Source: an uncultured Desulfosarcina sp.
GTDB lineage: Bacteria; Desulfobacterota; Desulfobacteria; Desulfobacterales; Desulfosarcinaceae
Length of the DNA stretch: 64,000 nt
Direction: 5' to 3'
Assembly (NCBI RefSeq): GCF_963668215.1
Contig: NZ_OY764190.1
Coordinates: 5,084,001-5,148,000, forward strand
Shown here: in pieces, positions 1-64,000 of the stretch
Numbering within the stretch: position 1 is the stretch's first letter
Layout: each line of letters opens with the position of its first letter
Program-made: the position numbers and the translations under genes
The notes under the pieces: model-generated
Seen by the model: only the letters and a program-made list of their open reading frames with translations
Told to the model about the DNA's origin: nothing
The model's database searches: none

Positions 1-1278
1 CGGTTTGCCGGACCCGCCCGTTTTCCAGGGGTCCGCTTCAGTTTGCACCCTGAAAGGGCTTTCCGGCAGCGGGCTGTCCGCCGGTGGACGGTCGAAATTG
101 ATGGATGGCGGCAGCGTCCGGTGGCGCATGGCCAGCAGGACTTTGATCAGGCCGGCGGCCCCGGCCGCGGTCAGCAGATGGCCGATCATGGATTTCACCG
201 ATCCGATGGCACAAACCCCGGATTCCCTGGATTCATCCTGCCAGAGTTGAACCAGGCTTTCGATTTCTGTGGTGTCGCCGGCCCGGGTGCCGGTGCCGTG
301 GCATTCGATGAGGTCCACGTCCGAAGGGCGCCAGCCCGCAATGGCATAGGCGGCCTGCATGGCGCGCACCTGGCCGCGGCTTTCCGGAGCCAGCAGGTTG
401 CCGCGCATGTCGTTGGACAGGCCGATGCCGTGAATCACGCCGTGGATGGTATCGCCTTGATCAATAGCATCGGACAGGCGCTTGAGAACCAGGATGCCGA
501 CCCCTTCGCCCACCACCAGGCCGTCGGCCCGGTGGTCGAAAGGCGCGCAGCGGCCCGAGCGACTCAGGGCCTGCAACTGGCTGAAACCGGTCTGGGTATA
601 AAGGCATTCCGGGCGGGACACCCCTCCGGTTACGACCATGTCCGCCCTTCCGAAGGCCAGTGCATCGCAGGCCAGTTTGACGGCATAGCTGGACGAGGCA
701 CAGGCCGCATCCAGGGTGAAACAATTGCCGCCAAATCCCATTTCCGCTGCCAGCAGGGCGGCCGGCAGTCCGTCCACCCGGCTGCCTAAAGCCTGCGCAC
801 GCGTGATTTCAATTTGGGAAAGCGCTTTTTCGGGAAACAACTTCCGGGCGATGGCCTTGCCCAGTATCGTGCGGGTGAATGCCGATGCGCTGTCCGTGGG
901 CAGGGCAATGGCCGCCAGAATGGTATCCACTCGCTGAGGATCGACGTCGGCAATGGAACAGGCTGCCACGGCTCTTTTCCCGGCAGTAAGGGTCAGTTGA
1001 TGAACCGGGTCCAGATGACGGGTCACTTCGGAATCCAGTTTGAATCCATTGGGATCAAAAGTAAAATCCCGGATCAGACAGGCATTGCGGGAGTAGGTGC
1101 GGTCCGGCACCAAGTTGCTGCTGAGTCGGTCTTTGGGCGAAGCAATCCAACGGTGCTCCGGTGCCGGTACGGATTGGTCGATTCTCTTGACGATATGGGT
1201 CCAGAAAGTGTCCAGGTCCGGGGCGCCGGGAAAGATGCCATCCATCCCGACAATGGCGATAAGGGTATTTTTATTCAT
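1..1278 (-). CDS. Type I ketosynthase (PKS / PUFA-synthase-like), N-terminal part, cut by window edge
   Basis: The minus-strand frame is open from an ATG at 1278 to the left edge (426 codons, no stop). It carries all three ketosynthase catalytic motifs: the nucleophile Cys in DAACASSS (around 671-697), the first His in ECHGTGT (around 287-310) and the second His in SVKSMIGH (around 182-208). The N-terminus IVGMDGIFPGAPDLDTFW is typical of KS domains of modular or iterative type I synthases rather than FabB/FabF. KS domains of this kind condense acyl and malonyl units in polyketide or polyunsaturated fatty acid synthesis. The C-terminal KS end and any AT, KR or ACP domains lie outside. No strong Shine-Dalgarno precedes the ATG. 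Product class is inferred. Confidence 0.85.
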   Translation of the reverse strand, partial: MNKNTLIAIVGMDGIFPGAPDLDTFWTHIVKRIDQSVPAPEHRWIASPKDRLSSNLVPDRTYSRNACLIRDFTFDPNGFKLDSEVTRHLDPVHQLTLTAGKRAVAACSIADVDPQRVDTILAAIALPTDSASAFTRTILGKAIARKLFPEKALSQIEITRAQALGSRVDGLPAALLAAEMGFGGNCFTLDAACASSSYAVKLACDALAFGRADMVVTGGVSRPECLYTQTGFSQLQALSRSGRCAPFDHRADGLVVGEGVGILVLKRLSDAIDQGDTIHGVIHGIGLSNDMRGNLLAPESRGQVRAMQAAYAIAGWRPSDVDLIECHGTGTRAGDTTEIESLVQLWQDESRESGVCAIGSVKSMIGHLLTAAGAAGLIKVLLAMRHRTLPPSINFDRPPADSPLPESPFRVQTEADPWKTGGSGKP

Positions 1279-1426
1279 ATGACAACGCGTTGGCGATGTT
1301 TCCAAAAGTTCGGAAGCGATTTTCGAAAATAACGGTTCGGCAATCAGGGTTCCCGCCGAATTTCAAAACACGAAACATACCTGCTTCGACGATATAACGC
1401 AAGAATCATTCGAGATCGGATTTGCT

Positions 1427-1455
1427 TTGACAGGGGCCATGGCTGCGGATATGGT
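1427..1455 (+). promoter_or_regulatory. Putative sigma-70 promoter of the universal stress protein gene
   Basis: TTGACA at 1427-1432 and TATGGT at 1450-1455 are separated by 17 bp, 38 nt upstream of the uspA ATG. This leaves a leader of about 32 nt that contains the GGAGG ribosome binding site at about 1482. Seen in sequence; use not tested. Confidence 0.5.
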
Positions 1456-1493
1456 TAAAGAAAGAGGAAAACCATACAGCAGGGAGGTGGACC

Positions 1494-2399
1494 ATGAAAA
1501 TTCATTTCCAACGGATTCTCTGCGCCACGGATCTTTCCGACTACTCCAATTCAGCCGTCCTTCAGGCCATCGGCATGGCCGAAGAATTCGGCGCCCGGCT
1601 GACCATCTGCCATGTGATCGACCTGCCCATGGTCAGTATGCATGGGGCGGCCTTCGTTTACCAGGAGGATCAAATCGAGGAGATGAAAGCCGGCGCCCTG
1701 GAACAGATTCAGGCGCTGGTAGCCGACCGCGATCTGGATTGGGAGGCGGTGGTGGAAACCGGACCGGTGTCTCACACCCTTTGCCGCCTGGCAATGGAGA
1801 ATCAAGCCGACCTGGCCATCGTTTCCACTTACGGACGCACGGGTATCAAACGCCTGTTCCTCGGTTCGGTCACCGAACGGCTGCTGCGGACCATCGGCTG
1901 TCCGCTGCTGGTGGTGACACCGTCCGAGAAGGCCGGGCAGATAGAAAAACAGTTCAAGGGGTTCGGGTTCAAGCAGATCCTGGTGGGCTGCGATTTCTCG
2001 GCGGATTCAGGCCGTGCGGTGGAATTCGGGTTCAGTCTGGCCCAGGAGTTCGAAGCGGTCATTCATCTGGTTCACGTCATCGAACCGTTCGCCTACAGAG
2101 ATGCCATGCTGCCGGATTCCATCGGCACAGAGGCGCTTACCGAGGTGACCACCGGCTGCCGCCAGCGATTGGAGGCCCTGGTTCCCGAAGGGGCCGAAAA
2201 CTGGTGCAAGATCGAAATGGCCTGCAGAACCGGAAAACCGTTCCAATCGTTGATCGCTTATGCCGAGGAACGCCGGGTCGACCTGATCGTTCTCGGTGTG
2301 CGCGGCCACTCTCTGGTGGAGACCATGCTTTTGGGATCGACCACCGACCGGGTGATCCGTGGGGTGGCCTGCCCGGTGTTGTCCGTCTGTCCGCCGTAA
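1494..2399 (+). CDS. Tandem-domain universal stress protein (UspA family)
   Basis: 301 residues forming two Usp domains: residues 1-140 (FQRILCATDLSDYSNSAV) and about 160-300 (FKQILVGCDFSADSGRAV). Domain 2 has the ATP-binding pattern G-2x-G-9x-G-S (GVRG...LLGS). Domain 1 has the same spacing, but Ser replaces the first Gly (STYG...FLGS). Tandem Usp proteins are cytoplasmic ATP-binding stress factors without a fixed reaction. The start is supported by GGGAGG seven nucleotides upstream and by a TTGACA-17-TATGGT promoter. It is a single gene, divergent from the ketosynthase and convergent with korC. Its target process is unknown. Confidence 0.93.
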   Translation: MKIHFQRILCATDLSDYSNSAVLQAIGMAEEFGARLTICHVIDLPMVSMHGAAFVYQEDQIEEMKAGALEQIQALVADRDLDWEAVVETGPVSHTLCRLAMENQADLAIVSTYGRTGIKRLFLGSVTERLLRTIGCPLLVVTPSEKAGQIEKQFKGFGFKQILVGCDFSADSGRAVEFGFSLAQEFEAVIHLVHVIEPFAYRDAMLPDSIGTEALTEVTTGCRQRLEALVPEGAENWCKIEMACRTGKPFQSLIAYAEERRVDLIVLGVRGHSLVETMLLGSTTDRVIRGVACPVLSVCPP

Positions 2400-2407
2400 A
2401 AAGGAAA

Positions 2408-2469
2408 GAGAGCCAAACGCAAACATATATAATTGGGTGCGTCATATGCTAGTACTACGTTTGGCTCTC
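2408..2469. terminator. Long-loop inverted repeat between convergent uspA and korC
   Basis: Perfect 12-bp arms (gagagccaaacg at 2408-2419, its complement at 2458-2469) flank a 38-nt AT-rich loop, 9 bp after the uspA stop. Its place between convergent genes suggests a bidirectional terminator, but the loop is long and no clear U-tract follows. It could be another repeat class. Confidence 0.4.
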
Positions 2470-2527
2470 AGCGGGAGGAGGAGGTGCCTGGATGGCTTTT
2501 CCCGCATTGATTGAGACCCCATCGTCG

Positions 2528-2554
2528 GTAGGGGCGACCGGCCGGTCGCCCTAC
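2528..2554. repeat. REP-like palindrome, G-rich end (GTAGGGGC) type
   Basis: A 27-nt near-perfect palindrome begins GTAGGGGCGACC and ends GGTCGCCCTAC, with one G missing from the right arm. It lies between the convergent ends of uspA and korC. A second member with the same GTAGGGGC/GCCCCTAC ends but a different core occurs at 25870-25897, again at a convergent junction. Confidence 0.6.
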
Positions 2555-2593
2555 TGAACCGCCGATGACGGCCAGCAAATATTGGCCGGTTCT

Positions 2594-3136
2594 TTATCCG
2601 ACGCCCCGCCCCATCTCCAGCCCCAGGTCCAGGGCCTGTTTGTTCATTTCCAGAAAGTTGGACGGAATGCGCTGTTCGAGCACTTTTATGATCGACTCGG
2701 GTTGCACCAGGTCGGTCAGGCCCACCACCGCGCCCAGCATGCAGATATTGAACACGATGGGCTTGCCGATCTTGTCCATCACCGTCTCGTACATGGGAAG
2801 CTCCCGCTGGATGGCGTCCACCTTGAGCTGGGGCGTCACATAGCGCGGATCGCTGAGCAGCAGTCCGCCGGGGCGGATGATGTCGCAGAACTTGGTGTAG
2901 GCCTCCTGGGTCAGGCACACCAGCACGTTGGGCTGGATCACCTTGGGAAAGTCGATCGGACTGTCCGCGACGATCACATCCGAGCGCGTGGCGCCGCCCC
3001 GGGCCGCCGCTCCGTAGGCCTGGGTCTGGACTGCCTCCAGGCCTTCGTGCAGCACCGCGGCCTCGGCCAGGATGATCGCGGCCGTGATCACCCCCTGGCC
3101 GCCCGATCCCGAAAATACCATCCTGCATCGTTCCAT
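2594..3136 (-). CDS. korC: 2-oxoacid:ferredoxin oxidoreductase, gamma subunit
   Basis: 180 residues matching the gamma subunit of KorABCD-type 2-oxoacid:ferredoxin oxidoreductases. The N-terminal SGSGGQGV loop and the AYGAAARGGATRSDV segment are family hallmarks. With alpha and beta it forms the enzyme that oxidises a 2-oxoacid plus CoA to acyl-CoA, CO2 and reduced ferredoxin, or the reverse. ATG 3136 is preferred to GTG 3139 because GGAGG lies six nucleotides upstream; this ATG overlaps the korB TGA. It is the last gene of korDABC. The substrate (2-oxoglutarate or another oxoacid) cannot be read from this subunit. Confidence 0.92.
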   Translation of the reverse strand: MERCRMVFSGSGGQGVITAAIILAEAAVLHEGLEAVQTQAYGAAARGGATRSDVIVADSPIDFPKVIQPNVLVCLTQEAYTKFCDIIRPGGLLLSDPRYVTPQLKVDAIQRELPMYETVMDKIGKPIVFNICMLGAVVGLTDLVQPESIIKVLEQRIPSNFLEMNKQALDLGLEMGRGVG

Positions 3137-3939
3137 CACTTTCCTCCCATGGCCCGCTCGATGATTTTAGTGTACTCGCTGCAGTATTCCGGACGCTCTT
3201 CCTGCAAAAAGATGCCCCGCTCGATCAGCTCCGGGTTCTCGGCCTTTTTCTTCGATCCGATGGGCGTGGTGATCTCCTTCATGCGCTTCATCATGTCCAC
3301 CGCGCTGCCCAGTTTGTTCTTACGGCCGAAATAGGTCGGGCACTGGCTCATGATCTCCACCACCGAAAAGCCGTCGTGCAAAATCGCCTCGCGGATGATG
3401 TCCGCCATCTGCTGCACGTGGTAGGTGGTGGTGCGGGCCACGAAGGTGGCTCCGGCCGCTTTGGCCATCTCCACCACGTCGAAGCCCTGGTCGATGTTGC
3501 GGTACGGCGCCGTGGTGGCCATCATGCCCGGACCGGTCAGCGGAGAATACTGCCCGCCGGTCATGCCGTAGATGCGGTTGTTCATCACGATGGCCGTGAT
3601 GTCGATGTTGCGCCGGGCCGCATGGATGAAGTGATTGCCGCCGATGGACAGCGCATCCCCGTCGCCCATGGGCACGATCACGTTCAGCTCCGGCTTGCTC
3701 AGCTTCACCCCCGTGGCAAAGGCCAGTGCCCGGCCGTGGATCGTGTGCAGGGTGTGAAAGTCCATGTACCCCGAGATGCGCGACGAGCAGCCGATGCCCG
3801 AGACCATCACGATCTCGTTGCGGCTCATGCCCAGCTTCTCCACCGCCCGGATCAGCCCGTTGAGCACGACCCCGTGGCCGCAGCCCGGGCACCACATATG
3901 CGGGAAAAACCGCTCGCGGATATAATCCTTGACTGCCAT
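3136..3939 (-). CDS. korB: 2-oxoacid:ferredoxin oxidoreductase, beta (thiamine-diphosphate) subunit
   Basis: 267 residues. The TPP/Mg site is visible as GDGDALSIGGNH (about 92-103) followed by MNNRIYGMTGGQ (about 119-130). Cysteines in WCPGCGHG (17 and 20), IGCSS (51) and SQCPTYFG are placed like the 4Fe-4S ligands of this subunit class. It binds thiamine diphosphate, where the 2-oxoacid is decarboxylated and electrons leave to ferredoxin. The start directly abuts the korA stop at 3940 and the end touches korC, so the three genes are probably translationally coupled. Confidence 0.94.
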   Translation of the reverse strand: MAVKDYIRERFFPHMWCPGCGHGVVLNGLIRAVEKLGMSRNEIVMVSGIGCSSRISGYMDFHTLHTIHGRALAFATGVKLSKPELNVIVPMGDGDALSIGGNHFIHAARRNIDITAIVMNNRIYGMTGGQYSPLTGPGMMATTAPYRNIDQGFDVVEMAKAAGATFVARTTTYHVQQMADIIREAILHDGFSVVEIMSQCPTYFGRKNKLGSAVDMMKRMKEITTPIGSKKKAENPELIERGIFLQEERPEYCSEYTKIIERAMGGK

Positions 3940-5088
3940 CTAGACCCCCTTGCCCTTGATCAGGCGCAGCATGTTCTTGATGTCCGTGGGCGTGATGAAG
4001 CCCCCGTCGATGCGGTTGGCCAGAAACACCCGCTCCGGATGGGTGACCGTGCTCTTGACCATCTGGCACACCTGGCCCATGTTCATCTCCACCACCACCG
4101 TGTAGGCGGCCGGGTTGCAGTACTGCCGGATCACGTCCGCCGGAAAGGGCCACAGGGTCTGCAGTTCCAGCAGCCCGATCTTCTGTCCCCGCCGGCGCAG
4201 GCTGTTGACGATGTGCAGCGCGCTTCTGGCCGACGAGCCGAAGGAGACCAGCACCGTTTCGGCATCCTCGATGTGAAAGGTCTTGTAGTGCGCCATGCGC
4301 TCCACGTTGTTCTCGATCTTGTCCACAATGTGGCGCAAAAGCCCGTGGACGATCTTGGGATTGTCCGAGGGAAAGCCCCACATGTCGTGCGCCAGTCCGG
4401 TCACGTTGTAGCGGTGCACGTCCCCGAAGTCGCTCATGGGCAGCCGGCCGTCTTCCCGGGGAAGATAAGGATGGTAGTCCACCCCGCCCTTGACCGCCGT
4501 GCGCAGCCGTTCCACCAGGGGAATCTCTCCGGGCTCGGGAATCGTAAGCTTTTCGCGCATATGGCCCACCACCTCGTCGAACAGCAGGACCACCGGGGTG
4601 CGGAAGGTCTCGGCGATGTTGAAGGCCTCCACGGTCATGGCGAAGACATCCTGGTGGTTGGAGGCCGTCAGGCACACGATGGAGTGGTCCCCGTGGGTGC
4701 CCCAGCGCGCCTGCATCACGTCCCCCTGGCTCACGTGGGTGGGCACCCCCGTGGAGGGACCGCCCCGCTGCACGTTGACGATCACGCAGGGGATCTCGGC
4801 CATCACCGCGTAGCCGATGGCTTCCTGTTTCAGCGAAAAGCCCGGTCCCGAGGTGGCCGTGAGCACCTTGTGGCCGGTCAGGGACGCCCCCAGGATGGCG
4901 CACATGCTGGCGATTTCGTCTTCCATCTGGATGAACTTGCCGCCTTTTTGGGGCAGCTTTACCGACAGATGCTCGGCGATCTCCGTGGACGGGGTGATGG
5001 GATAGCCGGCGAAAAAATCCAGCCCGGCGTACAGCGCCCCTTCCACGCAGGCCTCGTTGCCCTGGATGAATTTGATTTGTTTACCCAT
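3940..5088 (-). CDS. korA: 2-oxoacid:ferredoxin oxidoreductase, alpha subunit
   Basis: 382 residues, the normal length for KorA. GYPITPSTEI (about 29-38) and the TSGPGFSLKQE segment are the conserved pyrimidine-binding features. The N-terminal half is the PP-like domain and the C-terminal half a transketolase-C-like domain. It pairs with KorB to close the thiamine site. The ATG at 5088 has only a weak ribosome binding site (AGG). The gene is separated from the ferredoxin gene korD by 213 bp of word-repeat DNA. In sulfate reducers such enzymes serve the oxidative TCA cycle or amino-acid catabolism; which applies here is unknown. Confidence 0.95.
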   Translation of the reverse strand: MGKQIKFIQGNEACVEGALYAGLDFFAGYPITPSTEIAEHLSVKLPQKGGKFIQMEDEIASMCAILGASLTGHKVLTATSGPGFSLKQEAIGYAVMAEIPCVIVNVQRGGPSTGVPTHVSQGDVMQARWGTHGDHSIVCLTASNHQDVFAMTVEAFNIAETFRTPVVLLFDEVVGHMREKLTIPEPGEIPLVERLRTAVKGGVDYHPYLPREDGRLPMSDFGDVHRYNVTGLAHDMWGFPSDNPKIVHGLLRHIVDKIENNVERMAHYKTFHIEDAETVLVSFGSSARSALHIVNSLRRRGQKIGLLELQTLWPFPADVIRQYCNPAAYTVVVEMNMGQVCQMVKSTVTHPERVFLANRIDGGFITPTDIKNMLRLIKGKGV

Positions 5089-5140
5089 TAGGTACCTGCC
5101 TAAAGTTGTGTTCTTTTGATTGGATTATCGGTGTCGAAAA

Positions 5141-5320
5141 GATCTGAGGTCGGATATCGGAGGTCCGAGGACTGAGGACTGAGATCGGCAAACCGGCCGC
5201 GGCTGAAAGCCGCGCAACCAATTCCTCAATCCCTCAATTCCATAATTCCTGAATCCAATCACCCGTCTCCTGTCCTCCGTTTTCCGTCTTCCGTTCACGG
5301 TTCACCGATCACCGTTCACT
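5141..5320. repeat. Intergenic word-repeat tract within kor operon, invading the korD 3' end
   Basis: The stretch is built of short near-repeats. On the plus strand: gaggtccgaggactgaggac at one end, then attcctcaatccctcaattcc, then cctgtcctccgttttccgt and gttcacggttcaccgatcac. In the middle, GCGGCT-gaa-AGCCGC (5199-5213) can form a hairpin. The tract carries the last codons and stop of korD, so it intrudes into a coding end. It does not encode a plausible protein. Similar tracts recur in desulfobacterial intergenic DNA as I recall it; that is memory, not a search. Confidence 0.6.
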
Positions 5321-5523
5321 GGTTCCACTTCCACCTCGATGGCCAGATCCGGACAGCGCAGCTCGCACATCCGGCAGGCGATGCAGTCTTCCAGACGAAC
5401 CGCCACCGCCTTGTCCTCCCTGTCCAGCTCCAGGACCTTCTTGGGGCAGAATTCTACGCAGATGCCGCACCCCTTGCACCAGTCCCGGTTGATCCGGTGC
5501 GCCTTTACCTTTGGTTTTGCCAT
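5302..5523 (-). CDS. korD: 2-oxoacid:ferredoxin oxidoreductase, delta (2x4Fe-4S ferredoxin) subunit
   Basis: 73 residues with two full 4Fe-4S motifs, CKGCGICVEFCP (about 16-27) and CIACRMCELRCP (about 47-58), the classic bacterial ferredoxin fold. As KorD it carries electrons from the thiamine site to free ferredoxin. It is the first gene of korDABC, 76 bp downstream of the DUF1847 gene on the same strand, so read-through from the demethylation locus is possible. The final residues (VNGDR) and stop codon are encoded by the word-repeat tract, suggesting that the C-terminal tail was replaced by repeat expansion. Confidence 0.93.
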   Translation of the reverse strand: MAKPKVKAHRINRDWCKGCGICVEFCPKKVLELDREDKAVAVRLEDCIACRMCELRCPDLAIEVEVEPVNGDR

Positions 5524-5599
5524 GGTTTGCCTCTGACTCTTTACACGTGCCCGATCAGGGCGTTTTAAATTCTATTTTACAACAAATAGTTCGCCTATT

Positions 5600-6283
5600 T
5601 TATTTCGGCTTTTTAAGCTTCTGGTAATAGGAGTGGGATGTGTAGACCGCCGCAAGGGGATTGTGGCCGGTAACCCGGTCTTTGGCGGCCAGTACCGTGC
5701 TGAACGCCTCGGCCCTTTTGAGAAACAGGGCATCGTGCCCCACACAAAGACCCAGTACGACGTTCAGTTGGGTCTTTTCCCGATTCAGAATTTCTGCCTG
5801 AAGCAACGGGTTGCACATGGTCTCATAGCTTCCGATATGCACTTTTTCCGCATCGGTGAGCCCGATCGCCTCCTTCTTGATACCCCCGCAATTGCAGGAA
5901 ACGGAGGCTAGTACAAAACCTTGAGACTCGAATATATCCGCCACGAGGCCCGCTTCCTTTTGCAACCCCCCGCAAAAGGCAAGACCCAGCTTGCTGCAGC
6001 CTAACTTCCTGGCGAACTCGACGGTTTCCTCGATTCGGGATTTGGTGGGCTGAAGGACATAGGGTCCCGGCTTGCGGTTGGCGTAACATTCGGCTTCCTG
6101 AATCGAGGCCATTCGTGCGAATTCGGCAACCGCCGGATCATGATAGCTATCGAGGATTTTTTCGGCCAGTTCCCGATAGTTGACGGTAGGACAAAATTCG
6201 GGATGGCGACCGCCAGATTCCCTTTTACATATTTTTTCGTTATTGGGGATACGGCATCTTGCGCAATGGGCTCGGCTTTCCAT
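5600..6283 (-). CDS. DUF1847 cysteine-rich, probable metal-binding protein
   Basis: 227 residues from ATG 6283, which has AGGTG nine nucleotides upstream; an in-frame TTG at 6358 is less likely. Cysteines cluster in HCARCRIPNNEKIC at the N-terminus, then CPT, FCGG, SCNCGG, MCNP and LCVGHD. This spacing matches DUF1847 as I remember the family. It may bind a metal or Fe-S cluster, but no reaction is known. It is the last gene of the corrinoid locus, 84 bp after the MFS gene, which hints at a role in metal, cofactor or methyl-transfer chemistry. The assignment is by recalled family pattern. Confidence 0.75.
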   Translation of the reverse strand: MESRAHCARCRIPNNEKICKRESGGRHPEFCPTVNYRELAEKILDSYHDPAVAEFARMASIQEAECYANRKPGPYVLQPTKSRIEETVEFARKLGCSKLGLAFCGGLQKEAGLVADIFESQGFVLASVSCNCGGIKKEAIGLTDAEKVHIGSYETMCNPLLQAEILNREKTQLNVVLGLCVGHDALFLKRAEAFSTVLAAKDRVTGHNPLAAVYTSHSYYQKLKKPK

Positions 6284-6367
6284 GACAGCACCTATTCGAA
6301 AAAAGGTTTGTTGTTTCGCAAGGTTTTTTCCCGTGGCCGGATGATCGAAAGACAGCAACCGGCCGGT

Positions 6368-7645
6368 TCAATCGTTTATCCTCTTTTCCCTGAAAAGGGT
6401 GATGCATACCAAAAGGAGGATGCTGGTCATCAAGAAACAGAACAGTACCGGCGTGTAGGCTTCGGGCGGATAGGTGCCGTCGATTCTTCCGGCCCCGTCC
6501 ATCATCATCCCGCTCAGTGGCTGATGAATTGCGGCACTGAAAAACGCGAAAAAATTGACGCTCCCTACAGCCGTTCCGGCAATCTTGAGGGTAAACAGTT
6601 CTTTTGCGGCTGCGAAGGTCACAACGGCGATGCCGTTGCCGAAAATTCCGAAAAGAAAAAAAATCGGGAAAAGCATTGCATGGGGTATGCGGCCCTGCAT
6701 TGTACAGATCGTTATCCAAAGGAGAACCTGCACCAGCGATGCAAACCAGATGACGGTTTTTCTTTTCCGAACCATCCGGTCCGAGATGCGGCCCAGCAAA
6801 GGGCCGCCCACAATCGTTCCCAACGCGATCATGGATAATACGTTGCCGGCTTCGGGTTTGGAAAGACCGCAGACATCCATCAAAAATGGTCCGGCCCACA
6901 AGCCGCAAAAACCAAAAAGGAGCCCCCCGAAAAAGAAAAACCAACCGGCCAGGGGCCAGAACTGACTTGTAGAAAACACCTGCCGCAGCCCGTCCCACAG
7001 TTTTAGTTCCTGATTGCCGGGTGTCGACAAATCAGCAGCAGTCGGTTCTTTGGATGGTTCGACAAGCAACAACCAGGTCGCCATGGCCAATAGTATCGTC
7101 AGCATACCGATGCCGGTAAATGTGCCTCTCCACCCGAATTGGGCCGTCATCCACGTCAAGGGGGTGGCGGCGATAAACCAACCGACCCCGCCCATGCTCA
7201 ACAGCAGCCCCGAAACGGCAGCGTACTCCCGGGCGTGAAACAACCGTGCACAAACCCGCATGGCCGGGACGAAAATGGCGGAAAGCCCGAATCCTACCAG
7301 CACCCTTGCCAGCGTCGCCACCTGGAAATTGGGCGCCAGCCCGAAGAGAATCGCACCGACAGCGCCCACCGCGGAAAAAATCGTGATGGTTTTACGGGCA
7401 CCCCACCGATCCGCGAATACGCCTACTGGAAGCTGCATCAGGGCATAGGCGTAAAAATAGCCGGAAGACAATAATCCCAGGGAGGCGCCACCGATGGAAA
7501 AAGCGGCTGTCAATTCCCGCGTCATGAGCGCCGGAGAGACCCGGTGGAAATAAACCAGCAGGTATTGCAGCGATAGAATCGCAAATATGGTCCAACGATA
7601 TCCGGGGCGCTGGATGATCTTGCTGTCTATACGATAAAATTTCAT
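6368..7645 (-). CDS. Major facilitator superfamily transporter
   Basis: 425 residues, about 12 membrane helices. It has the MFS signature ADRWGARKTI between helices 2 and 3 and a repeat of it (GRISDRMVRKRKTV) between helices 8 and 9. The N-terminus (YRWTIFAILSLQYLLVYFHR) resembles anion:cation symporter and oxoacid carriers. The ATG shares one base with the stop of the RACo-type gene upstream, so translation is coupled. In this locus it may import a methylated substrate or export the demethylated product. The substrate is not readable from sequence. Confidence 0.88.
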   Translation of the reverse strand: MKFYRIDSKIIQRPGYRWTIFAILSLQYLLVYFHRVSPALMTRELTAAFSIGGASLGLLSSGYFYAYALMQLPVGVFADRWGARKTITIFSAVGAVGAILFGLAPNFQVATLARVLVGFGLSAIFVPAMRVCARLFHAREYAAVSGLLLSMGGVGWFIAATPLTWMTAQFGWRGTFTGIGMLTILLAMATWLLLVEPSKEPTAADLSTPGNQELKLWDGLRQVFSTSQFWPLAGWFFFFGGLLFGFCGLWAGPFLMDVCGLSKPEAGNVLSMIALGTIVGGPLLGRISDRMVRKRKTVIWFASLVQVLLWITICTMQGRIPHAMLFPIFFLFGIFGNGIAVVTFAAAKELFTLKIAGTAVGSVNFFAFFSAAIHQPLSGMMMDGAGRIDGTYPPEAYTPVLFCFLMTSILLLVCITLFREKRIND

Positions 7646-9543
7646 CAGGCTTGCTTACGATTCGGTTTCATGTGAGGCAAATGCATGGCCATGGCGAATT
7701 CGCGTTGAAAATCAGGGCGCGTCGTCAGCTCGACCGTTTCCATCTTTTCGGCCAGTTCGGTCGCCCGCCTCCGCTTGGACCGGTTCATCAGGGCCATCCG
7801 GGCGCCGTCTCCGGCGGCATTGCCTACGGCAACGATTTTATCGGCCGGCACTTCCGGGAATAAACCGATGGTCAGTGCCGATATCGGATCGATTACGCTG
7901 CCAAAGGCGCCGGCCAGAATGACGCGGTCCACGGACCGGACGCCGGTTTCGGCCATCAGGAGCCGGACGCCTGCATGGATGGCGCCCTTGGCCATCTGAA
8001 CCGCCCGAATGTCGTCCTGCCAGATGGCGATGTCTCGATCGCCCGCGCTTTCCCGTGCAGGCGCGACGATAAATGCGGCATCGTTTCCGTTTTGTTTCAG
8101 ACGCGGGGTGACAAGCTGCCGATCCAATGTTCCGTTCTTTTTTATGACCCCCGATGTGAACATGGCGGAAACGGCATCGATCACTCCGGAACCGCAAATT
8201 CCTGCAGCCGGAACAGGCTGTCCCGGTTTTGCCTCGATGACTTGATAGTCCACGTCGAGCGTTTTCCTGTCAATCCGGATCCGTTCGATGGCTCCGGCTG
8301 CCGCCCGCATGCCACAGGACAAGGTGGCCCCTTCCAGGGCAGGACCGGTGGCGCAGGATGTACAAACCAGACGGTTGCCGGATTTCAGGACGATTTCCCC
8401 GTTGGTTCCCACATCGATCACCAAAAGGGTTTCATCGACGTAGGCGCCATCCAGAGCCAGCATCACGCCCACCGTATCGGATCCGACAAAAGCCGAAACA
8501 GCCGGCAGCATATGCACCCATGCTCCCGGTGCGGCTTGAATGCCAAGGTCCCGGGCCTTGATATCGAGCCCCTGGGTCACAACCGGTGCAAAGGGCGACT
8601 TGCCCAGCCCGCTCGGGTCAAGCCCCAGAAAAAGGTGGTGCATGCATGTATTGGCCACGCAGGCGATATCCGCCACCGTATCGATGGCGACAGCTGCCTG
8701 GGTGCAGACCGCGGCGAGCAGTTGGTTGACGGCCCCGATCACCAGTTGTTGAAGTTCTTTGCGTCCGTTGTCTTCATTGGAGGCATGGGCGATGCGCGAA
8801 ATAACATCTTCGCCGCAGGATATCTGGGGGTTGACCGTCGAAGCGGTGGCCAGCACCTCGGCGCTTTCCAGATCGCAAAGATAGGCGGCCAATGTCGTAG
8901 TGCCGATATCCAGGGCCAGTCCGGTCAAAGGGCGGCTGCCGGCAGGTGCTACGCCGATGCATTCGACGCCGTTTCGGATCAGGGCCGTGGTTTTTTCCCC
9001 GCAGGCAAGAACCTTCGGCAAAACGGATAGCATGCCCGCATCCGGATAAATATAGGACAAACTGCTGCCTGCACGGATTTGAGCCGACAGGCGCTCCCAG
9101 TCCGAAGTGGGGGAAGAAAGATCGGGAGCGGGAACGGCTACGGTTTGTGCTTCGACAAAGGGGTCCGGATCGACGGATATGGAACCGGGTGCCTTTCGGA
9201 TCACCTGTCCGCCGCTTCTGCTTTCCTCGGGGATATCGAAAGTGGCATCGCCCATTACCTGACACTGGCAGGCAAGCCGCCATCCCTTTGTGCGCTGCTC
9301 GGCAGAGAGGTGTTTTTCTTCCAGCATTGTTGGCAGCGACAATGAAGGTTCCGAAGAATCGGAACCGGCCTGATGCAACAAACGCACTTTGCACTTGCCG
9401 CAGGTTCCCTGTCCGCCGCAGACGCTTTGCAGATCGACGCCCAGCTTCCTGGCCGCCTGGTCCACCCGAATCCCCCGGGGTACCCGGCCCTGCATACCTC
9501 CCGGAAGAAAACGAACCAGCGGCATTGTATCCGGTTTGTTCAC
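7645..9543 (-). CDS. Reductive activator of corrinoid proteins (RACo-type, 2Fe-2S plus ASKHA ATPase, DUF4445)
   Basis: 632 residues. The N-terminal 2Fe-2S domain has Cys42, Cys48 and Cys51 (VCGGQGTCGKC) and Cys92/94 (ACQCQV). A linker follows, then the actin-like ATPase core with LDIGTTTLAAYL (about 217), VIDVGTNGEI and GAFGSVIDP. The family reduces inactive Co(II) corrinoid back to Co(I) with ATP and electrons from ferredoxin, repairing corrinoid methyl-transfer proteins. Its partner here is surely the corrinoid protein at 12136-12789. The start is a GTG overlapping the previous stop (GTGA). Presence of the 2Fe-2S domain separates it from RamA, which uses 4Fe-4S clusters. Confidence 0.93.
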   Translation of the reverse strand: MNKPDTMPLVRFLPGGMQGRVPRGIRVDQAARKLGVDLQSVCGGQGTCGKCKVRLLHQAGSDSSEPSLSLPTMLEEKHLSAEQRTKGWRLACQCQVMGDATFDIPEESRSGGQVIRKAPGSISVDPDPFVEAQTVAVPAPDLSSPTSDWERLSAQIRAGSSLSYIYPDAGMLSVLPKVLACGEKTTALIRNGVECIGVAPAGSRPLTGLALDIGTTTLAAYLCDLESAEVLATASTVNPQISCGEDVISRIAHASNEDNGRKELQQLVIGAVNQLLAAVCTQAAVAIDTVADIACVANTCMHHLFLGLDPSGLGKSPFAPVVTQGLDIKARDLGIQAAPGAWVHMLPAVSAFVGSDTVGVMLALDGAYVDETLLVIDVGTNGEIVLKSGNRLVCTSCATGPALEGATLSCGMRAAAGAIERIRIDRKTLDVDYQVIEAKPGQPVPAAGICGSGVIDAVSAMFTSGVIKKNGTLDRQLVTPRLKQNGNDAAFIVAPARESAGDRDIAIWQDDIRAVQMAKGAIHAGVRLLMAETGVRSVDRVILAGAFGSVIDPISALTIGLFPEVPADKIVAVGNAAGDGARMALMNRSKRRRATELAEKMETVELTTRPDFQREFAMAMHLPHMKPNRKQA

Positions 9544-9896
9544 TCGACCTCTCTTGGTGCGTTCCGTTCGGCCGTTTCTTCGGAAGAAAGAAAATGAATC
9601 CGAATGTCTGCGGGCCTTGTCGCGCCGACTTCAGCTTCGATGGCCCGCAGTGTTGTCATCGGCAGCGGGCATGAACGGTGCCGCAGTACCTTCACGGCAG
9701 ATTGCCACAAATGAGATTGCGGGAAGTCCTTTCCCAGGCATTGACGCCAATCGACCTGCTTATTCGTTTGCCCCCAAAAGGCCGCTGCTTCGCAATCGCT
9801 GGAGACGGTCAGATTCACTGTGCGGGCGTCTTCCCGGCGAACCGTGATTCGCGTATGCGAGCCACAGGATCCGTCAAAAACATCCACGACATGCAC
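9540..9896 (-). CDS. Small conserved cysteine-containing protein of the corrinoid locus (DUF6951-like)
   Basis: 118 residues from a GTG with GGAG eight nucleotides upstream. Conserved-looking points are GSCG near residue 9, SSDC near 33 and CPLPMTTLRAIEAEVG near 77-92. I recall proteins of this pattern (named DUF6951) next to URO-D-type methyltransferases, but this is memory and the number should be checked. The C-terminal tail overlaps the RACo start by 4 nt, so the two are coupled. Invariant-looking cysteines suggest metal or corrinoid handling. No function is established. Confidence 0.6.
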   Translation of the reverse strand: MHVVDVFDGSCGSHTRITVRREDARTVNLTVSSDCEAAAFWGQTNKQVDWRQCLGKDFPQSHLWQSAVKVLRHRSCPLPMTTLRAIEAEVGATRPADIRIHFLSSEETAERNAPREVE

Positions 9897-9931
9897 CTGT
9901 CATTCTCCTTGCCCATCGGGTTGTCGACGAT

Positions 9932-10990
9932 TCAGTCATTGTAGGAACCGAAATCGTCGAGTGCTTTTTTCAACATATAAACGTGGTATCCGGGAGTCTC
10001 CGGGGATACTTCGCAGCCGGAACTGAACATGAATCCACGCGGGGATTTCTTCCCTTTGGCGATAACTTCCCGGCAGCGGTCATAGACCTGCTCCGGCTTG
10101 GCGGTCAGTAAAATTGCAGGGTCAATGTTGCCGATGATCACGGCCTTTTCTCCGAGAACTTCGATGGCCTTGTCGATATCGATCTCCTCTCCGAAGCTGC
10201 ATAACCCCGGCTCTCCCATGGGAACCTTGGCCCAGTCGTCGAGGTTCGCGTTCTGGTCGCCACAGATGTGGTAGAGGATATGGCGGACGCCCATGGCCAG
10301 GATCTTTTCCGAAGATTCGACCAGGTAAGGCATGATGAACTGCTTGAACTGGCGCGGCGAAATGATCAGGTTGGATGTCAACGGTTCCCAAAACTGGGGA
10401 ATGACTTTTTCCGGTCCGAAAACATCGACCCAATGGGACACGATGTCAACAATATGATCGGTGGCCAACCGGAGAATGCGGTGGGCCGCATCCGGTTTTT
10501 TGAGCATCCATCGGCACACCTTTTCCACGGCGCAAATGTTGCCGGCGATGGTGAAATTACCGCCCATGATCACGGAGATGGGCGTACCGTTTTTTTCCTG
10601 GAGCTTGGAAAATTCCATGGCAATGGGAAGGCATCCGGCTGTCCGCGCATCGGGCAAGGTCAGCGTTTCGATGTCGGCTTCGGATTGGACAGGAAACGTC
10701 TTATGGGCCGGGGCCTGCTGATATTCCCCGGTGGGCATTTCCACCTCGCCGCCGAATTCCCAGGTGCCATAAGAGGCATAGCCGTACATGGGTCCCCAGT
10801 CGACGCCGTACTGCTCAAAGGTTTTTTTCTGTGCATCGAAACTTTTTTCCGCATCGCTGTATATGGCGGAGATGGGCAAACCGACATTTTTCGCACAGAA
10901 CCCGAGAATAAAGGGAAAATGGGGTACGCGGTCCACCGGCTTTCCCTTCAGAACGGCTTCGATCCGTTCGTTTGAAGTCATCTTTTGCAT
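9932..10990 (-). CDS. URO-D-fold methyltransferase of corrinoid system (MtvB/OdmB/MtaA-like), paralog 1
   Basis: 352 residues across the whole uroporphyrinogen-decarboxylase fold. The residues needed for URO-D substrate binding are replaced by a zinc triad as in corrinoid methyltransferases: His241 and Cys243 in YHICGDQ and Cys326 in SSGCEVSP (compare His-x-Cys...Cys of MtaA). Such enzymes move a methyl group between a methylated substrate, a Co(I) corrinoid protein, or a thiol/pterin acceptor. A good ribosome binding site (AGAGGA) precedes ATG 10990. It lies 18 bp behind its paralog, with the corrinoid protein and RACo in the same gene series. Direction and substrate are unknown. Confidence 0.88.
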   Translation of the reverse strand: MQKMTSNERIEAVLKGKPVDRVPHFPFILGFCAKNVGLPISAIYSDAEKSFDAQKKTFEQYGVDWGPMYGYASYGTWEFGGEVEMPTGEYQQAPAHKTFPVQSEADIETLTLPDARTAGCLPIAMEFSKLQEKNGTPISVIMGGNFTIAGNICAVEKVCRWMLKKPDAAHRILRLATDHIVDIVSHWVDVFGPEKVIPQFWEPLTSNLIISPRQFKQFIMPYLVESSEKILAMGVRHILYHICGDQNANLDDWAKVPMGEPGLCSFGEEIDIDKAIEVLGEKAVIIGNIDPAILLTAKPEQVYDRCREVIAKGKKSPRGFMFSSGCEVSPETPGYHVYMLKKALDDFGSYND

Positions 10991-11008
10991 GGCTGCTATT
11001 CCTCTTTG

Positions 11009-12079
11009 TTATTCGTAAAAGCCAAAATCGTGAACCGCTTTGGTCATTGCATAGACATTGGCCGATGGCGCATTGACCGGCATCCCGCAGCCCGGTCCGA
11101 GAATAAAGCCGCCCGGCGCCTTTTTCCCCTTTTCGATGGCGACACGGCACAGTTCGTAGACCTGCTCGGGCGTGCCGGTCTGGATAACCGCCGGCTCGAT
11201 ATTGCCGAAAATGATATCTTTCGGAAAAAGATCCGCTGCCGTTTCAAGATCCACCTCATGACCGAAACTCAGCACGCTGGGATGAGGCCACGGAGGAGAC
11301 TCGGCATAAAGGGGCAGGTTCAGGTTCTGCTCGCCGCAGATATGCTGGCCGAAAAGCTGGACCCCCAGTTCCCTGAGGCGTTGATGGTATGCTTCGTGAT
11401 AGGGCAGGGCGAATTTTTTGAACGTTCTGGGGGAAACGAGCTGGTTCGACTCGCTCGGGCTGCTCATCCACACGAAGACCCGATCAGTGCCGAACGTTTC
11501 CAGCCAAAGCGTCAGCACATTGATGATGTGCTTCAAAGAGATGTCCAGCAATGCCTCGCACAGTTTCGGCTTTTTCATGGTCCAGCGGAGAAACAGATCG
11601 ATTCCGCAGATGTTGGCGGCCATGGTGAAAGGGCTACGGGAGAAGAAATAGACCGGCAGGTTGTGCTCGAACTGGAGTTTGGAAAATCGCATGGCCAGAG
11701 GGATTCTGCCGACCGTGGCCGGATCGGGAAGCGTCAGCTTGGCCACGTCCTCCTCACTGTTCACCGGTTTTTCCGTAACGACCAGGGCGCCTTCGAATTC
11801 TCCCCGAGGCATCCGAACGTCTCCGCCGAAATCCCAGGCGCCCAACACGGTATGCCCGGCATACTGGGGGATCGGATCCCAGCCGTATTGCTCGGTGGTC
11901 CATTGCATGTCGGCAAAACTTTTTTCCGGGTCCTCATAGGCATCGGCCACCGTGTGTCCCGCATTGCGGGTGTTGAATCCCGTACTCATGGCGCCAAGGG
12001 GAACCCGGTCAGGCTTTTGGTATGAGAACAGGGCTTTTATTCTTTCGCTGGCTGTCATTCGGTCTTGTCTTAAATGCAT
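11009..12079 (-). CDS. URO-D-fold methyltransferase of corrinoid system, paralog 2
   Basis: 356 residues from ATG 12079 (GGAGG four nucleotides upstream); an ATG 42 nt earlier lacks support. It keeps the same zinc triad as paralog 1: His246 and Cys248 in GQHICGEQ and Cys331 in GPGCGMP. The two proteins align over their full lengths but differ widely, so this is an old duplication, probably with split roles (substrate:corrinoid and corrinoid:acceptor, or two substrates). In methoxyarene demethylases the substrate-specific enzyme (MtvB, OdmB) is of this fold. It is located directly downstream of the corrinoid protein gene. Confidence 0.88.
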   Translation of the reverse strand: MHLRQDRMTASERIKALFSYQKPDRVPLGAMSTGFNTRNAGHTVADAYEDPEKSFADMQWTTEQYGWDPIPQYAGHTVLGAWDFGGDVRMPRGEFEGALVVTEKPVNSEEDVAKLTLPDPATVGRIPLAMRFSKLQFEHNLPVYFFSRSPFTMAANICGIDLFLRWTMKKPKLCEALLDISLKHIINVLTLWLETFGTDRVFVWMSSPSESNQLVSPRTFKKFALPYHEAYHQRLRELGVQLFGQHICGEQNLNLPLYAESPPWPHPSVLSFGHEVDLETAADLFPKDIIFGNIEPAVIQTGTPEQVYELCRVAIEKGKKAPGGFILGPGCGMPVNAPSANVYAMTKAVHDFGFYE

Positions 12080-12135
12080 GTCGCCTCCGTGGATATCCCG
12101 GTTTGCGCCGGAAGTTGCCATGGCCGTATAAAAAA

Positions 12136-12789
12136 TCAGGCCGCCTTTTTGAGCAGATTTTTGGCTACCTGGACCGCGCTGATGGCGTCTTTTGCATAGC
12201 CGTCTGCCCCGTATTGCTGGGCGATGTCTGCGGTTAGCGGCGCGCCGCCCACCAAGATGATGACATCCGGTTTTTCCGCCTTGAGCATCCCGATGACCTT
12301 GGGCATGGCCATCATGCTGGTGGTCATCAAAGCCGAAATGGCGACCACGTCGGCACCGGTGTCTTTCAGCGCCTCGACAAATTTATCCAGTTTCACATCT
12401 TTTCCCAGGTCGCAGATGTCCCAACCGGCGGCTTCGAACATGGTTTTCACCAGGCTTTTGCCGATATCGTGAATGTCCCCTTCCACAACGCCCATGACGA
12501 TCTTGCCGGCAGTCTGGTGTTCATCCACTTTTACATGGGGCCGAAGCACATCGAGGCCGGCATACATGGCATCCGAGCACAGAAGGAGTTCAGGTACGAA
12601 GTATTCTTTCTGTTCATACAAACGACCCACTTCATCCATGCCGGCAGCCAGTCCCCCCATGATGGCATCGTAGGGCGGAACGCCTATTTCCAGTGCCTTC
12701 TTGCAAAGGTCGGCCGCCTTTTCCTCATCGAATTCCACCACACAGTCATGGATTTCTTTCAGCAACTCGTTTTTTATCTCGTCTTTCAT
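12136..12789 (-). CDS. Corrinoid (B12-binding) methyl carrier protein, MtaC/MtvC family
   Basis: 217 residues. Residues 1-90 form the helical cap domain (B12-binding-2). Residues 95-217 form the Rossmann-like cobalamin domain with D105-x-H107-x-x-G110 in GDIHDIGKS, SALMTTSM (about 153) and VGGAPLT (about 181). His107 is the expected lower cobalt ligand. It carries the methyl group between the two methyltransferases as methyl-Co(III). A strong ribosome binding site (AAGGAG) precedes the ATG. The gene sits between the redox trio and the two methyltransferase genes and is the centre of the pathway. Confidence 0.95.
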   Translation of the reverse strand: MKDEIKNELLKEIHDCVVEFDEEKAADLCKKALEIGVPPYDAIMGGLAAGMDEVGRLYEQKEYFVPELLLCSDAMYAGLDVLRPHVKVDEHQTAGKIVMGVVEGDIHDIGKSLVKTMFEAAGWDICDLGKDVKLDKFVEALKDTGADVVAISALMTTSMMAMPKVIGMLKAEKPDVIILVGGAPLTADIAQQYGADGYAKDAISAVQVAKNLLKKAA

Positions 12790-12822
12790 TATTTCTCCTT
12801 TTCTTTCTGAACGCTCATCATG

Positions 12823-13842
12823 TTATTGGACGGATCTGGAAGACAAAGGAAAGCATTTTCCGAGGATCTCACCCATATCCCATACCCGGATGCCCAGTTC
12901 TTTCTCATGTTTCATCAGGTTGATTAAGCAGATGGGACAGGCCACCAGGATATCGGAACCGTTGGCGGCAAGTTCCCGGGCCCGCATACAGGAAATGGAC
13001 CGGCTTAGATCTGCGTAGGCATATTCAACGGGTCCGCCGCAGCAGCCGGTATTGATTCCGCAGTTTTCAGGCTCGGCCACCTGGCAGCCGATTCGGGACA
13101 AAATGGTCCGGATGGGTTCAACGATCCCCAGATCCCGGGTCATGACGCACGAATCGTGCAGGACGATTTTTTCCGGGACCCCATCCGGTCGGGCTTTCGG
13201 AAAAATGGATTCGGCGTCGGCAAGAACCTCCAGGTAATGGCGCACCGCCAGGTTGAATTCGCCCATGTAGCGGGGATAAACCTGGCGCAGCATGAAGGTG
13301 GTGTGCGGGTCGACGGTTAGAACGGTTCGGCTGCCTGTCGATTGCAGCGTGCGATACACCTCGCGGGCAATGGGGGCAACGGCCTCTTCCATCCCCAAAT
13401 CGTACAGCAGCACACCGCTGTAAGGCTCCTTGTCGAAAAGGTAGGCGGGATCGATACCGGCTTTTCGCAATGCGGCGACAATGCCGAAAAGGGCCGATTC
13501 CGTACGTTTCCGGATTTCGCCTTCCCGTCGTGCGCCCAGCCGAATGATCGGATCGCCGGCCAGTGCACCGGCATATTCCGCCATCTTGGAAAACAGTTTG
13601 ACGGAAAGCATGGGGACCAGCGGCTGCGCCTTGGCGGCCATCTCCGTTGTCTGGACCACATAGGGCAGCATTTGATACATGCGCGCCGTGAAAAGCAGGG
13701 GCGAACCATGGTCGGAAAGGTTCAGATTGTCGGCCCATTTCGTCCAATAGGGCACTTTCAGCCCCAGGGGGTCGCCGGTTCTCTCGATATTGCCCTGGAT
13801 GGTTTTCAGGGCTTGTGAGATCAATACCTTAGAGTTTCGCAT
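12823..13842 (-). CDS. CCG-domain iron-sulfur oxidoreductase subunit (GlcF/HdrB C-half-like)
   Basis: 339 residues with cysteine-rich CCG motifs: HDSC (about 233), ENCGINTGCCGG (about 262-273) and ACPIC (about 301-305). Such domains bind non-cubane 4Fe-4S clusters in HdrB, GlpC, LutA and GlcF. The usual N-terminal ferredoxin part of GlcF is missing here and is supplied by the next gene upstream, whose end overlaps this start by 14 nt. Together with the FAD protein the three probably make a membrane- or quinone-linked, or ferredoxin-linked, dehydrogenase. The first 100 residues have no motif I recognise. Confidence 0.85.
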   Translation of the reverse strand: MRNSKVLISQALKTIQGNIERTGDPLGLKVPYWTKWADNLNLSDHGSPLLFTARMYQMLPYVVQTTEMAAKAQPLVPMLSVKLFSKMAEYAGALAGDPIIRLGARREGEIRKRTESALFGIVAALRKAGIDPAYLFDKEPYSGVLLYDLGMEEAVAPIAREVYRTLQSTGSRTVLTVDPHTTFMLRQVYPRYMGEFNLAVRHYLEVLADAESIFPKARPDGVPEKIVLHDSCVMTRDLGIVEPIRTILSRIGCQVAEPENCGINTGCCGGPVEYAYADLSRSISCMRARELAANGSDILVACPICLINLMKHEKELGIRVWDMGEILGKCFPLSSRSVQ

Positions 13843-14170
13843 GTTTTCCTCCCCGGACCAGGCGATCCGAAAGCAGCCGGCGTCCGCGCTGGATCAGCTC
13901 GCAGATATCCAGATTCTGGCCCTTGCTCTTGCAGACGACCTCGCATCGGCGGCATTGCAGGCAACTGTACAGGCAGTAGGTCAGCGCATCGTCCAGTTCC
14001 AGCGTGCCGTTGAGCAGGTGTTTGATGATTTGCATACGCCCGTATGAAGAAAAACTTTCGACACCTCCGTAGGACTGGTAGGTCGGGCAGACATCTACAC
14101 AAAATCTGCAGGAACGGCATTTTGCCAGCTCCTTGAGGAGCATTTCCTGTTCCATCGCATCGTTTTTCAC
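13829..14170 (-). CDS. 2x4Fe-4S ferredoxin-type electron transfer subunit (GlcF/HdrC N-half-like)
   Basis: 113 residues with CRSCRFCVDVCP (about 18-29) and CLQCRRCEVVC (about 75-85), two 4Fe-4S sites spaced like those in HdrC and the N-terminus of GlcF. The GTG start at 14170 is chosen because GGAGG lies seven nucleotides upstream and it overlaps the FAD gene stop (GTGA); ATG 14155 is the alternative. It passes electrons between the FAD subunit and the CCG subunit, whose gene it overlaps by 14 nt. Confidence 0.85.
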   Translation of the reverse strand: MKNDAMEQEMLLKELAKCRSCRFCVDVCPTYQSYGGVESFSSYGRMQIIKHLLNGTLELDDALTYCLYSCLQCRRCEVVCKSKGQNLDICELIQRGRRLLSDRLVRGGKHAKL

Positions 14171-15579
14171 ACCCAGCCCTCCAGATTTCCCCGGTTGAGA
14201 ATATTTTCGGGATCGAAGGTTTTTTTCAGACGAGTCAGGGTCTGCGTATAGACCGGACCATACTTCTTTTCGAGGAAACCGGCCCGCTGGGCCGTCAGGC
14301 CCCATTCGCCCCCGCACCCACCGTATTTGACGTTAAGCGCTTCGGTTTTTTCGCGGACTTCCAGGGTGACGGCTTTCTTGATATCGTTGGGAAGGTCCTT
14401 GGTGGGGATGAAGGCATAGGCATGAATTGTCGGCGCTCCGATGTGGCCAAAGGAGTAAAATTCGTTGCCCTTGTAACTGTCCAGGTTCAGAATCAGTTCT
14501 TTCGCTTCCAGAAAGGCGTCTTTGAGCTTATCCACCCGGGGCGTGATTTCACTGCCGAAAGTCGATCCGAGCCGGTACACGTAATTGCCCGCCTCGGCCC
14601 GGCTGCTCCAGACCTTGCCCCATTCGGCCGCGTCCGATACGATGCCGGCCTCGATGGGATTCGACTTTTTGACGAAATCCAGAAACATGCGGGCCTTGGC
14701 CTGGCAGCCTTCTTCGGTGGCCGAGTGCATGCTCATCATGGCCACGGCGCCGGGAGGTGCCGAAAGGCCCACGGCCTCGAAACCGACCTTGGAGGATTTC
14801 TCATCCAGGTACTCGAAGAACAGAGGGGTAGGAATCCCCTTACGATACATGGCCATCACCGTATCGAGGATTTCTTCGGTACTGTTGAAATAAGCCACGA
14901 TGTTCTCCATGTAAGGTTTGGGAATCAGGCGCATGCGGATGCGGGTGATTACGCAGAGCAGCCCTTCGGACCCCACGAGAAATTTGGTCGCCTCGATGCC
15001 CGCCGGTTTGCGGGTCGATTGGGTGCCCGTTTCAAGGATTTCGCCGGTGGGCAGCACCACTTCCAATCCCAGGACATAGTCCCCCGGCTTGCCGAGGCTG
15101 GCGTCCACGGCATGGGCGCTGGTGTTGACCGCAACCGAGCCGCCGATAGTGGCAATGGGTTCGCTGCCGGGAAAAACGGGAAGCAGGGCATTATATGGGG
15201 CCAGGGCTTTTCTGAGATTTCCGATGTGCATGCCCGGTCCGACTTCGAAATAGCCTCTTTCCGGATAGATTTTAAGGTCCTGCATCCGGGCCGTATCGAG
15301 GACGATGGCATTGGTTTTGGGTCGTCCCAACCCGACCAGGGAGGTGCCGGAACCGTGGGTATGCACCGGGATTTTTCTACTGCTGGCATAGGCCAGCACG
15401 GCGGCAACCTCGCGGCTGTCGGCCGGTCGGGCCACGGCGTACGGCATGTGATGGGGTTCCACATCCCAGGGCATGGTATCCTTGGCATAGGCCAGTACGG
15501 TGGGCCGATCGCAAAAGGCGTTTTCCTTGCCGACGATATTTGTTAGATCTTTGGCAAGCTGTTTAAGGTCAACGTCCAT
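14167..15579 (-). CDS. FAD-linked oxidase/dehydrogenase, GlcD / D-lactate dehydrogenase family
   Basis: 470 residues. The N-terminal FAD-binding-4 (VAO/PCMH) domain shows HGSGTSLVG (about 74), FPGSEPIATIGGSVAVN (about 135) and LVGSEGLL. The C-terminal FAD-oxidase-C domain ends in FDPENILNRGNL, the family's usual terminus. Members oxidise 2-hydroxyacids or related alcohols and hand electrons to Fe-S partners, here the two overlapping downstream genes. Strong ribosome binding site AGGAG. In this locus the substrate may be an intermediate left after hydrolysis or demethylation; that is inference. Confidence 0.88.
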   Translation of the reverse strand: MDVDLKQLAKDLTNIVGKENAFCDRPTVLAYAKDTMPWDVEPHHMPYAVARPADSREVAAVLAYASSRKIPVHTHGSGTSLVGLGRPKTNAIVLDTARMQDLKIYPERGYFEVGPGMHIGNLRKALAPYNALLPVFPGSEPIATIGGSVAVNTSAHAVDASLGKPGDYVLGLEVVLPTGEILETGTQSTRKPAGIEATKFLVGSEGLLCVITRIRMRLIPKPYMENIVAYFNSTEEILDTVMAMYRKGIPTPLFFEYLDEKSSKVGFEAVGLSAPPGAVAMMSMHSATEEGCQAKARMFLDFVKKSNPIEAGIVSDAAEWGKVWSSRAEAGNYVYRLGSTFGSEITPRVDKLKDAFLEAKELILNLDSYKGNEFYSFGHIGAPTIHAYAFIPTKDLPNDIKKAVTLEVREKTEALNVKYGGCGGEWGLTAQRAGFLEKKYGPVYTQTLTRLKKTFDPENILNRGNLEGWV

Positions 15580-15596
15580 TGGTTTCTCCTCTTATT

Positions 15597-16280
15597 TCAT
15601 GTTTTATCCGGTTTTTTACCCGCATAAACCGTAAAATTGTAACGTTTGAAATAGCAGTCCACATCAACAAACCCGGCAGCCCTCATCCAGGCCAGTTGAT
15701 ATTCAAGGGTAGCGGGACGATCACAGGCCATACGCTTGTAAATCGCCTCGAGTTCGGCTTTTTCGATGTCGGTGGATTCCAGATGCCTGCGCCAGTACCT
15801 CTGGTAGCACGCTTCCGTATCCGGCGTCGTGCCAAGGGCCAGTTCGGCGTGGATAAAGCAGCCAGCGGGAGTCAAGGCGTTAAAAATTCTTTGCATGAGC
15901 TGCTGTTTTTCCGTATCGGACAGATGATGGATGGACATGGCCGATACGATCAGCGGAAATCGGTCGGGCAGCGTTTCCCGGGCGTAGTCGCGAGCATAAA
16001 ATTTTACCGCACCTTCCCCGGAAAACCGTTCGCGGGCCTTTTCAAGCATTTTCTCCGAAATGTCCAGAAGATGGGCCTCGGCGTTTGGAAACCGCTTCCG
16101 GATCAGCGCCGAAACCAAGCCGGTTCCTGCGCCCAGATCGAGGAAAGAAAATCGATCTGCCCGATCAAAAGGAATCAGATCCAGCAGCGTCCCATAGAAG
16201 TCGTCGAAGCAGTAGATTACCTTTCGCCGGTTGCCATCGTATTTATGGGCACCGGCGTCGAAGAGTTCTTTCACGGTCAT
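15597..16280 (-). CDS. Class I SAM-dependent methyltransferase
   Basis: 227 residues from ATG 16280 (GAGG nine nucleotides upstream); an upstream GTG at 16322 overlapping the MmgE gene is possible. Motif I is FLDLGAGTGLVS with acidic LLDIS after beta-2, motif post-I SAMSIHHLSD. This is a small-molecule methyltransferase fold (Methyltransf_25/12 type). It is odd in a demethylation pathway: it may methylate an intermediate, or act on another metabolite. Substrate unknown. Gap to the FAD gene is 17 bp. Confidence 0.82.
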   Translation of the reverse strand: MTVKELFDAGAHKYDGNRRKVIYCFDDFYGTLLDLIPFDRADRFSFLDLGAGTGLVSALIRKRFPNAEAHLLDISEKMLEKARERFSGEGAVKFYARDYARETLPDRFPLIVSAMSIHHLSDTEKQQLMQRIFNALTPAGCFIHAELALGTTPDTEACYQRYWRRHLESTDIEKAELEAIYKRMACDRPATLEYQLAWMRAAGFVDVDCYFKRYNFTVYAGKKPDKT

Positions 16281-16314
16281 CGAAGGAATCCTCTCTTGAT
16301 TTCGGGGAGGCGCT

Positions 16315-17691
16315 TCAGCCACCCATGATACGGATCAAATCCTGCACATCGCCAAGTGCTTCCAGGTTCTCGATCATTGAAAAAAGCGCTTCGCATGCAT
16401 CTTTTTTCAACGGGAAACCACTGTAATCGTGGCATTTGGTGAACTTGCGACGGCATTGGTCCGCATTCATGGGATTGCGGGGGTTGCCTAACGGAATCGG
16501 GACATCTTCGGAAATGACGGCCCCGTCCTTTCGGACGACGGTCATCTTGGCCGCAAGGATATCCTTTGCCGCCAGGGCGGGATCGGCAGCGACACGGACC
16601 CGTTCGGCCAAATCCATCACCGCAGCATCGGCAATGGCTTCGGTCTCGAAGTCCTGCAAAAAGACGTCCCCGCGAATAATCGCGCAGGCGGTGGTATAGG
16701 GAATGCTGAACTGGGCGTCGACCTGTGGATTGCTCCCGGGCTGAAAGGGTTTGCCAACCATCTCGGCCCCCATCGAGCAAACCGACACATCGACTCGTTT
16801 GATCTCTTCCACCGGCATTACCCGGTCACGCAGAGCCAGAGCCGCGTCGATGCTCGCGTGGGTCATCCGGCAGGCAGGATAGGGTTTGAGGCTCAAATCG
16901 ACGATTGAATAATGTTTCCCCAGCAATTCGGTAACCGGTGCAGGATCGAAGCTGCCCTGTTCATAAAGTGGATAATATCCGTATGGACCGGTGAGGAAAC
17001 GTCGGCTTCCGGTAATGCCGCGGCCGGCCAGAAAGGCGGAAAGCACGCCGGCGGAGGCAGCAAAACCGGGTTGCATCCGCTTCACCAGGCATCCTTCCAG
17101 CAACCCCTGGGCATTTCCCGAAGTCTGTCCGTAAACGATCCCAAGCGCATTGAAGATTTCTTCCCGGTTCAGACCGAGAATTTTTGCGGCCGTAGCGGCG
17201 GCGCCGAAGCAACCGCAGGTGGCCGTTCGGATCCAGGAAAGGGGCTGGTCGATGGCCAGGCTGATCCGGGAGATAATGTCCACACCGACAACCAGAGCGG
17301 TGATCAGTTCCTTTCCACTGACGGGTTTGCCGTTTCCCCTCGCCGCCAGCGCCGCCGGCAGCACATTGACGAAGGTGTGCAACGCCGAAGCGTCGAGGGT
17401 ATCGTCGAAGTCCATGGCGTGCATCATGGCGCTGTTGGCCATCGCCGCCATCGGCGGGGACACCTGGATACCGGACAGCAGCACAGAAGCGCCGCTTTCG
17501 ACAGGCCAGGTTCCGAGCAGGTCGAGGATTTCCGGGCAGCCGGGCGCACGGCTGCCCGGAAATGCCACGCCTAAAGTATCCAGAATCAGATTTTTGCAAC
17601 AGTCGATCGACTGACTGTCGAGGTCGTCAAAACTCGTTTCGGCAATGTAATCGACTAAAATTTCTTCCAGGCTCGGTTCTACGGCAGACAT
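16315..17691 (-). CDS. MmgE/PrpD family protein
   Basis: 458 residues spanning the whole MmgE/PrpD fold. Landmarks are MMHAMDFDDT (about 91-100), which holds the conserved Asp pair, and KPYPACRMTHASIDAAL in the second half. Known members are 2-methylcitrate dehydratase, cis-aconitate decarboxylase and several uncharacterised isomerases or dehydratases of catabolic operons. ATG 17691 has GGAGG four nucleotides upstream. It overlaps the creatininase gene by 13 nt, so the two may act in sequence on the same carbon skeleton. Exact reaction not assignable. Confidence 0.87.
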   Translation of the reverse strand: MSAVEPSLEEILVDYIAETSFDDLDSQSIDCCKNLILDTLGVAFPGSRAPGCPEILDLLGTWPVESGASVLLSGIQVSPPMAAMANSAMMHAMDFDDTLDASALHTFVNVLPAALAARGNGKPVSGKELITALVVGVDIISRISLAIDQPLSWIRTATCGCFGAAATAAKILGLNREEIFNALGIVYGQTSGNAQGLLEGCLVKRMQPGFAASAGVLSAFLAGRGITGSRRFLTGPYGYYPLYEQGSFDPAPVTELLGKHYSIVDLSLKPYPACRMTHASIDAALALRDRVMPVEEIKRVDVSVCSMGAEMVGKPFQPGSNPQVDAQFSIPYTTACAIIRGDVFLQDFETEAIADAAVMDLAERVRVAADPALAAKDILAAKMTVVRKDGAVISEDVPIPLGNPRNPMNADQCRRKFTKCHDYSGFPLKKDACEALFSMIENLEALGDVQDLIRIMGG

Positions 17692-18500
17692 GCGGCCTCC
17701 GCTGGGTTCCACGGTAAGGAAATTTTTTGGAATTCTTTCAAAAAGTCACCTGCATATTCAGCAATCCTGGCGAGAATTGCCTCACCTTTTTCAACGGTGG
17801 CCGAGGTGGGGTCGCCCATGGTGCCCGAATCGGTGATTTCCCGTATATCCTGATATAACGTCTGCACCGAGCCCCCGAAGGCAATATCGCCTAAGGAGTT
17901 TTGCACCTTGAAAGCGCTTTCTTTTAACGATTTGGGGTGATCGGCTTGCATGCGTTCAACGACAACGGCTTCCGGTTTCAATGCCATTATCGTTGATGTC
18001 ATGATTTCACCGGCATGGGTGAACCGGCCTTCTTCAATCAAGCCGTCTTGGATTGCACAAAGGTCGTTCGCCAGTTTCCATATGCTGAGCATGCCAATGC
18101 GGATCCCATGACGGCCGGTTAGTAGGCGGGCCGCCGATTCGATGCACGGGTTGTTTCCCCTGTGGGCGTTCAGAAAAACGAACCGGCGGAATCCTGCTTT
18201 AAAAAGGCTTTCCACGTACTCGACAAGAACCCGGACCAGTGTTTCCGTCTCCAGAGATATGGTACCGGAAAAGGGCAGAAACCATTTGGAGTAGCCTATG
18301 GGCAGGGTCGGGCCAATGAACACCCCCGGGATACCATTCAGTCTTCGAGCAATTCCGTCCGCTACAATGGTGTCGACACCAAGGGGTAAATGGTTCCCCT
18401 CCAATTCCGTCGATCCCATGGGAATCACCACGACCGAATTTTCTTCAGCTGCCCTGCTGCATTCTTCTGAAGTCATTTCCGAAATATAAAAAGAAGTCAT
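17679..18500 (-). CDS. Creatininase family amidohydrolase
   Basis: 273 residues with the metal-site motifs of the family: GSTELEGNHLPLGVDT (about 29-44), LNAHRGNN (about 109) and HAGEIMTS (about 167). Family members open lactam or formamide rings (creatininase, FAPy deformylase, mycofactocin MftE). The usual STEQHGPHLPLGTD is here STELEGNHLPLGVD and NGHGGN is NAHRGN, so the active site departs from creatininase itself. Located between the transporter and the MmgE/PrpD gene, it probably performs an early ring-opening or amide step. Confidence 0.87.
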   Translation of the reverse strand: MTSFYISEMTSEECSRAAEENSVVVIPMGSTELEGNHLPLGVDTIVADGIARRLNGIPGVFIGPTLPIGYSKWFLPFSGTISLETETLVRVLVEYVESLFKAGFRRFVFLNAHRGNNPCIESAARLLTGRHGIRIGMLSIWKLANDLCAIQDGLIEEGRFTHAGEIMTSTIMALKPEAVVVERMQADHPKSLKESAFKVQNSLGDIAFGGSVQTLYQDIREITDSGTMGDPTSATVEKGEAILARIAEYAGDFLKEFQKISLPWNPAEAACLP

Positions 18501-18557
18501 GGTCCTTATTCTTCTTGTCAGGTTGCTTGATGAACCACCTCTGCAAATAATAGGCTG

Positions 18558-20459
18558 TTAAGCCCTCGTTTTCGCAGTAACCAATCCGATGGTAAACCGT
18601 TTGAGCAGATCCGGAACTCGTATCCAGAGAACGACCAGCACGATAACCAAGCCGATGATATCCGATAAAAGGCCAGGATAGATAAGGCAGCCGGCGCCGA
18701 CGAACAACAGCACCCGAAAAATGATCGTAAGACGGCCACCGAGGAAATTTTGAGCGGCGCACGCCAGGGCCAGTACGCCGAAAAAGGAGGTTATGCAGAC
18801 CTGGACAATCTGCCCGGGGCTTCCGATCAGCAGCAGGGCATTGTTGTAGACGAACATATACGGCACGATAAAAATGATCAGCGCCAGGCGACAGGCCGTG
18901 AAGGCGGTCCGCATCATGGGCGCATCCGCAATACCGGCGGCCACGAATGCATCGGGCGCCATGGGCGGCGTGATCCCCGCGATGGTAGCGAAATAGAAGA
19001 CGAACAGATGGGCAGCCAGGGGATAGACGCCGAGTTTGACCAGGGCCGGCACCACGAGAATGGACAGCACGATGTAGGCTGCCACCGGCGGTACGCCCAT
19101 CCCGAGGATAATCGAGGCGATCATGGTCAGAAAAAGCAATGCCAGCAGGTTGCCGCCGGACATTTTGATCAGCAGGCCCGACATCATCAACCCCAGACCG
19201 GTCAGGGTAATCATGCCCAGCACAACGCCGCCCAGGGACAAAATGGCGACTACGGGCAGGGCCGTCAGGGCGCCTTGTTCGAGGCCCTCGAAGAGTTGGC
19301 GGAGGGTCATCCGTCGGCCGGGTCCGGCCAGTTGGCTGCAGATGGGAATCGAAACGGCGCCCCAGAAAGCTGCGCGGGTCACCGAAACTTTGGAATATAC
19401 GAGAAAAAATATCAGGACGAAGATGGGAATGAAGAAAAACCAGCCTTCTTTGAGGGTCTGCTTCAGGCTGGGGAGTTCATCCTTGGGCATGCCTGCCATG
19501 TCCAATTTCTGGGCTTCGATGTCAATCATCAAAAACAGCCCGACATAGTAAAGGATGGCCGCCAGGCCGCCGGCCTTCATGATGGTGACGTAATTGACGC
19601 CCAATACCTCCATGATGATGAAAACGGCGCTGCCCATGATCGGCGGCATCAACAGCCCGCCGGCGCTGGATACGGTTTCCACGGCCGCGGCGAAATGGGG
19701 TTTGTAGCCGCTGCGCTTCATCAACGGGATGGTGATTTGTCCGGTTCCGGCCACATTCGCCGTTCCGCTGCCCGAAAGCATCCCGAACAGAGAAGAGGCG
19801 ACCACGGCGATTTTGGCCGGGCCGCCGCGAACATGCCCGAAAAGGGCGAAAGAGAGATTGATGAAGAACTCGCCGCCGCCGGCGGCGCGCAGCAGGGCGC
19901 CAAAGAGAATAAACAGGAAGATGTAGGTCGCCGAGATACCCGCCAGCATGCCGAAAACACCGTCCGTGGTGATAAACATGTTACTGACGATTCGCTCGAA
20001 AGAGTAATTGCGATGGGCCAAAAAACTGGGCAGCATCTCGCCGAAACGGGCATAAATCATCGCAACCACGGAGATAATCGGAAAGATCCATCCCAGTGTC
20101 CGCCTGGCCGCTTCAATACACATCAGCAGAAAGACGGTTCCCATCGCCAGTTCGTACCAGGGGGGACACATCCCGCATTCGCCAATCTTTTTGAACCAGT
20201 TGGCCAGAACATAAATGCCCATCAGGAGCACAATTGCTGACATGAGGTACCCATGCCAGGCGATTCGTGTCTTTTTCTTCTGATCGAAACCATAGAGAAG
20301 AAAAATCAGTACCAGTGCAAAGGTTACGTGAATGACCCGCTGGTTCATGGCGGTCAGTTGGAAAATACCCGTATAAAGTTGAAACAGGCTCATGGCAATG
20401 GCAATTACCCGGATGAGCAAAGGGGATGAGGCGGTTGATGGTGCGGTTTTGTTCTCCAT
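18558..20459 (-). CDS. TRAP transporter fused permease (DctQ-DctM, 4TM/12TM type)
   Basis: 633 residues, strongly hydrophobic. The N-terminal part (about 1-140) is the small DctQ-like unit with four to five helices. The rest is DctM, containing MLSGSGTANVAGTGQITIPLMK, here split by positions 215-236, and GMGVPPVAAYIVLSILVVP. Fused permeases of this type pair with TAXI receptors and use an ion gradient to import carboxylates or other small acids. ATG 20459 is used because the TTG 18 nt earlier is weak. The binding protein is encoded 214 bp upstream, with a hairpin in the gap. Confidence 0.93.
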   Translation of the reverse strand: MENKTAPSTASSPLLIRVIAIAMSLFQLYTGIFQLTAMNQRVIHVTFALVLIFLLYGFDQKKKTRIAWHGYLMSAIVLLMGIYVLANWFKKIGECGMCPPWYELAMGTVFLLMCIEAARRTLGWIFPIISVVAMIYARFGEMLPSFLAHRNYSFERIVSNMFITTDGVFGMLAGISATYIFLFILFGALLRAAGGGEFFINLSFALFGHVRGGPAKIAVVASSLFGMLSGSGTANVAGTGQITIPLMKRSGYKPHFAAAVETVSSAGGLLMPPIMGSAVFIIMEVLGVNYVTIMKAGGLAAILYYVGLFLMIDIEAQKLDMAGMPKDELPSLKQTLKEGWFFFIPIFVLIFFLVYSKVSVTRAAFWGAVSIPICSQLAGPGRRMTLRQLFEGLEQGALTALPVVAILSLGGVVLGMITLTGLGLMMSGLLIKMSGGNLLALLFLTMIASIILGMGVPPVAAYIVLSILVVPALVKLGVYPLAAHLFVFYFATIAGITPPMAPDAFVAAGIADAPMMRTAFTACRLALIIFIVPYMFVYNNALLLIGSPGQIVQVCITSFFGVLALACAAQNFLGGRLTIIFRVLLFVGAGCLIYPGLLSDIIGLVIVLVVLWIRVPDLLKRFTIGLVTAKTRA

Positions 20460-20559
20460 AGTTGACCCCGTTTTCAATAATTTGCCAAGGCGGCTTGTGA
20501 TCTTTCCGGCAGTTGTGGCCTCAAGGATATGTCTGCAAGAAAATAATTGTGTGCGCTTG

Positions 20560-20591
20560 CAGGAGAGGCCGTTTTTTTACGGCCCCTCCTG
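20560..20591 (-). promoter_or_regulatory. Intercistronic hairpin between TAXI receptor and TRAP permease genes
   Basis: Thirteen-base arms (CAGGAGAGGCCGT / ACGGCCCCTCCTG, one mismatch) close a 6-nt T/A loop. It lies 83 nt after the receptor stop and 101 nt before the permease start. Hairpins here often protect the receptor part of the mRNA or partly stop transcription, giving more receptor than permease. No U-tract is seen on the minus strand, which favours processing over termination. Confidence 0.5.
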
Positions 20592-20673
20592 TCCCGGGGA
20601 TGCCCATTCGGACTGTGGGTTATCTATCGTGCAAATGAGCCAAGCAAATCTCTTTAACTACCCGCAAAACAAT

Positions 20674-21666
20674 TTATTCGTAATACTCGGCCCGTTTATC
20701 CCAAATGCCGATTTCCTTATAGTATTTGACCGCTCCAGGATGGTACCCTACGGGAACTCCCGGTGCCCCACGGAAGGCATTTTTCGGCGTGTACATTTTT
20801 GCCATCGGATGAATGGCGTCGCGGTCTTCGGGATGACCGTAGACGGCTTTTAGAATCGTGTAGACCAGGTCCTCTGAAAGATCTGTACGGCAAATCCACA
20901 TCTGGGGCAGGGTATAGGTGTGAACATCTTCTTCCATTCCCGAATAGGTTCCGGCAGGTATCGTCAACGGCACAACGTTCTTGTAATTGTCCCGGAGACG
21001 TTTGAGCGCCTCGGGTTCGATTTCAATCAGGCGGATCGGAATGTCTCTCGCCAACTCCATGACCGAGGCCAGCGGAGCTCCGGCAGCAATGATGCCGCAA
21101 TCGATGGTGTTGTCACGAATTCCCCGGGTGACCTCTGAAAAAGAGATGTATTTGGGCGAAAAATCGTCAAAAGTGAGCCCCCAGCCAGTTTCTATGTGTT
21201 TTTTGGAATAAATGTTCAATGTGGCGCTTCCGGCCGGTCCGACACCGATAACCTTTCCCTTGAAATCGGAGATGGAGCGGATGGGTGAATCTTTTCGGAC
21301 GATCCAGTGCGTATCGCTGGTGTGCCCCACGGCAATCAGGCGAACTTTGTCGACATCCATTCCCTGGTCTTTGAGATCGTTGAGCGTTCCCATGCAGGCC
21401 AGTCCCAGATCCATTTCCCCACGAATCAATAGACGTGCGTTTTCTGTAGACGCCGCCGTTGATTCGGCGGCAACCCGCACGTTGGGAACATGATTGTTGA
21501 TCAACGCGGCAAAACCGGCGCCAAGGAAATAATAGGTTCCTGCCGGGCTGCCGGTTCCGAAGGAAATGAATTTGATGGCGGACGCCGGGGCTGCTGCCAG
21601 AAACAACACGACAAACGCTAACACAAGGGGCCTGATGAACCGGAGTGACAATCTTCTTACATGCAT
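20674..21666 (-). CDS. TAXI-family TRAP transporter substrate-binding protein
   Basis: 330 residues. A signal peptide (positively charged MHVRRLSLRFIR, hydrophobic core, cleavage near APASA-IK) marks it as periplasmic. The mature start FISFGTGSPAGTYYFLG is the hallmark of the TAXI family; GVGPAGSATLN follows in the middle. It captures the substrate and delivers it to the fused permease. Very strong ribosome binding site AAGGAGGG. Known TAXI ligands include glutamate and dicarboxylates, but most are orphan, so the ligand is open. The absence of another receptor in the locus points to one dedicated substrate class. Confidence 0.93.
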   Translation of the reverse strand: MHVRRLSLRFIRPLVLAFVVLFLAAAPASAIKFISFGTGSPAGTYYFLGAGFAALINNHVPNVRVAAESTAASTENARLLIRGEMDLGLACMGTLNDLKDQGMDVDKVRLIAVGHTSDTHWIVRKDSPIRSISDFKGKVIGVGPAGSATLNIYSKKHIETGWGLTFDDFSPKYISFSEVTRGIRDNTIDCGIIAAGAPLASVMELARDIPIRLIEIEPEALKRLRDNYKNVVPLTIPAGTYSGMEEDVHTYTLPQMWICRTDLSEDLVYTILKAVYGHPEDRDAIHPMAKMYTPKNAFRGAPGVPVGYHPGAVKYYKEIGIWDKRAEYYE

Positions 21667-21696
21667 AATACCCTCCTTTCTTGTAATTCCATCGAA

Positions 21697-22116
21697 TTAG
21701 CCAATTTCCTTGATCAGGATCGTGAAACCGCTGGGCAATTGATTGTATAGCATTGGAAATTCTTGCGTGAGTTCTTCTCCGGCAGGTACCCCGGCAACAT
21801 CGTCCTTGACCTTGCGCGGGTACAATCCGCCCGCCGACGTTCCGTCCGGAAGGAAGATGTTGACCCGAAACCGTTTTGTTTCGGCCGACTTGTTTTTCAC
21901 TGTAATGGACATGTGCAGGCGGTCCGCGCCCTTGTACGGTTTGATACAGTATGCAATCTGCGTGATTTCCGCGGAAGGGGTTACCTCGTACTGGATGTTC
22001 TGTTCGAACGCGGCTTCATCGACGCCGGCATCCGTGGTTGCGCATCCTCCGAGGCCGAAAAGCGCAATCGCCAGAACGACGCTTGCCAATAGTTCAATCC
22101 TGCTCGGTTTGGGCAT
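21697..22116 (-). CDS. Predicted outer-membrane or periplasmic lipoprotein, unknown function
   Basis: 139 residues. The N-terminal hydrophobic stretch ends in FGLGGCATTD, a lipobox with Cys25. The mature part is beta-rich (MSITVKNKSAETKRFRVNIFLPDG), resembling a small immunoglobulin-like domain such as DUF1425/YcfL. It lies 30 bp before the TAXI receptor gene and shares its direction, so it may help substrate passage across the periplasm. GGAGAG ribosome binding site. The YcfL resemblance is by eye only. Confidence 0.75.
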   Translation of the reverse strand: MPKPSRIELLASVVLAIALFGLGGCATTDAGVDEAAFEQNIQYEVTPSAEITQIAYCIKPYKGADRLHMSITVKNKSAETKRFRVNIFLPDGTSAGGLYPRKVKDDVAGVPAGEELTQEFPMLYNQLPSGFTILIKEIG

Positions 22117-22191
22117 GACACTCTCCTTTCCTGTTGGGTTTGGTGTTCTCGGCTGCTTTCCCGCAGTTCCGAAAGCGGCAGGTTATCGGGG

Positions 22192-22206
22192 AACCGTCGG
22201 ACGGTT
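22192..22206 (-). other. Small hairpin downstream of gntR-type gene
   Basis: AACCGT-cgg-ACGGTT forms a 6-bp stem with a 3-nt loop, 17 nt after the regulator stop codon. No U-tract follows, so a terminator role is weak. It could separate the regulator from the transport genes. Confidence 0.35.
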
Positions 22207-22222
22207 ATGACCGCACAAAACC

Positions 22223-23011
22223 TTACAATTTCGTTTCCTCGGACCAACAATGATTCTCTTGTCGAATGCGGCGGTCAATTTCCTGAACTTGATCTTCAGG
22301 CATGACATGGGTGTAGGCTTGGTAGGTGTCTAGCAAATGCCGGCGTGTCATTTCATACGCCTCGGCAGGGTTGTGTTTTACGATGGCATCCAGGATCTCC
22401 CGGTGCCCCTGAATAAACTGTTGAATTACCCGTCGGCGGAGTTGGGTCTGCGTCAGTTCGATGATCGTGGCCGAATAGGATTGGGTGATGGATTCGGTAA
22501 TAAATAAAATAATAGGATTTTTTGTAATTTTAGCTACTTCAACGTGAAAAGAAACATTGGTAAGACGTGCGCTTTTACGGGATGTCGCAACCTGAGCCTC
22601 AGCTTTATCCAAAACCTGATGCAGGCGATCGATATCTTTTTTCGTAGCGTACTTTGCGGCAATCTCCGATGCCCGGGGTTCGATATAAAGACGGGCATCG
22701 ATAAGGTGGGTAAAACCGATCCGGCCCATATGAATCAGATTTCTGAAATTTTCGGTGATCGGATCGGAATTGGGTTCCGATACATAGGCGCCAGCGTTGA
22801 TTCCTCTTCGAATTTCGATCAAACCAGCGCTTTGTAAATTCCTCAGCGCTTCACGAATGGTGACGCGGCTCACTTGGAACTGGTCGACAAGTTCCCGCTC
22901 CGAGGGAAGTTTCTCCCCGGGCTTAAAGATCTCGTCTGTAATAGAAGTCTGGATGGCTTCCTTAACTTCCTGAGATAGCAGTGGTTTCTTAAGGGATTTG
23001 TATCCTGCCAC
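22223..23011 (-). CDS. GntR family transcriptional regulator, FadR/FCD subfamily
   Basis: 262 residues. The N-terminal winged helix contains LPSERELVDQFQVSRVTIREAL (about 39-60, beyond 20 residues only by position). The C-terminal all-helical FCD domain has the metal-site residues Asp and His expected in DARLYIEPR, FHVEVAK and HREILDAI. FCD regulators sense carboxylates and usually repress catabolic operons until the ligand binds. The GTG start has GGAAGGAG upstream. It heads the 17-gene minus-strand series and probably controls it and itself. A palindrome at 23060-23074 is a candidate operator. Confidence 0.92.
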   Translation of the reverse strand: MAGYKSLKKPLLSQEVKEAIQTSITDEIFKPGEKLPSERELVDQFQVSRVTIREALRNLQSAGLIEIRRGINAGAYVSEPNSDPITENFRNLIHMGRIGFTHLIDARLYIEPRASEIAAKYATKKDIDRLHQVLDKAEAQVATSRKSARLTNVSFHVEVAKITKNPIILFITESITQSYSATIIELTQTQLRRRVIQQFIQGHREILDAIVKHNPAEAYEMTRRHLLDTYQAYTHVMPEDQVQEIDRRIRQENHCWSEETKL

Positions 23012-23059
23012 CGGAGAACTCCTTCCTAGGCCCTGCTAACATTACAGTTGTATGTCGTT

Positions 23060-23074
23060 TGACGTCTGATGTCA
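23060..23074. promoter_or_regulatory. Candidate operator of the GntR/FCD regulator
   Basis: TGACGTC-T-GATGTCA is a 7-1-7 inverted repeat with one mismatched pair, 49 bp upstream of the regulator start and 151 bp upstream of the aspartate kinase gene. An outer pair TATGTC/GTCATA extends the symmetry. Short palindromes with a one-base centre suit FCD-type dimers. Binding is inferred. Confidence 0.45.
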
Positions 23075-23078
23075 TACC

Positions 23079-23098
23079 ACTATTTGAAAAGAAATAGT
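23079..23098. promoter_or_regulatory. Second inverted repeat in the gntR/aspartate kinase divergent region
   Basis: ACTATTT-gaaaag-AAATAGT is a perfect 7-bp inverted repeat with a 6-bp spacer, 5 bp from the candidate operator. It could be a second binding site or part of the promoter region; on the minus strand TTGACA overlaps its outer edge. Confidence 0.3.
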
Positions 23099-23224
23099 TT
23101 GTCAAACAATTTTCGAGAATATGCTACTAAAAAACCTGGAAGCCTACAGTTGCCATTTTGCCAGCGGTAGGCTATTTCAAAACTTCTTTGATAGAACCAG
23201 CGTACCGAAGGAGCAATAAAGATC

Positions 23225-24610
23225 ATGCGGGTGATTAAAATCGGCGGCGGGTGCCTGAACGGAAAAACGACGATTCAAACCATCATGGAATTGCTGGCCG
23301 ATCACGGCAAGGGCAATGTGATCGTGGTCAGCGCCTTAAAGGGCGTCACCGACTTTCTGATCGAATCCATGCGAAAGGCCCTGGAAGATGAATCCAGCAT
23401 TCCGGATATCATGGCCCGCTACCGCAGCCGCCATTCGGAAGTAGGGCGCCACCTGATTCAGGACAAACCATCGCGGCGATTGTGTAAAGAGACGCTCGCC
23501 GGTTCCTTCAGCCAGTTGGAACGTCTTTTGTACGGCCTCAGTTTTACCCGCGAGATCACCCCGCGCCTTTACGATACCATCGTCAGCTTTGGCGAGCGGA
23601 CCTGCGCCGAACTGCTGGCTGCGGTGATGAACAGCCGCGGCATGGCATCCATGGCGGCCATGCCCCAGGAAATCGGGTTGATCACCGACGGCAAGTTCGG
23701 TGACGCCACGGTTGTGCCCAAAAAAACGGCGGCCAATTTCAGGCGGCACCTCAAGGCGCCCCTGGCGGCGGGGAGCATCGTTTTCATGCCCGGTTTCTAT
23801 GGGGTGAGCCCCGAAGGCGACATCACCACCTTCGGCCGGGGCGGCAGCGACTATTCCGCAGCGGTTGCAGCCGGCGCGCTGGAGGCCCAATGCCTGGAAA
23901 TCTGGAAGGATGTGGATGGGTTTATGAGTGCCGATCCGAAAATCGTTCCCGAATCCAAGCTGATTCCCGAACTTTCTTACGAGGAGGCTGCCGAACTGGC
24001 CTATTTCGGGGCCAAGATTCTCCACCCCAGGACCATGGAGCCGGTCCGGCTTCGAAAAATTCCCGTCACGATCCGCAACACGGTCAGGCCCGACATCGAG
24101 GGCACCCGTATCTGCGTAAAAAGCCCCCAACCTCCCAGTGTGATCAAAAGCGTGGCTTACGATACCGGTATCGGACTGCTCCATATTTTTGCCTCCGGCG
24201 TCGGCGCTCGCATGGGCATCCTGGCCCAGGTGGCTGCCGCCATGACCGATCACGGGATCAATATTCGCTCGGTGGTCACCTCCCAGACCTGTATCAGCCT
24301 GCTTCTGGCGCGAAGCGACCTGGATGCCGGCCGCCAGGCTCTCATGTCCCTGCGGCCCCGGCCGTTCCGACGCATCGAAAAAGTGGCCGACAGCGCCCTG
24401 ATCAGCATTGTCGGAGAAGGGCTTTCCCGCAAAAAGGGCATCGCCGCACGCTGTTTCGCCGCTGTGGCCGGGTGCAACGTCAATGTCAACATGATCGCCT
24501 TCGGGCCATCCCGGGCCGCCCTTTATTTTCTGGTGCGTGAAAACAGCCTTCGGCGCGCCGTGATCGCCATCCACAGCACTTTTTTTTCATCGCCGCGCTG
24601 CAGCAACTGA
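23225..24610 (+). CDS. Aspartate kinase
   Basis: 461 residues. The kinase domain opens with VIKIGGGCL (family KFGG variant) and has SFGERTCAELLA, TTFGRGGSDYSAA and DVDGFMSADPK. Two ACT domains follow (about 305-460: IFASGVGARMGILAQ and ISIVGEGLSRKKGIA). It phosphorylates L-aspartate for lysine, threonine and methionine synthesis; ACT domains bind the feedback amino acids. GAAGGAG lies upstream at a slightly long spacing (11 nt). It is monofunctional and stands alone, divergent from the regulator gene. Layout resembles LysC/ThrA-type kinases with the regulatory part at the C-terminus. Confidence 0.93.
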   Translation: MRVIKIGGGCLNGKTTIQTIMELLADHGKGNVIVVSALKGVTDFLIESMRKALEDESSIPDIMARYRSRHSEVGRHLIQDKPSRRLCKETLAGSFSQLERLLYGLSFTREITPRLYDTIVSFGERTCAELLAAVMNSRGMASMAAMPQEIGLITDGKFGDATVVPKKTAANFRRHLKAPLAAGSIVFMPGFYGVSPEGDITTFGRGGSDYSAAVAAGALEAQCLEIWKDVDGFMSADPKIVPESKLIPELSYEEAAELAYFGAKILHPRTMEPVRLRKIPVTIRNTVRPDIEGTRICVKSPQPPSVIKSVAYDTGIGLLHIFASGVGARMGILAQVAAAMTDHGINIRSVVTSQTCISLLLARSDLDAGRQALMSLRPRPFRRIEKVADSALISIVGEGLSRKKGIAARCFAAVAGCNVNVNMIAFGPSRAALYFLVRENSLRRAVIAIHSTFFSSPRCSN

Positions 24611-24802
24611 CCGCAATCCGAGATCGCTTTCAAGTATCCATCTACGCGGATCCAATGTCCTGGCGCGACTTGCCGTTTCCCATCATTTGCGGTTGTGTTT
24701 TAATGTTCAAGGGTTATCTTTCATATGACCCTTTTTTGAGTAACGTTACGGCGTCGGTGGCGGTTTAACAGACGCTGTACATGGCATGCGGGAGACGCCA
24801 CC

Positions 24803-25801
24803 ATGTACCTGGCTCGAGTGCCCGATAAAAATATGGGCTGGCGGTACATCATTCGACAGTCCTATTCCCACAACAATGGATACCGCAGCCGCGATCTTTT
24901 CGATCTGGGGGACGATCCGTCGCGCTTTATCGTCTACCCCGGCGGCAACGGGTTTTACATCGACACGAGCATTGAAAGAGCCATCGCCGATCAGGGCATT
25001 TCCGTTTCCCAGGACGATCTGGAACCGATTTTTCTGCCTTTCCTGGCGCCGCACATCCGGCGGGTGATCGACGGATTCGATCGAAAATCACGTCATCAGG
25101 AAGTGTTGCAAGCGTGCACGCCGGCGGATGCCCACCATCGTTTCGATCGCTTCCGGCTCCATTTTTTACGAACCGGAAGGGTCAGTCACCGGGAGATGGG
25201 CTGCACGCCGGATCGTTTTTATGCCAGACTGAACCATAAATCCCGGGATGAGATCGAATATGATTTCATTCGAGCCGAACGTCAGCTCAAACCCGGAGAA
25301 CTGGCCCTTTACACCTACCAGATCTTCGACCTGCAACGCCACTTTACCGAGGTTTACGCCCGCACCCATCCCGAAGCGCTCGACCCGGGGAAAATGGACC
25401 GCTTTTTCGTCAAAACCCTGTGCGAATTGAATCGGGACCGATCCTTCTGGATGGAGGAAGATACCGGCGAAAGCCTGCAACCGCATCTGGTGCGCTACGC
25501 GGTCATGTACTTCGACAGCGCCTTTCCGTTGCGTGATCCTTTCGGCGATTTCCTGCGGGATTTCATGAACCGGCATCGAATCTATCAGCCCCCCGAAAGT
25601 GTGCGGGTGAACCTGGAAGAATCCGCACGCCTGTTCGGCGTATCGAGCGAAACGCTGAAGAAGATGGATTGCCGGACATTGACGCGCAGATACCGCAAGC
25701 TGGCCCAGAAACATCATCCGGACAAGGGCGGCGATCCGGAAGGATTCATCCGGCTCAATGCGGCCTATCAGAAATTGCTGAAGCGCAAATCAAAACAGTG
25801 A
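24803..25801 (+). CDS. J-domain protein with uncharacterised N-terminal region
   Basis: 332 residues. The last 60 residues are a J-domain: LTRRYRKLAQKHHPDKGGDPE with the HPD tripeptide around residue 303-305 (positions about 25711-25719). The first 260 residues resemble no family I know; they are rich in aromatic and charged residues and have no signal peptide. J-domains stimulate Hsp70 ATPase, so the N-terminus may be a client-binding part. An Hsp70-like gene lies 7 kb away, but partnership is unproven. GGGAG ribosome binding site nine nucleotides before ATG. Confidence 0.82.
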   Translation: MYLARVPDKNMGWRYIIRQSYSHNNGYRSRDLFDLGDDPSRFIVYPGGNGFYIDTSIERAIADQGISVSQDDLEPIFLPFLAPHIRRVIDGFDRKSRHQEVLQACTPADAHHRFDRFRLHFLRTGRVSHREMGCTPDRFYARLNHKSRDEIEYDFIRAERQLKPGELALYTYQIFDLQRHFTEVYARTHPEALDPGKMDRFFVKTLCELNRDRSFWMEEDTGESLQPHLVRYAVMYFDSAFPLRDPFGDFLRDFMNRHRIYQPPESVRVNLEESARLFGVSSETLKKMDCRTLTRRYRKLAQKHHPDKGGDPEGFIRLNAAYQKLLKRKSKQ

Positions 25802-25869
25802 CAGATTCGCAAAAAAGCCCGATACTTGTTTTTGTTATGCATTCACTAAGGAAAAACTCGGGGTATGCG

Positions 25870-25897
25870 GTAGGGGCACGGCGCGCCGTGCCCCTAC
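25870..25897. repeat. REP-like perfect palindrome, GTAGGGGC type
   Basis: A perfect 28-nt palindrome starts GTAGGGGCACGGCG and continues with its reverse complement. It lies between the converging ends of the J-domain gene and the membrane protein gene, 69 bp and 11 bp from their stops. It shares both ends with the element at 2528-2554. It can fold into a strong hairpin and may end transcription from both sides. Confidence 0.65.
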
Positions 25898-25907
25898 ATT
25901 GCCAACG

Positions 25908-26489
25908 TTAAGGCTGCGGTGGGGCAGGGGGAACTCTGCCGGCGAGTTTTTCTTCGTAGGTGGAAAGCAGAAACAGCGTTGCCAGGGGTTGGGTGAACAG
26001 CACGCCGATGAACACGGAGCTTCCGATGGCGGAAATGGCGATGAAAATGACCACCACCACCACGTGGTCCACCAGATCCCCGCGCCGCCCCATGGCGTAA
26101 CTTTCCTTGATCGCATCGACGATGCCCAGGTTTTTGTCGGTCATCAATGGCAGCATGTAAACGCAGCAGAAGGTGACGCCGACAACGATAATAATGCCGG
26201 GCAGGACCAGCAGGGTGAAGCCGATGGCCGTAGCCACCGCAAAGGCGATCCCGAAACCCAGAAGCGGAAGGAACAGATTCATGTGGGCAAACAGGTCCTG
26301 AACTTTGGGCTCCCGTCCATTGCGGACGAGTTGCAGAAGGCTCTGGGTGTAGCCGGCCATGGTCACCGGGGCCAAAATGCCCAGGGTAAAGGAACTCACC
26401 GCCACCATGACCAGAGTCATGATGAGCAGCGAGACGATGTTGCCGAGGGTCAGATTCCAGGCGGATTCGATATGACGTTTGAAGTCCAT
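25908..26489 (-). CDS. Integral membrane protein, unknown function
   Basis: 193 residues with about five hydrophobic segments: 17-45, 70-95 (LLGFGIAFAVATAIGFTLL), 96-115, 140-165 and 160-180. Glycine-rich helices and the MGRRGDLVDH loop resemble the broad DUF975/DUF4013/YciC-type multi-pass group, but no diagnostic motif is visible. The C-terminus is proline-rich. It is a single gene, possibly distal to the YceD pair upstream, with a 133-bp gap. Function unknown. Confidence 0.7.
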   Translation of the reverse strand: MDFKRHIESAWNLTLGNIVSLLIMTLVMVAVSSFTLGILAPVTMAGYTQSLLQLVRNGREPKVQDLFAHMNLFLPLLGFGIAFAVATAIGFTLLVLPGIIIVVGVTFCCVYMLPLMTDKNLGIVDAIKESYAMGRRGDLVDHVVVVVIFIAISAIGSSVFIGVLFTQPLATLFLLSTYEEKLAGRVPPAPPQP

Positions 26490-26622
26490 GCGCTCTCCAG
26501 AAAGGTAGTGGTTGAAGGTTTGCTGGATGAATGTCGCTGTCTGATGAATTGGCGAATACTTGGAGCAATGACAGGCATATAGCGGTTGCTCGGGCAGTTG
26601 TCAACCGTTAGCGGGATGGTTC

Positions 26623-26802
26623 TTAACGGTTCAAGCGGCCGTCCAGCATACGTTTGATCCGGTCGCGTTCGGACCGGGCCCGGCCAAGCTCACGTTTCAG
26701 CCGATCCCGTTCCTCAAGCGGCGCCTGGGCCAACTTTCTTTCCAATCGATCCACCGCCTGCTGAAGACGATATAGATCCTTGGCGATGAGCCGGATGGAC
26801 AT
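26623..26802 (-). CDS. 59-residue charged coiled-coil protein behind YceD
   Basis: A 59-codon frame starts at ATG 26802, 7 nt after the stop of the YceD/DUF177 gene, and ends at TAA 26623-26625. The product begins MSIRLIAKDLYRLQQAVDRL and continues with RERDRLKRELGR-like heptads, about half charged, predicting one long helix. GGGAG lies about ten nucleotides upstream. Tight coupling and clean coding use support a real gene. The usual YceD partner rpmF is not here. Function unknown. Confidence 0.65.
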   Translation of the reverse strand: MSIRLIAKDLYRLQQAVDRLERKLAQAPLEERDRLKRELGRARSERDRIKRMLDGRLNR

Positions 26803-26809
26803 GGACGGA

Positions 26810-27370
26810 TCACTCCCTTTTTTCAGGAAGCGAGAGATTCTTCAGGACGGAAAAAGGATTGCCCGCGTCTTGGGTCTTGCATCGGCAGGTCGATCGGTTG
26901 AGATCGGCCCCGCATTGGTTGCACAGGCCCTTGCAGGTTTCTATGCACAGCGGGTTGAAGGGCAGGGCCATGATGATCTGCTGGGCGATCTCCTCGCTCA
27001 GATCGATGCTGTCGCCGCTGTAAAGGAGCACGTCCATTTCATCGGCCGCCAGTTCGGTTTCGCCAACCAGGGCATCGGCCGGCAATTCGGCCGACGCCGC
27101 CACGGCCGTTACGGAAAACTCGGATTGTACGTTCAGATCGAACGGCGTCAGGCACCGGCTGCATCGAAGGTGTACCCCGGTATGGACCTCGCCTTCGATC
27201 AATACGGTTTCCCCGGCCAGTGTCGCGACAATGCGAACCTGGACCGGCTGGACGAACCGGATATCCTCTTTGCGGGATAATTCGGCCAGAAGCGGGAGTT
27301 TGACGGCCTCCACCGCTTCGTTCAAAAGCCAACCGGCTTCACGAATACTGCGGATAGGAATGGTAAGCAT
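26810..27370 (-). CDS. YceD / DUF177 family protein
   Basis: 186 residues. LRCSRCLTPFDL (about 79) and the C-terminal PLCIETCKGLCNQCGADLN (about 144-162) with a final CRCK are the family pattern, with cysteine pairs likely to bind zinc. YceD proteins are linked to 23S rRNA accumulation and are normally encoded just before rpmF (ribosomal protein L32). Here the next gene is the 59-residue coiled-coil frame instead. Start ATG 27370. Cytoplasmic. Confidence 0.88.
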   Translation of the reverse strand: MLTIPIRSIREAGWLLNEAVEAVKLPLLAELSRKEDIRFVQPVQVRIVATLAGETVLIEGEVHTGVHLRCSRCLTPFDLNVQSEFSVTAVAASAELPADALVGETELAADEMDVLLYSGDSIDLSEEIAQQIIMALPFNPLCIETCKGLCNQCGADLNRSTCRCKTQDAGNPFSVLKNLSLPEKRE

Positions 27371-27479
27371 GGCGAATCGGCGGCAGATTCAGGTTCATGT
27401 TCGGTTCGATTCTTCCCGCCAGCGGCCATGAAAAAGACTGCAAAAGGCGAAGAAGGTGTGTTGGTTGTCAGCGCGGGTA

Positions 27480-27722
27480 TCAAGGATAACGCGACCGGGC
27501 CTCCCGCGCCGCATAAAAGGTCAGTTCCCAGACGTCCCGGCGGGTGTCGTGCCGGATGATATACAGTGCGTCGTCATCGCCGATGAGTTTGAAGTATCGG
27601 TGGGCCGGTGAAAGCCAGCGATCCTGGACAGTTACGACGCCGATCCGGCATGTTCCCATGGTCAGGCTCCGGGGCGTCTCTTCTCCCCGGTAGCCGGCAT
27701 AGCAATCCACGCGGATCTGCAT
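27480..27722 (-). CDS. Conserved-looking small protein, unknown
   Basis: 80 residues: MQIRVDCYAGYRGEETPRSL, then a beta-rich part with DRWLSPAHRYFKLIGDDDALYIIRH in two strands. The GYRGEETPR opening and D.WY-like pattern look like a family of 70-90-residue proteins found in deltaproteobacteria as I recall. Its ATG directly follows the TAA of the upstream gene (TAAATG), so the two are a coupled pair. No function assigned. Confidence 0.65.
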   Translation of the reverse strand: MQIRVDCYAGYRGEETPRSLTMGTCRIGVVTVQDRWLSPAHRYFKLIGDDDALYIIRHDTRRDVWELTFYAAREARSRYP

Positions 27723-28079
27723 TTACCGTCCGGGAACAATAATCCGCGAATCGTCGCGCTGCTTTCTCTGCTCCTCTTCCTGCATTTTGCGGAGTTGTTC
27801 GATCATTTGCGCCATCTCCTGCTCCATTGCCGCAGGGAAGGCGTCCATGGCTTCCTGCAGGTTGTTGGCCATCAACCTGGCCTGCAGCGGCAGCGGCCCC
27901 TGGGGGGTGAGGATCTGGGTATGGCCAAGGAAAATCGGCGTCCGGCTGGGATCATCATCGCCGCTTTCGGTGACGGGCACCATTCTGCGGATAGATGCCA
28001 CTTTAAGGTCGGTGATGGATTCTTCCCGATAAAGATTTTTACGATCAACTGTAAAATCAATTTGTTCTGATTCGCTCAT
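27723..28079 (-). CDS. Conserved hypothetical cytoplasmic protein
   Basis: 118 residues without signal or membrane segment. The N-half contains YREESITDLKVASIRRM and the centre PIFLGHTQILTPQGPLPLQA, a likely beta core. The C-terminal 45 residues are a charged amphipathic helix (MEQEMAQMIEQLRKMQEEEQ). It is followed with no gap by the 80-residue gene. The helix suggests dimerisation or docking. Function unknown. Confidence 0.65.
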   Translation of the reverse strand: MSESEQIDFTVDRKNLYREESITDLKVASIRRMVPVTESGDDDPSRTPIFLGHTQILTPQGPLPLQARLMANNLQEAMDAFPAAMEQEMAQMIEQLRKMQEEEQRKQRDDSRIIVPGR

Positions 28080-28241
28080 TCATGTTCTCCAGTAAGTTTG
28101 AAACATCCGTTGTCGACAGAAAAAATCGAAAGGAGATGGAAAAACGCGTTTCCATCCATGCCGGTGCACCCTACCCGATTTCGATTACGGTGTCACGGTG
28201 TTTGTCAAAAAACGGAAAGCCGCGGATTCGTGCGCTGCTTA

Positions 28242-28270
28242 TTGAAGTTTTCATCCTCCGGGCGTATATT
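28242..28270 (+). promoter_or_regulatory. Putative promoter of the CDF transporter, start codon 11 nt after -10
   Basis: TTGAAG (28242-28247) and TATATT (28265-28270) are 17 bp apart. The likely start codon at 28281 would lie about 4 nt after the transcription start, giving a nearly leaderless mRNA. This agrees with the lack of a Shine-Dalgarno site. Confidence 0.5.
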
Positions 28271-28280
28271 TCCACTACTC

Positions 28281-29303
28281 ATGACACCAGAAAAAACAAA
28301 AGATCTGTCAGGTGGAAAACGCTATGGCGGACGCATGGGCGCCATCCTCATTTCCCTGCTGGTCGCCATCGGGCTGCTGGCCGTTAAATTCTATACCTAT
28401 CGCCTGACCCACTCCGCGGCAGTTCTCTCGGATGCGCTGGAGTCCATTATAAACGTGGTGGCCGCCACCTTCGCCGTGGTGAGCATCTGGATGGCCGCCC
28501 AGCCGCCGGACGCCGACCACCCTTATGGTCATGGCAAGATCGAATACTTTTCGGCGGGTTTCGAAGGCGCATTGATCATATTTGCCGCCATCGGTATCTT
28601 CAAAACCGGTATCTCCCATCTCGCGATGCCCCATCCGCTTCCCAACCTGCAGACGGGGCTGATCATTCTGCTGGCCGCTTCCGCCGTTAATCTGCTTTTG
28701 GGAGTTGGGCTGGTTCGGGTGGGAAAACGAACGAATTCTTTGACACTGGTTGCCGACGGCCGGCACGTGCTGACCGATGTTTACACCTCGGCGGGCATTG
28801 TGGTCGGTCTGGTCCTGGTGTACTGGACCGGCTGGCTGTGGATGGACGGTGCTCTGGCCTGTCTGGTGGGGCTGCATATTCTGCTTACCGGCCTGCAACT
28901 GGTGCGGCAGAGCTTTTCCGGGTTGATGGACGCTTCGGACCCCGAACTGCTGGACGAGATTTCCCGTGTGCTGGAAGGCCATCGCAAGCCGGTCTGGATC
29001 GATATCCATCAACTGAGGGCCTGGCGTTCGGGCAATTTTGTACATATCGACCTGCACCTGGTGCTTCCCCGGGACCTGTTCCTCGAAAACGCCCACGTCG
29101 AAGCCAAGATTGTGGAACGGATGCTTATCGACCACTTCGAAGGCCATGCCGGCGTCCTGGTTCACATGGACCCTTGCGAAGACCCGGAATGCGCCGTCTG
29201 CACCCAATACCGGTGCAATTTGCGCAGCCGGGAATCCGAGGCACCGGTTGCCTGGGATCGTGAGCGGTTGACGGTGCGTAAAAATGGATCCGTAAACGAT
29301 TGA
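28281..29303 (+). CDS. Cation diffusion facilitator family transporter
   Basis: 340 residues from ATG 28281; the frame stays open upstream but lacks protein character. Six membrane helices fill residues 20-215. HSAAVLSDALES in helix 2 and ADGRHVLTDV in helix 5 (H-x-x-x-D) form the intramembrane metal site. Residues 225-320 are the cytoplasmic ferredoxin-like domain (IDIHQLRAWRSGNFVHIDLHL). A C-terminal CEDPECAVC segment adds cysteines for metal binding. Such proteins export Zn, Fe, Mn or Co by proton antiport; the metal is not readable. Convergent with the sensor kinase, 14 bp apart. Confidence 0.92.
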   Translation: MTPEKTKDLSGGKRYGGRMGAILISLLVAIGLLAVKFYTYRLTHSAAVLSDALESIINVVAATFAVVSIWMAAQPPDADHPYGHGKIEYFSAGFEGALIIFAAIGIFKTGISHLAMPHPLPNLQTGLIILLAASAVNLLLGVGLVRVGKRTNSLTLVADGRHVLTDVYTSAGIVVGLVLVYWTGWLWMDGALACLVGLHILLTGLQLVRQSFSGLMDASDPELLDEISRVLEGHRKPVWIDIHQLRAWRSGNFVHIDLHLVLPRDLFLENAHVEAKIVERMLIDHFEGHAGVLVHMDPCEDPECAVCTQYRCNLRSRESEAPVAWDRERLTVRKNGSVND

Positions 29304-29317
29304 CGGATCAATCTGTA

Positions 29318-32062
29318 TCATCCGGATGTTCCGTCTGTCGCTGAGGCGGGCAGTCCCTTCCATGGAAGGAAAAAGGAAAAGGTGGCGCCTTTTCCGAACT
29401 GGCTTTTCACCGTCAGTTCCCCTTTATGGTGTCGAATGATGCGGCGGGTAATGGAAAGGCCCAGTCCGGTTCCGGCAGGTCGGCCGCGGCCCGGATCCAT
29501 CACCTGATGGAAGCGGTCGAAAATCTGCCGTTGATCCGCTTCGCTGATGCCGATGCCGTTGTCCGCCACCGATACCGTCGCCCCCTTTTCGTCGGCCGCC
29601 AACCGCACATCGATGCGGCCCGTCTCCGGTTCGCAGAATTTGACGGCATTGGAAATCAGGTTCACCATGGCCTGAATCAGCTGATCCCGGTCCCCTTGAA
29701 TGCGCTGCTGGCCGTCGGGCAGGTGCAGCTGCATCCGAATGTTTTTTTCCGCCACCAACTGGCCGGTAGCGCTGACTGCCTCTTCGATCACCTCTTTGAG
29801 ATCCACCGGTGCGATGGTCCATCGCAGACGGCCCATCTCCATTTTCTGAAAATCGAGAACCTGGGTGATCAGGCGGGTCAGCCGTCGGGTCTCCCGGATG
29901 ATGATGCCGGCGAATTCCCGCTGTCGATCGGGCGTCGTTTCGGGATAATCGTGCAGGATCTCGGCCAGGGAGCGAATCGCCGTCAGCGGCGTCCGCAGTT
30001 CATGGGAAACCGTGGAGATGAACTCGTCTTTCAGCCGGTCCAGCTCCTGAAGTCGCTGGTTGGCCGCGCGCAATTCCGCCGTGGCCCGCTCCAGTTCGTG
30101 GCTGTAGATAATCGCCTGGCGGGTTTCGTTGAGGATGTCCATCACCTCGTCGATACCCAGCGGCTCTTCCTTGACTACCGAAGCGACCATGACTCTGGCC
30201 GATGCCGCCCCGATGGCCCCGGCCAGCAGTTTTTCGATATGGTTGACCAGACCGGGATCGCGGGTGAGGGACTGGTCCCGGTTAATTCCGTATGCCATGG
30301 CATAATTGTCCAGGGCCGCTTCGGTCCGTTCTTTCCCTAAAAAGCGCTCCAGCATGGAGACCAGGTCGGGCAGATAGGCGGTCCCCCGCCAGACGGATGA
30401 GTCGTGAACCCGACCCACATACCGGTAGACGTCCACGAACATGGCCGCCTGGGTGTGTTCCAAAACCGAAGGACGGCTGAAAAGGGAACCCGCCAGATAG
30501 CAGCCCACATTGGCCAGCATGCTCCAGAACACCGCATGGGTGATGTGGTCGAACACATCCAGGCCGAACAGCTCGAAGGGTTTCAGCAGGGCGATGCCGA
30601 AGGGGCCATGCTCCAGAAAATCCTGGGCGATCAATCCGGCCCCGGCCAGGGAGGGCAGAAACAGGGTATAGAACCAGACGGCGAATCCGGCCAGCAACCC
30701 CAGCAGGGCGCCGGTGCGGGTACCCCGTTTCCAGAAGATCCCGATCAGCAGGGATGGGGCGAACTGGGCCACCGCCGCAAAGGAGACCAGGCCGATGGAT
30801 ACCAGGGTGTAGTATTCCCCCGCATAGTGGAAGTAGGCATAGCCCATGAGCAGCACGAAGATGATGCCCATCCGCCGTATGATCAGCAAGATGCCGCTCA
30901 AATCGCTGCGCTGGGCCAGCTTCAAAGAGGGCATGTGCAACAGCAGGGGCATGACCAGATCGTTGCAGATCATGGTGGAAAGGGCCACCGTCTCGACGAT
31001 GACCATTCCGGTTGCCGCCGACATGCCGCCGATAAAGACCAGCAGCGTCAAAAAGACCTGTTTGTCGACCATGGGCAGGGTCAAAACGAACATGTCCGCG
31101 TCCAGTCCGCTATGCCCGAAAGAGAGCATGCCGGCAAAGGCCACCGGCAAGACGAAGAGATTGATGGCCACCAGGTAGAGAGGAAAAAGCCAGATGGCCT
31201 TGTTGAGATGGGTTTCATTGACATTTTCCACCACCATGACCTGAAACTGGCGGGGCAGAAAGACGATGGCCATCATGGAAAGAAAGATGTGGGCGGCCCA
31301 GCTGGAATAGGCGCCGGGTTTTTCGGGCAGGGTCAGCAGCTGGCGCAGTTCCACGGATGCCATGGCCCTTTCCCCCAGATCGGCCAACCCGTCGTAGATG
31401 AAAAAGGTGACAAAGACGCCGACCGCCAGAAAAGCGACCAGTTTGACGATGGATTCCATGGCGATGGCCGCCACCAGCCCTTCGTGGCGCTCCGTGGCTT
31501 CGAGGTTGCGGGTGCCGAAAAGGGTGGCGAAGACCGCCAGTAAAAGGGCCACGTAAAAGGTGGTGTCGCTCCAGATTCCGATGCCGGCCGGATAGGACAG
31601 CGGCTTAAGGGACGGATATTGATGAATCAGAAGAAAGCTGGAAGAGATCGCTTTGAGCTGCAGCGAGATGTAGGGAATGATGCCCAAAACGGCGATAACG
31701 GTGACCACACCGCCCAGGGTCATGCTTTTCCCGTAGCGTGAGCCGATGAAATCGGCAATGGAGGTAATGCGGTGAACCTTTGAGATTCGGACAATTTTTC
31801 TGAGGATCACCCATCCCAGGGTGGCCATGAGAGTGGGGCCCAGATAGATGGTGAGAAAGGCGGGTCCGGCCGACGCCGCCCGGCCGACGCTGCCGTAAAA
31901 TGTCCAGGCTGTGCAGTATACGGCCAACGACAGAGCGTAGATATATGGGTTGCTGATGATGCTGCTGCCGGAATCGGCCCGTTTGTCTCCATAGTAGGCG
32001 ACGCCGAACAAAGCGCCGATGTAGCAAAGGGAGACGAAAATGACGGTTTCCGTGGCCAGCAT
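29318..32062 (-). CDS. Sodium:solute symporter-STAC-histidine kinase fusion (CbrA-like sensor)
   Basis: 914 residues. Residues 1-520 are a 13-helix SLC5/SSS transporter. About 550-620 is a STAC-type linker (VSMLERFLGKERTEAALDN). Then comes the HisKA domain with His in SHELRTPLTAIRS (about 686) and a complete HATPase with NLISNAVKF, VADNGIGIS and GTGLGLSITRR. CbrA in Pseudomonas is built like this and senses nutrients while moving substrate (histidine). There is no PAS domain here. No response regulator gene is next to it, so it is an orphan kinase in this window. The small membrane gene upstream is a likely partner. Confidence 0.93.
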   Translation of the reverse strand: MLATETVIFVSLCYIGALFGVAYYGDKRADSGSSIISNPYIYALSLAVYCTAWTFYGSVGRAASAGPAFLTIYLGPTLMATLGWVILRKIVRISKVHRITSIADFIGSRYGKSMTLGGVVTVIAVLGIIPYISLQLKAISSSFLLIHQYPSLKPLSYPAGIGIWSDTTFYVALLLAVFATLFGTRNLEATERHEGLVAAIAMESIVKLVAFLAVGVFVTFFIYDGLADLGERAMASVELRQLLTLPEKPGAYSSWAAHIFLSMMAIVFLPRQFQVMVVENVNETHLNKAIWLFPLYLVAINLFVLPVAFAGMLSFGHSGLDADMFVLTLPMVDKQVFLTLLVFIGGMSAATGMVIVETVALSTMICNDLVMPLLLHMPSLKLAQRSDLSGILLIIRRMGIIFVLLMGYAYFHYAGEYYTLVSIGLVSFAAVAQFAPSLLIGIFWKRGTRTGALLGLLAGFAVWFYTLFLPSLAGAGLIAQDFLEHGPFGIALLKPFELFGLDVFDHITHAVFWSMLANVGCYLAGSLFSRPSVLEHTQAAMFVDVYRYVGRVHDSSVWRGTAYLPDLVSMLERFLGKERTEAALDNYAMAYGINRDQSLTRDPGLVNHIEKLLAGAIGAASARVMVASVVKEEPLGIDEVMDILNETRQAIIYSHELERATAELRAANQRLQELDRLKDEFISTVSHELRTPLTAIRSLAEILHDYPETTPDRQREFAGIIIRETRRLTRLITQVLDFQKMEMGRLRWTIAPVDLKEVIEEAVSATGQLVAEKNIRMQLHLPDGQQRIQGDRDQLIQAMVNLISNAVKFCEPETGRIDVRLAADEKGATVSVADNGIGISEADQRQIFDRFHQVMDPGRGRPAGTGLGLSITRRIIRHHKGELTVKSQFGKGATFSFFLPWKGLPASATDGTSG

Positions 32063-32073
32063 GAAAGCGTCCT

Positions 32074-32298
32074 TTATCCGTTTTTATCGGGAAGCGCCTG
32101 ATCCGGCTTGCTGCGGCTGATCAGCAGCATAAGCAGGATCACCAGCAGCCAGACAGCGAACAGGTAAAAATAGAGAACGGGAATGCCCAGTAAGAGCGCC
32201 GGTCGGTTAAATAGCGAGATCAGGGGGAAATTGAACAGCAGCAGGCCCAGCAGAAACAGCCCGATCAGTCGCCCGGCGGTGGTTTTGTCACCTGTCAT
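32074..32298 (-). CDS. Small membrane protein paired with the transporter-kinase
   Basis: 74 residues from ATG 32298 (AGGA eight nucleotides upstream); a GTG at 32370 would add 24 residues. Two hydrophobic helices (RLIGLFLLGLLLFNFPLI and LLGIPVLYFYLFAVWLLVIL) with a short FNRP turn. It ends 11 bp before the kinase start. Small two-helix proteins precede many SSS transporters and CbrA-type sensors (CbrX in Pseudomonas), with translational coupling. Probably a subunit or folding partner of the fused sensor; inferred from position. Confidence 0.75.
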   Translation of the reverse strand: MTGDKTTAGRLIGLFLLGLLLFNFPLISLFNRPALLLGIPVLYFYLFAVWLLVILLMLLISRSKPDQALPDKNG

Positions 32299-32439
32299 CA
32301 ATCCGTTCCTTTCAAAAAGTCGGGTAAACGGATAGTTATCCTGGGGAACGTAGGGGGAAGGCAGACTCACTCTACCATCGGGGATGGGTAAAGTCCAGCT
32401 GGCGATTGAACAAGAAAAGGATTGCCGGATTTGCAGCGG

Positions 32440-35226
32440 TTACACCGACGGGGCGTTGTCCAGAACCAGTCCCGCGGGCAGCGATTCGCCGAAAACAGTG
32501 TTTTTTTCCTGCTGTTGGCGGATGGATCGGGTCGTGATGCGGGCCAGGGCCTCGGGAAAGTCGCCGGTCGATGCGATCCATTCCACGACCCTGTTGCGTG
32601 TATCGTCGTCGATGTCGCGCAAGGGGTCTCCGGTTTTACGGCACAGCTGGGAGAGCATCTCCACGGTCGGTTTGGGGTTTTTCCAACCCATGGACAAAAG
32701 CTCGTCGACCCAGCGGCCCGCCTCGCCGGGCGGAATCACCCGGTCGATGGAACCGTAGAGCGGTTCCCGGCTGCCGATGCGGGACAGGGCCCACTGCAAC
32801 TGGGGCTGGGGTTTTCTGGTTTTGAATTCCTGGATCAACTGGCATCCCAGGGCGATCTTGTCCTTGACCAGCAGACGCTCCATGTTGGCCATGGCCATCC
32901 ACATTTCCGTGAGTTCCTGACGGGAAAGTCGCGATTTTTTCTTTGGCATCAGAAACGATCCGATATCCTGATACACCTGGCGCTGGTGTCCGGCGGTAAG
33001 GCCCGCGGCCACCCGCCGCCAAAGGATCCACCACTCCAGACGCACCTGGGGCGCCGTGGCGTGAACCGGTCCTTTCTTGTACTGCTTCCAGAGTGTTTTG
33101 ACCCGATGGGGATCCAGCCCCTCGCCGATTCCCGGCCGCAGGCAGAATCCCAGAAGGTTCATCCAGCGGCTTTCCGCCCCGGCGGATTTCTTACGGGCCG
33201 ATTCGTGTTCCAGCAGGGTATCGGCCAATGTTCGCAGCAGGCTCAGCGGCCATTTGTCCCGGGGACGGTCCAGCACTGCGGCAATGTCCGCCATGATCCG
33301 TGGCAGACGATCCTTTCCGGTTGGCGACGTGAACGCTTCTCGAATTGTTTCACAGGCGCTTTGGACCAGGGAGGCTTCGAAAACGTCATCCTCGCCCACC
33401 TCGAAGGGCTTTGGGTCGCCACGCAACTGGAACCGCAATTGCCAGCGGTGGGGGCTGGTTAACGACCGGCACCAGATCTCCAGGGTTCCCACTTCGGTGT
33501 AGCTGGCCTCCAGGTTCACGGGAATTTCGGAGCGGATGCCCTTGCTGCCGAATTGAATGACGGTGTTCAAAGCGGGCAGGGCGGTCAGGGTTTCATCCAC
33601 TTCGACCAGGTCGCCGCTGCGGTCCCCGGATCGGTAGCTGGAACTGAACAGATCGATGGAAACCGGCTGGTTGGCCAGAACCTTGAGCGGTCGGTCCGGC
33701 AGGGCGATGGTGCTGCCTTCCTCCAAACCCCGCTCCACCAGACAAACGGCCCGTTTGTTCCGGCCTCCGTTGCCGTTGTCCTCGTCGCCCACGCCCACGT
33801 AATAACCACGCGGACTGCCACTGCCCACCCGCACCCCGACGCCGGATTTCACCATCCCGTAATAAGCCGCGCCCAGGGATACGGCCAGATCCATCTCCGG
33901 GTTGTCCAGGGATCGGGGGGCGGTGTCCAGGGAAAAGTGCTGCTTTACGGCCTCCTGGATACGGCTGCGAAGGATCGGGGCCTTGAGCGCACCGCCGTTG
34001 AAAAGAATCAGGTCCGGTGCGGTTCGATCCCTGCCGATGACTGCACGGACAGCCTCTTGATGGCGGTCCAGAAAACGGATCAGGTGGCCCGTAATGGCGG
34101 TGTCGGCTTCGTAAGGCAGGCCCCAGGAGGCATCGACGGACGGAAAATCGGTTTGCTCGCAGGTACCGGTAAGTGGAAAAAATCTTTCCAGAACGATGGG
34201 CTCCATCATAGACCGGTCGATACGGGCCGTCATGGTGCCGGCAATCAGGCCGGAACCGGCGCCCATAATCGTGATCCGGCCGCTGTCGGCCGTCCCTTCC
34301 AGAATGCGCTCCTTGATCTGGCGGCACTGATGGCACAGGGATTTCCAGTCATTGCGGCCCATGGTCTGCGGCGTTTTGCCAAGTTGCCCGGCGACGCTGC
34401 CGGCAATGGCGAAATCCATGTTGTCGCCGCCCAAAATCAGATGATCGCCGACGGCAATGCGTTCGAATCGGGGGCTGCCGTCCGCCTCCCGCAGGGCGAT
34501 CAGGGTGAAGTCGGTAGTGCCGCCGCCGACGTCGCACACCAGAATCAACTGGTTGGCCGCCACATGCCCGGGCCAGTCCTTTTCGTGCTGGATCAGCCAG
34601 CTGTAAAACGCGGCCAGGGGCTCTTCGAGCAGAATCACTTCGCCGAACCCTGCGGATCGGGCGGCCTGGAGGGTCAAATCCCTGGCCACCTCATCGAAGG
34701 AAGCGGGTACCGTAAGAATAACCATCTGCTTTTCCAGATAGTTTTCTTCTTCATCGCCCATGGAGACGTTCCACGCCTTGCGGATATGCTTCAGATAGGC
34801 GGCCGAGGCGTGCACCGGTGACACCTTGAACACCTCGTCTCCAGCGCCCCAGGGCAGAATTCTGGCCTGAGTGTCGACATCCTTGTTGCACAGCCAGCTT
34901 TTGGCCGAAGAGACCAGTCGCGAGGGAACCGCGGCGCCGTGGTCGCGGGCGAAGGCGCCGGCGAAATTGCGGTCGTCCCGGCTGCGCTGGTCGACGGTCC
35001 ACGGGGCGGCCATGTCCTGTTTGGCGATGTCATATTCACCGGGGATATATAAAAATGAGGGCAGCACGGAAAGGGGGGCGAACTCGCCGGGGCCGACCAA
35101 TTGGTGAACCGGAAAGGTTTGGATTTTTCCGGGTCCGTTTTCGCCGGGGGAAAGATCCATATAGGCCACAGAATTGTTGGTGGTTCCCAGGTCGATCCCT
35201 AAGACATAGCGTCTGTCTGAAATCAC
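32440..35226 (-). CDS. Hsp70-like ATPase with long C-terminal DUF3731-type region
   Basis: 928 residues, far longer than DnaK (about 640). The N-terminal actin-like ATPase has phosphate-1 GIDLGTTNNSVAY (about 10), phosphate-2 LVCDVGGGTTDFTL and adenosine motif LFNGGALKAPIL. After a degenerate substrate-like region (about 520-620) an alpha-helical tail of about 300 residues follows, of the kind listed as DUF3731 (DNA-K-related). This tail is not the DnaK lid. These proteins usually pair with a DUF2760 gene, found here 88 bp upstream. Client and co-chaperones are unknown. AGGAG before the start at 35226. Confidence 0.9.
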   Translation of the reverse strand: MISDRRYVLGIDLGTTNNSVAYMDLSPGENGPGKIQTFPVHQLVGPGEFAPLSVLPSFLYIPGEYDIAKQDMAAPWTVDQRSRDDRNFAGAFARDHGAAVPSRLVSSAKSWLCNKDVDTQARILPWGAGDEVFKVSPVHASAAYLKHIRKAWNVSMGDEEENYLEKQMVILTVPASFDEVARDLTLQAARSAGFGEVILLEEPLAAFYSWLIQHEKDWPGHVAANQLILVCDVGGGTTDFTLIALREADGSPRFERIAVGDHLILGGDNMDFAIAGSVAGQLGKTPQTMGRNDWKSLCHQCRQIKERILEGTADSGRITIMGAGSGLIAGTMTARIDRSMMEPIVLERFFPLTGTCEQTDFPSVDASWGLPYEADTAITGHLIRFLDRHQEAVRAVIGRDRTAPDLILFNGGALKAPILRSRIQEAVKQHFSLDTAPRSLDNPEMDLAVSLGAAYYGMVKSGVGVRVGSGSPRGYYVGVGDEDNGNGGRNKRAVCLVERGLEEGSTIALPDRPLKVLANQPVSIDLFSSSYRSGDRSGDLVEVDETLTALPALNTVIQFGSKGIRSEIPVNLEASYTEVGTLEIWCRSLTSPHRWQLRFQLRGDPKPFEVGEDDVFEASLVQSACETIREAFTSPTGKDRLPRIMADIAAVLDRPRDKWPLSLLRTLADTLLEHESARKKSAGAESRWMNLLGFCLRPGIGEGLDPHRVKTLWKQYKKGPVHATAPQVRLEWWILWRRVAAGLTAGHQRQVYQDIGSFLMPKKKSRLSRQELTEMWMAMANMERLLVKDKIALGCQLIQEFKTRKPQPQLQWALSRIGSREPLYGSIDRVIPPGEAGRWVDELLSMGWKNPKPTVEMLSQLCRKTGDPLRDIDDDTRNRVVEWIASTGDFPEALARITTRSIRQQQEKNTVFGESLPAGLVLDNAPSV

Positions 35227-35314
35227 GAAAACTCCTCGTCGCCGGTCCTATCGCGGCCCATCGGCCGATACATGCAAAATCCGGCGCTTATATTGCGTTC
35301 TAATGCAAGTGCGG

Positions 35315-36010
35315 CTACAGGATTTCCACCTCGGCCGGGGCGATGAGATCGGGATTTTCCGCTTCCGACAATTCGGGCAGGGAAACGGATCGCAGCTGCC
35401 ACCCCCGATGACGCAAAATCCCGGTAAAAGGGGGTTGATCCCCCACGTTGCCGACGAGCTTGATTGCCTGGCGGTCGAATCCGGCCTCGATCTTGACGGT
35501 CTCGCCCTCCTGTTGCCGCATGACCGGCTCCGGGGAGAGGTACCGTTTTACCGTTTTCTTACAGTTCTCTTGAATGCTGCGCACTGCGGCGCCGATCTGG
35601 GCGTCTTCGTACCGGTCGAGGTCCTCCTGTAAAAAATCCATCAACCTTCCTTCGCGCTGGAGCACGGCGAAAAGGTGCACAAAAAGGCGTTTGTCCTCTT
35701 TTTTACGCTTTTCCCGGTCGACTCCGGGTGCTTGGACTGGCGCCGCTTTTTTGGATTTCGGCGTTGAAGAGGCCGGACTTTCGGTCGACACTTTGGAAAA
35801 TGTGTTTTTCAGAAACATCCATTGCAGCAGGCCGAAAAGAACCAGAAAAGCGCACAAAAGGGCGTAGTTCTTAAAATCCGGCCGGGTTCCGGCGTCCAGA
35901 GAATACCAATGCAGGCCAATGGCAACGGCCGACAATAGTGCGGCGAAAACGAGGAATTGTACCAGGGATCGAAGGGCAAAAGCCCGGCGCAAAGAAGATG
36001 GTCTCGTCAT
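35315..36010 (-). CDS. DUF2760 family membrane-anchored protein
   Basis: 231 residues from ATG 36010 (AGGA six nucleotides upstream). Two hydrophobic segments at about 12-34 and 47-66 anchor it. A charged linker follows, then a C-terminal domain starting DKRLFVHLFAVLQREGRLMDFL, the DUF2760 hallmark, with GFDRQAIKLVGN and YLSPEPV later. The cytoplasmic domain is of unknown fold. It precedes the Hsp70-like gene in the same direction; this pair recurs, as I recall, in other proteobacteria. It may tether the chaperone to the membrane. Function inferred only from pairing. Confidence 0.87.
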   Translation of the reverse strand: MTRPSSLRRAFALRSLVQFLVFAALLSAVAIGLHWYSLDAGTRPDFKNYALLCAFLVLFGLLQWMFLKNTFSKVSTESPASSTPKSKKAAPVQAPGVDREKRKKEDKRLFVHLFAVLQREGRLMDFLQEDLDRYEDAQIGAAVRSIQENCKKTVKRYLSPEPVMRQQEGETVKIEAGFDRQAIKLVGNVGDQPPFTGILRHRGWQLRSVSLPELSEAENPDLIAPAEVEIL

Positions 36011-36215
36011 TGTTTTTCCTGATTCAAACGATGGGTTGAAATGGGTTCCGGTACGATAGAAACAAACCCGCCGCCATGTCAAGCTCGGTACACCGGGTTG
36101 CCTCTTGTGCGGTCCAGGCGTGTATGCTAATCATAAAAATTGACAGATCAAGGAAAAAGCTCCGGACGTAAATGCGCTGCCGGGAAATCAACCGCTACCC
36201 GATTTTATTGCTCCC

Positions 36216-36437
36216 ATGACCAACAATTACAGACATCGCTTCGATTTCGATATCGGCTACCTGGTGAAAAGTCCATGCCGGGAGTGCCCGGACCGCCATC
36301 TTTTCCCCGGCTGCATCGAAGGCTGCGTCCCGCTGGACAAAATCCATGCGGTGCTGGCCAACAGCGTCTCCTGTTCGCGGTCCTACCGGGCGCTGGAATC
36401 CAGTGCCATCTTTCATGAAGCCCGCGACGAATCATGA
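36216..36437 (+). CDS. Small cysteine-rich protein, possible zinc-binding
   Basis: 73 residues. Six cysteines sit in SPCRECPDRHLFPGCIEGC (about 19-37) and SVSCSR (about 51). The C-x2-C...C-x3-C spacing could hold one zinc or Fe-S cluster. No signal peptide, no membrane span. It starts 42 bp before pgi and is on the same strand, so both may be co-transcribed. I do not recognise a named family. Start ATG 36216 lacks a clear ribosome binding site. Confidence 0.6.
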   Translation: MTNNYRHRFDFDIGYLVKSPCRECPDRHLFPGCIEGCVPLDKIHAVLANSVSCSRSYRALESSAIFHEARDES

Positions 36438-36478
36438 CGGATTCGTAGAAAAACCGAATTTTTACGAGGACACCCATC

Positions 36479-38104
36479 ATGGTCGAGTATCGTTTTCACC
36501 ACCATCCAATATACCGCCGGCTGCTCGAACACGCCGGACGAATGAACGGGCCGGATTGCCACCTCGGACGGCTCGCTGCGGCGCCCCGGCGCCTGGATGC
36601 CTTCAGCGCCACGGGCGGCGGCGTGTTCTACGACTACAGCCGTCAGCGGGTGGATGGGGCGATCATGGACCTGCTGCTCGAACTGGCCGGGGAGGCTGAG
36701 GTCGAACGGCAATTTGCCGCCATGGCCGCCGGAGAGAAGGTAAATGTCACCGAAAACCGGGCCGCCCTGCACATGGCGGCCCGGAGCTTTTCTTCGACAC
36801 CGGTTATGGTGGACGGACGGGACGCCAAGGCGGATCTTCACAACGTCCTGGAACAAATTCGCCTTTTCTCCACGGCGGTGCATCAAGGTGAAATCACCGG
36901 CGGCACCGGCCAGCCCTTCAGCCATGTGGTGGTGGTGGGGATTGGAGGCAGCTACCTGGGAACGGAGTTTGTCGCCTGCGCCCTGGAGGCCTTCGCCGAC
37001 AAAGGATTTACCCTCGATTTTCTGGCCAATGTGGATATCCACAATTTCGCCGCCGTCTGGTTGCGCATCGTGCCCGAGAAAACCCTGTGGGTGGTGATCT
37101 CCAAAAGTTATACCACCGTGGAAACCATGGCCAACGAAGACCTGATTCGCAGGCACATGGAAGCCGCTGGACTGAATCCTTCGCAACACATGGTGACGGT
37201 AACCAGCAAGGGCAGTCCTGGCGATCGAGGTGCCGGCCGGGAACTGGCCGCCTTTCACATGTTCGATTTCATCGGCGGGCGGTACAGCGTGACCTCCGCG
37301 GTCGGCGGTGTGCCGTTGAGCCTCTACCTGGGATTTGAGCGTTTCGAGCGGTTTCTCAAAGGTGCCGAAGAGATGGATCGCCACGCCCGAAAGGCGCCGC
37401 CGAGCGCCAATCTGCCCCTTATCGCAGCCCTGATCGGCGTTTGGAATACCAGCTTTCTGGGCTATCCCCAGACTGCCATCGTGCCCTACGCCTTTCCGCT
37501 GCGCAAACTCGCCGCCCATATTCAGCAGTTGAACATGGAGAGCAACGGCAAGTCGGTGGATGCCTCCGGCAGAAAACTGGATGAACCGGCGGGGACGATG
37601 ATTTTCGGCGAGCCGGGAACCAACGCCCAGCACTCCTTTTTTCAACTCGCCCATCAAGGCAAAGCGTTTCCCATCGATTTTATCGGCGTGCTCAATCCGC
37701 AGACGCAGCTGGATGAAGGCAAATTCAAGGGGGTGGGACACCAACAGGAACTGTGGGCCAACCTGCTGGCCCAGTCCACGGCCCTGGCATCGGGAGCATC
37801 AAACGACGATCCGGCCCGATCCTTTTCCGGTAACCGGCCTTCCTCCACCATCGTCGTGGAGGATCTGGAGTCGGAAAGCGTCGGAAGGCTGCTGGCTTTT
37901 TACGAAGCCAAAACCATATTCGAGGCTTTTGTCTGGGGGATCAACCCCTTCGACCAGTTCGGCGTCGAGCTGGGAAAGGTTACCGCTGGCAAGCTTCGCA
38001 CCGAGATGGCCGCCCGCAACCGCGACTCAGGTCACGATTTTTCCGAAGTCGATCCCATCAACCGCCGCTACCTGCAAATGCTGTTTAATGGTCGTTTGGC
38101 TTGA
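36479..38104 (+). CDS. pgi: Glucose-6-phosphate isomerase
   Basis: 541 residues, normal for bacterial PGI. Sugar-phosphate binding loop VVVGIGGSYLGTEF (about 154), VISKSYTTVETMAN (about 203), catalytic Glu in LNMESNGKSVD (about 352) and His/Lys motifs PGTNAQHSFFQL and FEAFVWGINPFDQFGVELGK. It interconverts glucose 6-phosphate and fructose 6-phosphate in glycolysis and gluconeogenesis. GAGGA lies eight nucleotides before the start. In this window it could also feed NDP-glucose for the glucosylglycerate block 7 kb downstream; inference. Confidence 0.97.
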   Translation: MVEYRFHHHPIYRRLLEHAGRMNGPDCHLGRLAAAPRRLDAFSATGGGVFYDYSRQRVDGAIMDLLLELAGEAEVERQFAAMAAGEKVNVTENRAALHMAARSFSSTPVMVDGRDAKADLHNVLEQIRLFSTAVHQGEITGGTGQPFSHVVVVGIGGSYLGTEFVACALEAFADKGFTLDFLANVDIHNFAAVWLRIVPEKTLWVVISKSYTTVETMANEDLIRRHMEAAGLNPSQHMVTVTSKGSPGDRGAGRELAAFHMFDFIGGRYSVTSAVGGVPLSLYLGFERFERFLKGAEEMDRHARKAPPSANLPLIAALIGVWNTSFLGYPQTAIVPYAFPLRKLAAHIQQLNMESNGKSVDASGRKLDEPAGTMIFGEPGTNAQHSFFQLAHQGKAFPIDFIGVLNPQTQLDEGKFKGVGHQQELWANLLAQSTALASGASNDDPARSFSGNRPSSTIVVEDLESESVGRLLAFYEAKTIFEAFVWGINPFDQFGVELGKVTAGKLRTEMAARNRDSGHDFSEVDPINRRYLQMLFNGRLA

Positions 38105-38186
38105 TTAAACCGAATCGCCTTGATGATAAATCGGGACTGTTCGTGTTCTTCCAGAAATCGGCAAATTTGGTCGAGATCGAGGCGCA

Positions 38187-38239
38187 CGAAAAATTTTACC
38201 GGAGGCATATTGTCGATATTCCGAGGATAAAATTTTTCG
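38187..38239. terminator. Putative bidirectional terminator between pgi and fabH-type gene
   Basis: CGAAAAATTTTA (38187-38198) and its exact complement (38228-38239) form a 12-bp stem, extended inward by CC/GG around a bulge. The T/A-rich stem ends in a U-run read from either strand. It lies between converging stop codons at 38104 and 38285. Confidence 0.55.
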
Positions 38240-38284
38240 CGCAACAAAGATATCGGGCAAATTAGCCATTTCTGGATGAACACG

Positions 38285-39298
38285 TCAGTCGGCAAAGCGG
38301 TAGAGCACCGATCCCCAGGTCACCCCGGCACCCAACCCCAGGAACATCACGGTACTTCCCGATCCTATAAGACCTTTTTCGATGGCTTCGTCCAGTGCCA
38401 GCGGAATGCTGGCCGCCGTGGTGTTCCCGTAACGCTGGATGTTGTTGTAGACTTTGGATTCCGGAAGATCCAGGGACTTGGCGAAGGCCTGGTTGATTCG
38501 CAGATTGGCCTGATGGGGGATGAACAGGTCCACCGCTTCCAGCGGGAGGCCGGCTTTTTTCAGCGCTTCTCCGGCTACTTCCGGAAGCCTGCGAACGGCA
38601 TGCTTGAAGATGTTCCTGCCGTCCATGGTTGGAAAATGCTTGCGCTCCGCCAACATCTTTTCGTCGATGCGCGGATTTTCACGGGAGGCCGGGGCATAAA
38701 CCATCAGGCTTTCCGCCAGGGAGCCGTCCGCGTGCAGGCAGGAGGCCAGTACGCCGGCTTTCTTATCGTTTGTTTCTACGTGCTCCAGACAAACAGCCGC
38801 GGCGCCATCCCCGAAAATCACGGTCACGTCCCGGCCCTGGGTCGAAACATCCAGACCGGTGCTGTGTACTTCGGCGCCTACCAATAGAATGCGCTTGGCG
38901 AGGCTGCTGCGAATATAGGCGTCGGCGGTGGCCATGCCGTACAGAAAACCGGTGCACTGCTGGCGGATATCCAGGGCCGGCGTGGCGGTAAGGCCCAGCT
39001 TGTGGGCCAGCAGGCAGCCGGAGCCGGGAAAAAAGAGGTCCGGGCTCAATGTGGCAAAAATGATCAGGTCGATGTCCTCGGGCTCCCAGCCGGCGCGCGA
39101 CATGGCGATCTTCGAAGCTTCCAGACCCAGATCGGAGACACCGACCCCACCCTCTTCGGGGATCCAGTAGCGCTGTTCGATGCCGGTGCGCTGAACGATC
39201 CATTCGTCGGAGGTATCCATCCATTTGGACAAATCTGCGTTGGTGACAAGCCGTGAAGGAAGGTAGCGACCGGTTCCTTTGATAATGGTTTTTTTCAT
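38285..39298 (-). CDS. 3-oxoacyl-ACP synthase III (FabH/KASIII family)
   Basis: 337 residues with the Cys-His-Asn triad: Cys in IRQQCTGFLYG (about 114), His in IPHQANLRINQ (about 250) and Asn in NIQRYGNTTAAS (about 282). The TGIEQRYWI segment is the CoA/ACP-binding N-terminal signature. Classical FabH starts fatty acid synthesis from acetyl-CoA and malonyl-ACP. The gene stands alone, not in a fab cluster, and this longer substrate-loop variant also occurs in synthases for secondary lipids, so the symbol is left open. Strong upstream GGAG site. Confidence 0.9.
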   Translation of the reverse strand: MKKTIIKGTGRYLPSRLVTNADLSKWMDTSDEWIVQRTGIEQRYWIPEEGGVGVSDLGLEASKIAMSRAGWEPEDIDLIIFATLSPDLFFPGSGCLLAHKLGLTATPALDIRQQCTGFLYGMATADAYIRSSLAKRILLVGAEVHSTGLDVSTQGRDVTVIFGDGAAAVCLEHVETNDKKAGVLASCLHADGSLAESLMVYAPASRENPRIDEKMLAERKHFPTMDGRNIFKHAVRRLPEVAGEALKKAGLPLEAVDLFIPHQANLRINQAFAKSLDLPESKVYNNIQRYGNTTAASIPLALDEAIEKGLIGSGSTVMFLGLGAGVTWGSVLYRFAD

Positions 39299-39563
39299 GT
39301 CTGTTTTCTCCTCCGTGCCAGCTTTTCCGGTTTCGTGAAAGCATTCATGCCAACGTAGCGGTGATTCGAAATATACCTGTGGTTGATAAAATGATCAAGA
39401 AATTTATCCGGTTAGGATTGGTTTCGCTGAATATTCTTAAGTTTGGCAGGCTTTCGACGATATCCCTACTGAGATATGAAGGAAATCGCGGCAAGAGATC
39501 GAAAAGACAGGCAAGATTCGATCTGCCGCGCGTAAAGCGGAATTCAGCTGCGAGTTGAACCAT

Positions 39564-42068
39564 ATGCCGGAAAAGAAGAAAAATTTGACCGCCAAAAAAA
39601 AGGGTGCGGGTACGGAACCTGCCGTTGAAGCCGATGGCACTTCCGATGAAATGAGCGCCGAAGAGCAGGATGCCTTCAACAAGATCATGGGAGAAATCGA
39701 AGGCAGCGGCGACAGTTCGTCCGGAACGTCCGAAGATGCGTCCGAGACCGATGACGGAACGGTATCGGAGGAGGACTTTGCCGCCGAGCTGGAAAAGGTG
39801 GTCCAGGAAGCGGAAAGCGATGCTGCCGATGAAAGCGGCGAAGCGGACTCCGGCGGCGATGCGGAGGAGGAACTGGACGAGGACCAGCAAAAGGCCTTTG
39901 AAAGCATCATGGCCCAGATCGGGGGCGGTGAGGACAGCGAGGAAACGCCGTCCGAAGATGCGTCCGAGACCGATGACGGAACGGTATCGGAGGAGGACTT
40001 TGCCGCCGAGCTGGAAAAGGTGGTGCAGGAAGCGGAAAGCGATGCTGCCGATGAAAGCGGCGAAGCGGACTCCGGCGGCGATGCGGAGGAGGAACTCGAC
40101 GAGGACCAGCAAAAGGCCTTTGAAAGCATCATGGCCCAGATCGGGGGCGGTGAGGACAGCGAGGAAACACCGGCCGAAGAAGCGGCCGAGACCGATGACG
40201 GAACAATAGGGGAGGAGGACTTTGCCGCCGAGCTGGAAAAGGTGGCCCAGGAGGCCGAAAAGGAGACTGTCGAGGAAAACGAGCCGGCTCAAGACGCTGA
40301 CGAAACGGCTGATTCCGTAGGAAAAAAGGATGATACCGATTCCGATGACGCCCTGGATACCGACCAGCAGGAAGCCTTCGAAAGCATCATGGCCCAGATC
40401 GAAGGCGGCAAGTCAGAGGAAGATGAATCGGAAGGGGAACTGGAAGTAGCGAAGGAATCTGAACCGGAATCGAAAGCGACGGAGGCCGAAGCGCCCGAAG
40501 CGGCACCATCGGAGGAAGAGAAGCAATCGTCGCAGGAGGAAGTTGCGGCGGACGTCGACGAGATCCTGAAAGAGGCTGCGGTGGAAGAGGAAGAGGAGGA
40601 AACCCCGCCGCCGGACCATACCGCTGTTGAAACGGCTCCCGAATCGAAGACGACCGAGGCGGATCAACGTACCGCAACGAACGGCGATAACAAGGCGTCC
40701 CGTCCGGACGTATCCGCATCCAAGCCTGTGAAAGCAAAACCCGTCCAAAAAGTTCCACCCGCAGGCAAACGGCCCGAAAGTGCTGCACCCGCACCTCAGG
40801 CGGACATCAAATTCAAGCCGCTGCCACGAACGGACGCAAAGGACGATGCCCCTGCAAAAAAGGCTACCGCTTTGCGGGAAGCCGGCAAACCGGTGACGAA
40901 CAAATGGAAAAAGATCGCCCTGGGCGCGTCGGCAGTCGTTCTTCTGCTTGCCGCCCTGGCAGGGTATCGGTACTGGCGGGGTCAGCCGGGCGAGGTTGTC
41001 GAACCGAAACCAGTTTCGTCTGAAAATGTCGCCCTGGAAACCAACATCCAACCGGAGCCTGACCCGCCATCCCAGCCTCCGGCACCGGTTGACCCGGACC
41101 CACACGCTTCGGACCGCAGCCGTCTGAAAACCGCTATGGAGAGCCTTAACGACCTGCGCAGCCAACTGCTGGCCAAAAAGGCCGAAATCGAGGAACTGCG
41201 CGCCTATTACCAAGCTGGTATCGATGCGGAAATCAACGGGATTCTCGATATGCTGAAAACGATGACCAAGGATTCTGCGGCCATTGCGGACCCTCGCATC
41301 GGGCTCGGGCTTTCCGCCATCCAGCGACGCGACACCTATATTCGAAAGCTGGTGTCTCCGGTTGACGAACTTACCTGGCACAGCGAGGAACTGCTGTACT
41401 TTTCCCGCAGGGCCGAATTGCTGGTAATGATGGCCTCCAAAACCAGCGACATCGATATCGATGGATTCGTCCGGGAGTCCCGGGAACTTATCGATCGCCA
41501 TACCCGAGCCCTGGAGGAACTGAATATCGATGATGTCGCGGTATCCCCCTTGTCTACGGAAGCCATCTGGAACGACATCACCAGCCGTTTGCCCAAAAAT
41601 CCCCCCAAGGCCGCCTCGGCATCCCCGAAAACCGATAACGATCTCATTTCGGAACAGATCTGCGATGGCAATTTTTCACAGAAACATAAGCTGACCGTAC
41701 TTTCCCCGAAAACGGCCCACTGTCTGGCCCAGTGGAAAGGCAAGGATCTGTTTTTGAACGCGTTGAAGCAGCTGGAACCGGAGGCGGCCCGTGAACTGGC
41801 ATCCTGGAAGGGGGAATGGTTGGGTTTGAACGGCCTTGAGGAACTTTCACCGGAAGCGGCCGCGCACCTTTCCCGCTGGAAAGGAAAGGGATTGTCTCTA
41901 AACGGTCTTTCCCGGTTGTCGCCCCGGGTGGTGGCCATTTTGTCCGAATGGCAGGGCGACCAGATCGAACTGGTCAATGTGAAGCACATGGCCCACTGGG
42001 AAAATCCGAAAACCCGGCTCTTTCTATCCGAAGAGATGAACCGCAAGCGTAATGCCGCAAAGGAATGA
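39564..42068 (+). CDS. Acidic tandem-repeat membrane protein with C-terminal leucine-rich-like repeats
   Basis: 834 residues. Residues 1-320 are very acidic and contain 74-residue tandem repeats, each with EEDFAAELEKV and DQQKAFESIMAQIGGG. About 320-445 is an E/P/K-rich low-complexity linker. One membrane helix, KIALGASAVVLLLAALAGYRYW, lies at about 450-472. Then comes a proline-rich stalk, a helical domain (about 515-680) and four to five 23-residue repeats (about 709-808: LSPEAAxxLxxWKGxxLxLNGL), resembling leucine-rich repeats I recall from Planctomycetes. The acidic part is probably cytoplasmic and the repeats periplasmic. ATG 39564 is preferred to TTG 39555. The next gene overlaps by 4 nt. 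Function unknown. Confidence 0.85.
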   Translation: MPEKKKNLTAKKKGAGTEPAVEADGTSDEMSAEEQDAFNKIMGEIEGSGDSSSGTSEDASETDDGTVSEEDFAAELEKVVQEAESDAADESGEADSGGDAEEELDEDQQKAFESIMAQIGGGEDSEETPSEDASETDDGTVSEEDFAAELEKVVQEAESDAADESGEADSGGDAEEELDEDQQKAFESIMAQIGGGEDSEETPAEEAAETDDGTIGEEDFAAELEKVAQEAEKETVEENEPAQDADETADSVGKKDDTDSDDALDTDQQEAFESIMAQIEGGKSEEDESEGELEVAKESEPESKATEAEAPEAAPSEEEKQSSQEEVAADVDEILKEAAVEEEEEETPPPDHTAVETAPESKTTEADQRTATNGDNKASRPDVSASKPVKAKPVQKVPPAGKRPESAAPAPQADIKFKPLPRTDAKDDAPAKKATALREAGKPVTNKWKKIALGASAVVLLLAALAGYRYWRGQPGEVVEPKPVSSENVALETNIQPEPDPPSQPPAPVDPDPHASDRSRLKTAMESLNDLRSQLLAKKAEIEELRAYYQAGIDAEINGILDMLKTMTKDSAAIADPRIGLGLSAIQRRDTYIRKLVSPVDELTWHSEELLYFSRRAELLVMMASKTSDIDIDGFVRESRELIDRHTRALEELNIDDVAVSPLSTEAIWNDITSRLPKNPPKAASASPKTDNDLISEQICDGNFSQKHKLTVLSPKTAHCLAQWKGKDLFLNALKQLEPEAARELASWKGEWLGLNGLEELSPEAAAHLSRWKGKGLSLNGLSRLSPRVVAILSEWQGDQIELVNVKHMAHWENPKTRLFLSEEMNRKRNAAKE
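39729..40394 (+). repeat. Tandem 222-bp repeat inside the acidic protein gene, three units
   Basis: Units begin at 39729, 39951 and 40173, exactly 222 bp (74 codons) apart. Units 1 and 2 are almost identical in DNA. Unit 3 is diverged, and a partial fourth FESIMAQIEGG motif follows at about 40378-40410. The in-frame period means that copy number changes keep the gene open. The near identity of units 1 and 2 points to a recent duplication or gene conversion. Confidence 0.9.
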
Positions 42069-42658
42069 ACGTGAAACCGCCAAAAACAATTCTTGCCGGA
42101 CTTGCCCTGCTTTCCATCGTCGTCCGTCTGTGGACCGCGCCGCCCTGCATGGCGGCATCCGCTGCCGATGGAGGGGAGCAGTTGCGAAAAACCATGGCCG
42201 ACATCGCCCTGATCAACAACCAGTTAACCCAGCGCAGGGCCGATGCCGCCGGGATGCGGGAGGAACTGGCCCGGCGCGCAGAGGAGATTAAAGTCGAAAT
42301 CCGGGAAACAGCGGCGGAATTGGGAGTCAAGGATGAGGCCGTTGCCTTGAAAACGCCGAGAATCCTGTTCGATTTGCGGCTCATTGCCGAAATCGAGGCC
42401 TACATGAAACGCTACGCCCGGGAGATGAGCTACTACCAGGTCGCCTGCGATCGTCTCAGCTACCTGTATCAGCAGGCCGACGATGACCTGAAGATCGTCA
42501 ATACGCTCTCGGGAATGAAAATCGGGGCTCTCGTCTCACAGACCGAAAAGATCGTGAATGCCTATCTGCCCGATGCCCAGACCATCGTCATTCAGCCGGA
42601 CAGCATGGTCATCGCCTCTCCGGAATCCGTCTGGAAAAGCCTGGCCACGGGCCGATGA
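42065..42658 (+). CDS. Secreted coiled-coil protein, partner of the repeat protein
   Basis: 197 residues. A signal peptide (TILAGLALLSIVVRLW, cleavage near CMAAS-AAD) sends it to the periplasm. The mature chain is mostly helical, with a heptad-rich segment at about 40-90 (LRKTMADIALINNQLTQRRA and REELARRAEEIKVEIRETA). No enzyme motif. The ATG overlaps the repeat-protein stop (ATGA), so the two are co-translated. It may bind the periplasmic stalk or helical domain of the repeat protein. Unknown family. Confidence 0.75.
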   Translation: MNVKPPKTILAGLALLSIVVRLWTAPPCMAASAADGGEQLRKTMADIALINNQLTQRRADAAGMREELARRAEEIKVEIRETAAELGVKDEAVALKTPRILFDLRLIAEIEAYMKRYAREMSYYQVACDRLSYLYQQADDDLKIVNTLSGMKIGALVSQTEKIVNAYLPDAQTIVIQPDSMVIASPESVWKSLATGR

Positions 42659-42679
42659 TCGCCGTCGGCACCCGCCATC

Positions 42680-43141
42680 TCAACCGATGTTGGGCATCAA
42701 TGCCCAGCGAATCACTGCATGATCGATATCCGCCACATTTTCCAGGCAGACAATGCCGCTGTTCTGGAGCTTGAATACCGTCCGCGCCGCATCGCCGCAT
42801 ACAAGCAGGCCAATCAGTTTTTCTAAAAACGGCAAGTGTCCAACCAGCATGATGTTTTGATCCAGGGGCAGGTTTTCGGCAAAGGCGGCAATGTCGTCTA
42901 AGGGATTCATGCCGCTGCGCGTCTGGATTTCCTGATCCGGACAGAGGGCCGCGGCCATCTGCTCGGCGGTCTGGCGAGCGCGTTTCTTGCCGCTGTGAAC
43001 GATGCGGGAGACCGGCACGCCATATCCTTTGGCCACTTTTGCAATGAGTTCGGTTTCCCGTTTCCCATCCGCAGACAAACCCTTCTCAGGGTCATCCGTT
43101 TTTGGCAGGCTTTTTCCGTGTTGGACCACATACAGGGCCAT
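42680..43141 (-). CDS. sixA: Phosphohistidine phosphatase SixA-like (histidine phosphatase superfamily)
   Basis: 153 residues. The phosphatase loop reads YVVQHGKS instead of the usual RHG; the His nucleophile is kept but Arg is Gln, a variant I have seen in several SixA-like proteins. SGKKRARQTAEQMA (about 50) and the second catalytic His in LVGHLPFLEKL (about 101) are present. SixA removes phosphate from histidine of HPt domains or the PTS protein NPr. Here it is alone, convergent with the repeat-protein pair and 150 bp from the osmolyte block. Its partner kinase is not known. Confidence 0.83.
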   Translation of the reverse strand: MALYVVQHGKSLPKTDDPEKGLSADGKRETELIAKVAKGYGVPVSRIVHSGKKRARQTAEQMAAALCPDQEIQTRSGMNPLDDIAAFAENLPLDQNIMLVGHLPFLEKLIGLLVCGDAARTVFKLQNSGIVCLENVADIDHAVIRWALMPNIG

Positions 43142-43253
43142 CTCTCATCCTCCAGAAAATGGGTGTGATCGGTTCGAACGAAGAGCATCTCCGATCAAGG
43201 ATGTACCGCAGCGCAGAAGATGTCAACGGTAGGATGCCGTTCCGTCTGGAGAG

Positions 43254-43281
43254 TTGACAAAAGGTGACCGCAGGCTACAAT
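43254..43281 (+). promoter_or_regulatory. Strong sigma-70-like promoter of the glucosylglycerate block
   Basis: TTGACA (43254-43259), 16-bp spacer, TACAAT (43276-43281). The ATG at 43292 is only 11 nt after the -10 box, so the mRNA would begin about 4 nt before the start codon. No Shine-Dalgarno exists in this gap, consistent with a leaderless or near-leaderless transcript. Confidence 0.6.
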
Positions 43282-43291
43282 TAAAGTATCC

Positions 43292-44701
43292 ATGAAAATT
43301 GCCTTTGTTCACTATCATCTCAAAACCGGGGGCGTGGCCGCCGTTTTGAAGCGCCAGGTCAAAGCGCTTGGCGACGCGTGCGATCTGGTCGTTTTGACAG
43401 GGGATCGGGCCAACGCGAAGCTGCCCTGCGCAGTGGAAGAGATTCCCGGTTTGGGCTATGATCAACCGGGGCGGTCGGCACCGCCACCGGAGCGGGTCGC
43501 CGAGCAGGTGCGTCAGGCGTTGCAACGCAAATGGCCCGAAGGATGTGATATCCTGCACATCCACAATCCATTGTTGGCGAAAAACAGGGGCTTTCTTCGG
43601 ATCATCCGGCGCCTGCAGCAGTTCGGAATCACGCTTTTTCTTCAAATTCACGACTTTGCGGAAGATGGCCGGCCGCAAGCCTATTTCGATGAGTCCTACC
43701 CGAAGGATTGCCACTACGGCGTGATCAACCGGCGCGATGAGACCATACTGAGGGTCGCCGGCCTGGATGATTCGGGGCTCCATTATCTGCCCAATGCCGT
43801 AGAAGCCATGCCGGTAGATGCGAGCCGGCTACCCGGGGCGCAGATCCTTTACCCGGTGCGCGCCATTCGCCGTAAAAACCCGGGGGAGGCGATTCTGCTT
43901 TCCCTGTTTTTCGAAGCCGACCAGCGCCTGGCGATCACCCAACCGCCCAACAGCCCGGATGATATAGCCAGTTATCGGGACTGGGTGGCCTGGTCCGGGG
44001 CCAACGATCTGCCCGTCGATTTCGAAATCGGAAAAAAAATGCCCTTTGCAGCCATTGTCGCCGCCTCGCAGTCGATGATCACCACCAGCGTCTCCGAAGG
44101 TTTCGGGATGGCGTTTCTCGAACCCTGGACCGCGGGAAAGCCGCTTTGGGGGCGCCGTCTTCCGGATATCTGCTGCGACTACGAAGACAGCGGCGTCAAT
44201 TTGAACGCCCTTTACGACCGCATCGATGTGCCTTTGGACTGGATCGACCGGGACGTTTTTTCCCACCGCTGGCACAAAGCGGTTCGGCGCGCCGCCGACC
44301 GATACGGCCTTGCCATACCGGAGGCCACCGTCGCGAAAGCCTTCGAGGGGCTGAACGGGAAAACGACCATCGATTTCGGGCTGCTGGACGAGGCATTGCA
44401 GCGGCAAATCCTTGCCCGGCTGATCGCTTCGCCCGCTGCGAAAAAAGAGCTGATCCGAACCAACCCCCGGTTGTCGGAAACGAGCCAAGCGGCTGCGGCG
44501 CAAAGGGTGATCCAAACCAATCGAAAAACAGTTCTCGATCGATATGGGATGGACCGCTACCGAGAACGGTTGCTGCGGATCTACGACCGGGTGGTCAATC
44601 AACCGGTCCGGCACTGCATCGACAAAAAGATCCTGCTGCGTTCTTTTTTCAAACCGGAAAATTTCACTTTGCTCAAATGGGCTGCCTATGCGGGATCTTG
44701 A
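43292..44701 (+). CDS. GT4-like glycosyltransferase of the glucosylglycerate block
   Basis: 469 residues. N-terminal VHYHLKTGGVAAVLKRQ has the GGV loop of GT-B enzymes and DILHIHNPLLAKN follows. The C-terminal donor domain has SVSEGFGMAFLEPWTAGKPLWG, an E-x7-E-like site typical of GT4 (Glu in SEGFG and Glu in LEPW). It transfers a sugar from a nucleotide donor with retention. Located first in a four-gene block ending in glucosyl-3-phosphoglycerate synthase, it may add a second sugar to glucosylglycerate or make a related solute. The last 130 residues have no motif I know. Confidence 0.82.
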   Translation: MKIAFVHYHLKTGGVAAVLKRQVKALGDACDLVVLTGDRANAKLPCAVEEIPGLGYDQPGRSAPPPERVAEQVRQALQRKWPEGCDILHIHNPLLAKNRGFLRIIRRLQQFGITLFLQIHDFAEDGRPQAYFDESYPKDCHYGVINRRDETILRVAGLDDSGLHYLPNAVEAMPVDASRLPGAQILYPVRAIRRKNPGEAILLSLFFEADQRLAITQPPNSPDDIASYRDWVAWSGANDLPVDFEIGKKMPFAAIVAASQSMITTSVSEGFGMAFLEPWTAGKPLWGRRLPDICCDYEDSGVNLNALYDRIDVPLDWIDRDVFSHRWHKAVRRAADRYGLAIPEATVAKAFEGLNGKTTIDFGLLDEALQRQILARLIASPAAKKELIRTNPRLSETSQAAAAQRVIQTNRKTVLDRYGMDRYRERLLRIYDRVVNQPVRHCIDKKILLRSFFKPENFTLLKWAAYAGS

Positions 44702-45548
44702 CGCCATTTGTCGGCGCTACCTGCGGCCCATGGAGCCGATTCCCACCGGGGTGCGTGCGGTTTTGCCTGATCTGGCGCCCTGTGGCGCGATCCTTTTCGA
44801 CGTTTACGGAACCCTGTTGATCAGCGGGGCAGGGGAAATCGGGATGATGCAAACGCAGCCTCCCGGAATGGGTCGGTTGCCGGAATTGCTGAAGACCTAT
44901 GCAATCGAACATCCTGCCCAGAAACTTCAGTCGATGTTGCGCCGGGCCATCGAAGCGGAGCATCGCAGCCAACGGGAAAAGGGCGTCGATTTTCCAGAAG
45001 TGGACATTGTAAATATATGGCAGGCAATTTCAGGGATTCAGGACGGCTCCAAGGCCAAAGCGCTGGCCCTGGCTTATGAACTGATCACCAATCCCGTTTT
45101 TCCCATGCCCGGGGCCGGGACGCTGGCCCGGTTGTGCAGTGAACAGGGGATACCGATGGGGATCATCTCCAACGCACAATTTTATACCCCCATTGTGCTG
45201 GCATGGTTTTTCGGAAAGGAACTGTTCGATTCGGCCTTCGATCCGCGGCTGCGTTTTTTTTCCTGGCAGGAGGGCTGCGCCAAACCTTCGGCAATATTAT
45301 TTAACCGTGCCAAAGCGGCCCTTGTATCCATGGGAATACCATCTGAATCGGTTCTTTACGTGGGCAACGACATGCGCAACGACATCCGGCCGGCCGCCGA
45401 AGCCGGGTTCCGAACCGTTCTGTTTGCCGGAGACCGACGATCCTTGCGACTTCGCAGTGAAGACGAAACGTGCCGGGATGTTTCACCGGATTGGATCGTC
45501 ACCCATATCGAACAACTGGCGGCAGCCGCCGGCCAATCGAACCGTTGA
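44688..45548 (+). CDS. HAD superfamily hydrolase, candidate glucosyl-3-phosphoglycerate phosphatase
   Basis: 286 residues from ATG 44688, overlapping the glycosyltransferase end by 14 nt. HAD motif I is FDVYGTLL (about 36), with the usual second Asp of DxD replaced by Tyr-Gly (F-D-V-Y-G-T). Motif II is ISNAQ (about 157), motif III Lys in CAKPSAI and motif IV VGNDMRNDI (about 224). This is the type IA fold with a helical cap. Beside GpgS it is the natural candidate for removing the 3-phosphate to give glucosylglycerate, though known GpgP enzymes are often of other folds. Inferred from context. Confidence 0.8.
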   Translation: MRDLDAICRRYLRPMEPIPTGVRAVLPDLAPCGAILFDVYGTLLISGAGEIGMMQTQPPGMGRLPELLKTYAIEHPAQKLQSMLRRAIEAEHRSQREKGVDFPEVDIVNIWQAISGIQDGSKAKALALAYELITNPVFPMPGAGTLARLCSEQGIPMGIISNAQFYTPIVLAWFFGKELFDSAFDPRLRFFSWQEGCAKPSAILFNRAKAALVSMGIPSESVLYVGNDMRNDIRPAAEAGFRTVLFAGDRRSLRLRSEDETCRDVSPDWIVTHIEQLAAAAGQSNR

Positions 45549-45555
45549 GGGCGAC

Positions 45556-46713
45556 ATGGAAACCTATATTAATGCGCTGCCGACATTCGTCGACCGGATC
45601 CGCAAGATTCGCGAAATCATCATCAGCAATATCGTCCTGATCGGGCAGATACCGGCCCCCACCTTTCAGGAAAGAAGGCGTGCGGAGTGTCTGGTCGAGC
45701 GGTTGTCCGAATTCAACACGGACGAATGCGTCATCGACGACCATGGCAACCCCGTGGGGGTCATCCGGGGGACCGCAAAGGAAAAAGGCGCGATTTTTGT
45801 CGTCGCTCACCTGGACACTTTTTCGGAACTCGAGACGGACCAGCACTATGAGGTGACCGATAAAATCATCAGCGGCGTCGGCGTTTCGGACAACTCCGCC
45901 GCCGTGGGCGTGCTGGCCTCCCTGCCGGAGATTTTACGCCAGCTGGATCTGACCTTCGATTCGGATATCGTTCTGGTGGCTCCCGTGCAATGCCTGGGAA
46001 AGGGCAATCTAAGGGGCATCCGTCGGCTGTTGCGCGCCTGGCCGGGGCCGATCCGGGGGGCCATCTGTCTGGAAAGCGTGGAGTTGGGGCGTTTGAACTA
46101 TTACTCGTCCGCCATGATCCGGGGGGTGATCGATTGCAGCATCGCCGCCGAAAAACAGTCGGGGCGCCATCACATGCCCAACGCAATCCTGGTGATCAAT
46201 GAAGTGATCAATGCCATTCTCGGCCTCCGGCTGCCCCAGAAGCCCAGGACCCAGATCGTCATCGGCAAGATATCGGGCGGGTTCAACCACGGCAAAATCG
46301 CCTACGATGCCATGATCGGCTTCGAAATCCGGAGTGACTCCGACGAGATGGTCCGTGAACTGTACAGCGATATCCGCGATATCGTCGATGGGATCAACAA
46401 GTCCTTTGCAGTTGAAATCAAGCTGGATCGCATCAGCAACCTCAACGCCACCCAATTGCGGCACAACCATCCGCTGGTTAAATGCGCTTCGCGGATTCTC
46501 CGGCGATTGGAGGTGGAAGCGGTCTGTGACCCGAGCGAAACGGCCCTGTCCATTTTCCTGCAAAACGGCATCCCGGCAATCACCATCGGATTGACCCTGG
46601 GAGAAAATTTTCACCAGGACGGTGCCATGATCGAAATCGAACCGATGTACCGAGGCATTGCCCAGATTCCGGCCCTTTTGATGGCCATGGACAGGGGGGA
46701 CTGTGATGAATAA
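45556..46713 (+). CDS. M20-family metallopeptidase homolog lacking the catalytic Glu pair
   Basis: 385 residues from ATG 45556 (GAGGG upstream), 7 bp after the HAD stop. Metal ligands are visible in VAHLDTF (H-x-D, about 81), GVGVSDNSAAV (Asp, about 110) and a late His in LGENFHQDG. The dimerisation domain is intact, with GGFNHGKIAYDAMIGFEIR. But where M20 enzymes carry the catalytic EE (VQEEVGLRG) this protein has VQCLGKGNLRG, so the catalytic base is gone. It may be a non-peptidase hydrolase, a binding protein or an enzyme with altered chemistry. Its position between HAD and GpgS genes ties it to the solute pathway. Confidence 0.8.
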   Translation: METYINALPTFVDRIRKIREIIISNIVLIGQIPAPTFQERRRAECLVERLSEFNTDECVIDDHGNPVGVIRGTAKEKGAIFVVAHLDTFSELETDQHYEVTDKIISGVGVSDNSAAVGVLASLPEILRQLDLTFDSDIVLVAPVQCLGKGNLRGIRRLLRAWPGPIRGAICLESVELGRLNYYSSAMIRGVIDCSIAAEKQSGRHHMPNAILVINEVINAILGLRLPQKPRTQIVIGKISGGFNHGKIAYDAMIGFEIRSDSDEMVRELYSDIRDIVDGINKSFAVEIKLDRISNLNATQLRHNHPLVKCASRILRRLEVEAVCDPSETALSIFLQNGIPAITIGLTLGENFHQDGAMIEIEPMYRGIAQIPALLMAMDRGDCDE

Positions 46714-47704
46714 GAAATGGATCGACACCAACACCTTCCATCACAGCGAATTCAAGGATATCGGGCGCCTGGTGGCCGCCAAACACGAAAAGAACCTGTC
46801 CATTTCTCTTTGCCTGCCAACCCTGAACGAGGAAAGGACCATCGCCAAAGAGATCGTCATCATGAAATCGGAGCTGATGACACGCTATCCGCTGCTGGAC
46901 GAAATTGTCGTCATCGACTCCGGTTCGACAGACGATACCCGCAAGATCGCCCGTTCCTACGACGTTACGGTCCACCAGGCGGACGACATCCTGCCGCAGA
47001 TGGAAAAATTCAAGGGCAAAGGGGAAAATCTCTGGAAGGCCCTTTATGTGGCCCGGGGCGATATCATCGTTTATATCGACGCCGACATCAAAAACATCCA
47101 TCATCGTTTCGCCTACGGCCTGCTGGGGCCGCTGCTGCTCGGGGATCGCATCCGGTTCACCAAAGCCTTTTACGACCGGCCCATTGCCATCGGACACAAC
47201 AAACTGCGCCCCACCGGAGGCGGCCGGGTAACGGAACTGGTTACCCGGCCGCTGTTTTCCATGTTCATGCCGGACATGACTCAGTTCCTGCAGCCGCTCT
47301 CCGGCGAATACGCGGGATATCGCAGCATCTTCGATAAAATTCCGTTTCACATCGGCTACGGCGTTGAAACCGGTATGCTGATCGACATCCACCGCAAATG
47401 GGGTTTGGATGTCATGGCCCAGGTGGATCTGGATCGACGGGTGCACAAGAATCAGGACACCAAGGCCCTGGGCCGCATGGCATTCGTGATCATCAAAACC
47501 TTCCTCAACCGCATGGAGGAGCTGGACCGCATGCAGATTCGGCAGGAGACTTACGATGAGATGATTCAATATCAAATGGTCAAAAACCATTTAAAGCCGG
47601 AAAATCATATTCTGGAGCAGCACGAACGGCCGCCGATGATTGAAATCCCGGAATATCGGCAAAAATTTCCAAAGACAGTATCCGAAAATCCGGCTCGGAT
47701 ATAA
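46706..47704 (+). CDS. gpgS: Glucosyl-3-phosphoglycerate synthase (GpgS, GT81 family)
   Basis: 332 residues from ATG 46706 (GGGGG six nucleotides upstream), overlapping the previous gene by 8 nt. GT-A features: LCLPTLNEERTIAKE (about 32), VIDSGSTDDT, and metal-binding YIDADIKNIHHRF. LRPTGGGRVTELVTRPLF, FLQPLSGEYAGYRSIF and YGVETGMLIDI are specific to GpgS/MpgS-like GT81. It joins NDP-glucose and 3-phosphoglycerate, the first step to glucosylglycerate, a compatible solute for salt or nitrogen stress. Last of the four-gene block. Confidence 0.92.
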   Translation: MNKKWIDTNTFHHSEFKDIGRLVAAKHEKNLSISLCLPTLNEERTIAKEIVIMKSELMTRYPLLDEIVVIDSGSTDDTRKIARSYDVTVHQADDILPQMEKFKGKGENLWKALYVARGDIIVYIDADIKNIHHRFAYGLLGPLLLGDRIRFTKAFYDRPIAIGHNKLRPTGGGRVTELVTRPLFSMFMPDMTQFLQPLSGEYAGYRSIFDKIPFHIGYGVETGMLIDIHRKWGLDVMAQVDLDRRVHKNQDTKALGRMAFVIIKTFLNRMEELDRMQIRQETYDEMIQYQMVKNHLKPENHILEQHERPPMIEIPEYRQKFPKTVSENPARI

Positions 47705-47848
47705 TCGATACAACCGTTGATGCCAAAGGCATTCTTGTCTTTTACCCTGTAATTGGGTATCACCGATCTGTTTCTCTCAAGATATCTTTCCCAGATTCAT
47801 GCAGGCCGTTCCGTGGGTTGGACAGCCTGGCTGAAACCAAGGAGAACC

Positions 47849-48451
47849 ATGCGTTCAAAGAAAATGGATGGCTACGTCAAATCGGAGAACGTGATCTGGT
47901 TTGTCGTAATTTCGCTGCTGGTCGGATTTGTCGGTGGGGTTGCCTTCGGCATTTATAAAAGCGGCAGGTTTGCGGCGCCCGGTTCCATGGGGGGCGCCCC
48001 GGCCATGAATGCTGAACTGCAAGAGAATATCGATGCTTTCAAAGCCCGCACCAGCGAAAATCCAGAAGACGCTGAGGCCTGGATTCAACTGGGCCATCTT
48101 TATTTCGACGCCGGCCTGGCGGAGCAATCCATCGAAGCCTACGAAAAGGCCCTGGCCATCCAACCGCAAAATGCCAATGTATGGACGGATCTCGGGGTCA
48201 TGTACCGAAGAAGCGGAAAACCGGAAAAGGCGGTCGACGCCTTTGACCGGGCCATGCAGATCGATCCCGCCCACGAAATATCCCGGTTCAACAAAGGGAT
48301 TGTTCTGTTCCACGATTTAAAGGATGAAGAAGGCGCCCTGAAAGCCTGGGAATCCCTGCTGGCCATCAATCCCGATGCCCAGTCGCCGGGCGGTAGCTCG
48401 GTGAAGGAATTGGTCGATCACATCCTGCAGGAGCACCGGAGCGAAAAATGA
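47849..48451 (+). CDS. Membrane-anchored TPR protein
   Basis: 200 residues from ATG 47849, chosen for the ribosome binding site AAGGAG; the frame is open 96 nt upstream without coding character. One N-terminal helix (VIWFVVISLLVGFVGGVAFGI) anchors it. Residues 70-195 form three to four TPR units (AWIQLGHLYFDAGLAEQSIE, VWTDLGVMYRRSGKPEKAVD). Such proteins serve as periplasmic or cytoplasmic scaffolds, like the TPR part of CcmI. It overlaps the Nudix gene by 4 nt (ATGA). Partner unknown. Confidence 0.87.
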   Translation: MRSKKMDGYVKSENVIWFVVISLLVGFVGGVAFGIYKSGRFAAPGSMGGAPAMNAELQENIDAFKARTSENPEDAEAWIQLGHLYFDAGLAEQSIEAYEKALAIQPQNANVWTDLGVMYRRSGKPEKAVDAFDRAMQIDPAHEISRFNKGIVLFHDLKDEEGALKAWESLLAINPDAQSPGGSSVKELVDHILQEHRSEK

Positions 48452-48978
48452 AAACAGCGGTCTGCAATCGATCCACCCTGATCCGGAAAGGCCGCGTGTT
48501 CGATTTTTACGCCGAAAACGTCACCCTGCCCAACGATGTCACCCTGGACATGGAAATTATCCGGCATCCCGGTGCGGCCGCCATTGTACCGGTATTGGCG
48601 GATCGACAGGTTCTGCTGCTCCATCAGTACCGGCACGCGGTGGGGGGATTTATCTGGGAAATTCCCGCCGGAACGTTGGATCCGGGCGAAGATCCGCTGA
48701 CCTGCGCCCGGCGCGAGTTGGTCGAAGAGACCGGCTACTCGGCCCGGCATTTTGAAAAATTGGCCGAAATTACACCGCTGCCGGCCTATTCGGACGAGCG
48801 TATTCACCTTTTCCTGGCCACCGATCTGGACAGGGCGGCGCAAGACCTGGACGCGGACGAACTGCTCTATGTCCATCCCGTCGGCTATCAGCGCTGTTTG
48901 GATATGATCGCCGCCGGAGAGATTCAGGACGCCAAGACCATCAGCGCGCTGCACCTGGCCGCCGGTCGGTTGGGGTGA
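48448..48978 (+). CDS. Nudix hydrolase, ADP-ribose pyrophosphatase type
   Basis: 176 residues with a complete Nudix box G-x5-E-x7-REUxEExGU at about 71-93 (GTLDPGEDP, then RRELVEETGY). IPAGTLDPGE upstream of the box and HQYRHAVGGFIWE match ADP-ribose or ADP-sugar pyrophosphatases (NudF type). It splits ADP-ribose or similar into AMP and sugar phosphate. It starts inside the TPR gene stop. With the osmolyte block upstream, an ADP-sugar substrate is possible but unproven. Confidence 0.9.
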   Translation: MKTAVCNRSTLIRKGRVFDFYAENVTLPNDVTLDMEIIRHPGAAAIVPVLADRQVLLLHQYRHAVGGFIWEIPAGTLDPGEDPLTCARRELVEETGYSARHFEKLAEITPLPAYSDERIHLFLATDLDRAAQDLDADELLYVHPVGYQRCLDMIAAGEIQDAKTISALHLAAGRLG

Positions 48979-49220
48979 CGCTGCCCATTTCGTGACGGCG
49001 GCCACCATATCACTGAAAGCATGGTTATACCGGCGACCATGTTTTTGAGATCTACTCTGGTATCGAATAACGTTTCCAACAGAAACCGGATGACTTCTCA
49101 TGCAAGACGCTCCGTCACCCTTGACAGGTATACGGAGTGATCCGACTGGAGGATAAATCCTTGACTATTTTACCGCAGGTGACAAAATCATATCTGACGT
49201 TTTTCATTAACTGAGGTGTT

Positions 49221-49445
49221 ATGATGACCGCAAATGCCCAATCGATAAATTTTCAGGAAAGAGCCTTGATTGAAAAAATCCGCATGCTTTCCCCCGACAA
49301 GCTCGCCGAGGTGCAAGACTTTGTGGATTTTTTAAGTCAGAGAAACCGGGACACGTACCTTCTTCACGCCAGCAACAAAATGGCTGAAGATTCGTTCAAC
49401 AAGGTATGGGACAATCCCGAGGACGCAGAATATGACAACCTTTAA
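49221..49445 (+). CDS. Antitoxin of a PemK/MazF-type toxin-antitoxin pair
   Basis: 74 residues. EKIRMLSPDKLAEVQDFVDFLSQR (about 14-37 by position) matches the DUF2281-like antitoxin helix, and the acidic C-terminus (WDNPEDAEYDN) would cover the toxin. No classic ribbon-helix-helix or AbrB domain is obvious. It overlaps the toxin gene by 14 nt. Two starts, ATG 49221 and ATG 49224, share one GAGG site. Type II antitoxins neutralise the toxin and often repress their own promoter. Confidence 0.82.
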   Translation: MMTANAQSINFQERALIEKIRMLSPDKLAEVQDFVDFLSQRNRDTYLLHASNKMAEDSFNKVWDNPEDAEYDNL

Positions 49446-49773
49446 TTTCGGTGATATCGTTCTCGTTCCGTTTCCGTTTACAAATCAGTCCGCCATCAAG
49501 AAACGCCCGGCCGTAATCATTAGTTCAAACGAGTATAACCACAACCGGCCCGACATTGTTCTGATGGCCGTAACCAGCCAGATGCGCTCGGCCGATTTTT
49601 ACGGCGATCAACCTGTCAAACAGTGGCAGCAGGCGGGATTGCTGAAGCCCTCGGTGATAAAACCGATTTGCACCACCATAGAAAAACGTCTCGTTCTTAA
49701 AACACTCGGCAGGCTCCAAAAACAAGACATGACGGTGCTTGACGAAACACTTCAAATAATCCTCGGACAGTAA
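49432..49773 (+). CDS. PemK/MazF family toxin (endoribonuclease)
   Basis: 113 residues. FGDIVLVPFPFTNQS (about 6-20), KKRPAVIIS (about 24-32) and the conserved Thr in VTSQ are the fold's hallmarks; IEKRLVLKTLGRLQ is the C-terminal segment. Family members cut single-stranded mRNA at short motifs. The gene is intact and follows its antitoxin. It is followed by the converging MFS gene 53 bp away. Likely a mobile or stabilising module, though no transposon ends are seen. Confidence 0.9.
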   Translation: MTTFNFGDIVLVPFPFTNQSAIKKRPAVIISSNEYNHNRPDIVLMAVTSQMRSADFYGDQPVKQWQQAGLLKPSVIKPICTTIEKRLVLKTLGRLQKQDMTVLDETLQIILGQ

Positions 49774-49826
49774 ACGAATGACAGAATAACGGACCGATCT
49801 AAAAAGCAACGCGCAGCCAAAAAAGA

Positions 49827-51026
49827 TTAAATATTCCGATGCCAACCGTTAAGCCCGATTTTAAAGCATCCCATGCCCAGGATGGTCAAACCGCCGGATA
49901 GCCAGCATGTGGCCCAGATGCCCCCGGTTTGCCACACGAACCCGCCCAGCAGCGCCCCCAGCACCCGCCCCAACCCGGCCGTAGCCAGAAACCCGGCCAT
50001 CATCGTCGCCCGGGCAGCGGGCAGAATTTCGGTGCACAGGGAAAAGCTGGTGACCATGGTGAACTCAAAGAAGAGAAACACCATGGCAATGCCGGTCAGG
50101 GCAGCGGCCAGTGTGTTTCCCAAAAACGGCAGGGCAAAATAGCTCAGGGTCGTCAGACCCAGTCCCCAGAAAAGCGCACGTTTCAAACCAAGACGGTCGG
50201 AAACCGTCGCCGTGAGACCTTCCCCGAGCAGTTCGGCCAGACCGATGAGGCTGGTTCCCATCCCCAGGGCTACGAGGCCGAGGCCGAAGCTTTTTTCCAG
50301 CCAGGCGCCGTAGACGACAAAAAGGTTGTCATTGGCTGCGCTGACGAAGAATGCGTATCCCAGGGCACCTATCGCGGATTTATTGCCGGCCAACTGGGTA
50401 TAGGCTCCCAGGTAGGCCGCCCATGAAACCGTTCGGTCCGCGCTGGGGATCTCTTTTTCCCGGGGGATGATGAAAAAGAGGGTGACGGCTCCCGCCACCC
50501 CCAAAAGCCCCATCACCCAAAAAGGGGACCGCCATCCGTAGCGGTCGATGATCACGGCCACCAGGGGAAGGCCAACCAATGTGCTGGCTGCCCAGGAGGT
50601 CTCCAAGATGCCGATAACCATCGCCCGGCGCTCGAAGGAGACATGGCTGCCCGCCCACGCCTGCAGGGCAGGATCGAGAACGCTTTTGCCCAGTCCGGCC
50701 AGAAACAGGGCCGCCAGGACAACGGCATAAAAGGGAAAAAAGGCGGCAGCCAGCATCCCGGCGCCGAGCATGGCCATGCCGGCAACCATCATCTTGCGGT
50801 ATCCCCACCTGTCGGAGATCGGGCCCACCAGCAACCCCAGCAGGGCGGTGATCTGGTTGACCGCAATCAGGGAGGTGATGGCCGTCAGGGACACGCCGAG
50901 TCCACGGCTCAATACCGGTGCGAACGGGTAGGCAAAGCGCTTCGAGGTATTAAGCACCAGGCGGAAAAAAGTGATGCCCGCAATGGGCATCCAGATGCGT
51001 TGGGACGGTTCGGTAGTCCTGTTCAA
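49827..51026 (-). CDS. MFS transporter (YfcJ/drug-efflux-like)
   Basis: 399 residues with 12 helices. The helix 2-3 loop shows GPISDRWGYRKMMV, the MFS signature; VSDRLGLKRALF repeats it in the second half. A TTG at 51026 with AAGGA nine nucleotides upstream is the best start; ATG 50990 has no ribosome binding site. It lies 23 bp after hslO and closes a four-gene minus-strand series. Substrate not readable; drug or sugar-phosphate efflux are both possible. Confidence 0.85.
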   Translation of the reverse strand: MNRTTEPSQRIWMPIAGITFFRLVLNTSKRFAYPFAPVLSRGLGVSLTAITSLIAVNQITALLGLLVGPISDRWGYRKMMVAGMAMLGAGMLAAAFFPFYAVVLAALFLAGLGKSVLDPALQAWAGSHVSFERRAMVIGILETSWAASTLVGLPLVAVIIDRYGWRSPFWVMGLLGVAGAVTLFFIIPREKEIPSADRTVSWAAYLGAYTQLAGNKSAIGALGYAFFVSAANDNLFVVYGAWLEKSFGLGLVALGMGTSLIGLAELLGEGLTATVSDRLGLKRALFWGLGLTTLSYFALPFLGNTLAAALTGIAMVFLFFEFTMVTSFSLCTEILPAARATMMAGFLATAGLGRVLGALLGGFVWQTGGIWATCWLSGGLTILGMGCFKIGLNGWHRNI

Positions 51027-51049
51027 ATTGGACGGTCCTTGTGGATTTC

Positions 51050-51982
51050 TTAATTCTCGGCGAACCGTGCCGCCACAATCCTGTCGATGTGCTCCTGCTC
51101 GAAACGATACCGGGTGTTGCAATGGTGGCAGCGGATTTCCAATGGAAATGGGCCCTTGGCCTGAATGTCCTGCAATTCGTCCATGGGCAGCATGGTGAGA
51201 ACGCTGCGGATCTGGTCCCGGCTGCAGTGGCAGACAAAGCCAACCTCCCGACAGTCGATGAAACGCGGCGCATATTCGCCCAGATGCTCACCGACAAAAT
51301 GCGTCGGGGCGATCCCCTTGGAAAACGCGATGCCGATGGATGGCAGATCCGTGACCCGATCTTCGATCCGGCCGACGACGCCATCGTCGGCACCGGGCAT
51401 GACCTGCAAAAACAGCCCCCCGGCGGCGTCCACCGCCCCACGGCTGTCGAAGTTGACGCTGAGGCTGAAGGAGGTGGGGATCTGTTCGGATGTGAGGTAG
51501 TAGTGGGCCAGGTCCTTGGCCAGGCGTCCATGGGCCAGCATCACCCGTCCGGAAAAGGGCTGCTTGGCATCTTCCAGCGTGCGGGTTACCGACAAAAAAC
51601 CTGCTCCGATAAAAGGCGCCATGTTGAAGTCTTCCAGGGGGTTGTCCACAGGGATGGGAACATTTTTTAAAAAACCGCGAACTTCTCCGTCGGCATTGGC
51701 CTCAACTACCAGGCCTTTGACCGGGCCGGAGCAGTCCACCTGCAATTGCAAACGGTCTTTTCCCTTCAACCCGGCGCTCATCAGGCAGGCGCCCAGGTAG
51801 GCATGGCCGAGGATGAGGGTCTCCAGGATGCCCAGTTGGTGCTTGCGCTGCATCCGGCGGATCATCCGGGTGCCGTTGACCACCGATCCGCGGATGGTGT
51901 CATCGGCCATGAGAAATGTGTGCAGTGCGTCCTTGCCTTCAGGATCCAAAACCCCAGTGGGCCTATTTGATTCGTTTTTCAT
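51050..51982 (-). CDS. hslO: Hsp33 redox-regulated chaperone
   Basis: 310 residues. The C-terminal zinc switch shows CHCSRD (about 243) and CHHCNTRY (about 276), the C-x-C and C-x2-C pairs of Hsp33. The N-terminal core starts GVLDPEGKDALHTFLMADDTI. On oxidation the cysteines form disulfides, zinc leaves and the chaperone is activated. For a strict anaerobe this is an oxygen-stress defence. GAAAGAAG before the ATG. It stands behind the TM protein gene by 12 bp. Confidence 0.94.
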   Translation of the reverse strand: MKNESNRPTGVLDPEGKDALHTFLMADDTIRGSVVNGTRMIRRMQRKHQLGILETLILGHAYLGACLMSAGLKGKDRLQLQVDCSGPVKGLVVEANADGEVRGFLKNVPIPVDNPLEDFNMAPFIGAGFLSVTRTLEDAKQPFSGRVMLAHGRLAKDLAHYYLTSEQIPTSFSLSVNFDSRGAVDAAGGLFLQVMPGADDGVVGRIEDRVTDLPSIGIAFSKGIAPTHFVGEHLGEYAPRFIDCREVGFVCHCSRDQIRSVLTMLPMDELQDIQAKGPFPLEIRCHHCNTRYRFEQEHIDRIVAARFAEN

Positions 51983-51994
51983 CTTCTTTCATCT

Positions 51995-52417
51995 TCAAGA
52001 CAGTCGCAAGGCCTTGCGTGCCTGGTCCACCCGTGTCTGAATTTGGTGACGGTCCTTTATTTTGGCAAGCGGGGCCAGCAGTTTCATTGCTTTATCAGGA
52101 GATTCCTGCCGGCTTACCAGAAAAATTCGATACCAGGCAGGCAATTCCGTGCTGTTACGGGCGGCTAGGTTCGTAACGGATTTGCGTACCGCTTTCAATA
52201 TTTCTTGATTCTCCGGTTCATTTGAAGATGTCTGGGATTCATCGGTAGCATCCGTCCGTTTCAGATAGCGGGAAATCTCACGATCGAGTCTGCGTTTTTC
52301 GATGTTGTAGCCCACGATGGGCTTGATCCACAGTTTTGCGATTGCATACCCCAGCAGTCCGGCCATAAAGCTGGCTGCGGCCGCGATCAGCAGGGATGGG
52401 TCCAGGTTGAAAAGCAT
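51995..52417 (-). CDS. Membrane-anchored protein, unknown function
   Basis: 140 residues. A single N-terminal helix (LLIAAAASFMAGLLGYAIAKLW) is followed by a charged helical part and an unstructured Ser/Glu-rich linker (ATDESQTSSNEPENQ). The C-terminal domain (about 85-140) is helical. It starts 6 bp after the acyl-CoA synthetase and ends 12 bp before hslO, so it is co-transcribed. No known domain recognised. Confidence 0.7.
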   Translation of the reverse strand: MLFNLDPSLLIAAAASFMAGLLGYAIAKLWIKPIVGYNIEKRRLDREISRYLKRTDATDESQTSSNEPENQEILKAVRKSVTNLAARNSTELPAWYRIFLVSRQESPDKAMKLLAPLAKIKDRHQIQTRVDQARKALRLS

Positions 52418-52423
52418 GTTGCC

Positions 52424-54604
52424 TCAGTCTGCCCGGTTTGACCGAAAGCGCTGGTATTCGACCATGCGGGCCACCGACTTTACGGCCTGTTCGGGCGTTT
52501 CGAAAAACACTGCCTTCAAATCATGGCCTTCCAGGCGATACACCGTCGCGTCCTGGTCGTCGGTGAGCAGGCTTACGCCGAGAACGGGCTTTTCGTAGGT
52601 TTCCATCAGGCGGACGATGTCGGCCACATAATTGGTCTCGAAATCGGCAAAGATCTTGACGGCCTCGTCGAGAAATTCTTTGGTATAGGCAGGGTCTGCC
52701 TTGACCACGCAATCGGCCAGGCGGCGGGTAAAGATTCGCCGCCCGAGAATGCCGAGGTTGATGACGGCATCGCAGCCGTCCCATTTCAACAGTTCCTCCA
52801 TGACGGTCAATGGGAGAGTGGTGTCGTTTTCGCCAACCAGATCGATGGGATTGGATCGGCTCCAATAGGGAGGCAAGATTTCGTCGATTCGGGCGATCAA
52901 TTCCGAAGGCAGGTCGGGAATTTCCAGCCCGAACCGGCTGCACAGGTCGGCCGTGACCACTCCCCATCCGCCACCTAAGGTCATGATGGCAATGCGGTTG
53001 CCCTTGGGCAGGGGCAAGGAGGAAAAGGCTGCGGACAGGTCCAGCAGTTCCATGGGCTGGTCCACCTTGACAATGCCGGCCTGGCGGCAGACCGCATCGA
53101 AAAGCCGGGTGTTGGACGCCATGGCGCCGGTATGGCTGGATGCAGCCCGGTTGCCGGCGCGGGTCTGGCCGCCTTTGAGCAGGACGATGGGTTTTTTGCG
53201 GCTCACCCGGCGGGCGCTTTCGAAAAAACGGCGGCCATGTTTGACGCTTTCGACGTACAGCATCACGGTGCGGGTGAGGTCGTCCACCTCGAACCCCTCC
53301 AGGTAGTCTTCGATGGTGATCATGGCCTCGTTGCCCGAACCGGAGAAGGCCCGGATACCGATGTTCTGTTCTTCGGCAAAGGCCAGCAATTGGGTACCCA
53401 TATTGCCGGACTGAGCCACCACGGCAGTGGAACCGGCCAGGGGGCGGACCGATGTGCCGGTGCAGAAAAAATCGATGTGAGGGTTGCAGATACCCATGGT
53501 GTTGGGGCCGAGGACCAGGATGTCGGCCTGGCGGGCTTCGGCCACCATCTGTCGTTCCAGCCGCTTGCCTTCGTCGCCGGTTTCGCCGAAGCCGGAAGTA
53601 ATCAGCACCATGCTTTTGATGCCTTTGGCCTTCAACTGGGGAATCAGATCCCTGACGCGGGCGGCGGGAACGGTGACCACCGCCAGGTCCACCTTCCCGG
53701 GAATATCTCCGATGGATGGATAGGCGGCTTTGCCGGCGATGGTGCCTCCCTTTGGATTGACGGCGTACACGTCGCCCTGGTAGCCGCCGCCGATGGTGTT
53801 GCAGATCAGCATGTGCCCCCATTTGCCCATCTGGGCCGAAGCGCCGATAAAGGCCACCGAACGCGGATAGAAGAGCGCATGCATGGCCGGCGGCGGCACC
53901 GGATGGCCTTCCTGCTTTTCATCGTCTGCCGGTGCCAGCGTGATCAAAGCATCGACGGCACTGAGGGCCCCGGATGCCGTGGCAATCAGGGGATTGATGT
54001 CGATCTCCGCTATTTCGGGAAAATCCATGGCGATGGTGCTTAGCGCCATCAAGGTTTTTTCCAGCGCCTGACGATCCACCGCCTGCTGGCCGCGGAAGGC
54101 ATCCAGCAGCGAGCGGGATTGGATGGATGCAAGCATGTCGGCCACGTCCGTGGAAGTTAGGGGCGCCAGTCGGAAAACGACATCCGATAATGCCTCGGTG
54201 AAAATACCGCCCAGCCCGAACAGAACGGCCGGTCCGAAATGGGGATCACGGAAAAGGCCGGCCACGAATTCCCGGTCGCCGGTAACCTGCGGTTGAACGA
54301 GAAGCCGGGCCTCCGGTGCTGCGGCGAGTATCTTTTCTGCTGCTTCGATTACGGAAGTTTCGTCCTGCAAGTTCAGGAGGACCAATCCCATCTCGGTTTT
54401 GTGCAGCAGGTTATCGCCAAGCCCTTTGAGCACAACGGGAAAACCCAACTCCAATGCGGCTTGCACGGCCTCTTCGGCGGTTTCGGCAACGCTTTCGGGG
54501 ACTACCAGAACGCCGTAAGCGCCCAGCACTGTTTTCGATTCCGCTTCGGTCAACGCCGTTCTTCCGGATTCCAGAATACCGGCGACAAATTTTTTTAGAT
54601 CCAC
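52424..54604 (-). CDS. NDP-forming acyl-CoA/acetyl-CoA synthetase (fused beta-alpha type)
   Basis: 726 residues from GTG 54604, chosen for GGGAG eight nucleotides upstream; an ATG at 54640 would add 12 residues. An ATP-grasp (beta) domain comes first (about 1-225: PVVLKGLGDNLLHKTEMG, EIDINPLI). Then the CoA-binding domain (SVAFIGASAQMGKWG) and ligase domain with phospho-His in SSHTGAMAS. It converts acyl-CoA, ADP and phosphate to acid, CoA and ATP, or the reverse. Beta-first fusion is the less common order. First of the acs-TM-hslO-MFS series. Confidence 0.9.
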   Translation of the reverse strand: MDLKKFVAGILESGRTALTEAESKTVLGAYGVLVVPESVAETAEEAVQAALELGFPVVLKGLGDNLLHKTEMGLVLLNLQDETSVIEAAEKILAAAPEARLLVQPQVTGDREFVAGLFRDPHFGPAVLFGLGGIFTEALSDVVFRLAPLTSTDVADMLASIQSRSLLDAFRGQQAVDRQALEKTLMALSTIAMDFPEIAEIDINPLIATASGALSAVDALITLAPADDEKQEGHPVPPPAMHALFYPRSVAFIGASAQMGKWGHMLICNTIGGGYQGDVYAVNPKGGTIAGKAAYPSIGDIPGKVDLAVVTVPAARVRDLIPQLKAKGIKSMVLITSGFGETGDEGKRLERQMVAEARQADILVLGPNTMGICNPHIDFFCTGTSVRPLAGSTAVVAQSGNMGTQLLAFAEEQNIGIRAFSGSGNEAMITIEDYLEGFEVDDLTRTVMLYVESVKHGRRFFESARRVSRKKPIVLLKGGQTRAGNRAASSHTGAMASNTRLFDAVCRQAGIVKVDQPMELLDLSAAFSSLPLPKGNRIAIMTLGGGWGVVTADLCSRFGLEIPDLPSELIARIDEILPPYWSRSNPIDLVGENDTTLPLTVMEELLKWDGCDAVINLGILGRRIFTRRLADCVVKADPAYTKEFLDEAVKIFADFETNYVADIVRLMETYEKPVLGVSLLTDDQDATVYRLEGHDLKAVFFETPEQAVKSVARMVEYQRFRSNRAD

Positions 54605-54845
54605 GTTTTCGTCTCCCAAGGAAATATGGTCTGCCCGCATGTGCGCGCCAAAAGTCAATGTAACGATCTTGGCAAAGAAGGTATCTTATCTACTTGAGCG
54701 GCTTGCCCAAGGTCAAGGTTTAGTTGAAGGGCGGATCGCTTTGTCGCTGCCGCATGCCACTTTACGGCGATCTGTAGGTATGGTATGAAGTGATCCTTTA
54801 AAAAACCAATGAATTGCCTTGGGGAGCGCCCACAAACGCATAATT

Positions 54846-55340
54846 ATGACACGCATCGGGCTGGGATACGATATTCACCGTCTGGTAACGGGTAGACCGC
54901 TGATTTTAGGTGGCCTAACGATCCCGTTCGAAAGAGGGCTGTTGGGCCATTCCGATGCCGACGTGCTGGCGCATGCCGCCTGTGACGCGCTTTTGGGCGC
55001 GGCCGGTTTGGGCGACATCGGAGAGCACTTTCCCGATACCGATCCCCGATACAGCGGCGCCGACAGTATCGATCTGCTAAAGAAGGTCTATACCAAAATC
55101 AAAAAGGAAGGCTGGGAACTGGTCAACCTGGATGCCACCATCTTTGCCCAGGCTCCCAAGATGACGCCCTATAAGGCCGACATGGCTGGTCGCATGGCCG
55201 AATGTATGGCAGTGGAGCGGAGCAGGATCAACATCAAGGCGACCACGACCGAAGGGCTCGGCGCCATCGGTCGCGGTGATGGCATCGCCGCCATGTGCGT
55301 GGCATTGCTTCAATCCGCAACAACGACAACCGACGTCTAA
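54846..55340 (+). CDS. ispF: 2-C-methyl-D-erythritol 2,4-cyclodiphosphate synthase
   Basis: 164 residues from ATG 54846. Metal site GYDIHRLV (Asp and His, about 7-14) and HSDADVLAHAACDALLG (His about 38), plus GLGDIGEHFPDTD and TTTEGLGAIGRGDGI. It cyclises CDP-ME-2-phosphate in the MEP isoprenoid pathway. No clear Shine-Dalgarno. Followed by cysS after 25 bp, an ispF-cysS order common in many bacteria. Confidence 0.97.
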   Translation: MTRIGLGYDIHRLVTGRPLILGGLTIPFERGLLGHSDADVLAHAACDALLGAAGLGDIGEHFPDTDPRYSGADSIDLLKKVYTKIKKEGWELVNLDATIFAQAPKMTPYKADMAGRMAECMAVERSRINIKATTTEGLGAIGRGDGIAAMCVALLQSATTTTDV

Positions 55341-55365
55341 TTTTCGTACCGAGAGGTATCCACCG

Positions 55366-56805
55366 ATGGCCATAAGGATTTACAACACCCTGACCAAGAC
55401 CAAGGAACCTTTTGAAACCGTCACCCCCGGACAGGTCAAGATGTATGTATGCGGCCCGACGGTCTACGACTATTGTCATGTGGGCCACGCCCGTTCGGTG
55501 GTGGTGTTCGATGTGGTGGTCCGCTACCTGCGGGCCATGGATTACCAGGTCACCTACATCCGCAACTTCACCGATGTGGACGATAAAATCATCAACCGCG
55601 CCAACGAAGTGGGGATGGATCCCATCCAACTGGCCGAAAAGTATATCCACGAATTTTACAGGGACATGGACGCCCTGAACGTAGAACGGGCCGACTACGA
55701 ACCCAAGGTGACCGAGCACATCGAGGACATCGTTTCCATCGTACAGACCCTGATGGATAAAAATGTGGCCTATCTTGTGGACGGCGATGTCTATTACGCT
55801 GTGGAAACATTCAGTCAATACGGCAAGCTTTCTGGCCGCAAGCTGGAGGACATGGTTGCCGGAAGCCGGATCGAAATCAACGAAAACAAACGCAATCCCT
55901 TCGATTTCGCGCTCTGGAAGGCGGCCAAGCCCGGCGAACCCGCCTGGGACAGCCCGTGGGGAAAGGGGCGCCCCGGATGGCACATCGAATGCTCGGCCAT
56001 GAGCAGCCATTTTCTCGGAGAAACCCTGGATATTCACGGCGGCGGCAAGGATCTGATTTTCCCCCACCACGAGAACGAAATCGCCCAGAGCGAGGCCGCC
56101 AACGACGCGCCTTTTGCGCGCTACTGGATGCACAACGGGTTCGTGAATATCGACAACGAAAAGATGTCCAAATCCCTGAACAACTTTCTGATGATCAAGG
56201 ACATCCTGAAAACCTACCATCCGGAGAGCGTGCGTCTGTTCCTGCTTTCCAACCACTATCGCAGCCCCATCGATTTTTCCGATCAGAACCTGAAGGAATC
56301 GGACAAGGGCCTGGAAAAGATCTACAGTCTCGTTCAACGGCTGGATCAGGAGGCCGGTATCGCCGATCTCGGCGAGCCCGCTTCACCCGGCGGCTACTGG
56401 TTGGACTTCTGCGCGGCCATGAACGACGATTTCAACACCGCCAAAGGGGTCGGGGTGATCTTCAACCTGGTCAAAGAGGGCAACCGGATTCTCGACAAAG
56501 GGAGCCTTTCAACGGAAAGCAAAGGCCAGCTTGAGGAGTTGTCTGCCGACCTGAGAAAGATGGCCGGAATCCTTGGAATTCTTCAGCAGCCCTGGAAGGC
56601 CTTTTTCGATGCCCGCACCGACCGCCAATTACAGGACATCGCCCTTGCGCCGGAGGAGATCGACGCTCTGGTGGCCGAACGGACTGCCGCCCGCAAAAAC
56701 AAAGACTGGAAGCGGGCCGACGAGATTCGGGACAGTCTGGCGGAAAAGGGCATCGTCCTGGAGGACAAGGCTGACGGTACACACTGGAAAGCAACCGCCC
56801 ATTAA
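55366..56805 (+). CDS. cysS: Cysteinyl-tRNA synthetase
   Basis: 479 residues from ATG 55366 (GAGAGG nine nucleotides upstream). The HIGH-like motif is HVGHARS in YDYCHVGHARSVVVF, and KMSKSLNN marks the second active-site loop. The zinc ligands lie in YVCGPTVYD, HIECSAMS and HENE. It charges tRNA-Cys. Followed by a hairpin-rich repeat and uvrB. Confidence 0.97.
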   Translation: MAIRIYNTLTKTKEPFETVTPGQVKMYVCGPTVYDYCHVGHARSVVVFDVVVRYLRAMDYQVTYIRNFTDVDDKIINRANEVGMDPIQLAEKYIHEFYRDMDALNVERADYEPKVTEHIEDIVSIVQTLMDKNVAYLVDGDVYYAVETFSQYGKLSGRKLEDMVAGSRIEINENKRNPFDFALWKAAKPGEPAWDSPWGKGRPGWHIECSAMSSHFLGETLDIHGGGKDLIFPHHENEIAQSEAANDAPFARYWMHNGFVNIDNEKMSKSLNNFLMIKDILKTYHPESVRLFLLSNHYRSPIDFSDQNLKESDKGLEKIYSLVQRLDQEAGIADLGEPASPGGYWLDFCAAMNDDFNTAKGVGVIFNLVKEGNRILDKGSLSTESKGQLEELSADLRKMAGILGILQQPWKAFFDARTDRQLQDIALAPEEIDALVAERTAARKNKDWKRADEIRDSLAEKGIVLEDKADGTHWKATAH

Positions 56806-56811
56806 AAAGAT

Positions 56812-56892
56812 AAATTCCAAATAACAAGCCCCAAATGTCAAACAAGGCCCGAATCCGATCATTTGGGATTTGGAATTTGAGCCTTGTTATTT
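56812..56892. repeat. Nested inverted-repeat element between cysS and uvrB
   Basis: Three interleaved pairs of inverted repeats: AAATTCCAAAT (56812-56822) with ATTTGGAATTT (56868-56878); AAATAACAAG (56819-56828) with CTTGTTATTT (56883-56892); CCCAAATG (56830-56837) with CATTTGGG (56860-56867). The pairs are exact. They compete for overlapping bases, so alternative folds exist. It probably is a small repeat/mini-element or a terminator with regulatory use. It begins 6 bp after the cysS stop. Confidence 0.6.
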
Positions 56893-56901
56893 TTTACATC
56901 T

Positions 56902-58896
56902 ATGCCTGCCTTTAAAATTGTATCTGAATTTACGCCCTGCGGCGATCAGCCGACGGCCATCGACGCCATTTCCAAAAAGGTTGCCCAGGGCGCCAAAAGC
57001 CAGGTCCTGCTTGGCGTCACCGGCTCCGGCAAGACCTTTACCATGGCCAACATCATCGCCCGGGTCAACCGTCCCGCCCTGATCCTGGCGCCCAACAAGA
57101 CCCTGGCGGCACAGCTGTACAACGAATTCCGGCAGCTTTTTCCGGAAAACGCCGTGGAATATTTCGTCAGCTATTACGATTATTATCAGCCCGAAGCCTA
57201 TATCCCCACCACCGACACCTATATTCAGAAAGACTCGTCCATCAACGAGATGATCGACAAAATGCGCCATTCGGCCACGCGCAGCGTGCTGTCGCGTACC
57301 GACGTCGTCGTCGTGGCCAGCGTCTCGTGCATTTTCGGACTGGGGGCGCCGGAAGACTACCTTGCCATGCGCATCGACATCGAAACCGGCATGGATCTGC
57401 CCCGGGAGCGGCTGCTTTACCAGCTAGTGTCCATTCACTATCAACGCAACGACATGGACTTTCATCGCGGCGTTTTCCGGGTGCGTGGAGATCGGGTGGA
57501 GATCTTCCCGGCCTACGAAGAAGAGCGGGCCATCCGTGTCGATTATTTCGGCGACGAGATCGAGGCCATCCAGGAATTCGACCCGCTGAGAGGCACCACC
57601 CTGCGCAGCATGTCGAAAGCGACCCTCTTTCCGGCCAGCCACTACGTCACCGGCAAGGCCAAACTGGATCGGGCCACAAAGACCGTTGTCGAAGAGATGA
57701 AGCAGCGGGTGGAATTCTTTCGGCAGGAGAACCGTCTTATCGAGGCCCAGCGCATCGAAGAACGCACCCTTTTCGACCTGGAGATGATCCAGGAAATCGG
57801 ATACTGCAACGGCATCGAAAACTATTCGCGGCATCTGACCGGACGGCGGCCGGGGCAGCCGCCGCCGACCCTGTTGGATTATTTCCCCGAGGACTTTCTG
57901 ATTTTTGTGGACGAAAGCCATATTGCCGTGCCGCAGATCCGGGCTATGTACAAGGGGGACCGGTCAAGGAAAGAAACGCTGGTCAACTATGGCTTCCGCC
58001 TGCCGTCGGCCCTGGACAACCGGCCGCTGAAATTCGAGGAGTGGTCCGACCGAATCCACCAGATCGTTTATGTTTCGGCCACGCCGGCGGATTACGAACT
58101 GACGGCGGCCGACGGCCGGGTGGAGGAGCAGATCGTCCGCCCCACGGGACTGATCGATCCGGTCGTGCATGTACGCGGGGCCCGCAACCAGGTGGACGAC
58201 CTCTACCAGGAAATTACTACGCGTCAGCAGCGCAACGAACGGATTCTGGTCACCACCCTGACCAAGCGCATGGCCGAGGACCTGACCGAATACTACACCG
58301 ATCTCGGGCTTTCCGTCAGGTATCTGCATTCCGATATTTCCACCATGGAGCGCATGGACATCATCCGCGACCTGCGCATGGGCAAGTTCGACGCCCTGAT
58401 CGGCATCAATCTGCTGCGCGAGGGCCTCGACATCCCCGAGGTATCACTGGTGGCCATTTTGGATGCGGATAAGGAGGGCTTTCTGCGCTCCGCCCGTTCC
58501 CTGATCCAGACCTTCGGAAGGGCGGCCCGCAACGTCAACGGGACCGTGGTCCTTTACGCCGATCGCATTACCGCGGCCATGCGGCAGGCCATGGAGGAAA
58601 CCGACCGGCGCCGGGCCATCCAGCAGGCCCACAATGAAAAACATCACATCACACCACGCACCATTCACAAAAACATTACCGATATTTTCGACATGGCCTA
58701 CGAGACGCCGGAAGCGGAGCCAACGGCAGTGGCCGAATCCGTGGCCGATTTCGAAACCGGGACGGAGGTCGAGAAGTTGATCGCGTCCCTGGAGGTTGAT
58801 ATGCAGGCTGCAGCCAAAAAACTGGCCTTCGAAGAGGCCGCCAAAATTCGGGATCGTATCCGTTCCCTGAAAAAACGGCTGCTTTTCGAAACCTGA
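56902..58896 (+). CDS. uvrB: Excinuclease ABC subunit B
   Basis: 664 residues. Walker [11 protein letters not shown] (about 36), beta-hairpin region [16 protein letters not shown]-like DESH ([11 protein letters not shown]) and helicase motifs V-VI ([23 protein letters not shown]). C-terminal UVR motif [21 protein letters not shown], here at about 630-650. It is the damage-verifying helicase of nucleotide excision repair and loads UvrC. ATG 56902 lacks a good ribosome binding site; translation may depend on the upstream hairpin region. Confidence 0.97.
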
Positions 58897-58920
58897 CAGC
58901 CTCGTAAAAAGTTACCTGAT

Positions 58921-60756
58921 ATGAAAGCATCCTCGAAATCAACCGATTCCGAACGGCTCCAGGGCGTCATCGACGGCATTTCCGAAAAACCCGGTGTTTA
59001 CCTGATGAAAGATGCCGGGGGAAGCATCCTGTATGTGGGCAAGGCCATCAACCTGAAAAAACGGGTGGCGTCCTATTTTCAGAACAAAGAAAACCACAGC
59101 CCCAAAACGGCCCTGATGGTCGGTCGGGTGGCGGACATCGACACGGTGGTGACGGCATCGGAAAAAGAGGCCCTGATCCTCGAATCCAATCTGATCAAAC
59201 GCCATCGACCGCGTTTCAACGTGGTGCTCAAGGATGATAAACGCTATCCTTCCATCCGCATCGATACACGAACCGTTTATCCGAAAATCGAAATCGTGCG
59301 GAAAACACCCAAGGACGGCGCGGTCTACTTCGGACCCTTCTCCTCGGCCCTTGCGGTACGGCAGACGGTCAAACTGATCAACAAGACCTTTCCTTTGCGC
59401 AAATGCAGCGACCGCAGCATGGCCAACCGAACGCGTCCCTGCATTCACCACCAGATGGGACAGTGTCTGGGACCGTGCTGTCTGACCGTCGATCCCGAAC
59501 AATACGGCGGTATCGTCAAGGAGGTGATCCTCTTTTTGAAAGGGCGAACCCCCGAACTGATCCAGCAGGTGCGCCGCCAGATGGTAAAGGCCGCAACCGA
59601 CGAGGACTTCGAAACCGCAGCGGCGCTCCGTGAACGTATGTTCGCCCTCGAGAAAACCCTGGAGCGCCAGGTGACGGTGACCACCGACTTTATGGACCGG
59701 GACGTGCTCGGAATCAGCGGCAACAGCGACTTCAGGCTGGTTACGGTGATGTCGCTGCGCCGGGGGTTTTTGCAGGGAGTGCGCCATTTCGAACTGGTGC
59801 AGGCCGCACCGGAAAAAGGAGAACTGGTAGCCCAGTTCCTGGGCCAGTTCTACCGGCAGGCCCATGGCATTCCGATAGAGGTCCTGGTGCCCGATCTGCC
59901 GGCCGAGAGAGCCCTTTTAGAAGAGGCCCTGACCGAATGGAAAGGACGCCGCGTGCGAATCCACCGTCCCACGCGCGGCGAAAAACGAAAACTGCTGGAG
60001 ATGGCCCGGAGCAATGCCGATAACACCCTCAGGGAGCGGTTGCAGCGGGCATCCCGGGAAGCGGCGGTGCTCGAAGGCCTGCAGCGCCGTCTTCACATGG
60101 ATCGGCTGCCGCTGCGCATCGAATGTTTCGACAATTCCAATCTGGGCGGCACCAACCCGGTTTCGGCCATGGTGGTTTTTGAAAACGGCCGGCCGTACAA
60201 GGCGGGGTATCGGCGTTACACGATCAAATCGGCCAGCGGGCAGGACGATTACGCCAGCATGGCCGAGGTGCTGACCCGACGCTACGGCAAGATTGGCCCG
60301 GACAACCCGGTGCCCGACCTGATGCTCGTGGACGGCGGCAAGGGGCAACTCGCCATTGCCAGTGCGGTGATCGGGAAACTGGGACTTGCCGGGCAGTTCC
60401 ATCTGGCCGGCATTGCCAAGAAAGACGAACGCAAAGGGGAGGTCGACGACAAGATCTATCTGCCGGGCCGCATTAATCCGGTCAACCTGGGCCACGATGG
60501 CCGCCTGTTGCTTTTATTGCAGCAGATCCGCGACGAAGCCCACCGCTTTGCCATCACGTTTCAACGCAAGCGCCGGCAGCGGAGTATGGTCCGATCCGCA
60601 CTGGACCAGGTGGCGAGCGTGGGTCCCAAGCGAAAAGCGATGCTGTTGAAGCATTTCGGTAGCATCAAAAAAATCCGGGCAGCCACTGTGGATGAAATCA
60701 GCGAACTGCCCGGAATCAATCGATCACTGGCCGAGGCCATAAAGCAAGCGTTGTAA
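58921..60756 (+). CDS. uvrC: Excinuclease ABC subunit C
   Basis: 611 residues. GIY-YIG nuclease at the N-terminus (PGVYLMKDAGGSILYVGKA), zinc/Fe-S cysteines in RKCSDRSMANRTRPCIHHQMG, here CIHH-C-x-GPCC, a UVR motif (about 205-225), the RNase H-like second nuclease with DNSNLGGTNPV and LMLVDGGKGQL, and a C-terminal HhH pair (FGSIKKIRAATVDEISELPG). It makes both incisions around a lesion with UvrB. Starts 24 bp after uvrB; a hairpin with T5 follows. Confidence 0.97.
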   Translation: MKASSKSTDSERLQGVIDGISEKPGVYLMKDAGGSILYVGKAINLKKRVASYFQNKENHSPKTALMVGRVADIDTVVTASEKEALILESNLIKRHRPRFNVVLKDDKRYPSIRIDTRTVYPKIEIVRKTPKDGAVYFGPFSSALAVRQTVKLINKTFPLRKCSDRSMANRTRPCIHHQMGQCLGPCCLTVDPEQYGGIVKEVILFLKGRTPELIQQVRRQMVKAATDEDFETAAALRERMFALEKTLERQVTVTTDFMDRDVLGISGNSDFRLVTVMSLRRGFLQGVRHFELVQAAPEKGELVAQFLGQFYRQAHGIPIEVLVPDLPAERALLEEALTEWKGRRVRIHRPTRGEKRKLLEMARSNADNTLRERLQRASREAAVLEGLQRRLHMDRLPLRIECFDNSNLGGTNPVSAMVVFENGRPYKAGYRRYTIKSASGQDDYASMAEVLTRRYGKIGPDNPVPDLMLVDGGKGQLAIASAVIGKLGLAGQFHLAGIAKKDERKGEVDDKIYLPGRINPVNLGHDGRLLLLLQQIRDEAHRFAITFQRKRRQRSMVRSALDQVASVGPKRKAMLLKHFGSIKKIRAATVDEISELPGINRSLAEAIKQAL

Positions 60757-60783
60757 TACGATATTTGTTCAGAAAGGGTAGAT

Positions 60784-60813
60784 TGCGGCTTCAGATCGAG
60801 GCCGCAGCTTTTT
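60784..60813 (+). terminator. Intrinsic terminator after uvrC
   Basis: TGCGGC (60784-60789) and GCCGCA (60801-60806) form a 6-bp GC-rich stem with an 11-nt loop, followed by five T at 60809-60813. It lies 28 bp after the uvrC stop and before the converging mdh gene. Confidence 0.6.
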
Positions 60814-60903
60814 CGAAACCGGAGGCGTGGCAGTACCACGTTGAGGATTTCGAAAATGCGAGAACGAAGATATGGACCGCAAGATGCCCTTTATGGACGA
60901 ATA

Positions 60904-61869
<966 letters not shown>

Positions 61870-61906
61870 TCATTTTTTTGTGCAGGTGAAACGCGTGAAA
61901 AAAATT

Positions 61907-61934
61907 TTGATAGCACACCGCAAAATAATGTCAA
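61907..61934 (-). promoter_or_regulatory. Putative mdh promoter
   Basis: On the minus strand TTGACA (61934-61929) and TATCAA (61912-61907) are 16 bp apart. The leader to the mdh ATG is about 64 nt and contains the AAGGAG ribosome binding site. Confidence 0.55.
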
Positions 61935-61968
61935 TATGTTTATTTTATAAGAAGTTAGTTCTCAATTG

Positions 61969-61997
61969 TTGACAAAAAAAGGGCAAACAGGTTAAAA
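61969..61997 (+). promoter_or_regulatory. Putative promoter of the TPR-MglA block
   Basis: TTGACA (61969-61974), 17-bp spacer and TTAAAA (61992-61997). Transcription would begin near 62004, about 163 nt before the ATG at 62167, leaving a long leader with several stems. Confidence 0.55.
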
Positions 61998-62033
61998 ACC
62001 AGCTGTAGCAAAACATTAGGTTCATTGGGAATC

Positions 62034-62138
62034 GTTTCACGCCCGACCGGTGAAACCCAGAAAAGGGAAGGCCGATTCGCCGGCCGTCAGGCCGAACGCC
62101 AACGTTTTGCAGCCGGGTCGGATAAAGAACCGGCCCGA
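62034..62138 (+). promoter_or_regulatory. Structured 5' leader with competing hairpins, class unknown
   Basis: Stem A: GTTTCAC (62034-62040) with GTGAAAC (62050-62056). Stem B: GGCCG (62070-62074) with CGGCC (62081-62085). Stem B': CGGCC (62081-62085) with GGCCG (62090-62094), exclusive with B. Stem C: CGGGTCGG (62114-62121) with CCGGCCCG (62130-62137), one G-U pair, ending 29 nt before the start codon. No c-di-GMP, cobalamin or other riboswitch consensus I know fits. The rest of the 330-bp gap holds the two divergent promoters. Confidence 0.4.
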
Positions 62139-62166
62139 CGGTTCGCCAAGTAAAACAGGATCGTGA

Positions 62167-63102
62167 ATGGATATCAGCCTGCAAATCAAGTCTTTTTTGA
62201 GCCAGGCGGAATTGTATCGCTCCCAGGGGCTGTTTACCGAAGCCAGAGCAAAATACGATGCCGCCCTGGACATGATTAACAAGATCGACAGACTCAAAAA
62301 TAAAGACAACCTCCTGAAAATGATTTCAGGAAAGATTGATCAGCTTGAAAAAAAGACCGCCAAGGTTGAAACCGGGCCTTCCTCCCCCGAGCTTTCCGAA
62401 AAGGGACAAAACCTCATCAAAAACCTTTTCGGCGAAAACGACCTTGAAAAAGCTGTCGCCCTGGCCAAGTTCGGGCAGTTCGAGCGGGCGATCGTCGAAT
62501 TGAAGTCCCTTTTGAAAGATGACGCTTACCGGGTCGATGCCGGGAAAAACATCATGCGTTGTAAAATCGCCATCGGCTCCATCGATGACGCCATCGATCA
62601 GTACAATCAGTGGCTGTCCGGCGACCTGTTCGCCACCGGCCAACTGGAATCGATCCGAGCCTACTTGCAGCCGATTATCGACAGAAAAGGTATCGACAAA
62701 ATCCTGACTGCCCCCGATGTTTCGGTTGAAGACGAGGCCGAGGCCGAAGCAGCAGCCGAGTCGGCGCCAAGCGGCGGCATCGAATTCAGCATGCCCGAAC
62801 CCGAAGAAGAAATCCTGGATATCACTTCTATCGGCATTACCTTTACCAGCGGAACGCAAAAAGGGAAAATGGTCGAATTCGATGTCAATTTCCAGTCCGG
62901 CGGCATGTTGAGCCTGATTATTTCAAAAAGCGATCGTGGATTGATCGATGAATTGCAGACAGGTGATCAACTGGAAGACGTTCAATATTATTCGCCCATT
63001 GCCATGTTCAAGGGAACGGCCGTGGTCTCCAATAAAACCGAAATCACGACCGGACCAAAACAGGGCGATTTCTGTCTTGATATAAAGGTTACCAGTACTT
63101 AG
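62167..63102 (+). CDS. TPR protein with C-terminal PilZ-like domain, first gene of MglA block
   Basis: 311 residues, no signal peptide. Residues 1-180 are helical repeats (RSQGLFTEARAKYDAALDMI, ALAKFGQFERAIVELKSLLK) of TPR type. An acidic linker (EDEAEAEAAAES) follows. The C-terminal 100 residues are beta-rich (DITSIGITFTSGTQKGKMVE) and resemble a degenerate PilZ barrel; the RxxxR c-di-GMP motif is not visible, so ligand binding is doubtful. AGGA six nucleotides before the ATG. The MglA gene follows 87 bp downstream. A role in cell polarity or pili is suggested by context. Confidence 0.8.
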   Translation: MDISLQIKSFLSQAELYRSQGLFTEARAKYDAALDMINKIDRLKNKDNLLKMISGKIDQLEKKTAKVETGPSSPELSEKGQNLIKNLFGENDLEKAVALAKFGQFERAIVELKSLLKDDAYRVDAGKNIMRCKIAIGSIDDAIDQYNQWLSGDLFATGQLESIRAYLQPIIDRKGIDKILTAPDVSVEDEAEAEAAAESAPSGGIEFSMPEPEEEILDITSIGITFTSGTQKGKMVEFDVNFQSGGMLSLIISKSDRGLIDELQTGDQLEDVQYYSPIAMFKGTAVVSNKTEITTGPKQGDFCLDIKVTST

Positions 63103-63189
63103 CCGATATGCTTATGCAGCGATCATGGCATCGCTGTTTCAACCGAATCTTCAGCGCATTCATTATACAAACCGTTAAGGAAATTCTTT

Positions 63190-63804
63190 ATGGCCATATT
63201 CAACCTGAAGAAAAGGGAAATCGAGTGTAAAATCGTGTATTACGGCCCGGGCCGTTGCGGAAAGACAACCAACCTCGAATATATCTTCAAATCCTACAAA
63301 AAACAGGTTACCGGAGAAATGGTCTCCATCAACACCGAGGGGGACCGGACCCTTTTCTTCGATTTTCTGCCCATGGGGCTGGGTAAGATCAAAGGCTGCG
63401 ATGTCCGTGTGCAGCTTTACACCGTTCCGGGACAGGTGAAATACAGTTCGACGCGCAAACTGGTTTTACGGGGCGTGGACGGCATCGTTTTCGTGGCGGA
63501 CTCTCTCGAAGTCCGTCGTGAGAAGAATATGATATCGCTAAAGGATCTTCAGGCTAACCTCAAAGAGTATGGAAAGAGCATTTTCAAGGTTCCTCTCATT
63601 ATCCAATACAACAAAAGAGATCTTGCCGACGAGGGCATTCCGCTGATGTCGGTAGAGCAGATGGAGCGGGATTTGAACCGACAGCTGAAAGTGCCGACTT
63701 ATCCCGGTAGTGCAGTAAAGGGGACCGGCGTGGGGGTGACGTTGAAAGCTTGCCTGATGGAGACCCTGAAGTCGCTGCAAAGAGAATTCAAGTGGGCAAA
63801 GTAA
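63190..63804 (+). CDS. mglA: MglA-like Ras-family GTPase
   Basis: 204 residues. G1 is YYGPGRCGKTTN (about 18-29), G3 TVPGQ (about 78-82; Pro in place of Ala as in MglA), G4 NKRDLAD (about 141) and G5 SAVKGTG. Insert ISLKDLQANLKEYG matches MglA. In Myxococcus and relatives it marks the leading pole and controls pili or gliding; its GAP MglB is not seen in the window. AAGG lies upstream. It is flanked by the TPR-PilZ-like gene and a DUF4388 gene, a group seen near polarity systems. Confidence 0.92.
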   Translation: MAIFNLKKREIECKIVYYGPGRCGKTTNLEYIFKSYKKQVTGEMVSINTEGDRTLFFDFLPMGLGKIKGCDVRVQLYTVPGQVKYSSTRKLVLRGVDGIVFVADSLEVRREKNMISLKDLQANLKEYGKSIFKVPLIIQYNKRDLADEGIPLMSVEQMERDLNRQLKVPTYPGSAVKGTGVGVTLKACLMETLKSLQREFKWAK

Positions 63805-63819
63805 GGACCGGTTCTGGCA

Positions 63820-64000
63820 ATGAATGAAAGAGTGGTTCTATCCGGAAGCCTGGGTTTCCTGTCGCTCGGGGACATCATTCAACTTCTCGGTTCGAGCGGC
63901 AGTACGGGTGTGCTTCGCCTGATCAATCGCTATGCGGCCGAACCCGGCTTCATTTATTTCATCGAAGGCAATCCGATCAATGCCCAAAACGGCGAGATGG
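63820..64000 (+). CDS. DUF4388 domain protein, N-terminal part, cut by window edge
   Basis: 60 complete codons, open to the right edge. LSGSLGFLSLGDIIQLLGSS and STGVLRLINR followed by GFIYFIEGNPINAQNG match the DUF4388 (PATAN-like) domain. Such domains are found with response regulators and GTPase systems in deltaproteobacteria. Starts 16 bp after mglA, so it is in the same operon. The downstream domains are outside the window. Confidence 0.8.
   Translation, partial: MNERVVLSGSLGFLSLGDIIQLLGSSGSTGVLRLINRYAAEPGFIYFIEGNPINAQNGEM

Follow-up and report, generated by a model that had tools for sequence, protein, structure and literature searches.

We describe a conserved, probably catabolic gene cluster of Desulfobacterota, here from an uncultured Desulfosarcina sp., that judging by its sequence would import, demethylate and oxidize a carboxylic acid carrying an S-methyl or, less probably, an O-methyl group, a reading to which we assign a probability of about one half. 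The cluster is a run of 17 genes in one direction on the minus strand, as defined by gene calls and the sequence itself, and extends from position 23011 to position 5600 of the window (the whole 64,000-nucleotide stretch analyzed). Methylated acids supply carbon and methyl groups in anoxic environments, and to our knowledge, apart from the routes for methoxyarenes, methylamines, betaines and simple methyl sulfides, few anaerobic demethylation pathways have been worked out. Searches of open-licence papers for this gene set, or for corrinoid demethylation in these bacteria, listed no description of the cluster. It provides a defined gene set with orthologs in several Desulfobacterota families, and receptor screening could reveal its substrate.

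Gene order, conservation and two-module structure

Open reading frames and family matches bear out the original prediction of 17 same-strand genes from named families, all on the minus strand; the families were correct, but only 15 of the 17 genes had been named, with the SAM methyltransferase and the DUF6951 protein left out. The prediction had also described many overlapping junctions of 1-14 nt. Six of the 16 junctions do overlap, five of them by 14, 8, 4, 4 and 1 nt; the sixth, between the creatininase-type and MmgE genes, measures 34 nt when counted from the first GTG and 13 nt from the next ATG. The other ten junctions are gapped, eight by 9-57 nt and two, near the cluster head, by 106 and 196 nt. 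For the small Fe-S gene, we rejected a start at 14317, which would overlap the GlcD gene by 151 nt; our reading of the sequence places it at GTG 14170, with a 4-nt overlap with the GlcD stop. Promoter-like sites are fewer than in shuffled sequence (5 versus a mean of 11.5), terminator-like sites are little more numerous (30 versus 23.8), and an Rfam search of the window returned no RNA element at gathering score.

The cluster is more than a chance assembly, since other families have genomes with the same gene set in nearly the same order. All 17 genes are present in two of these (G043 and G045), and 16 of 17, with the MFS gene absent, in two further genomes where they are split over two contigs each (G099 and G141). 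The idea of corrinoid-dependent demethylation linked to the uptake and oxidation of an acid, which was to be abandoned if the genes were never conserved together, is thus supported by conserved synteny. A single pathway of 17 inseparable genes is not: the MFS and DUF1847 genes are variable, as is the corrinoid block itself, and we rejected an indivisible unit on the evidence of these variable members and of stand-alone core loci. The cluster instead resolves into a core module (lipoprotein, TAXI receptor, TRAP permease, MmgE/PrpD protein, GlcD-like flavoprotein and GlcF-like Fe-S proteins) and a methyl module (corrinoid protein, two URO-D methyltransferases, DUF6951 protein and RACo).

Core loci also occur without methyl genes, including in genomes lacking such a corrinoid protein: G311, G313, G324 and G466 have GlcD-subfamily matches at 1e-60 but no relative of the corrinoid protein at 1e-30. 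Some observations weigh against the reading proposed here. URO-D methyltransferase 1 (URO-D1) and the corrinoid protein are found without core neighbors at L108 (G327) and L115 (G494), URO-D1 has no corrinoid gene next to it in G061, G353, G491, G645 and L055, and G090 shows no GlcD match at 1e-60. Two core loci (L154 and L155) carry a distant URO-D gene (27-29% identity, also His-Cys-Cys) beside a GntR gene. URO-D methyltransferase 2 (URO-D2), used alone as query in the first scan of genome contigs, found no relative, and the matches listed from plasmid records are all distant (GlcD 27.5-31.1%, MmgE 31.9-34.2%, URO-D1 23-26%).

In a GlcD tree, the 13 cluster rows form one clade (100/100), and L109, which has GlcF-like, EtfBA, corrinoid and URO-D genes behind its GlcD gene, is sister to the core-only locus L153 (100/99); L057 and L198 represent one contig in both this tree and the MmgE tree. 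The methyl module is thus attached to two distinct core branches, so that the coupling looks functional. The URO-D1 tree differs, grouping L109 and L110 with the rows of G353/G491/G645 (80/87), and gives weak support to two separate joinings of module and core. A single ancient joining of core and methyl module, followed by several losses, may also account for this pattern.

The methyl module and the methylated group

The corrinoid protein (12136..12789; PF02310, PF02607) carries a DxHxxG motif by sequence reading and scores 192.4 bits against TIGR02370, below the cut-off of 215.3. Next to it lie URO-D1 (11009..12121) and URO-D2 (9932..10990), both matching PF01208 and 41% identical to one another, with zinc ligands assigned by alignment as H260, C262 and C345 in the first and H241, C243 and C326 in the second. 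The DUF6951 protein (9540..9896; PF22263) adjoins the RACo-type corrinoid reductive activase (7645..9543; PF14574, PF17651, PF17650, PF00111), as it does in L117 and L194-L196. In RACo, the Fer2, linker, middle and C-terminal domains all score above Pfam cut-offs.

Among URO-D rows covering at least 80% of the query, which leaves out five (L082 1160-2020, L115, L047, L122 2129-3226 and L085 8246-9181), the His-Cys-Cys ligands are present in 48 of 49, and the 49th is truncated. One preprint ties this triad to S- and Se-methyltransferases, and reports O-demethylase sites in which one or both cysteines give way to carboxylates or non-ligands (PMC10418091). Judged against that published description, a substituted site of this type is absent from both of our proteins. 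The His-Cys-Cys sites make an S-methyl (thioether) substrate likelier than an O-methyl one; the triad is present in every relative examined and so has no discriminating power within this set. Structure comparison places URO-D1 nearest to 4ay7, a coenzyme M methyltransferase (Z 35.1), among the solved chains listed, which do not include CdmB. The cluster itself contains no sulfur gene; the one hint of sulfur comes from L108, where a TauE-family gene lies behind URO-D1.

None of the 17 cluster genes encodes a folate methyltransferase (methyltransferase II, Pterin_bind); the genome holds five Pterin_bind genes, all outside the window. In a less probable alternative, URO-D1 would remove the ether methyl of a methoxylated acid and the GlcD-like enzyme would oxidize the resulting hydroxy acid to a keto acid. 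A URO-D-fold methyltransferase, a corrinoid protein and an activase are all present, as in MtvB/OdmB-type sets, and two papers describe these three as O-demethylase parts (PMC13222342, PMC8630106). However, both URO-D proteins have His-Cys-Cys where substituted sites are reported for O-demethylases, and the cluster lacks the folate methyltransferase. Together with the coenzyme M methyltransferase as nearest fold, these two features weaken the earlier analogy to methoxyarene O-demethylases.

In an improbable second alternative, the methyl module would serve methyl-selenium or methyl-sulfur salvage, as proposed for type 1 mlp clusters, and would merely be co-located with an acid catabolic operon. 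Several URO-D proteins, a corrinoid protein and RACo with no folate methyltransferase are what is reported for such clusters (PMC10418091). Salvage by itself fits poorly with the synteny kept between methyl module and core across families, with the module's presence on two core branches, and with a receptor, permease and regulator at the head of the same gene run.

Uptake and oxidation genes

The cluster begins with a GntR/FCD transcription regulator (22223..23011; PF00392, PF07729), which also heads the cluster in L040, L043, L080, L198 and L200. A small lipoprotein with a Cys lipobox (21697..22116), encoded directly upstream of the TAXI gene, has no match in Pfam or NCBIfam; its model (pLDDT 78.6) is a predicted beta-sandwich with no match among solved structures at E 0.001 or better, and its gene adjoins TAXI also in loci without methyl genes. 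The TAXI solute receptor (20674..21666) scores 231.5 bits against TIGR02122 (cut-off 84.35), and the fused TRAP permease (18558..20477) scores 644.4 bits against TIGR02123 (cut-off 320.65), identifying a TAXI-TRAP transporter with both parts above curated cut-offs.

The next gene encodes a divergent creatininase-family metal hydrolase (17679..18500; PF02633) that reaches only 104.4 bits against the creatininase model TIGR04448 (cut-off 235). Alignments show E-L-E and H-R/K-G where creatininase has E-Q-H and H-Y-E, and Glu34 and Gly115 at the positions of the creatininase metal ligands His36 and Glu122. Lacking creatininase's own ligands, the enzyme is unlikely to act on a creatinine-like ring; we rejected creatinine-type ring opening on the score and the missing ligands, and the notion of a ring-opening hydrolase as pointer to a heterocycle or amide is not supported. 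That this enzyme opens an N-methylated ring or amide, for instance creatinine or methylhydantoin, is very improbable, even with a creatininase-family gene within the cluster, an additional M24 creatinase-family gene in L053 and genes of near-identical sequence in L055 and L082. The corrinoid N-demethylases known to us use methyltransferase families other than the URO-D type found here.

The MmgE/PrpD-family protein (16315..17712, with a start perhaps at ATG 17691; PF03972, PF19305) has cis-aconitate decarboxylase as its nearest solved sequence and scores 59.6 bits against the 2-methylcitrate dehydratase PrpD model TIGR02330, below the cut-off of 458. The decarboxylase active-site residues His103, His159, Lys207 and His277 align with His112, Ile161, Lys211 and Cys281, respectively.

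A class I SAM methyltransferase follows (15597..16322; PF13649), with relatives in L039, L043, L053, L055, L079, L112, L113, L198, L199 and L200. Its retention in 11 separate cluster loci, counting the one in the window, when plain demethylation needs no such enzyme, would fit a very improbable scheme in which it activates a pathway intermediate by methylation and the corrinoid system later recovers the methyl. This scheme sits badly with the short contig L158, which has the SAM methyltransferase with DUF1847, MmgE and TAXI but no URO-D gene, and with L111, where no SAM methyltransferase was found.

Three genes encode the putative redox enzyme: a GlcD-like FAD protein (14167..15579; PF01565, PF02913), a two-[4Fe-4S] protein resembling the N-terminal half of GlcF (13829..14170; PF13183), and a CCG-domain protein resembling the GlcF C-terminal part (12823..13842; PF02754). 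For an FAD 2-hydroxyacid dehydrogenase, PMC7801405 gives His434, His441 and Glu475 as metal ligands and His476 as catalytic base. By alignment, our flavoprotein retains the metal ligands as H379, H386 and E425, and has Trp426 at the catalytic position, giving GEWG in place of GEHG. This motif is present in 21 of 25 GlcD-like rows, and the other four are fragments that do not reach it. A hydroxy acid product, as O-demethylation would yield, fits the retained ligands and the neighboring KorABC, but Trp stands in place of the base needed to take the proton from the hydroxyl. GEWG marks a flavoprotein branch expected to differ in its chemistry from the 2-hydroxyacid dehydrogenases.

Two variable genes close the cluster. 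The MFS transporter (6368..7645; PF07690) is absent or placed differently in relatives, missing between RACo and DUF1847 in L042, L078 and L081 and moved in L043, and the DUF1847 gene (5600..6358; PF08901) is inverted in L043 and L081. The 2-oxoacid:ferredoxin oxidoreductase KorABC (2594..5088, minus strand) lies 511 nt beyond the cluster and adjoins it also in L198, there upstream; its membership is uncertain.

Proposed pathway and comparison with known systems

Gene content, synteny, the two-module structure and, by alignment, the ligand residues are observed; the reactions, which way they run, their sequence and the nature of the substrate are all inferred. The acid would be imported by the lipoprotein-TAXI-TRAP system, and one zinc URO-D protein would transfer its methyl to Co(I) of the corrinoid protein, kept reduced by RACo with DUF6951. 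The methyl could then pass to a thiol by way of the other URO-D protein, or leave through a folate methyltransferase encoded elsewhere, and could be oxidized by a reversed Wood-Ljungdahl route in this sulfate reducer. In keeping with this, the genome has dsrA and CdhC besides its five Pterin_bind genes. Further processing of the demethylated acid would fall to the MmgE/PrpD protein, the hydrolase and the electron-transferring GlcD-like/GlcF-like oxidoreductase, and may end in a 2-oxoacid for KorABC. In its fullest form the proposal is tentative: a new sulfate-reducer pathway for an imported S-methylated carboxylic acid, with corrinoid thioether demethylation by a His-Cys-Cys URO-D pair, oxidation via a GlcD branch lacking the catalytic His, DUF6951 as a RACo partner and a TAXI transporter with the small lipoprotein as its fourth component.

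Several known systems share parts of this set. Core TAXI-TRAP-MmgE-GlcD-GlcF loci of other Desulfobacterota have homologous uptake and oxidation genes and the same GEWG subfamily, but on the stretches seen no adjacent corrinoid or close URO-D genes. GlcD, LctD and D-2-HGDH share the FAD_binding_4 and FAD-oxidase_C domains and the His-His-Glu metal ligands, whereas their catalytic His476 is Trp in all 21 of our rows reaching that position. Soluble coenzyme M methyltransferases (MtaA/MtbA type; 4ay7, Methanosarcina mazei) share the URO-D fold and His-Cys-Cys zinc site, yet are 24% identical; our two proteins score 109.9 and 105 bits against TIGR01463 (cut-off 235.4), and 95 and 79.8 against NF040654 (cut-off 400), below both. 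Type 1 mlp clusters, as described in PMC10418091, likewise combine several URO-D homologs (two here) with a corrinoid protein and activase and no folate methyltransferase, a likeness in gene content, whereas our cluster has a nearly fixed order with an uptake system, MmgE/PrpD protein, flavoprotein and hydrolase. Finally, the O-demethylases MtvB/OdmB/VdmB, Cdm and Mto also join methyltransferase I, corrinoid protein and activase, but they rely on a methyltransferase II and CdmB is zinc-free (PMC13222342, PMC8630106), in contrast to the His-Cys-Cys sites and the cluster without methyltransferase II found here.

Distribution and conservation of the gene cluster

Gene calls bear out the proposed run of 17 genes on one strand of the window (5600-23011, minus strand), and profile searches of the cluster proteins match the families named in the original prediction, which had omitted a class I SAM methyltransferase gene (15597-16322, minus strand) and a DUF6951 gene (9540-9896, minus strand). 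The Fe-S gene begins at a GTG codon at 14170 on the same strand. Of the many overlapping junctions that had been proposed, overlaps are found at 6 of 16, with gaps of 9-57 nt at eight others and of 106 and 196 nt at the remaining two. The G+C content in 2-kb steps is 51-58% over 6001-24000, compared with 59-61% over 1-6000. The 6.68-Mb host genome contains dsrA (611 bits; cut-off 392.85) and one match to CdhC (acetyl-CoA synthase), which makes it likely that the host reduces sulfate and has a Wood-Ljungdahl route.

We read the cluster as encoding the uptake of a methylated acid, the transfer of its methyl group to a corrinoid protein and the oxidation of the acid that is left. This outline is well supported, with a probability of roughly three in four; the same outline with an S-methyl substrate, which goes a step further, has about an even chance as a whole. 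We found no description of this gene set in the open-licence papers searched.

A search with the methyltransferase URO-D1 (11009-12121) matched 29 of 60 genomes at 0.001, and searches with alignment A1 at 1e-60 matched 17 of 291 genomes of the order and 16 of 395 genomes of the phylum, the window's own genome included each time. A separate scan of named genomes gave eight loci, five of them apparently contigs of genomes G033, G043, G061, G099 and G141. As the original prediction implied, the gene set is conserved together in relatives: all 17 genes occur in G043 (loci L039 and L040) and in G045 (L043; MFS moved, DUF1847 inverted), and 16, without MFS, over two contigs each in G099 (L198, L081) and G141 (L200, L078). 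G033 (L199, L042) holds 13, lacking MFS and three further genes that perhaps lie beyond the contig ends. A whole 25.8-kb contig of G061 (L079, L080) holds 11; the corrinoid protein, URO-D2, DUF6951, RACo, MFS and DUF1847 were not found on it. Most of the set is also present in L053 and L055. Within the window's genus the distribution is patchy, since 12 other genomes searched yielded no URO-D1 relative above 49% identity.

Some relatives carry additional genes. Downstream of DUF1847 in L042 (6241-11202) lie genes for a penicillin-amidase-family protein, a GntR-like protein and a PFL-like glycyl-radical enzyme. In L053 (10072-14972), L055 (11293-14910) and L082 (2139-7650), URO-D1 is followed by a block that includes a second TAXI gene and an M24 creatinase-family gene (the latter assignment tested by Pfam in L053); in two of these loci, L053 and L082, the block separates URO-D1 from URO-D2 and also has a second TRAP gene.

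Separation and coupling of the core and methyl genes

Core and methyl parts occur separately in other loci. L164 contains lipoprotein, TAXI, TRAP, MmgE/PrpD, GlcD-like and GlcF-like genes; L153, L161, L162 and L163 show portions of this run as far as their contig ends, and L159 and L172 the transporter and MmgE. L156 and L157 combine MmgE, TAXI, GlcF-like and GlcD genes with DUF1847, with no TRAP gene seen. Because short contigs could hide methyl genes, we checked for the corrinoid protein at the whole-genome level: at 1e-30, 6 of the 25 genomes examined (G311, G381, G324, G466, G313 and G413) had no relative. Four of these six contain the GlcD subfamily at 1e-60 (G311, L153; G324, L161; G466, L163; G313, L164), so the core can act on a substrate for which demethylation of this kind is unnecessary.

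L154 and L155 combine MmgE, GlcD and GlcF-like genes with a more distantly related TAXI. They do have a URO-D gene, however: next to GntR, a distant URO-D protein with His-Cys-Cys (27-29%) and a small protein rich in Cys are encoded at 5410-6889 in L154 and 13353-14791 in L155. Where URO-D genes are missing from the stretch (L158, L156, L157), DUF1847 adjoins MmgE/PrpD, and it may therefore belong to the core and not to the corrinoid part. Both aconitase X genes and an FAD_oxidored gene neighbour the core in L161 (5939-9005) and may hint at the core substrate. PrpR_N sigma-54 activator genes take the place of GntR upstream of the lipoprotein gene in L159 (128-2083) and L164 (7927-9834), and L162 has a gene resembling them in sequence. 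L166 and L167 pair creatininase-family (39-40%) and MmgE/PrpD (34-35%) genes with tripartite tricarboxylate-like transporter genes (TctA and DUF169 Pfam-confirmed in L167).

The two parts also meet in other genomes. The GlcD of G465 has 39% identity to that of the window; in this genome L109 reads MmgE end, GlcD, GlcF-like, EtfB, EtfA, Fe-S/CCG protein, corrinoid protein, URO-D1 and URO-D2 start; a second contig (L160) holds TAXI, TRAP and MmgE, and a third (L117) URO-D2, DUF6951, RACo and a creatininase-family gene. L110 (G565) has consecutive TRAP permease (25%), MmgE (25%), GlcD, GlcF-like and URO-D1 genes, its tree position being unsure because of long branches. L109 and L153 are sisters in the GlcD tree (100/99), apart from the 13 cluster rows (100/100); the URO-D1 tree conflicts with this, grouping L109, L110 and the G353, G491 and G645 rows, though only at 80/87. 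The simplest view of these trees is that the methyl module joined the core at least twice; alternatively, a single joining may have been followed by several losses. Under either history, the link has been maintained across deep branches. Exceptions are L108 (G327) and L115 (G494), which have URO-D1 and the corrinoid protein with the core absent, and G090, with a rearranged contig and no GlcD match at 1e-60 in the genome. In G353, G491 and G645, URO-D1 is in the cluster and the nearest corrinoid protein (53-54%) is encoded at another place, next to RACo and DUF6951. In L108 the genes for the corrinoid protein and URO-D1 are followed by one for a TauE/SafE-family permease (11439-12218), a weak hint at sulfur compounds.

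Core enzymes and accessory proteins

The GlcD-like protein (14167-15579) keeps H379, H386 and E425, matching the zinc ligands of human D-2-HGDH, and has W426 at the position of His476, the base proposed for the human enzyme (PMC7801405). The resulting GEWG, in place of GEHG, occurs in 21 of 25 GlcD-like rows, the other four being fragments, and marks a branch with metal ligands kept and the catalytic His lost. Since this subfamily takes in core-only loci, the change is not linked to demethylation. The MmgE/PrpD protein falls far under the PrpD cut-off; its nearest solved sequence is cis-aconitate decarboxylase. At positions we take to be metal ligands, the creatininase-family protein has E-L-E, whereas creatininase and 3no4 have E-Q-H, and Glu122 of creatininase is replaced by Gly; a single row among the ten creatininase-family rows, L117, has E-Q-Q.

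The TAXI and TRAP proteins clearly belong to their families. A small lipoprotein gene (21697-22116) without a Pfam match lies directly upstream of TAXI, as it does in L158, L159, L161, L162, L164 and L172, which lack URO-D genes; in L053 a distant lipoprotein precedes the second TAXI. The lipoprotein may be a fourth part of the transporter. DUF6951 adjoins RACo in every locus seen to hold both, including outside the cluster (L117, L194-L196), and is possibly a partner of the RACo activase; L088, L121 and L201-L204 have RACo and no DUF6951. Genes for the 2-oxoacid:ferredoxin oxidoreductase KorABC border the cluster in two of five genomes, the window's own and, at the opposite end, G099; they were not found in the fetched flanks of G043, G061 and G141.

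URO-D methyltransferases and the methyl route

URO-D1 and URO-D2 (9932-10990) are 41% identical, and both retain a His-X-Cys motif together with a distal Cys. These positions align with those of methylcobalamin:coenzyme M methyltransferase 4ay7, which we take to be MtaA, and His-Cys-Cys is found in 48 of 49 rows of a joint alignment (five short rows left out), the 49th being truncated. The predicted URO-D1 model (pLDDT 90.1) has 4ay7 as its nearest solved fold (Z 35.1, 2.4 Å over 325 residues), followed by uroporphyrinogen decarboxylases (Z 31.4 and less). According to a preprint (PMC10418091), His-Cys-Cys is the mark of S-methyltransferases in this superfamily, and O-methyltransferases have the Cys replaced by carboxylates or non-ligands; PMC13222342 describes CdmB as without zinc and some O-demethylases as with zinc. 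Because all relatives here have His-Cys-Cys, the motif sets the cluster apart from published O-demethylases only to the extent that PMC10418091 is right.

The cluster contains no folate methyltransferase gene; the genome has five Pterin_bind matches outside it, one of them close to another RACo. In the same genome, L203 (G000:C1:2610000-2629000) has two corrinoid-protein matches, a RACo match with an in-frame TAA and a Pterin_bind gene, and may supply methyltransferase II for the cluster. The cluster would work like known corrinoid demethylation systems; of the O-demethylase features tested, two are absent from it, the reported type of zinc site and a methyltransferase II within the cluster.
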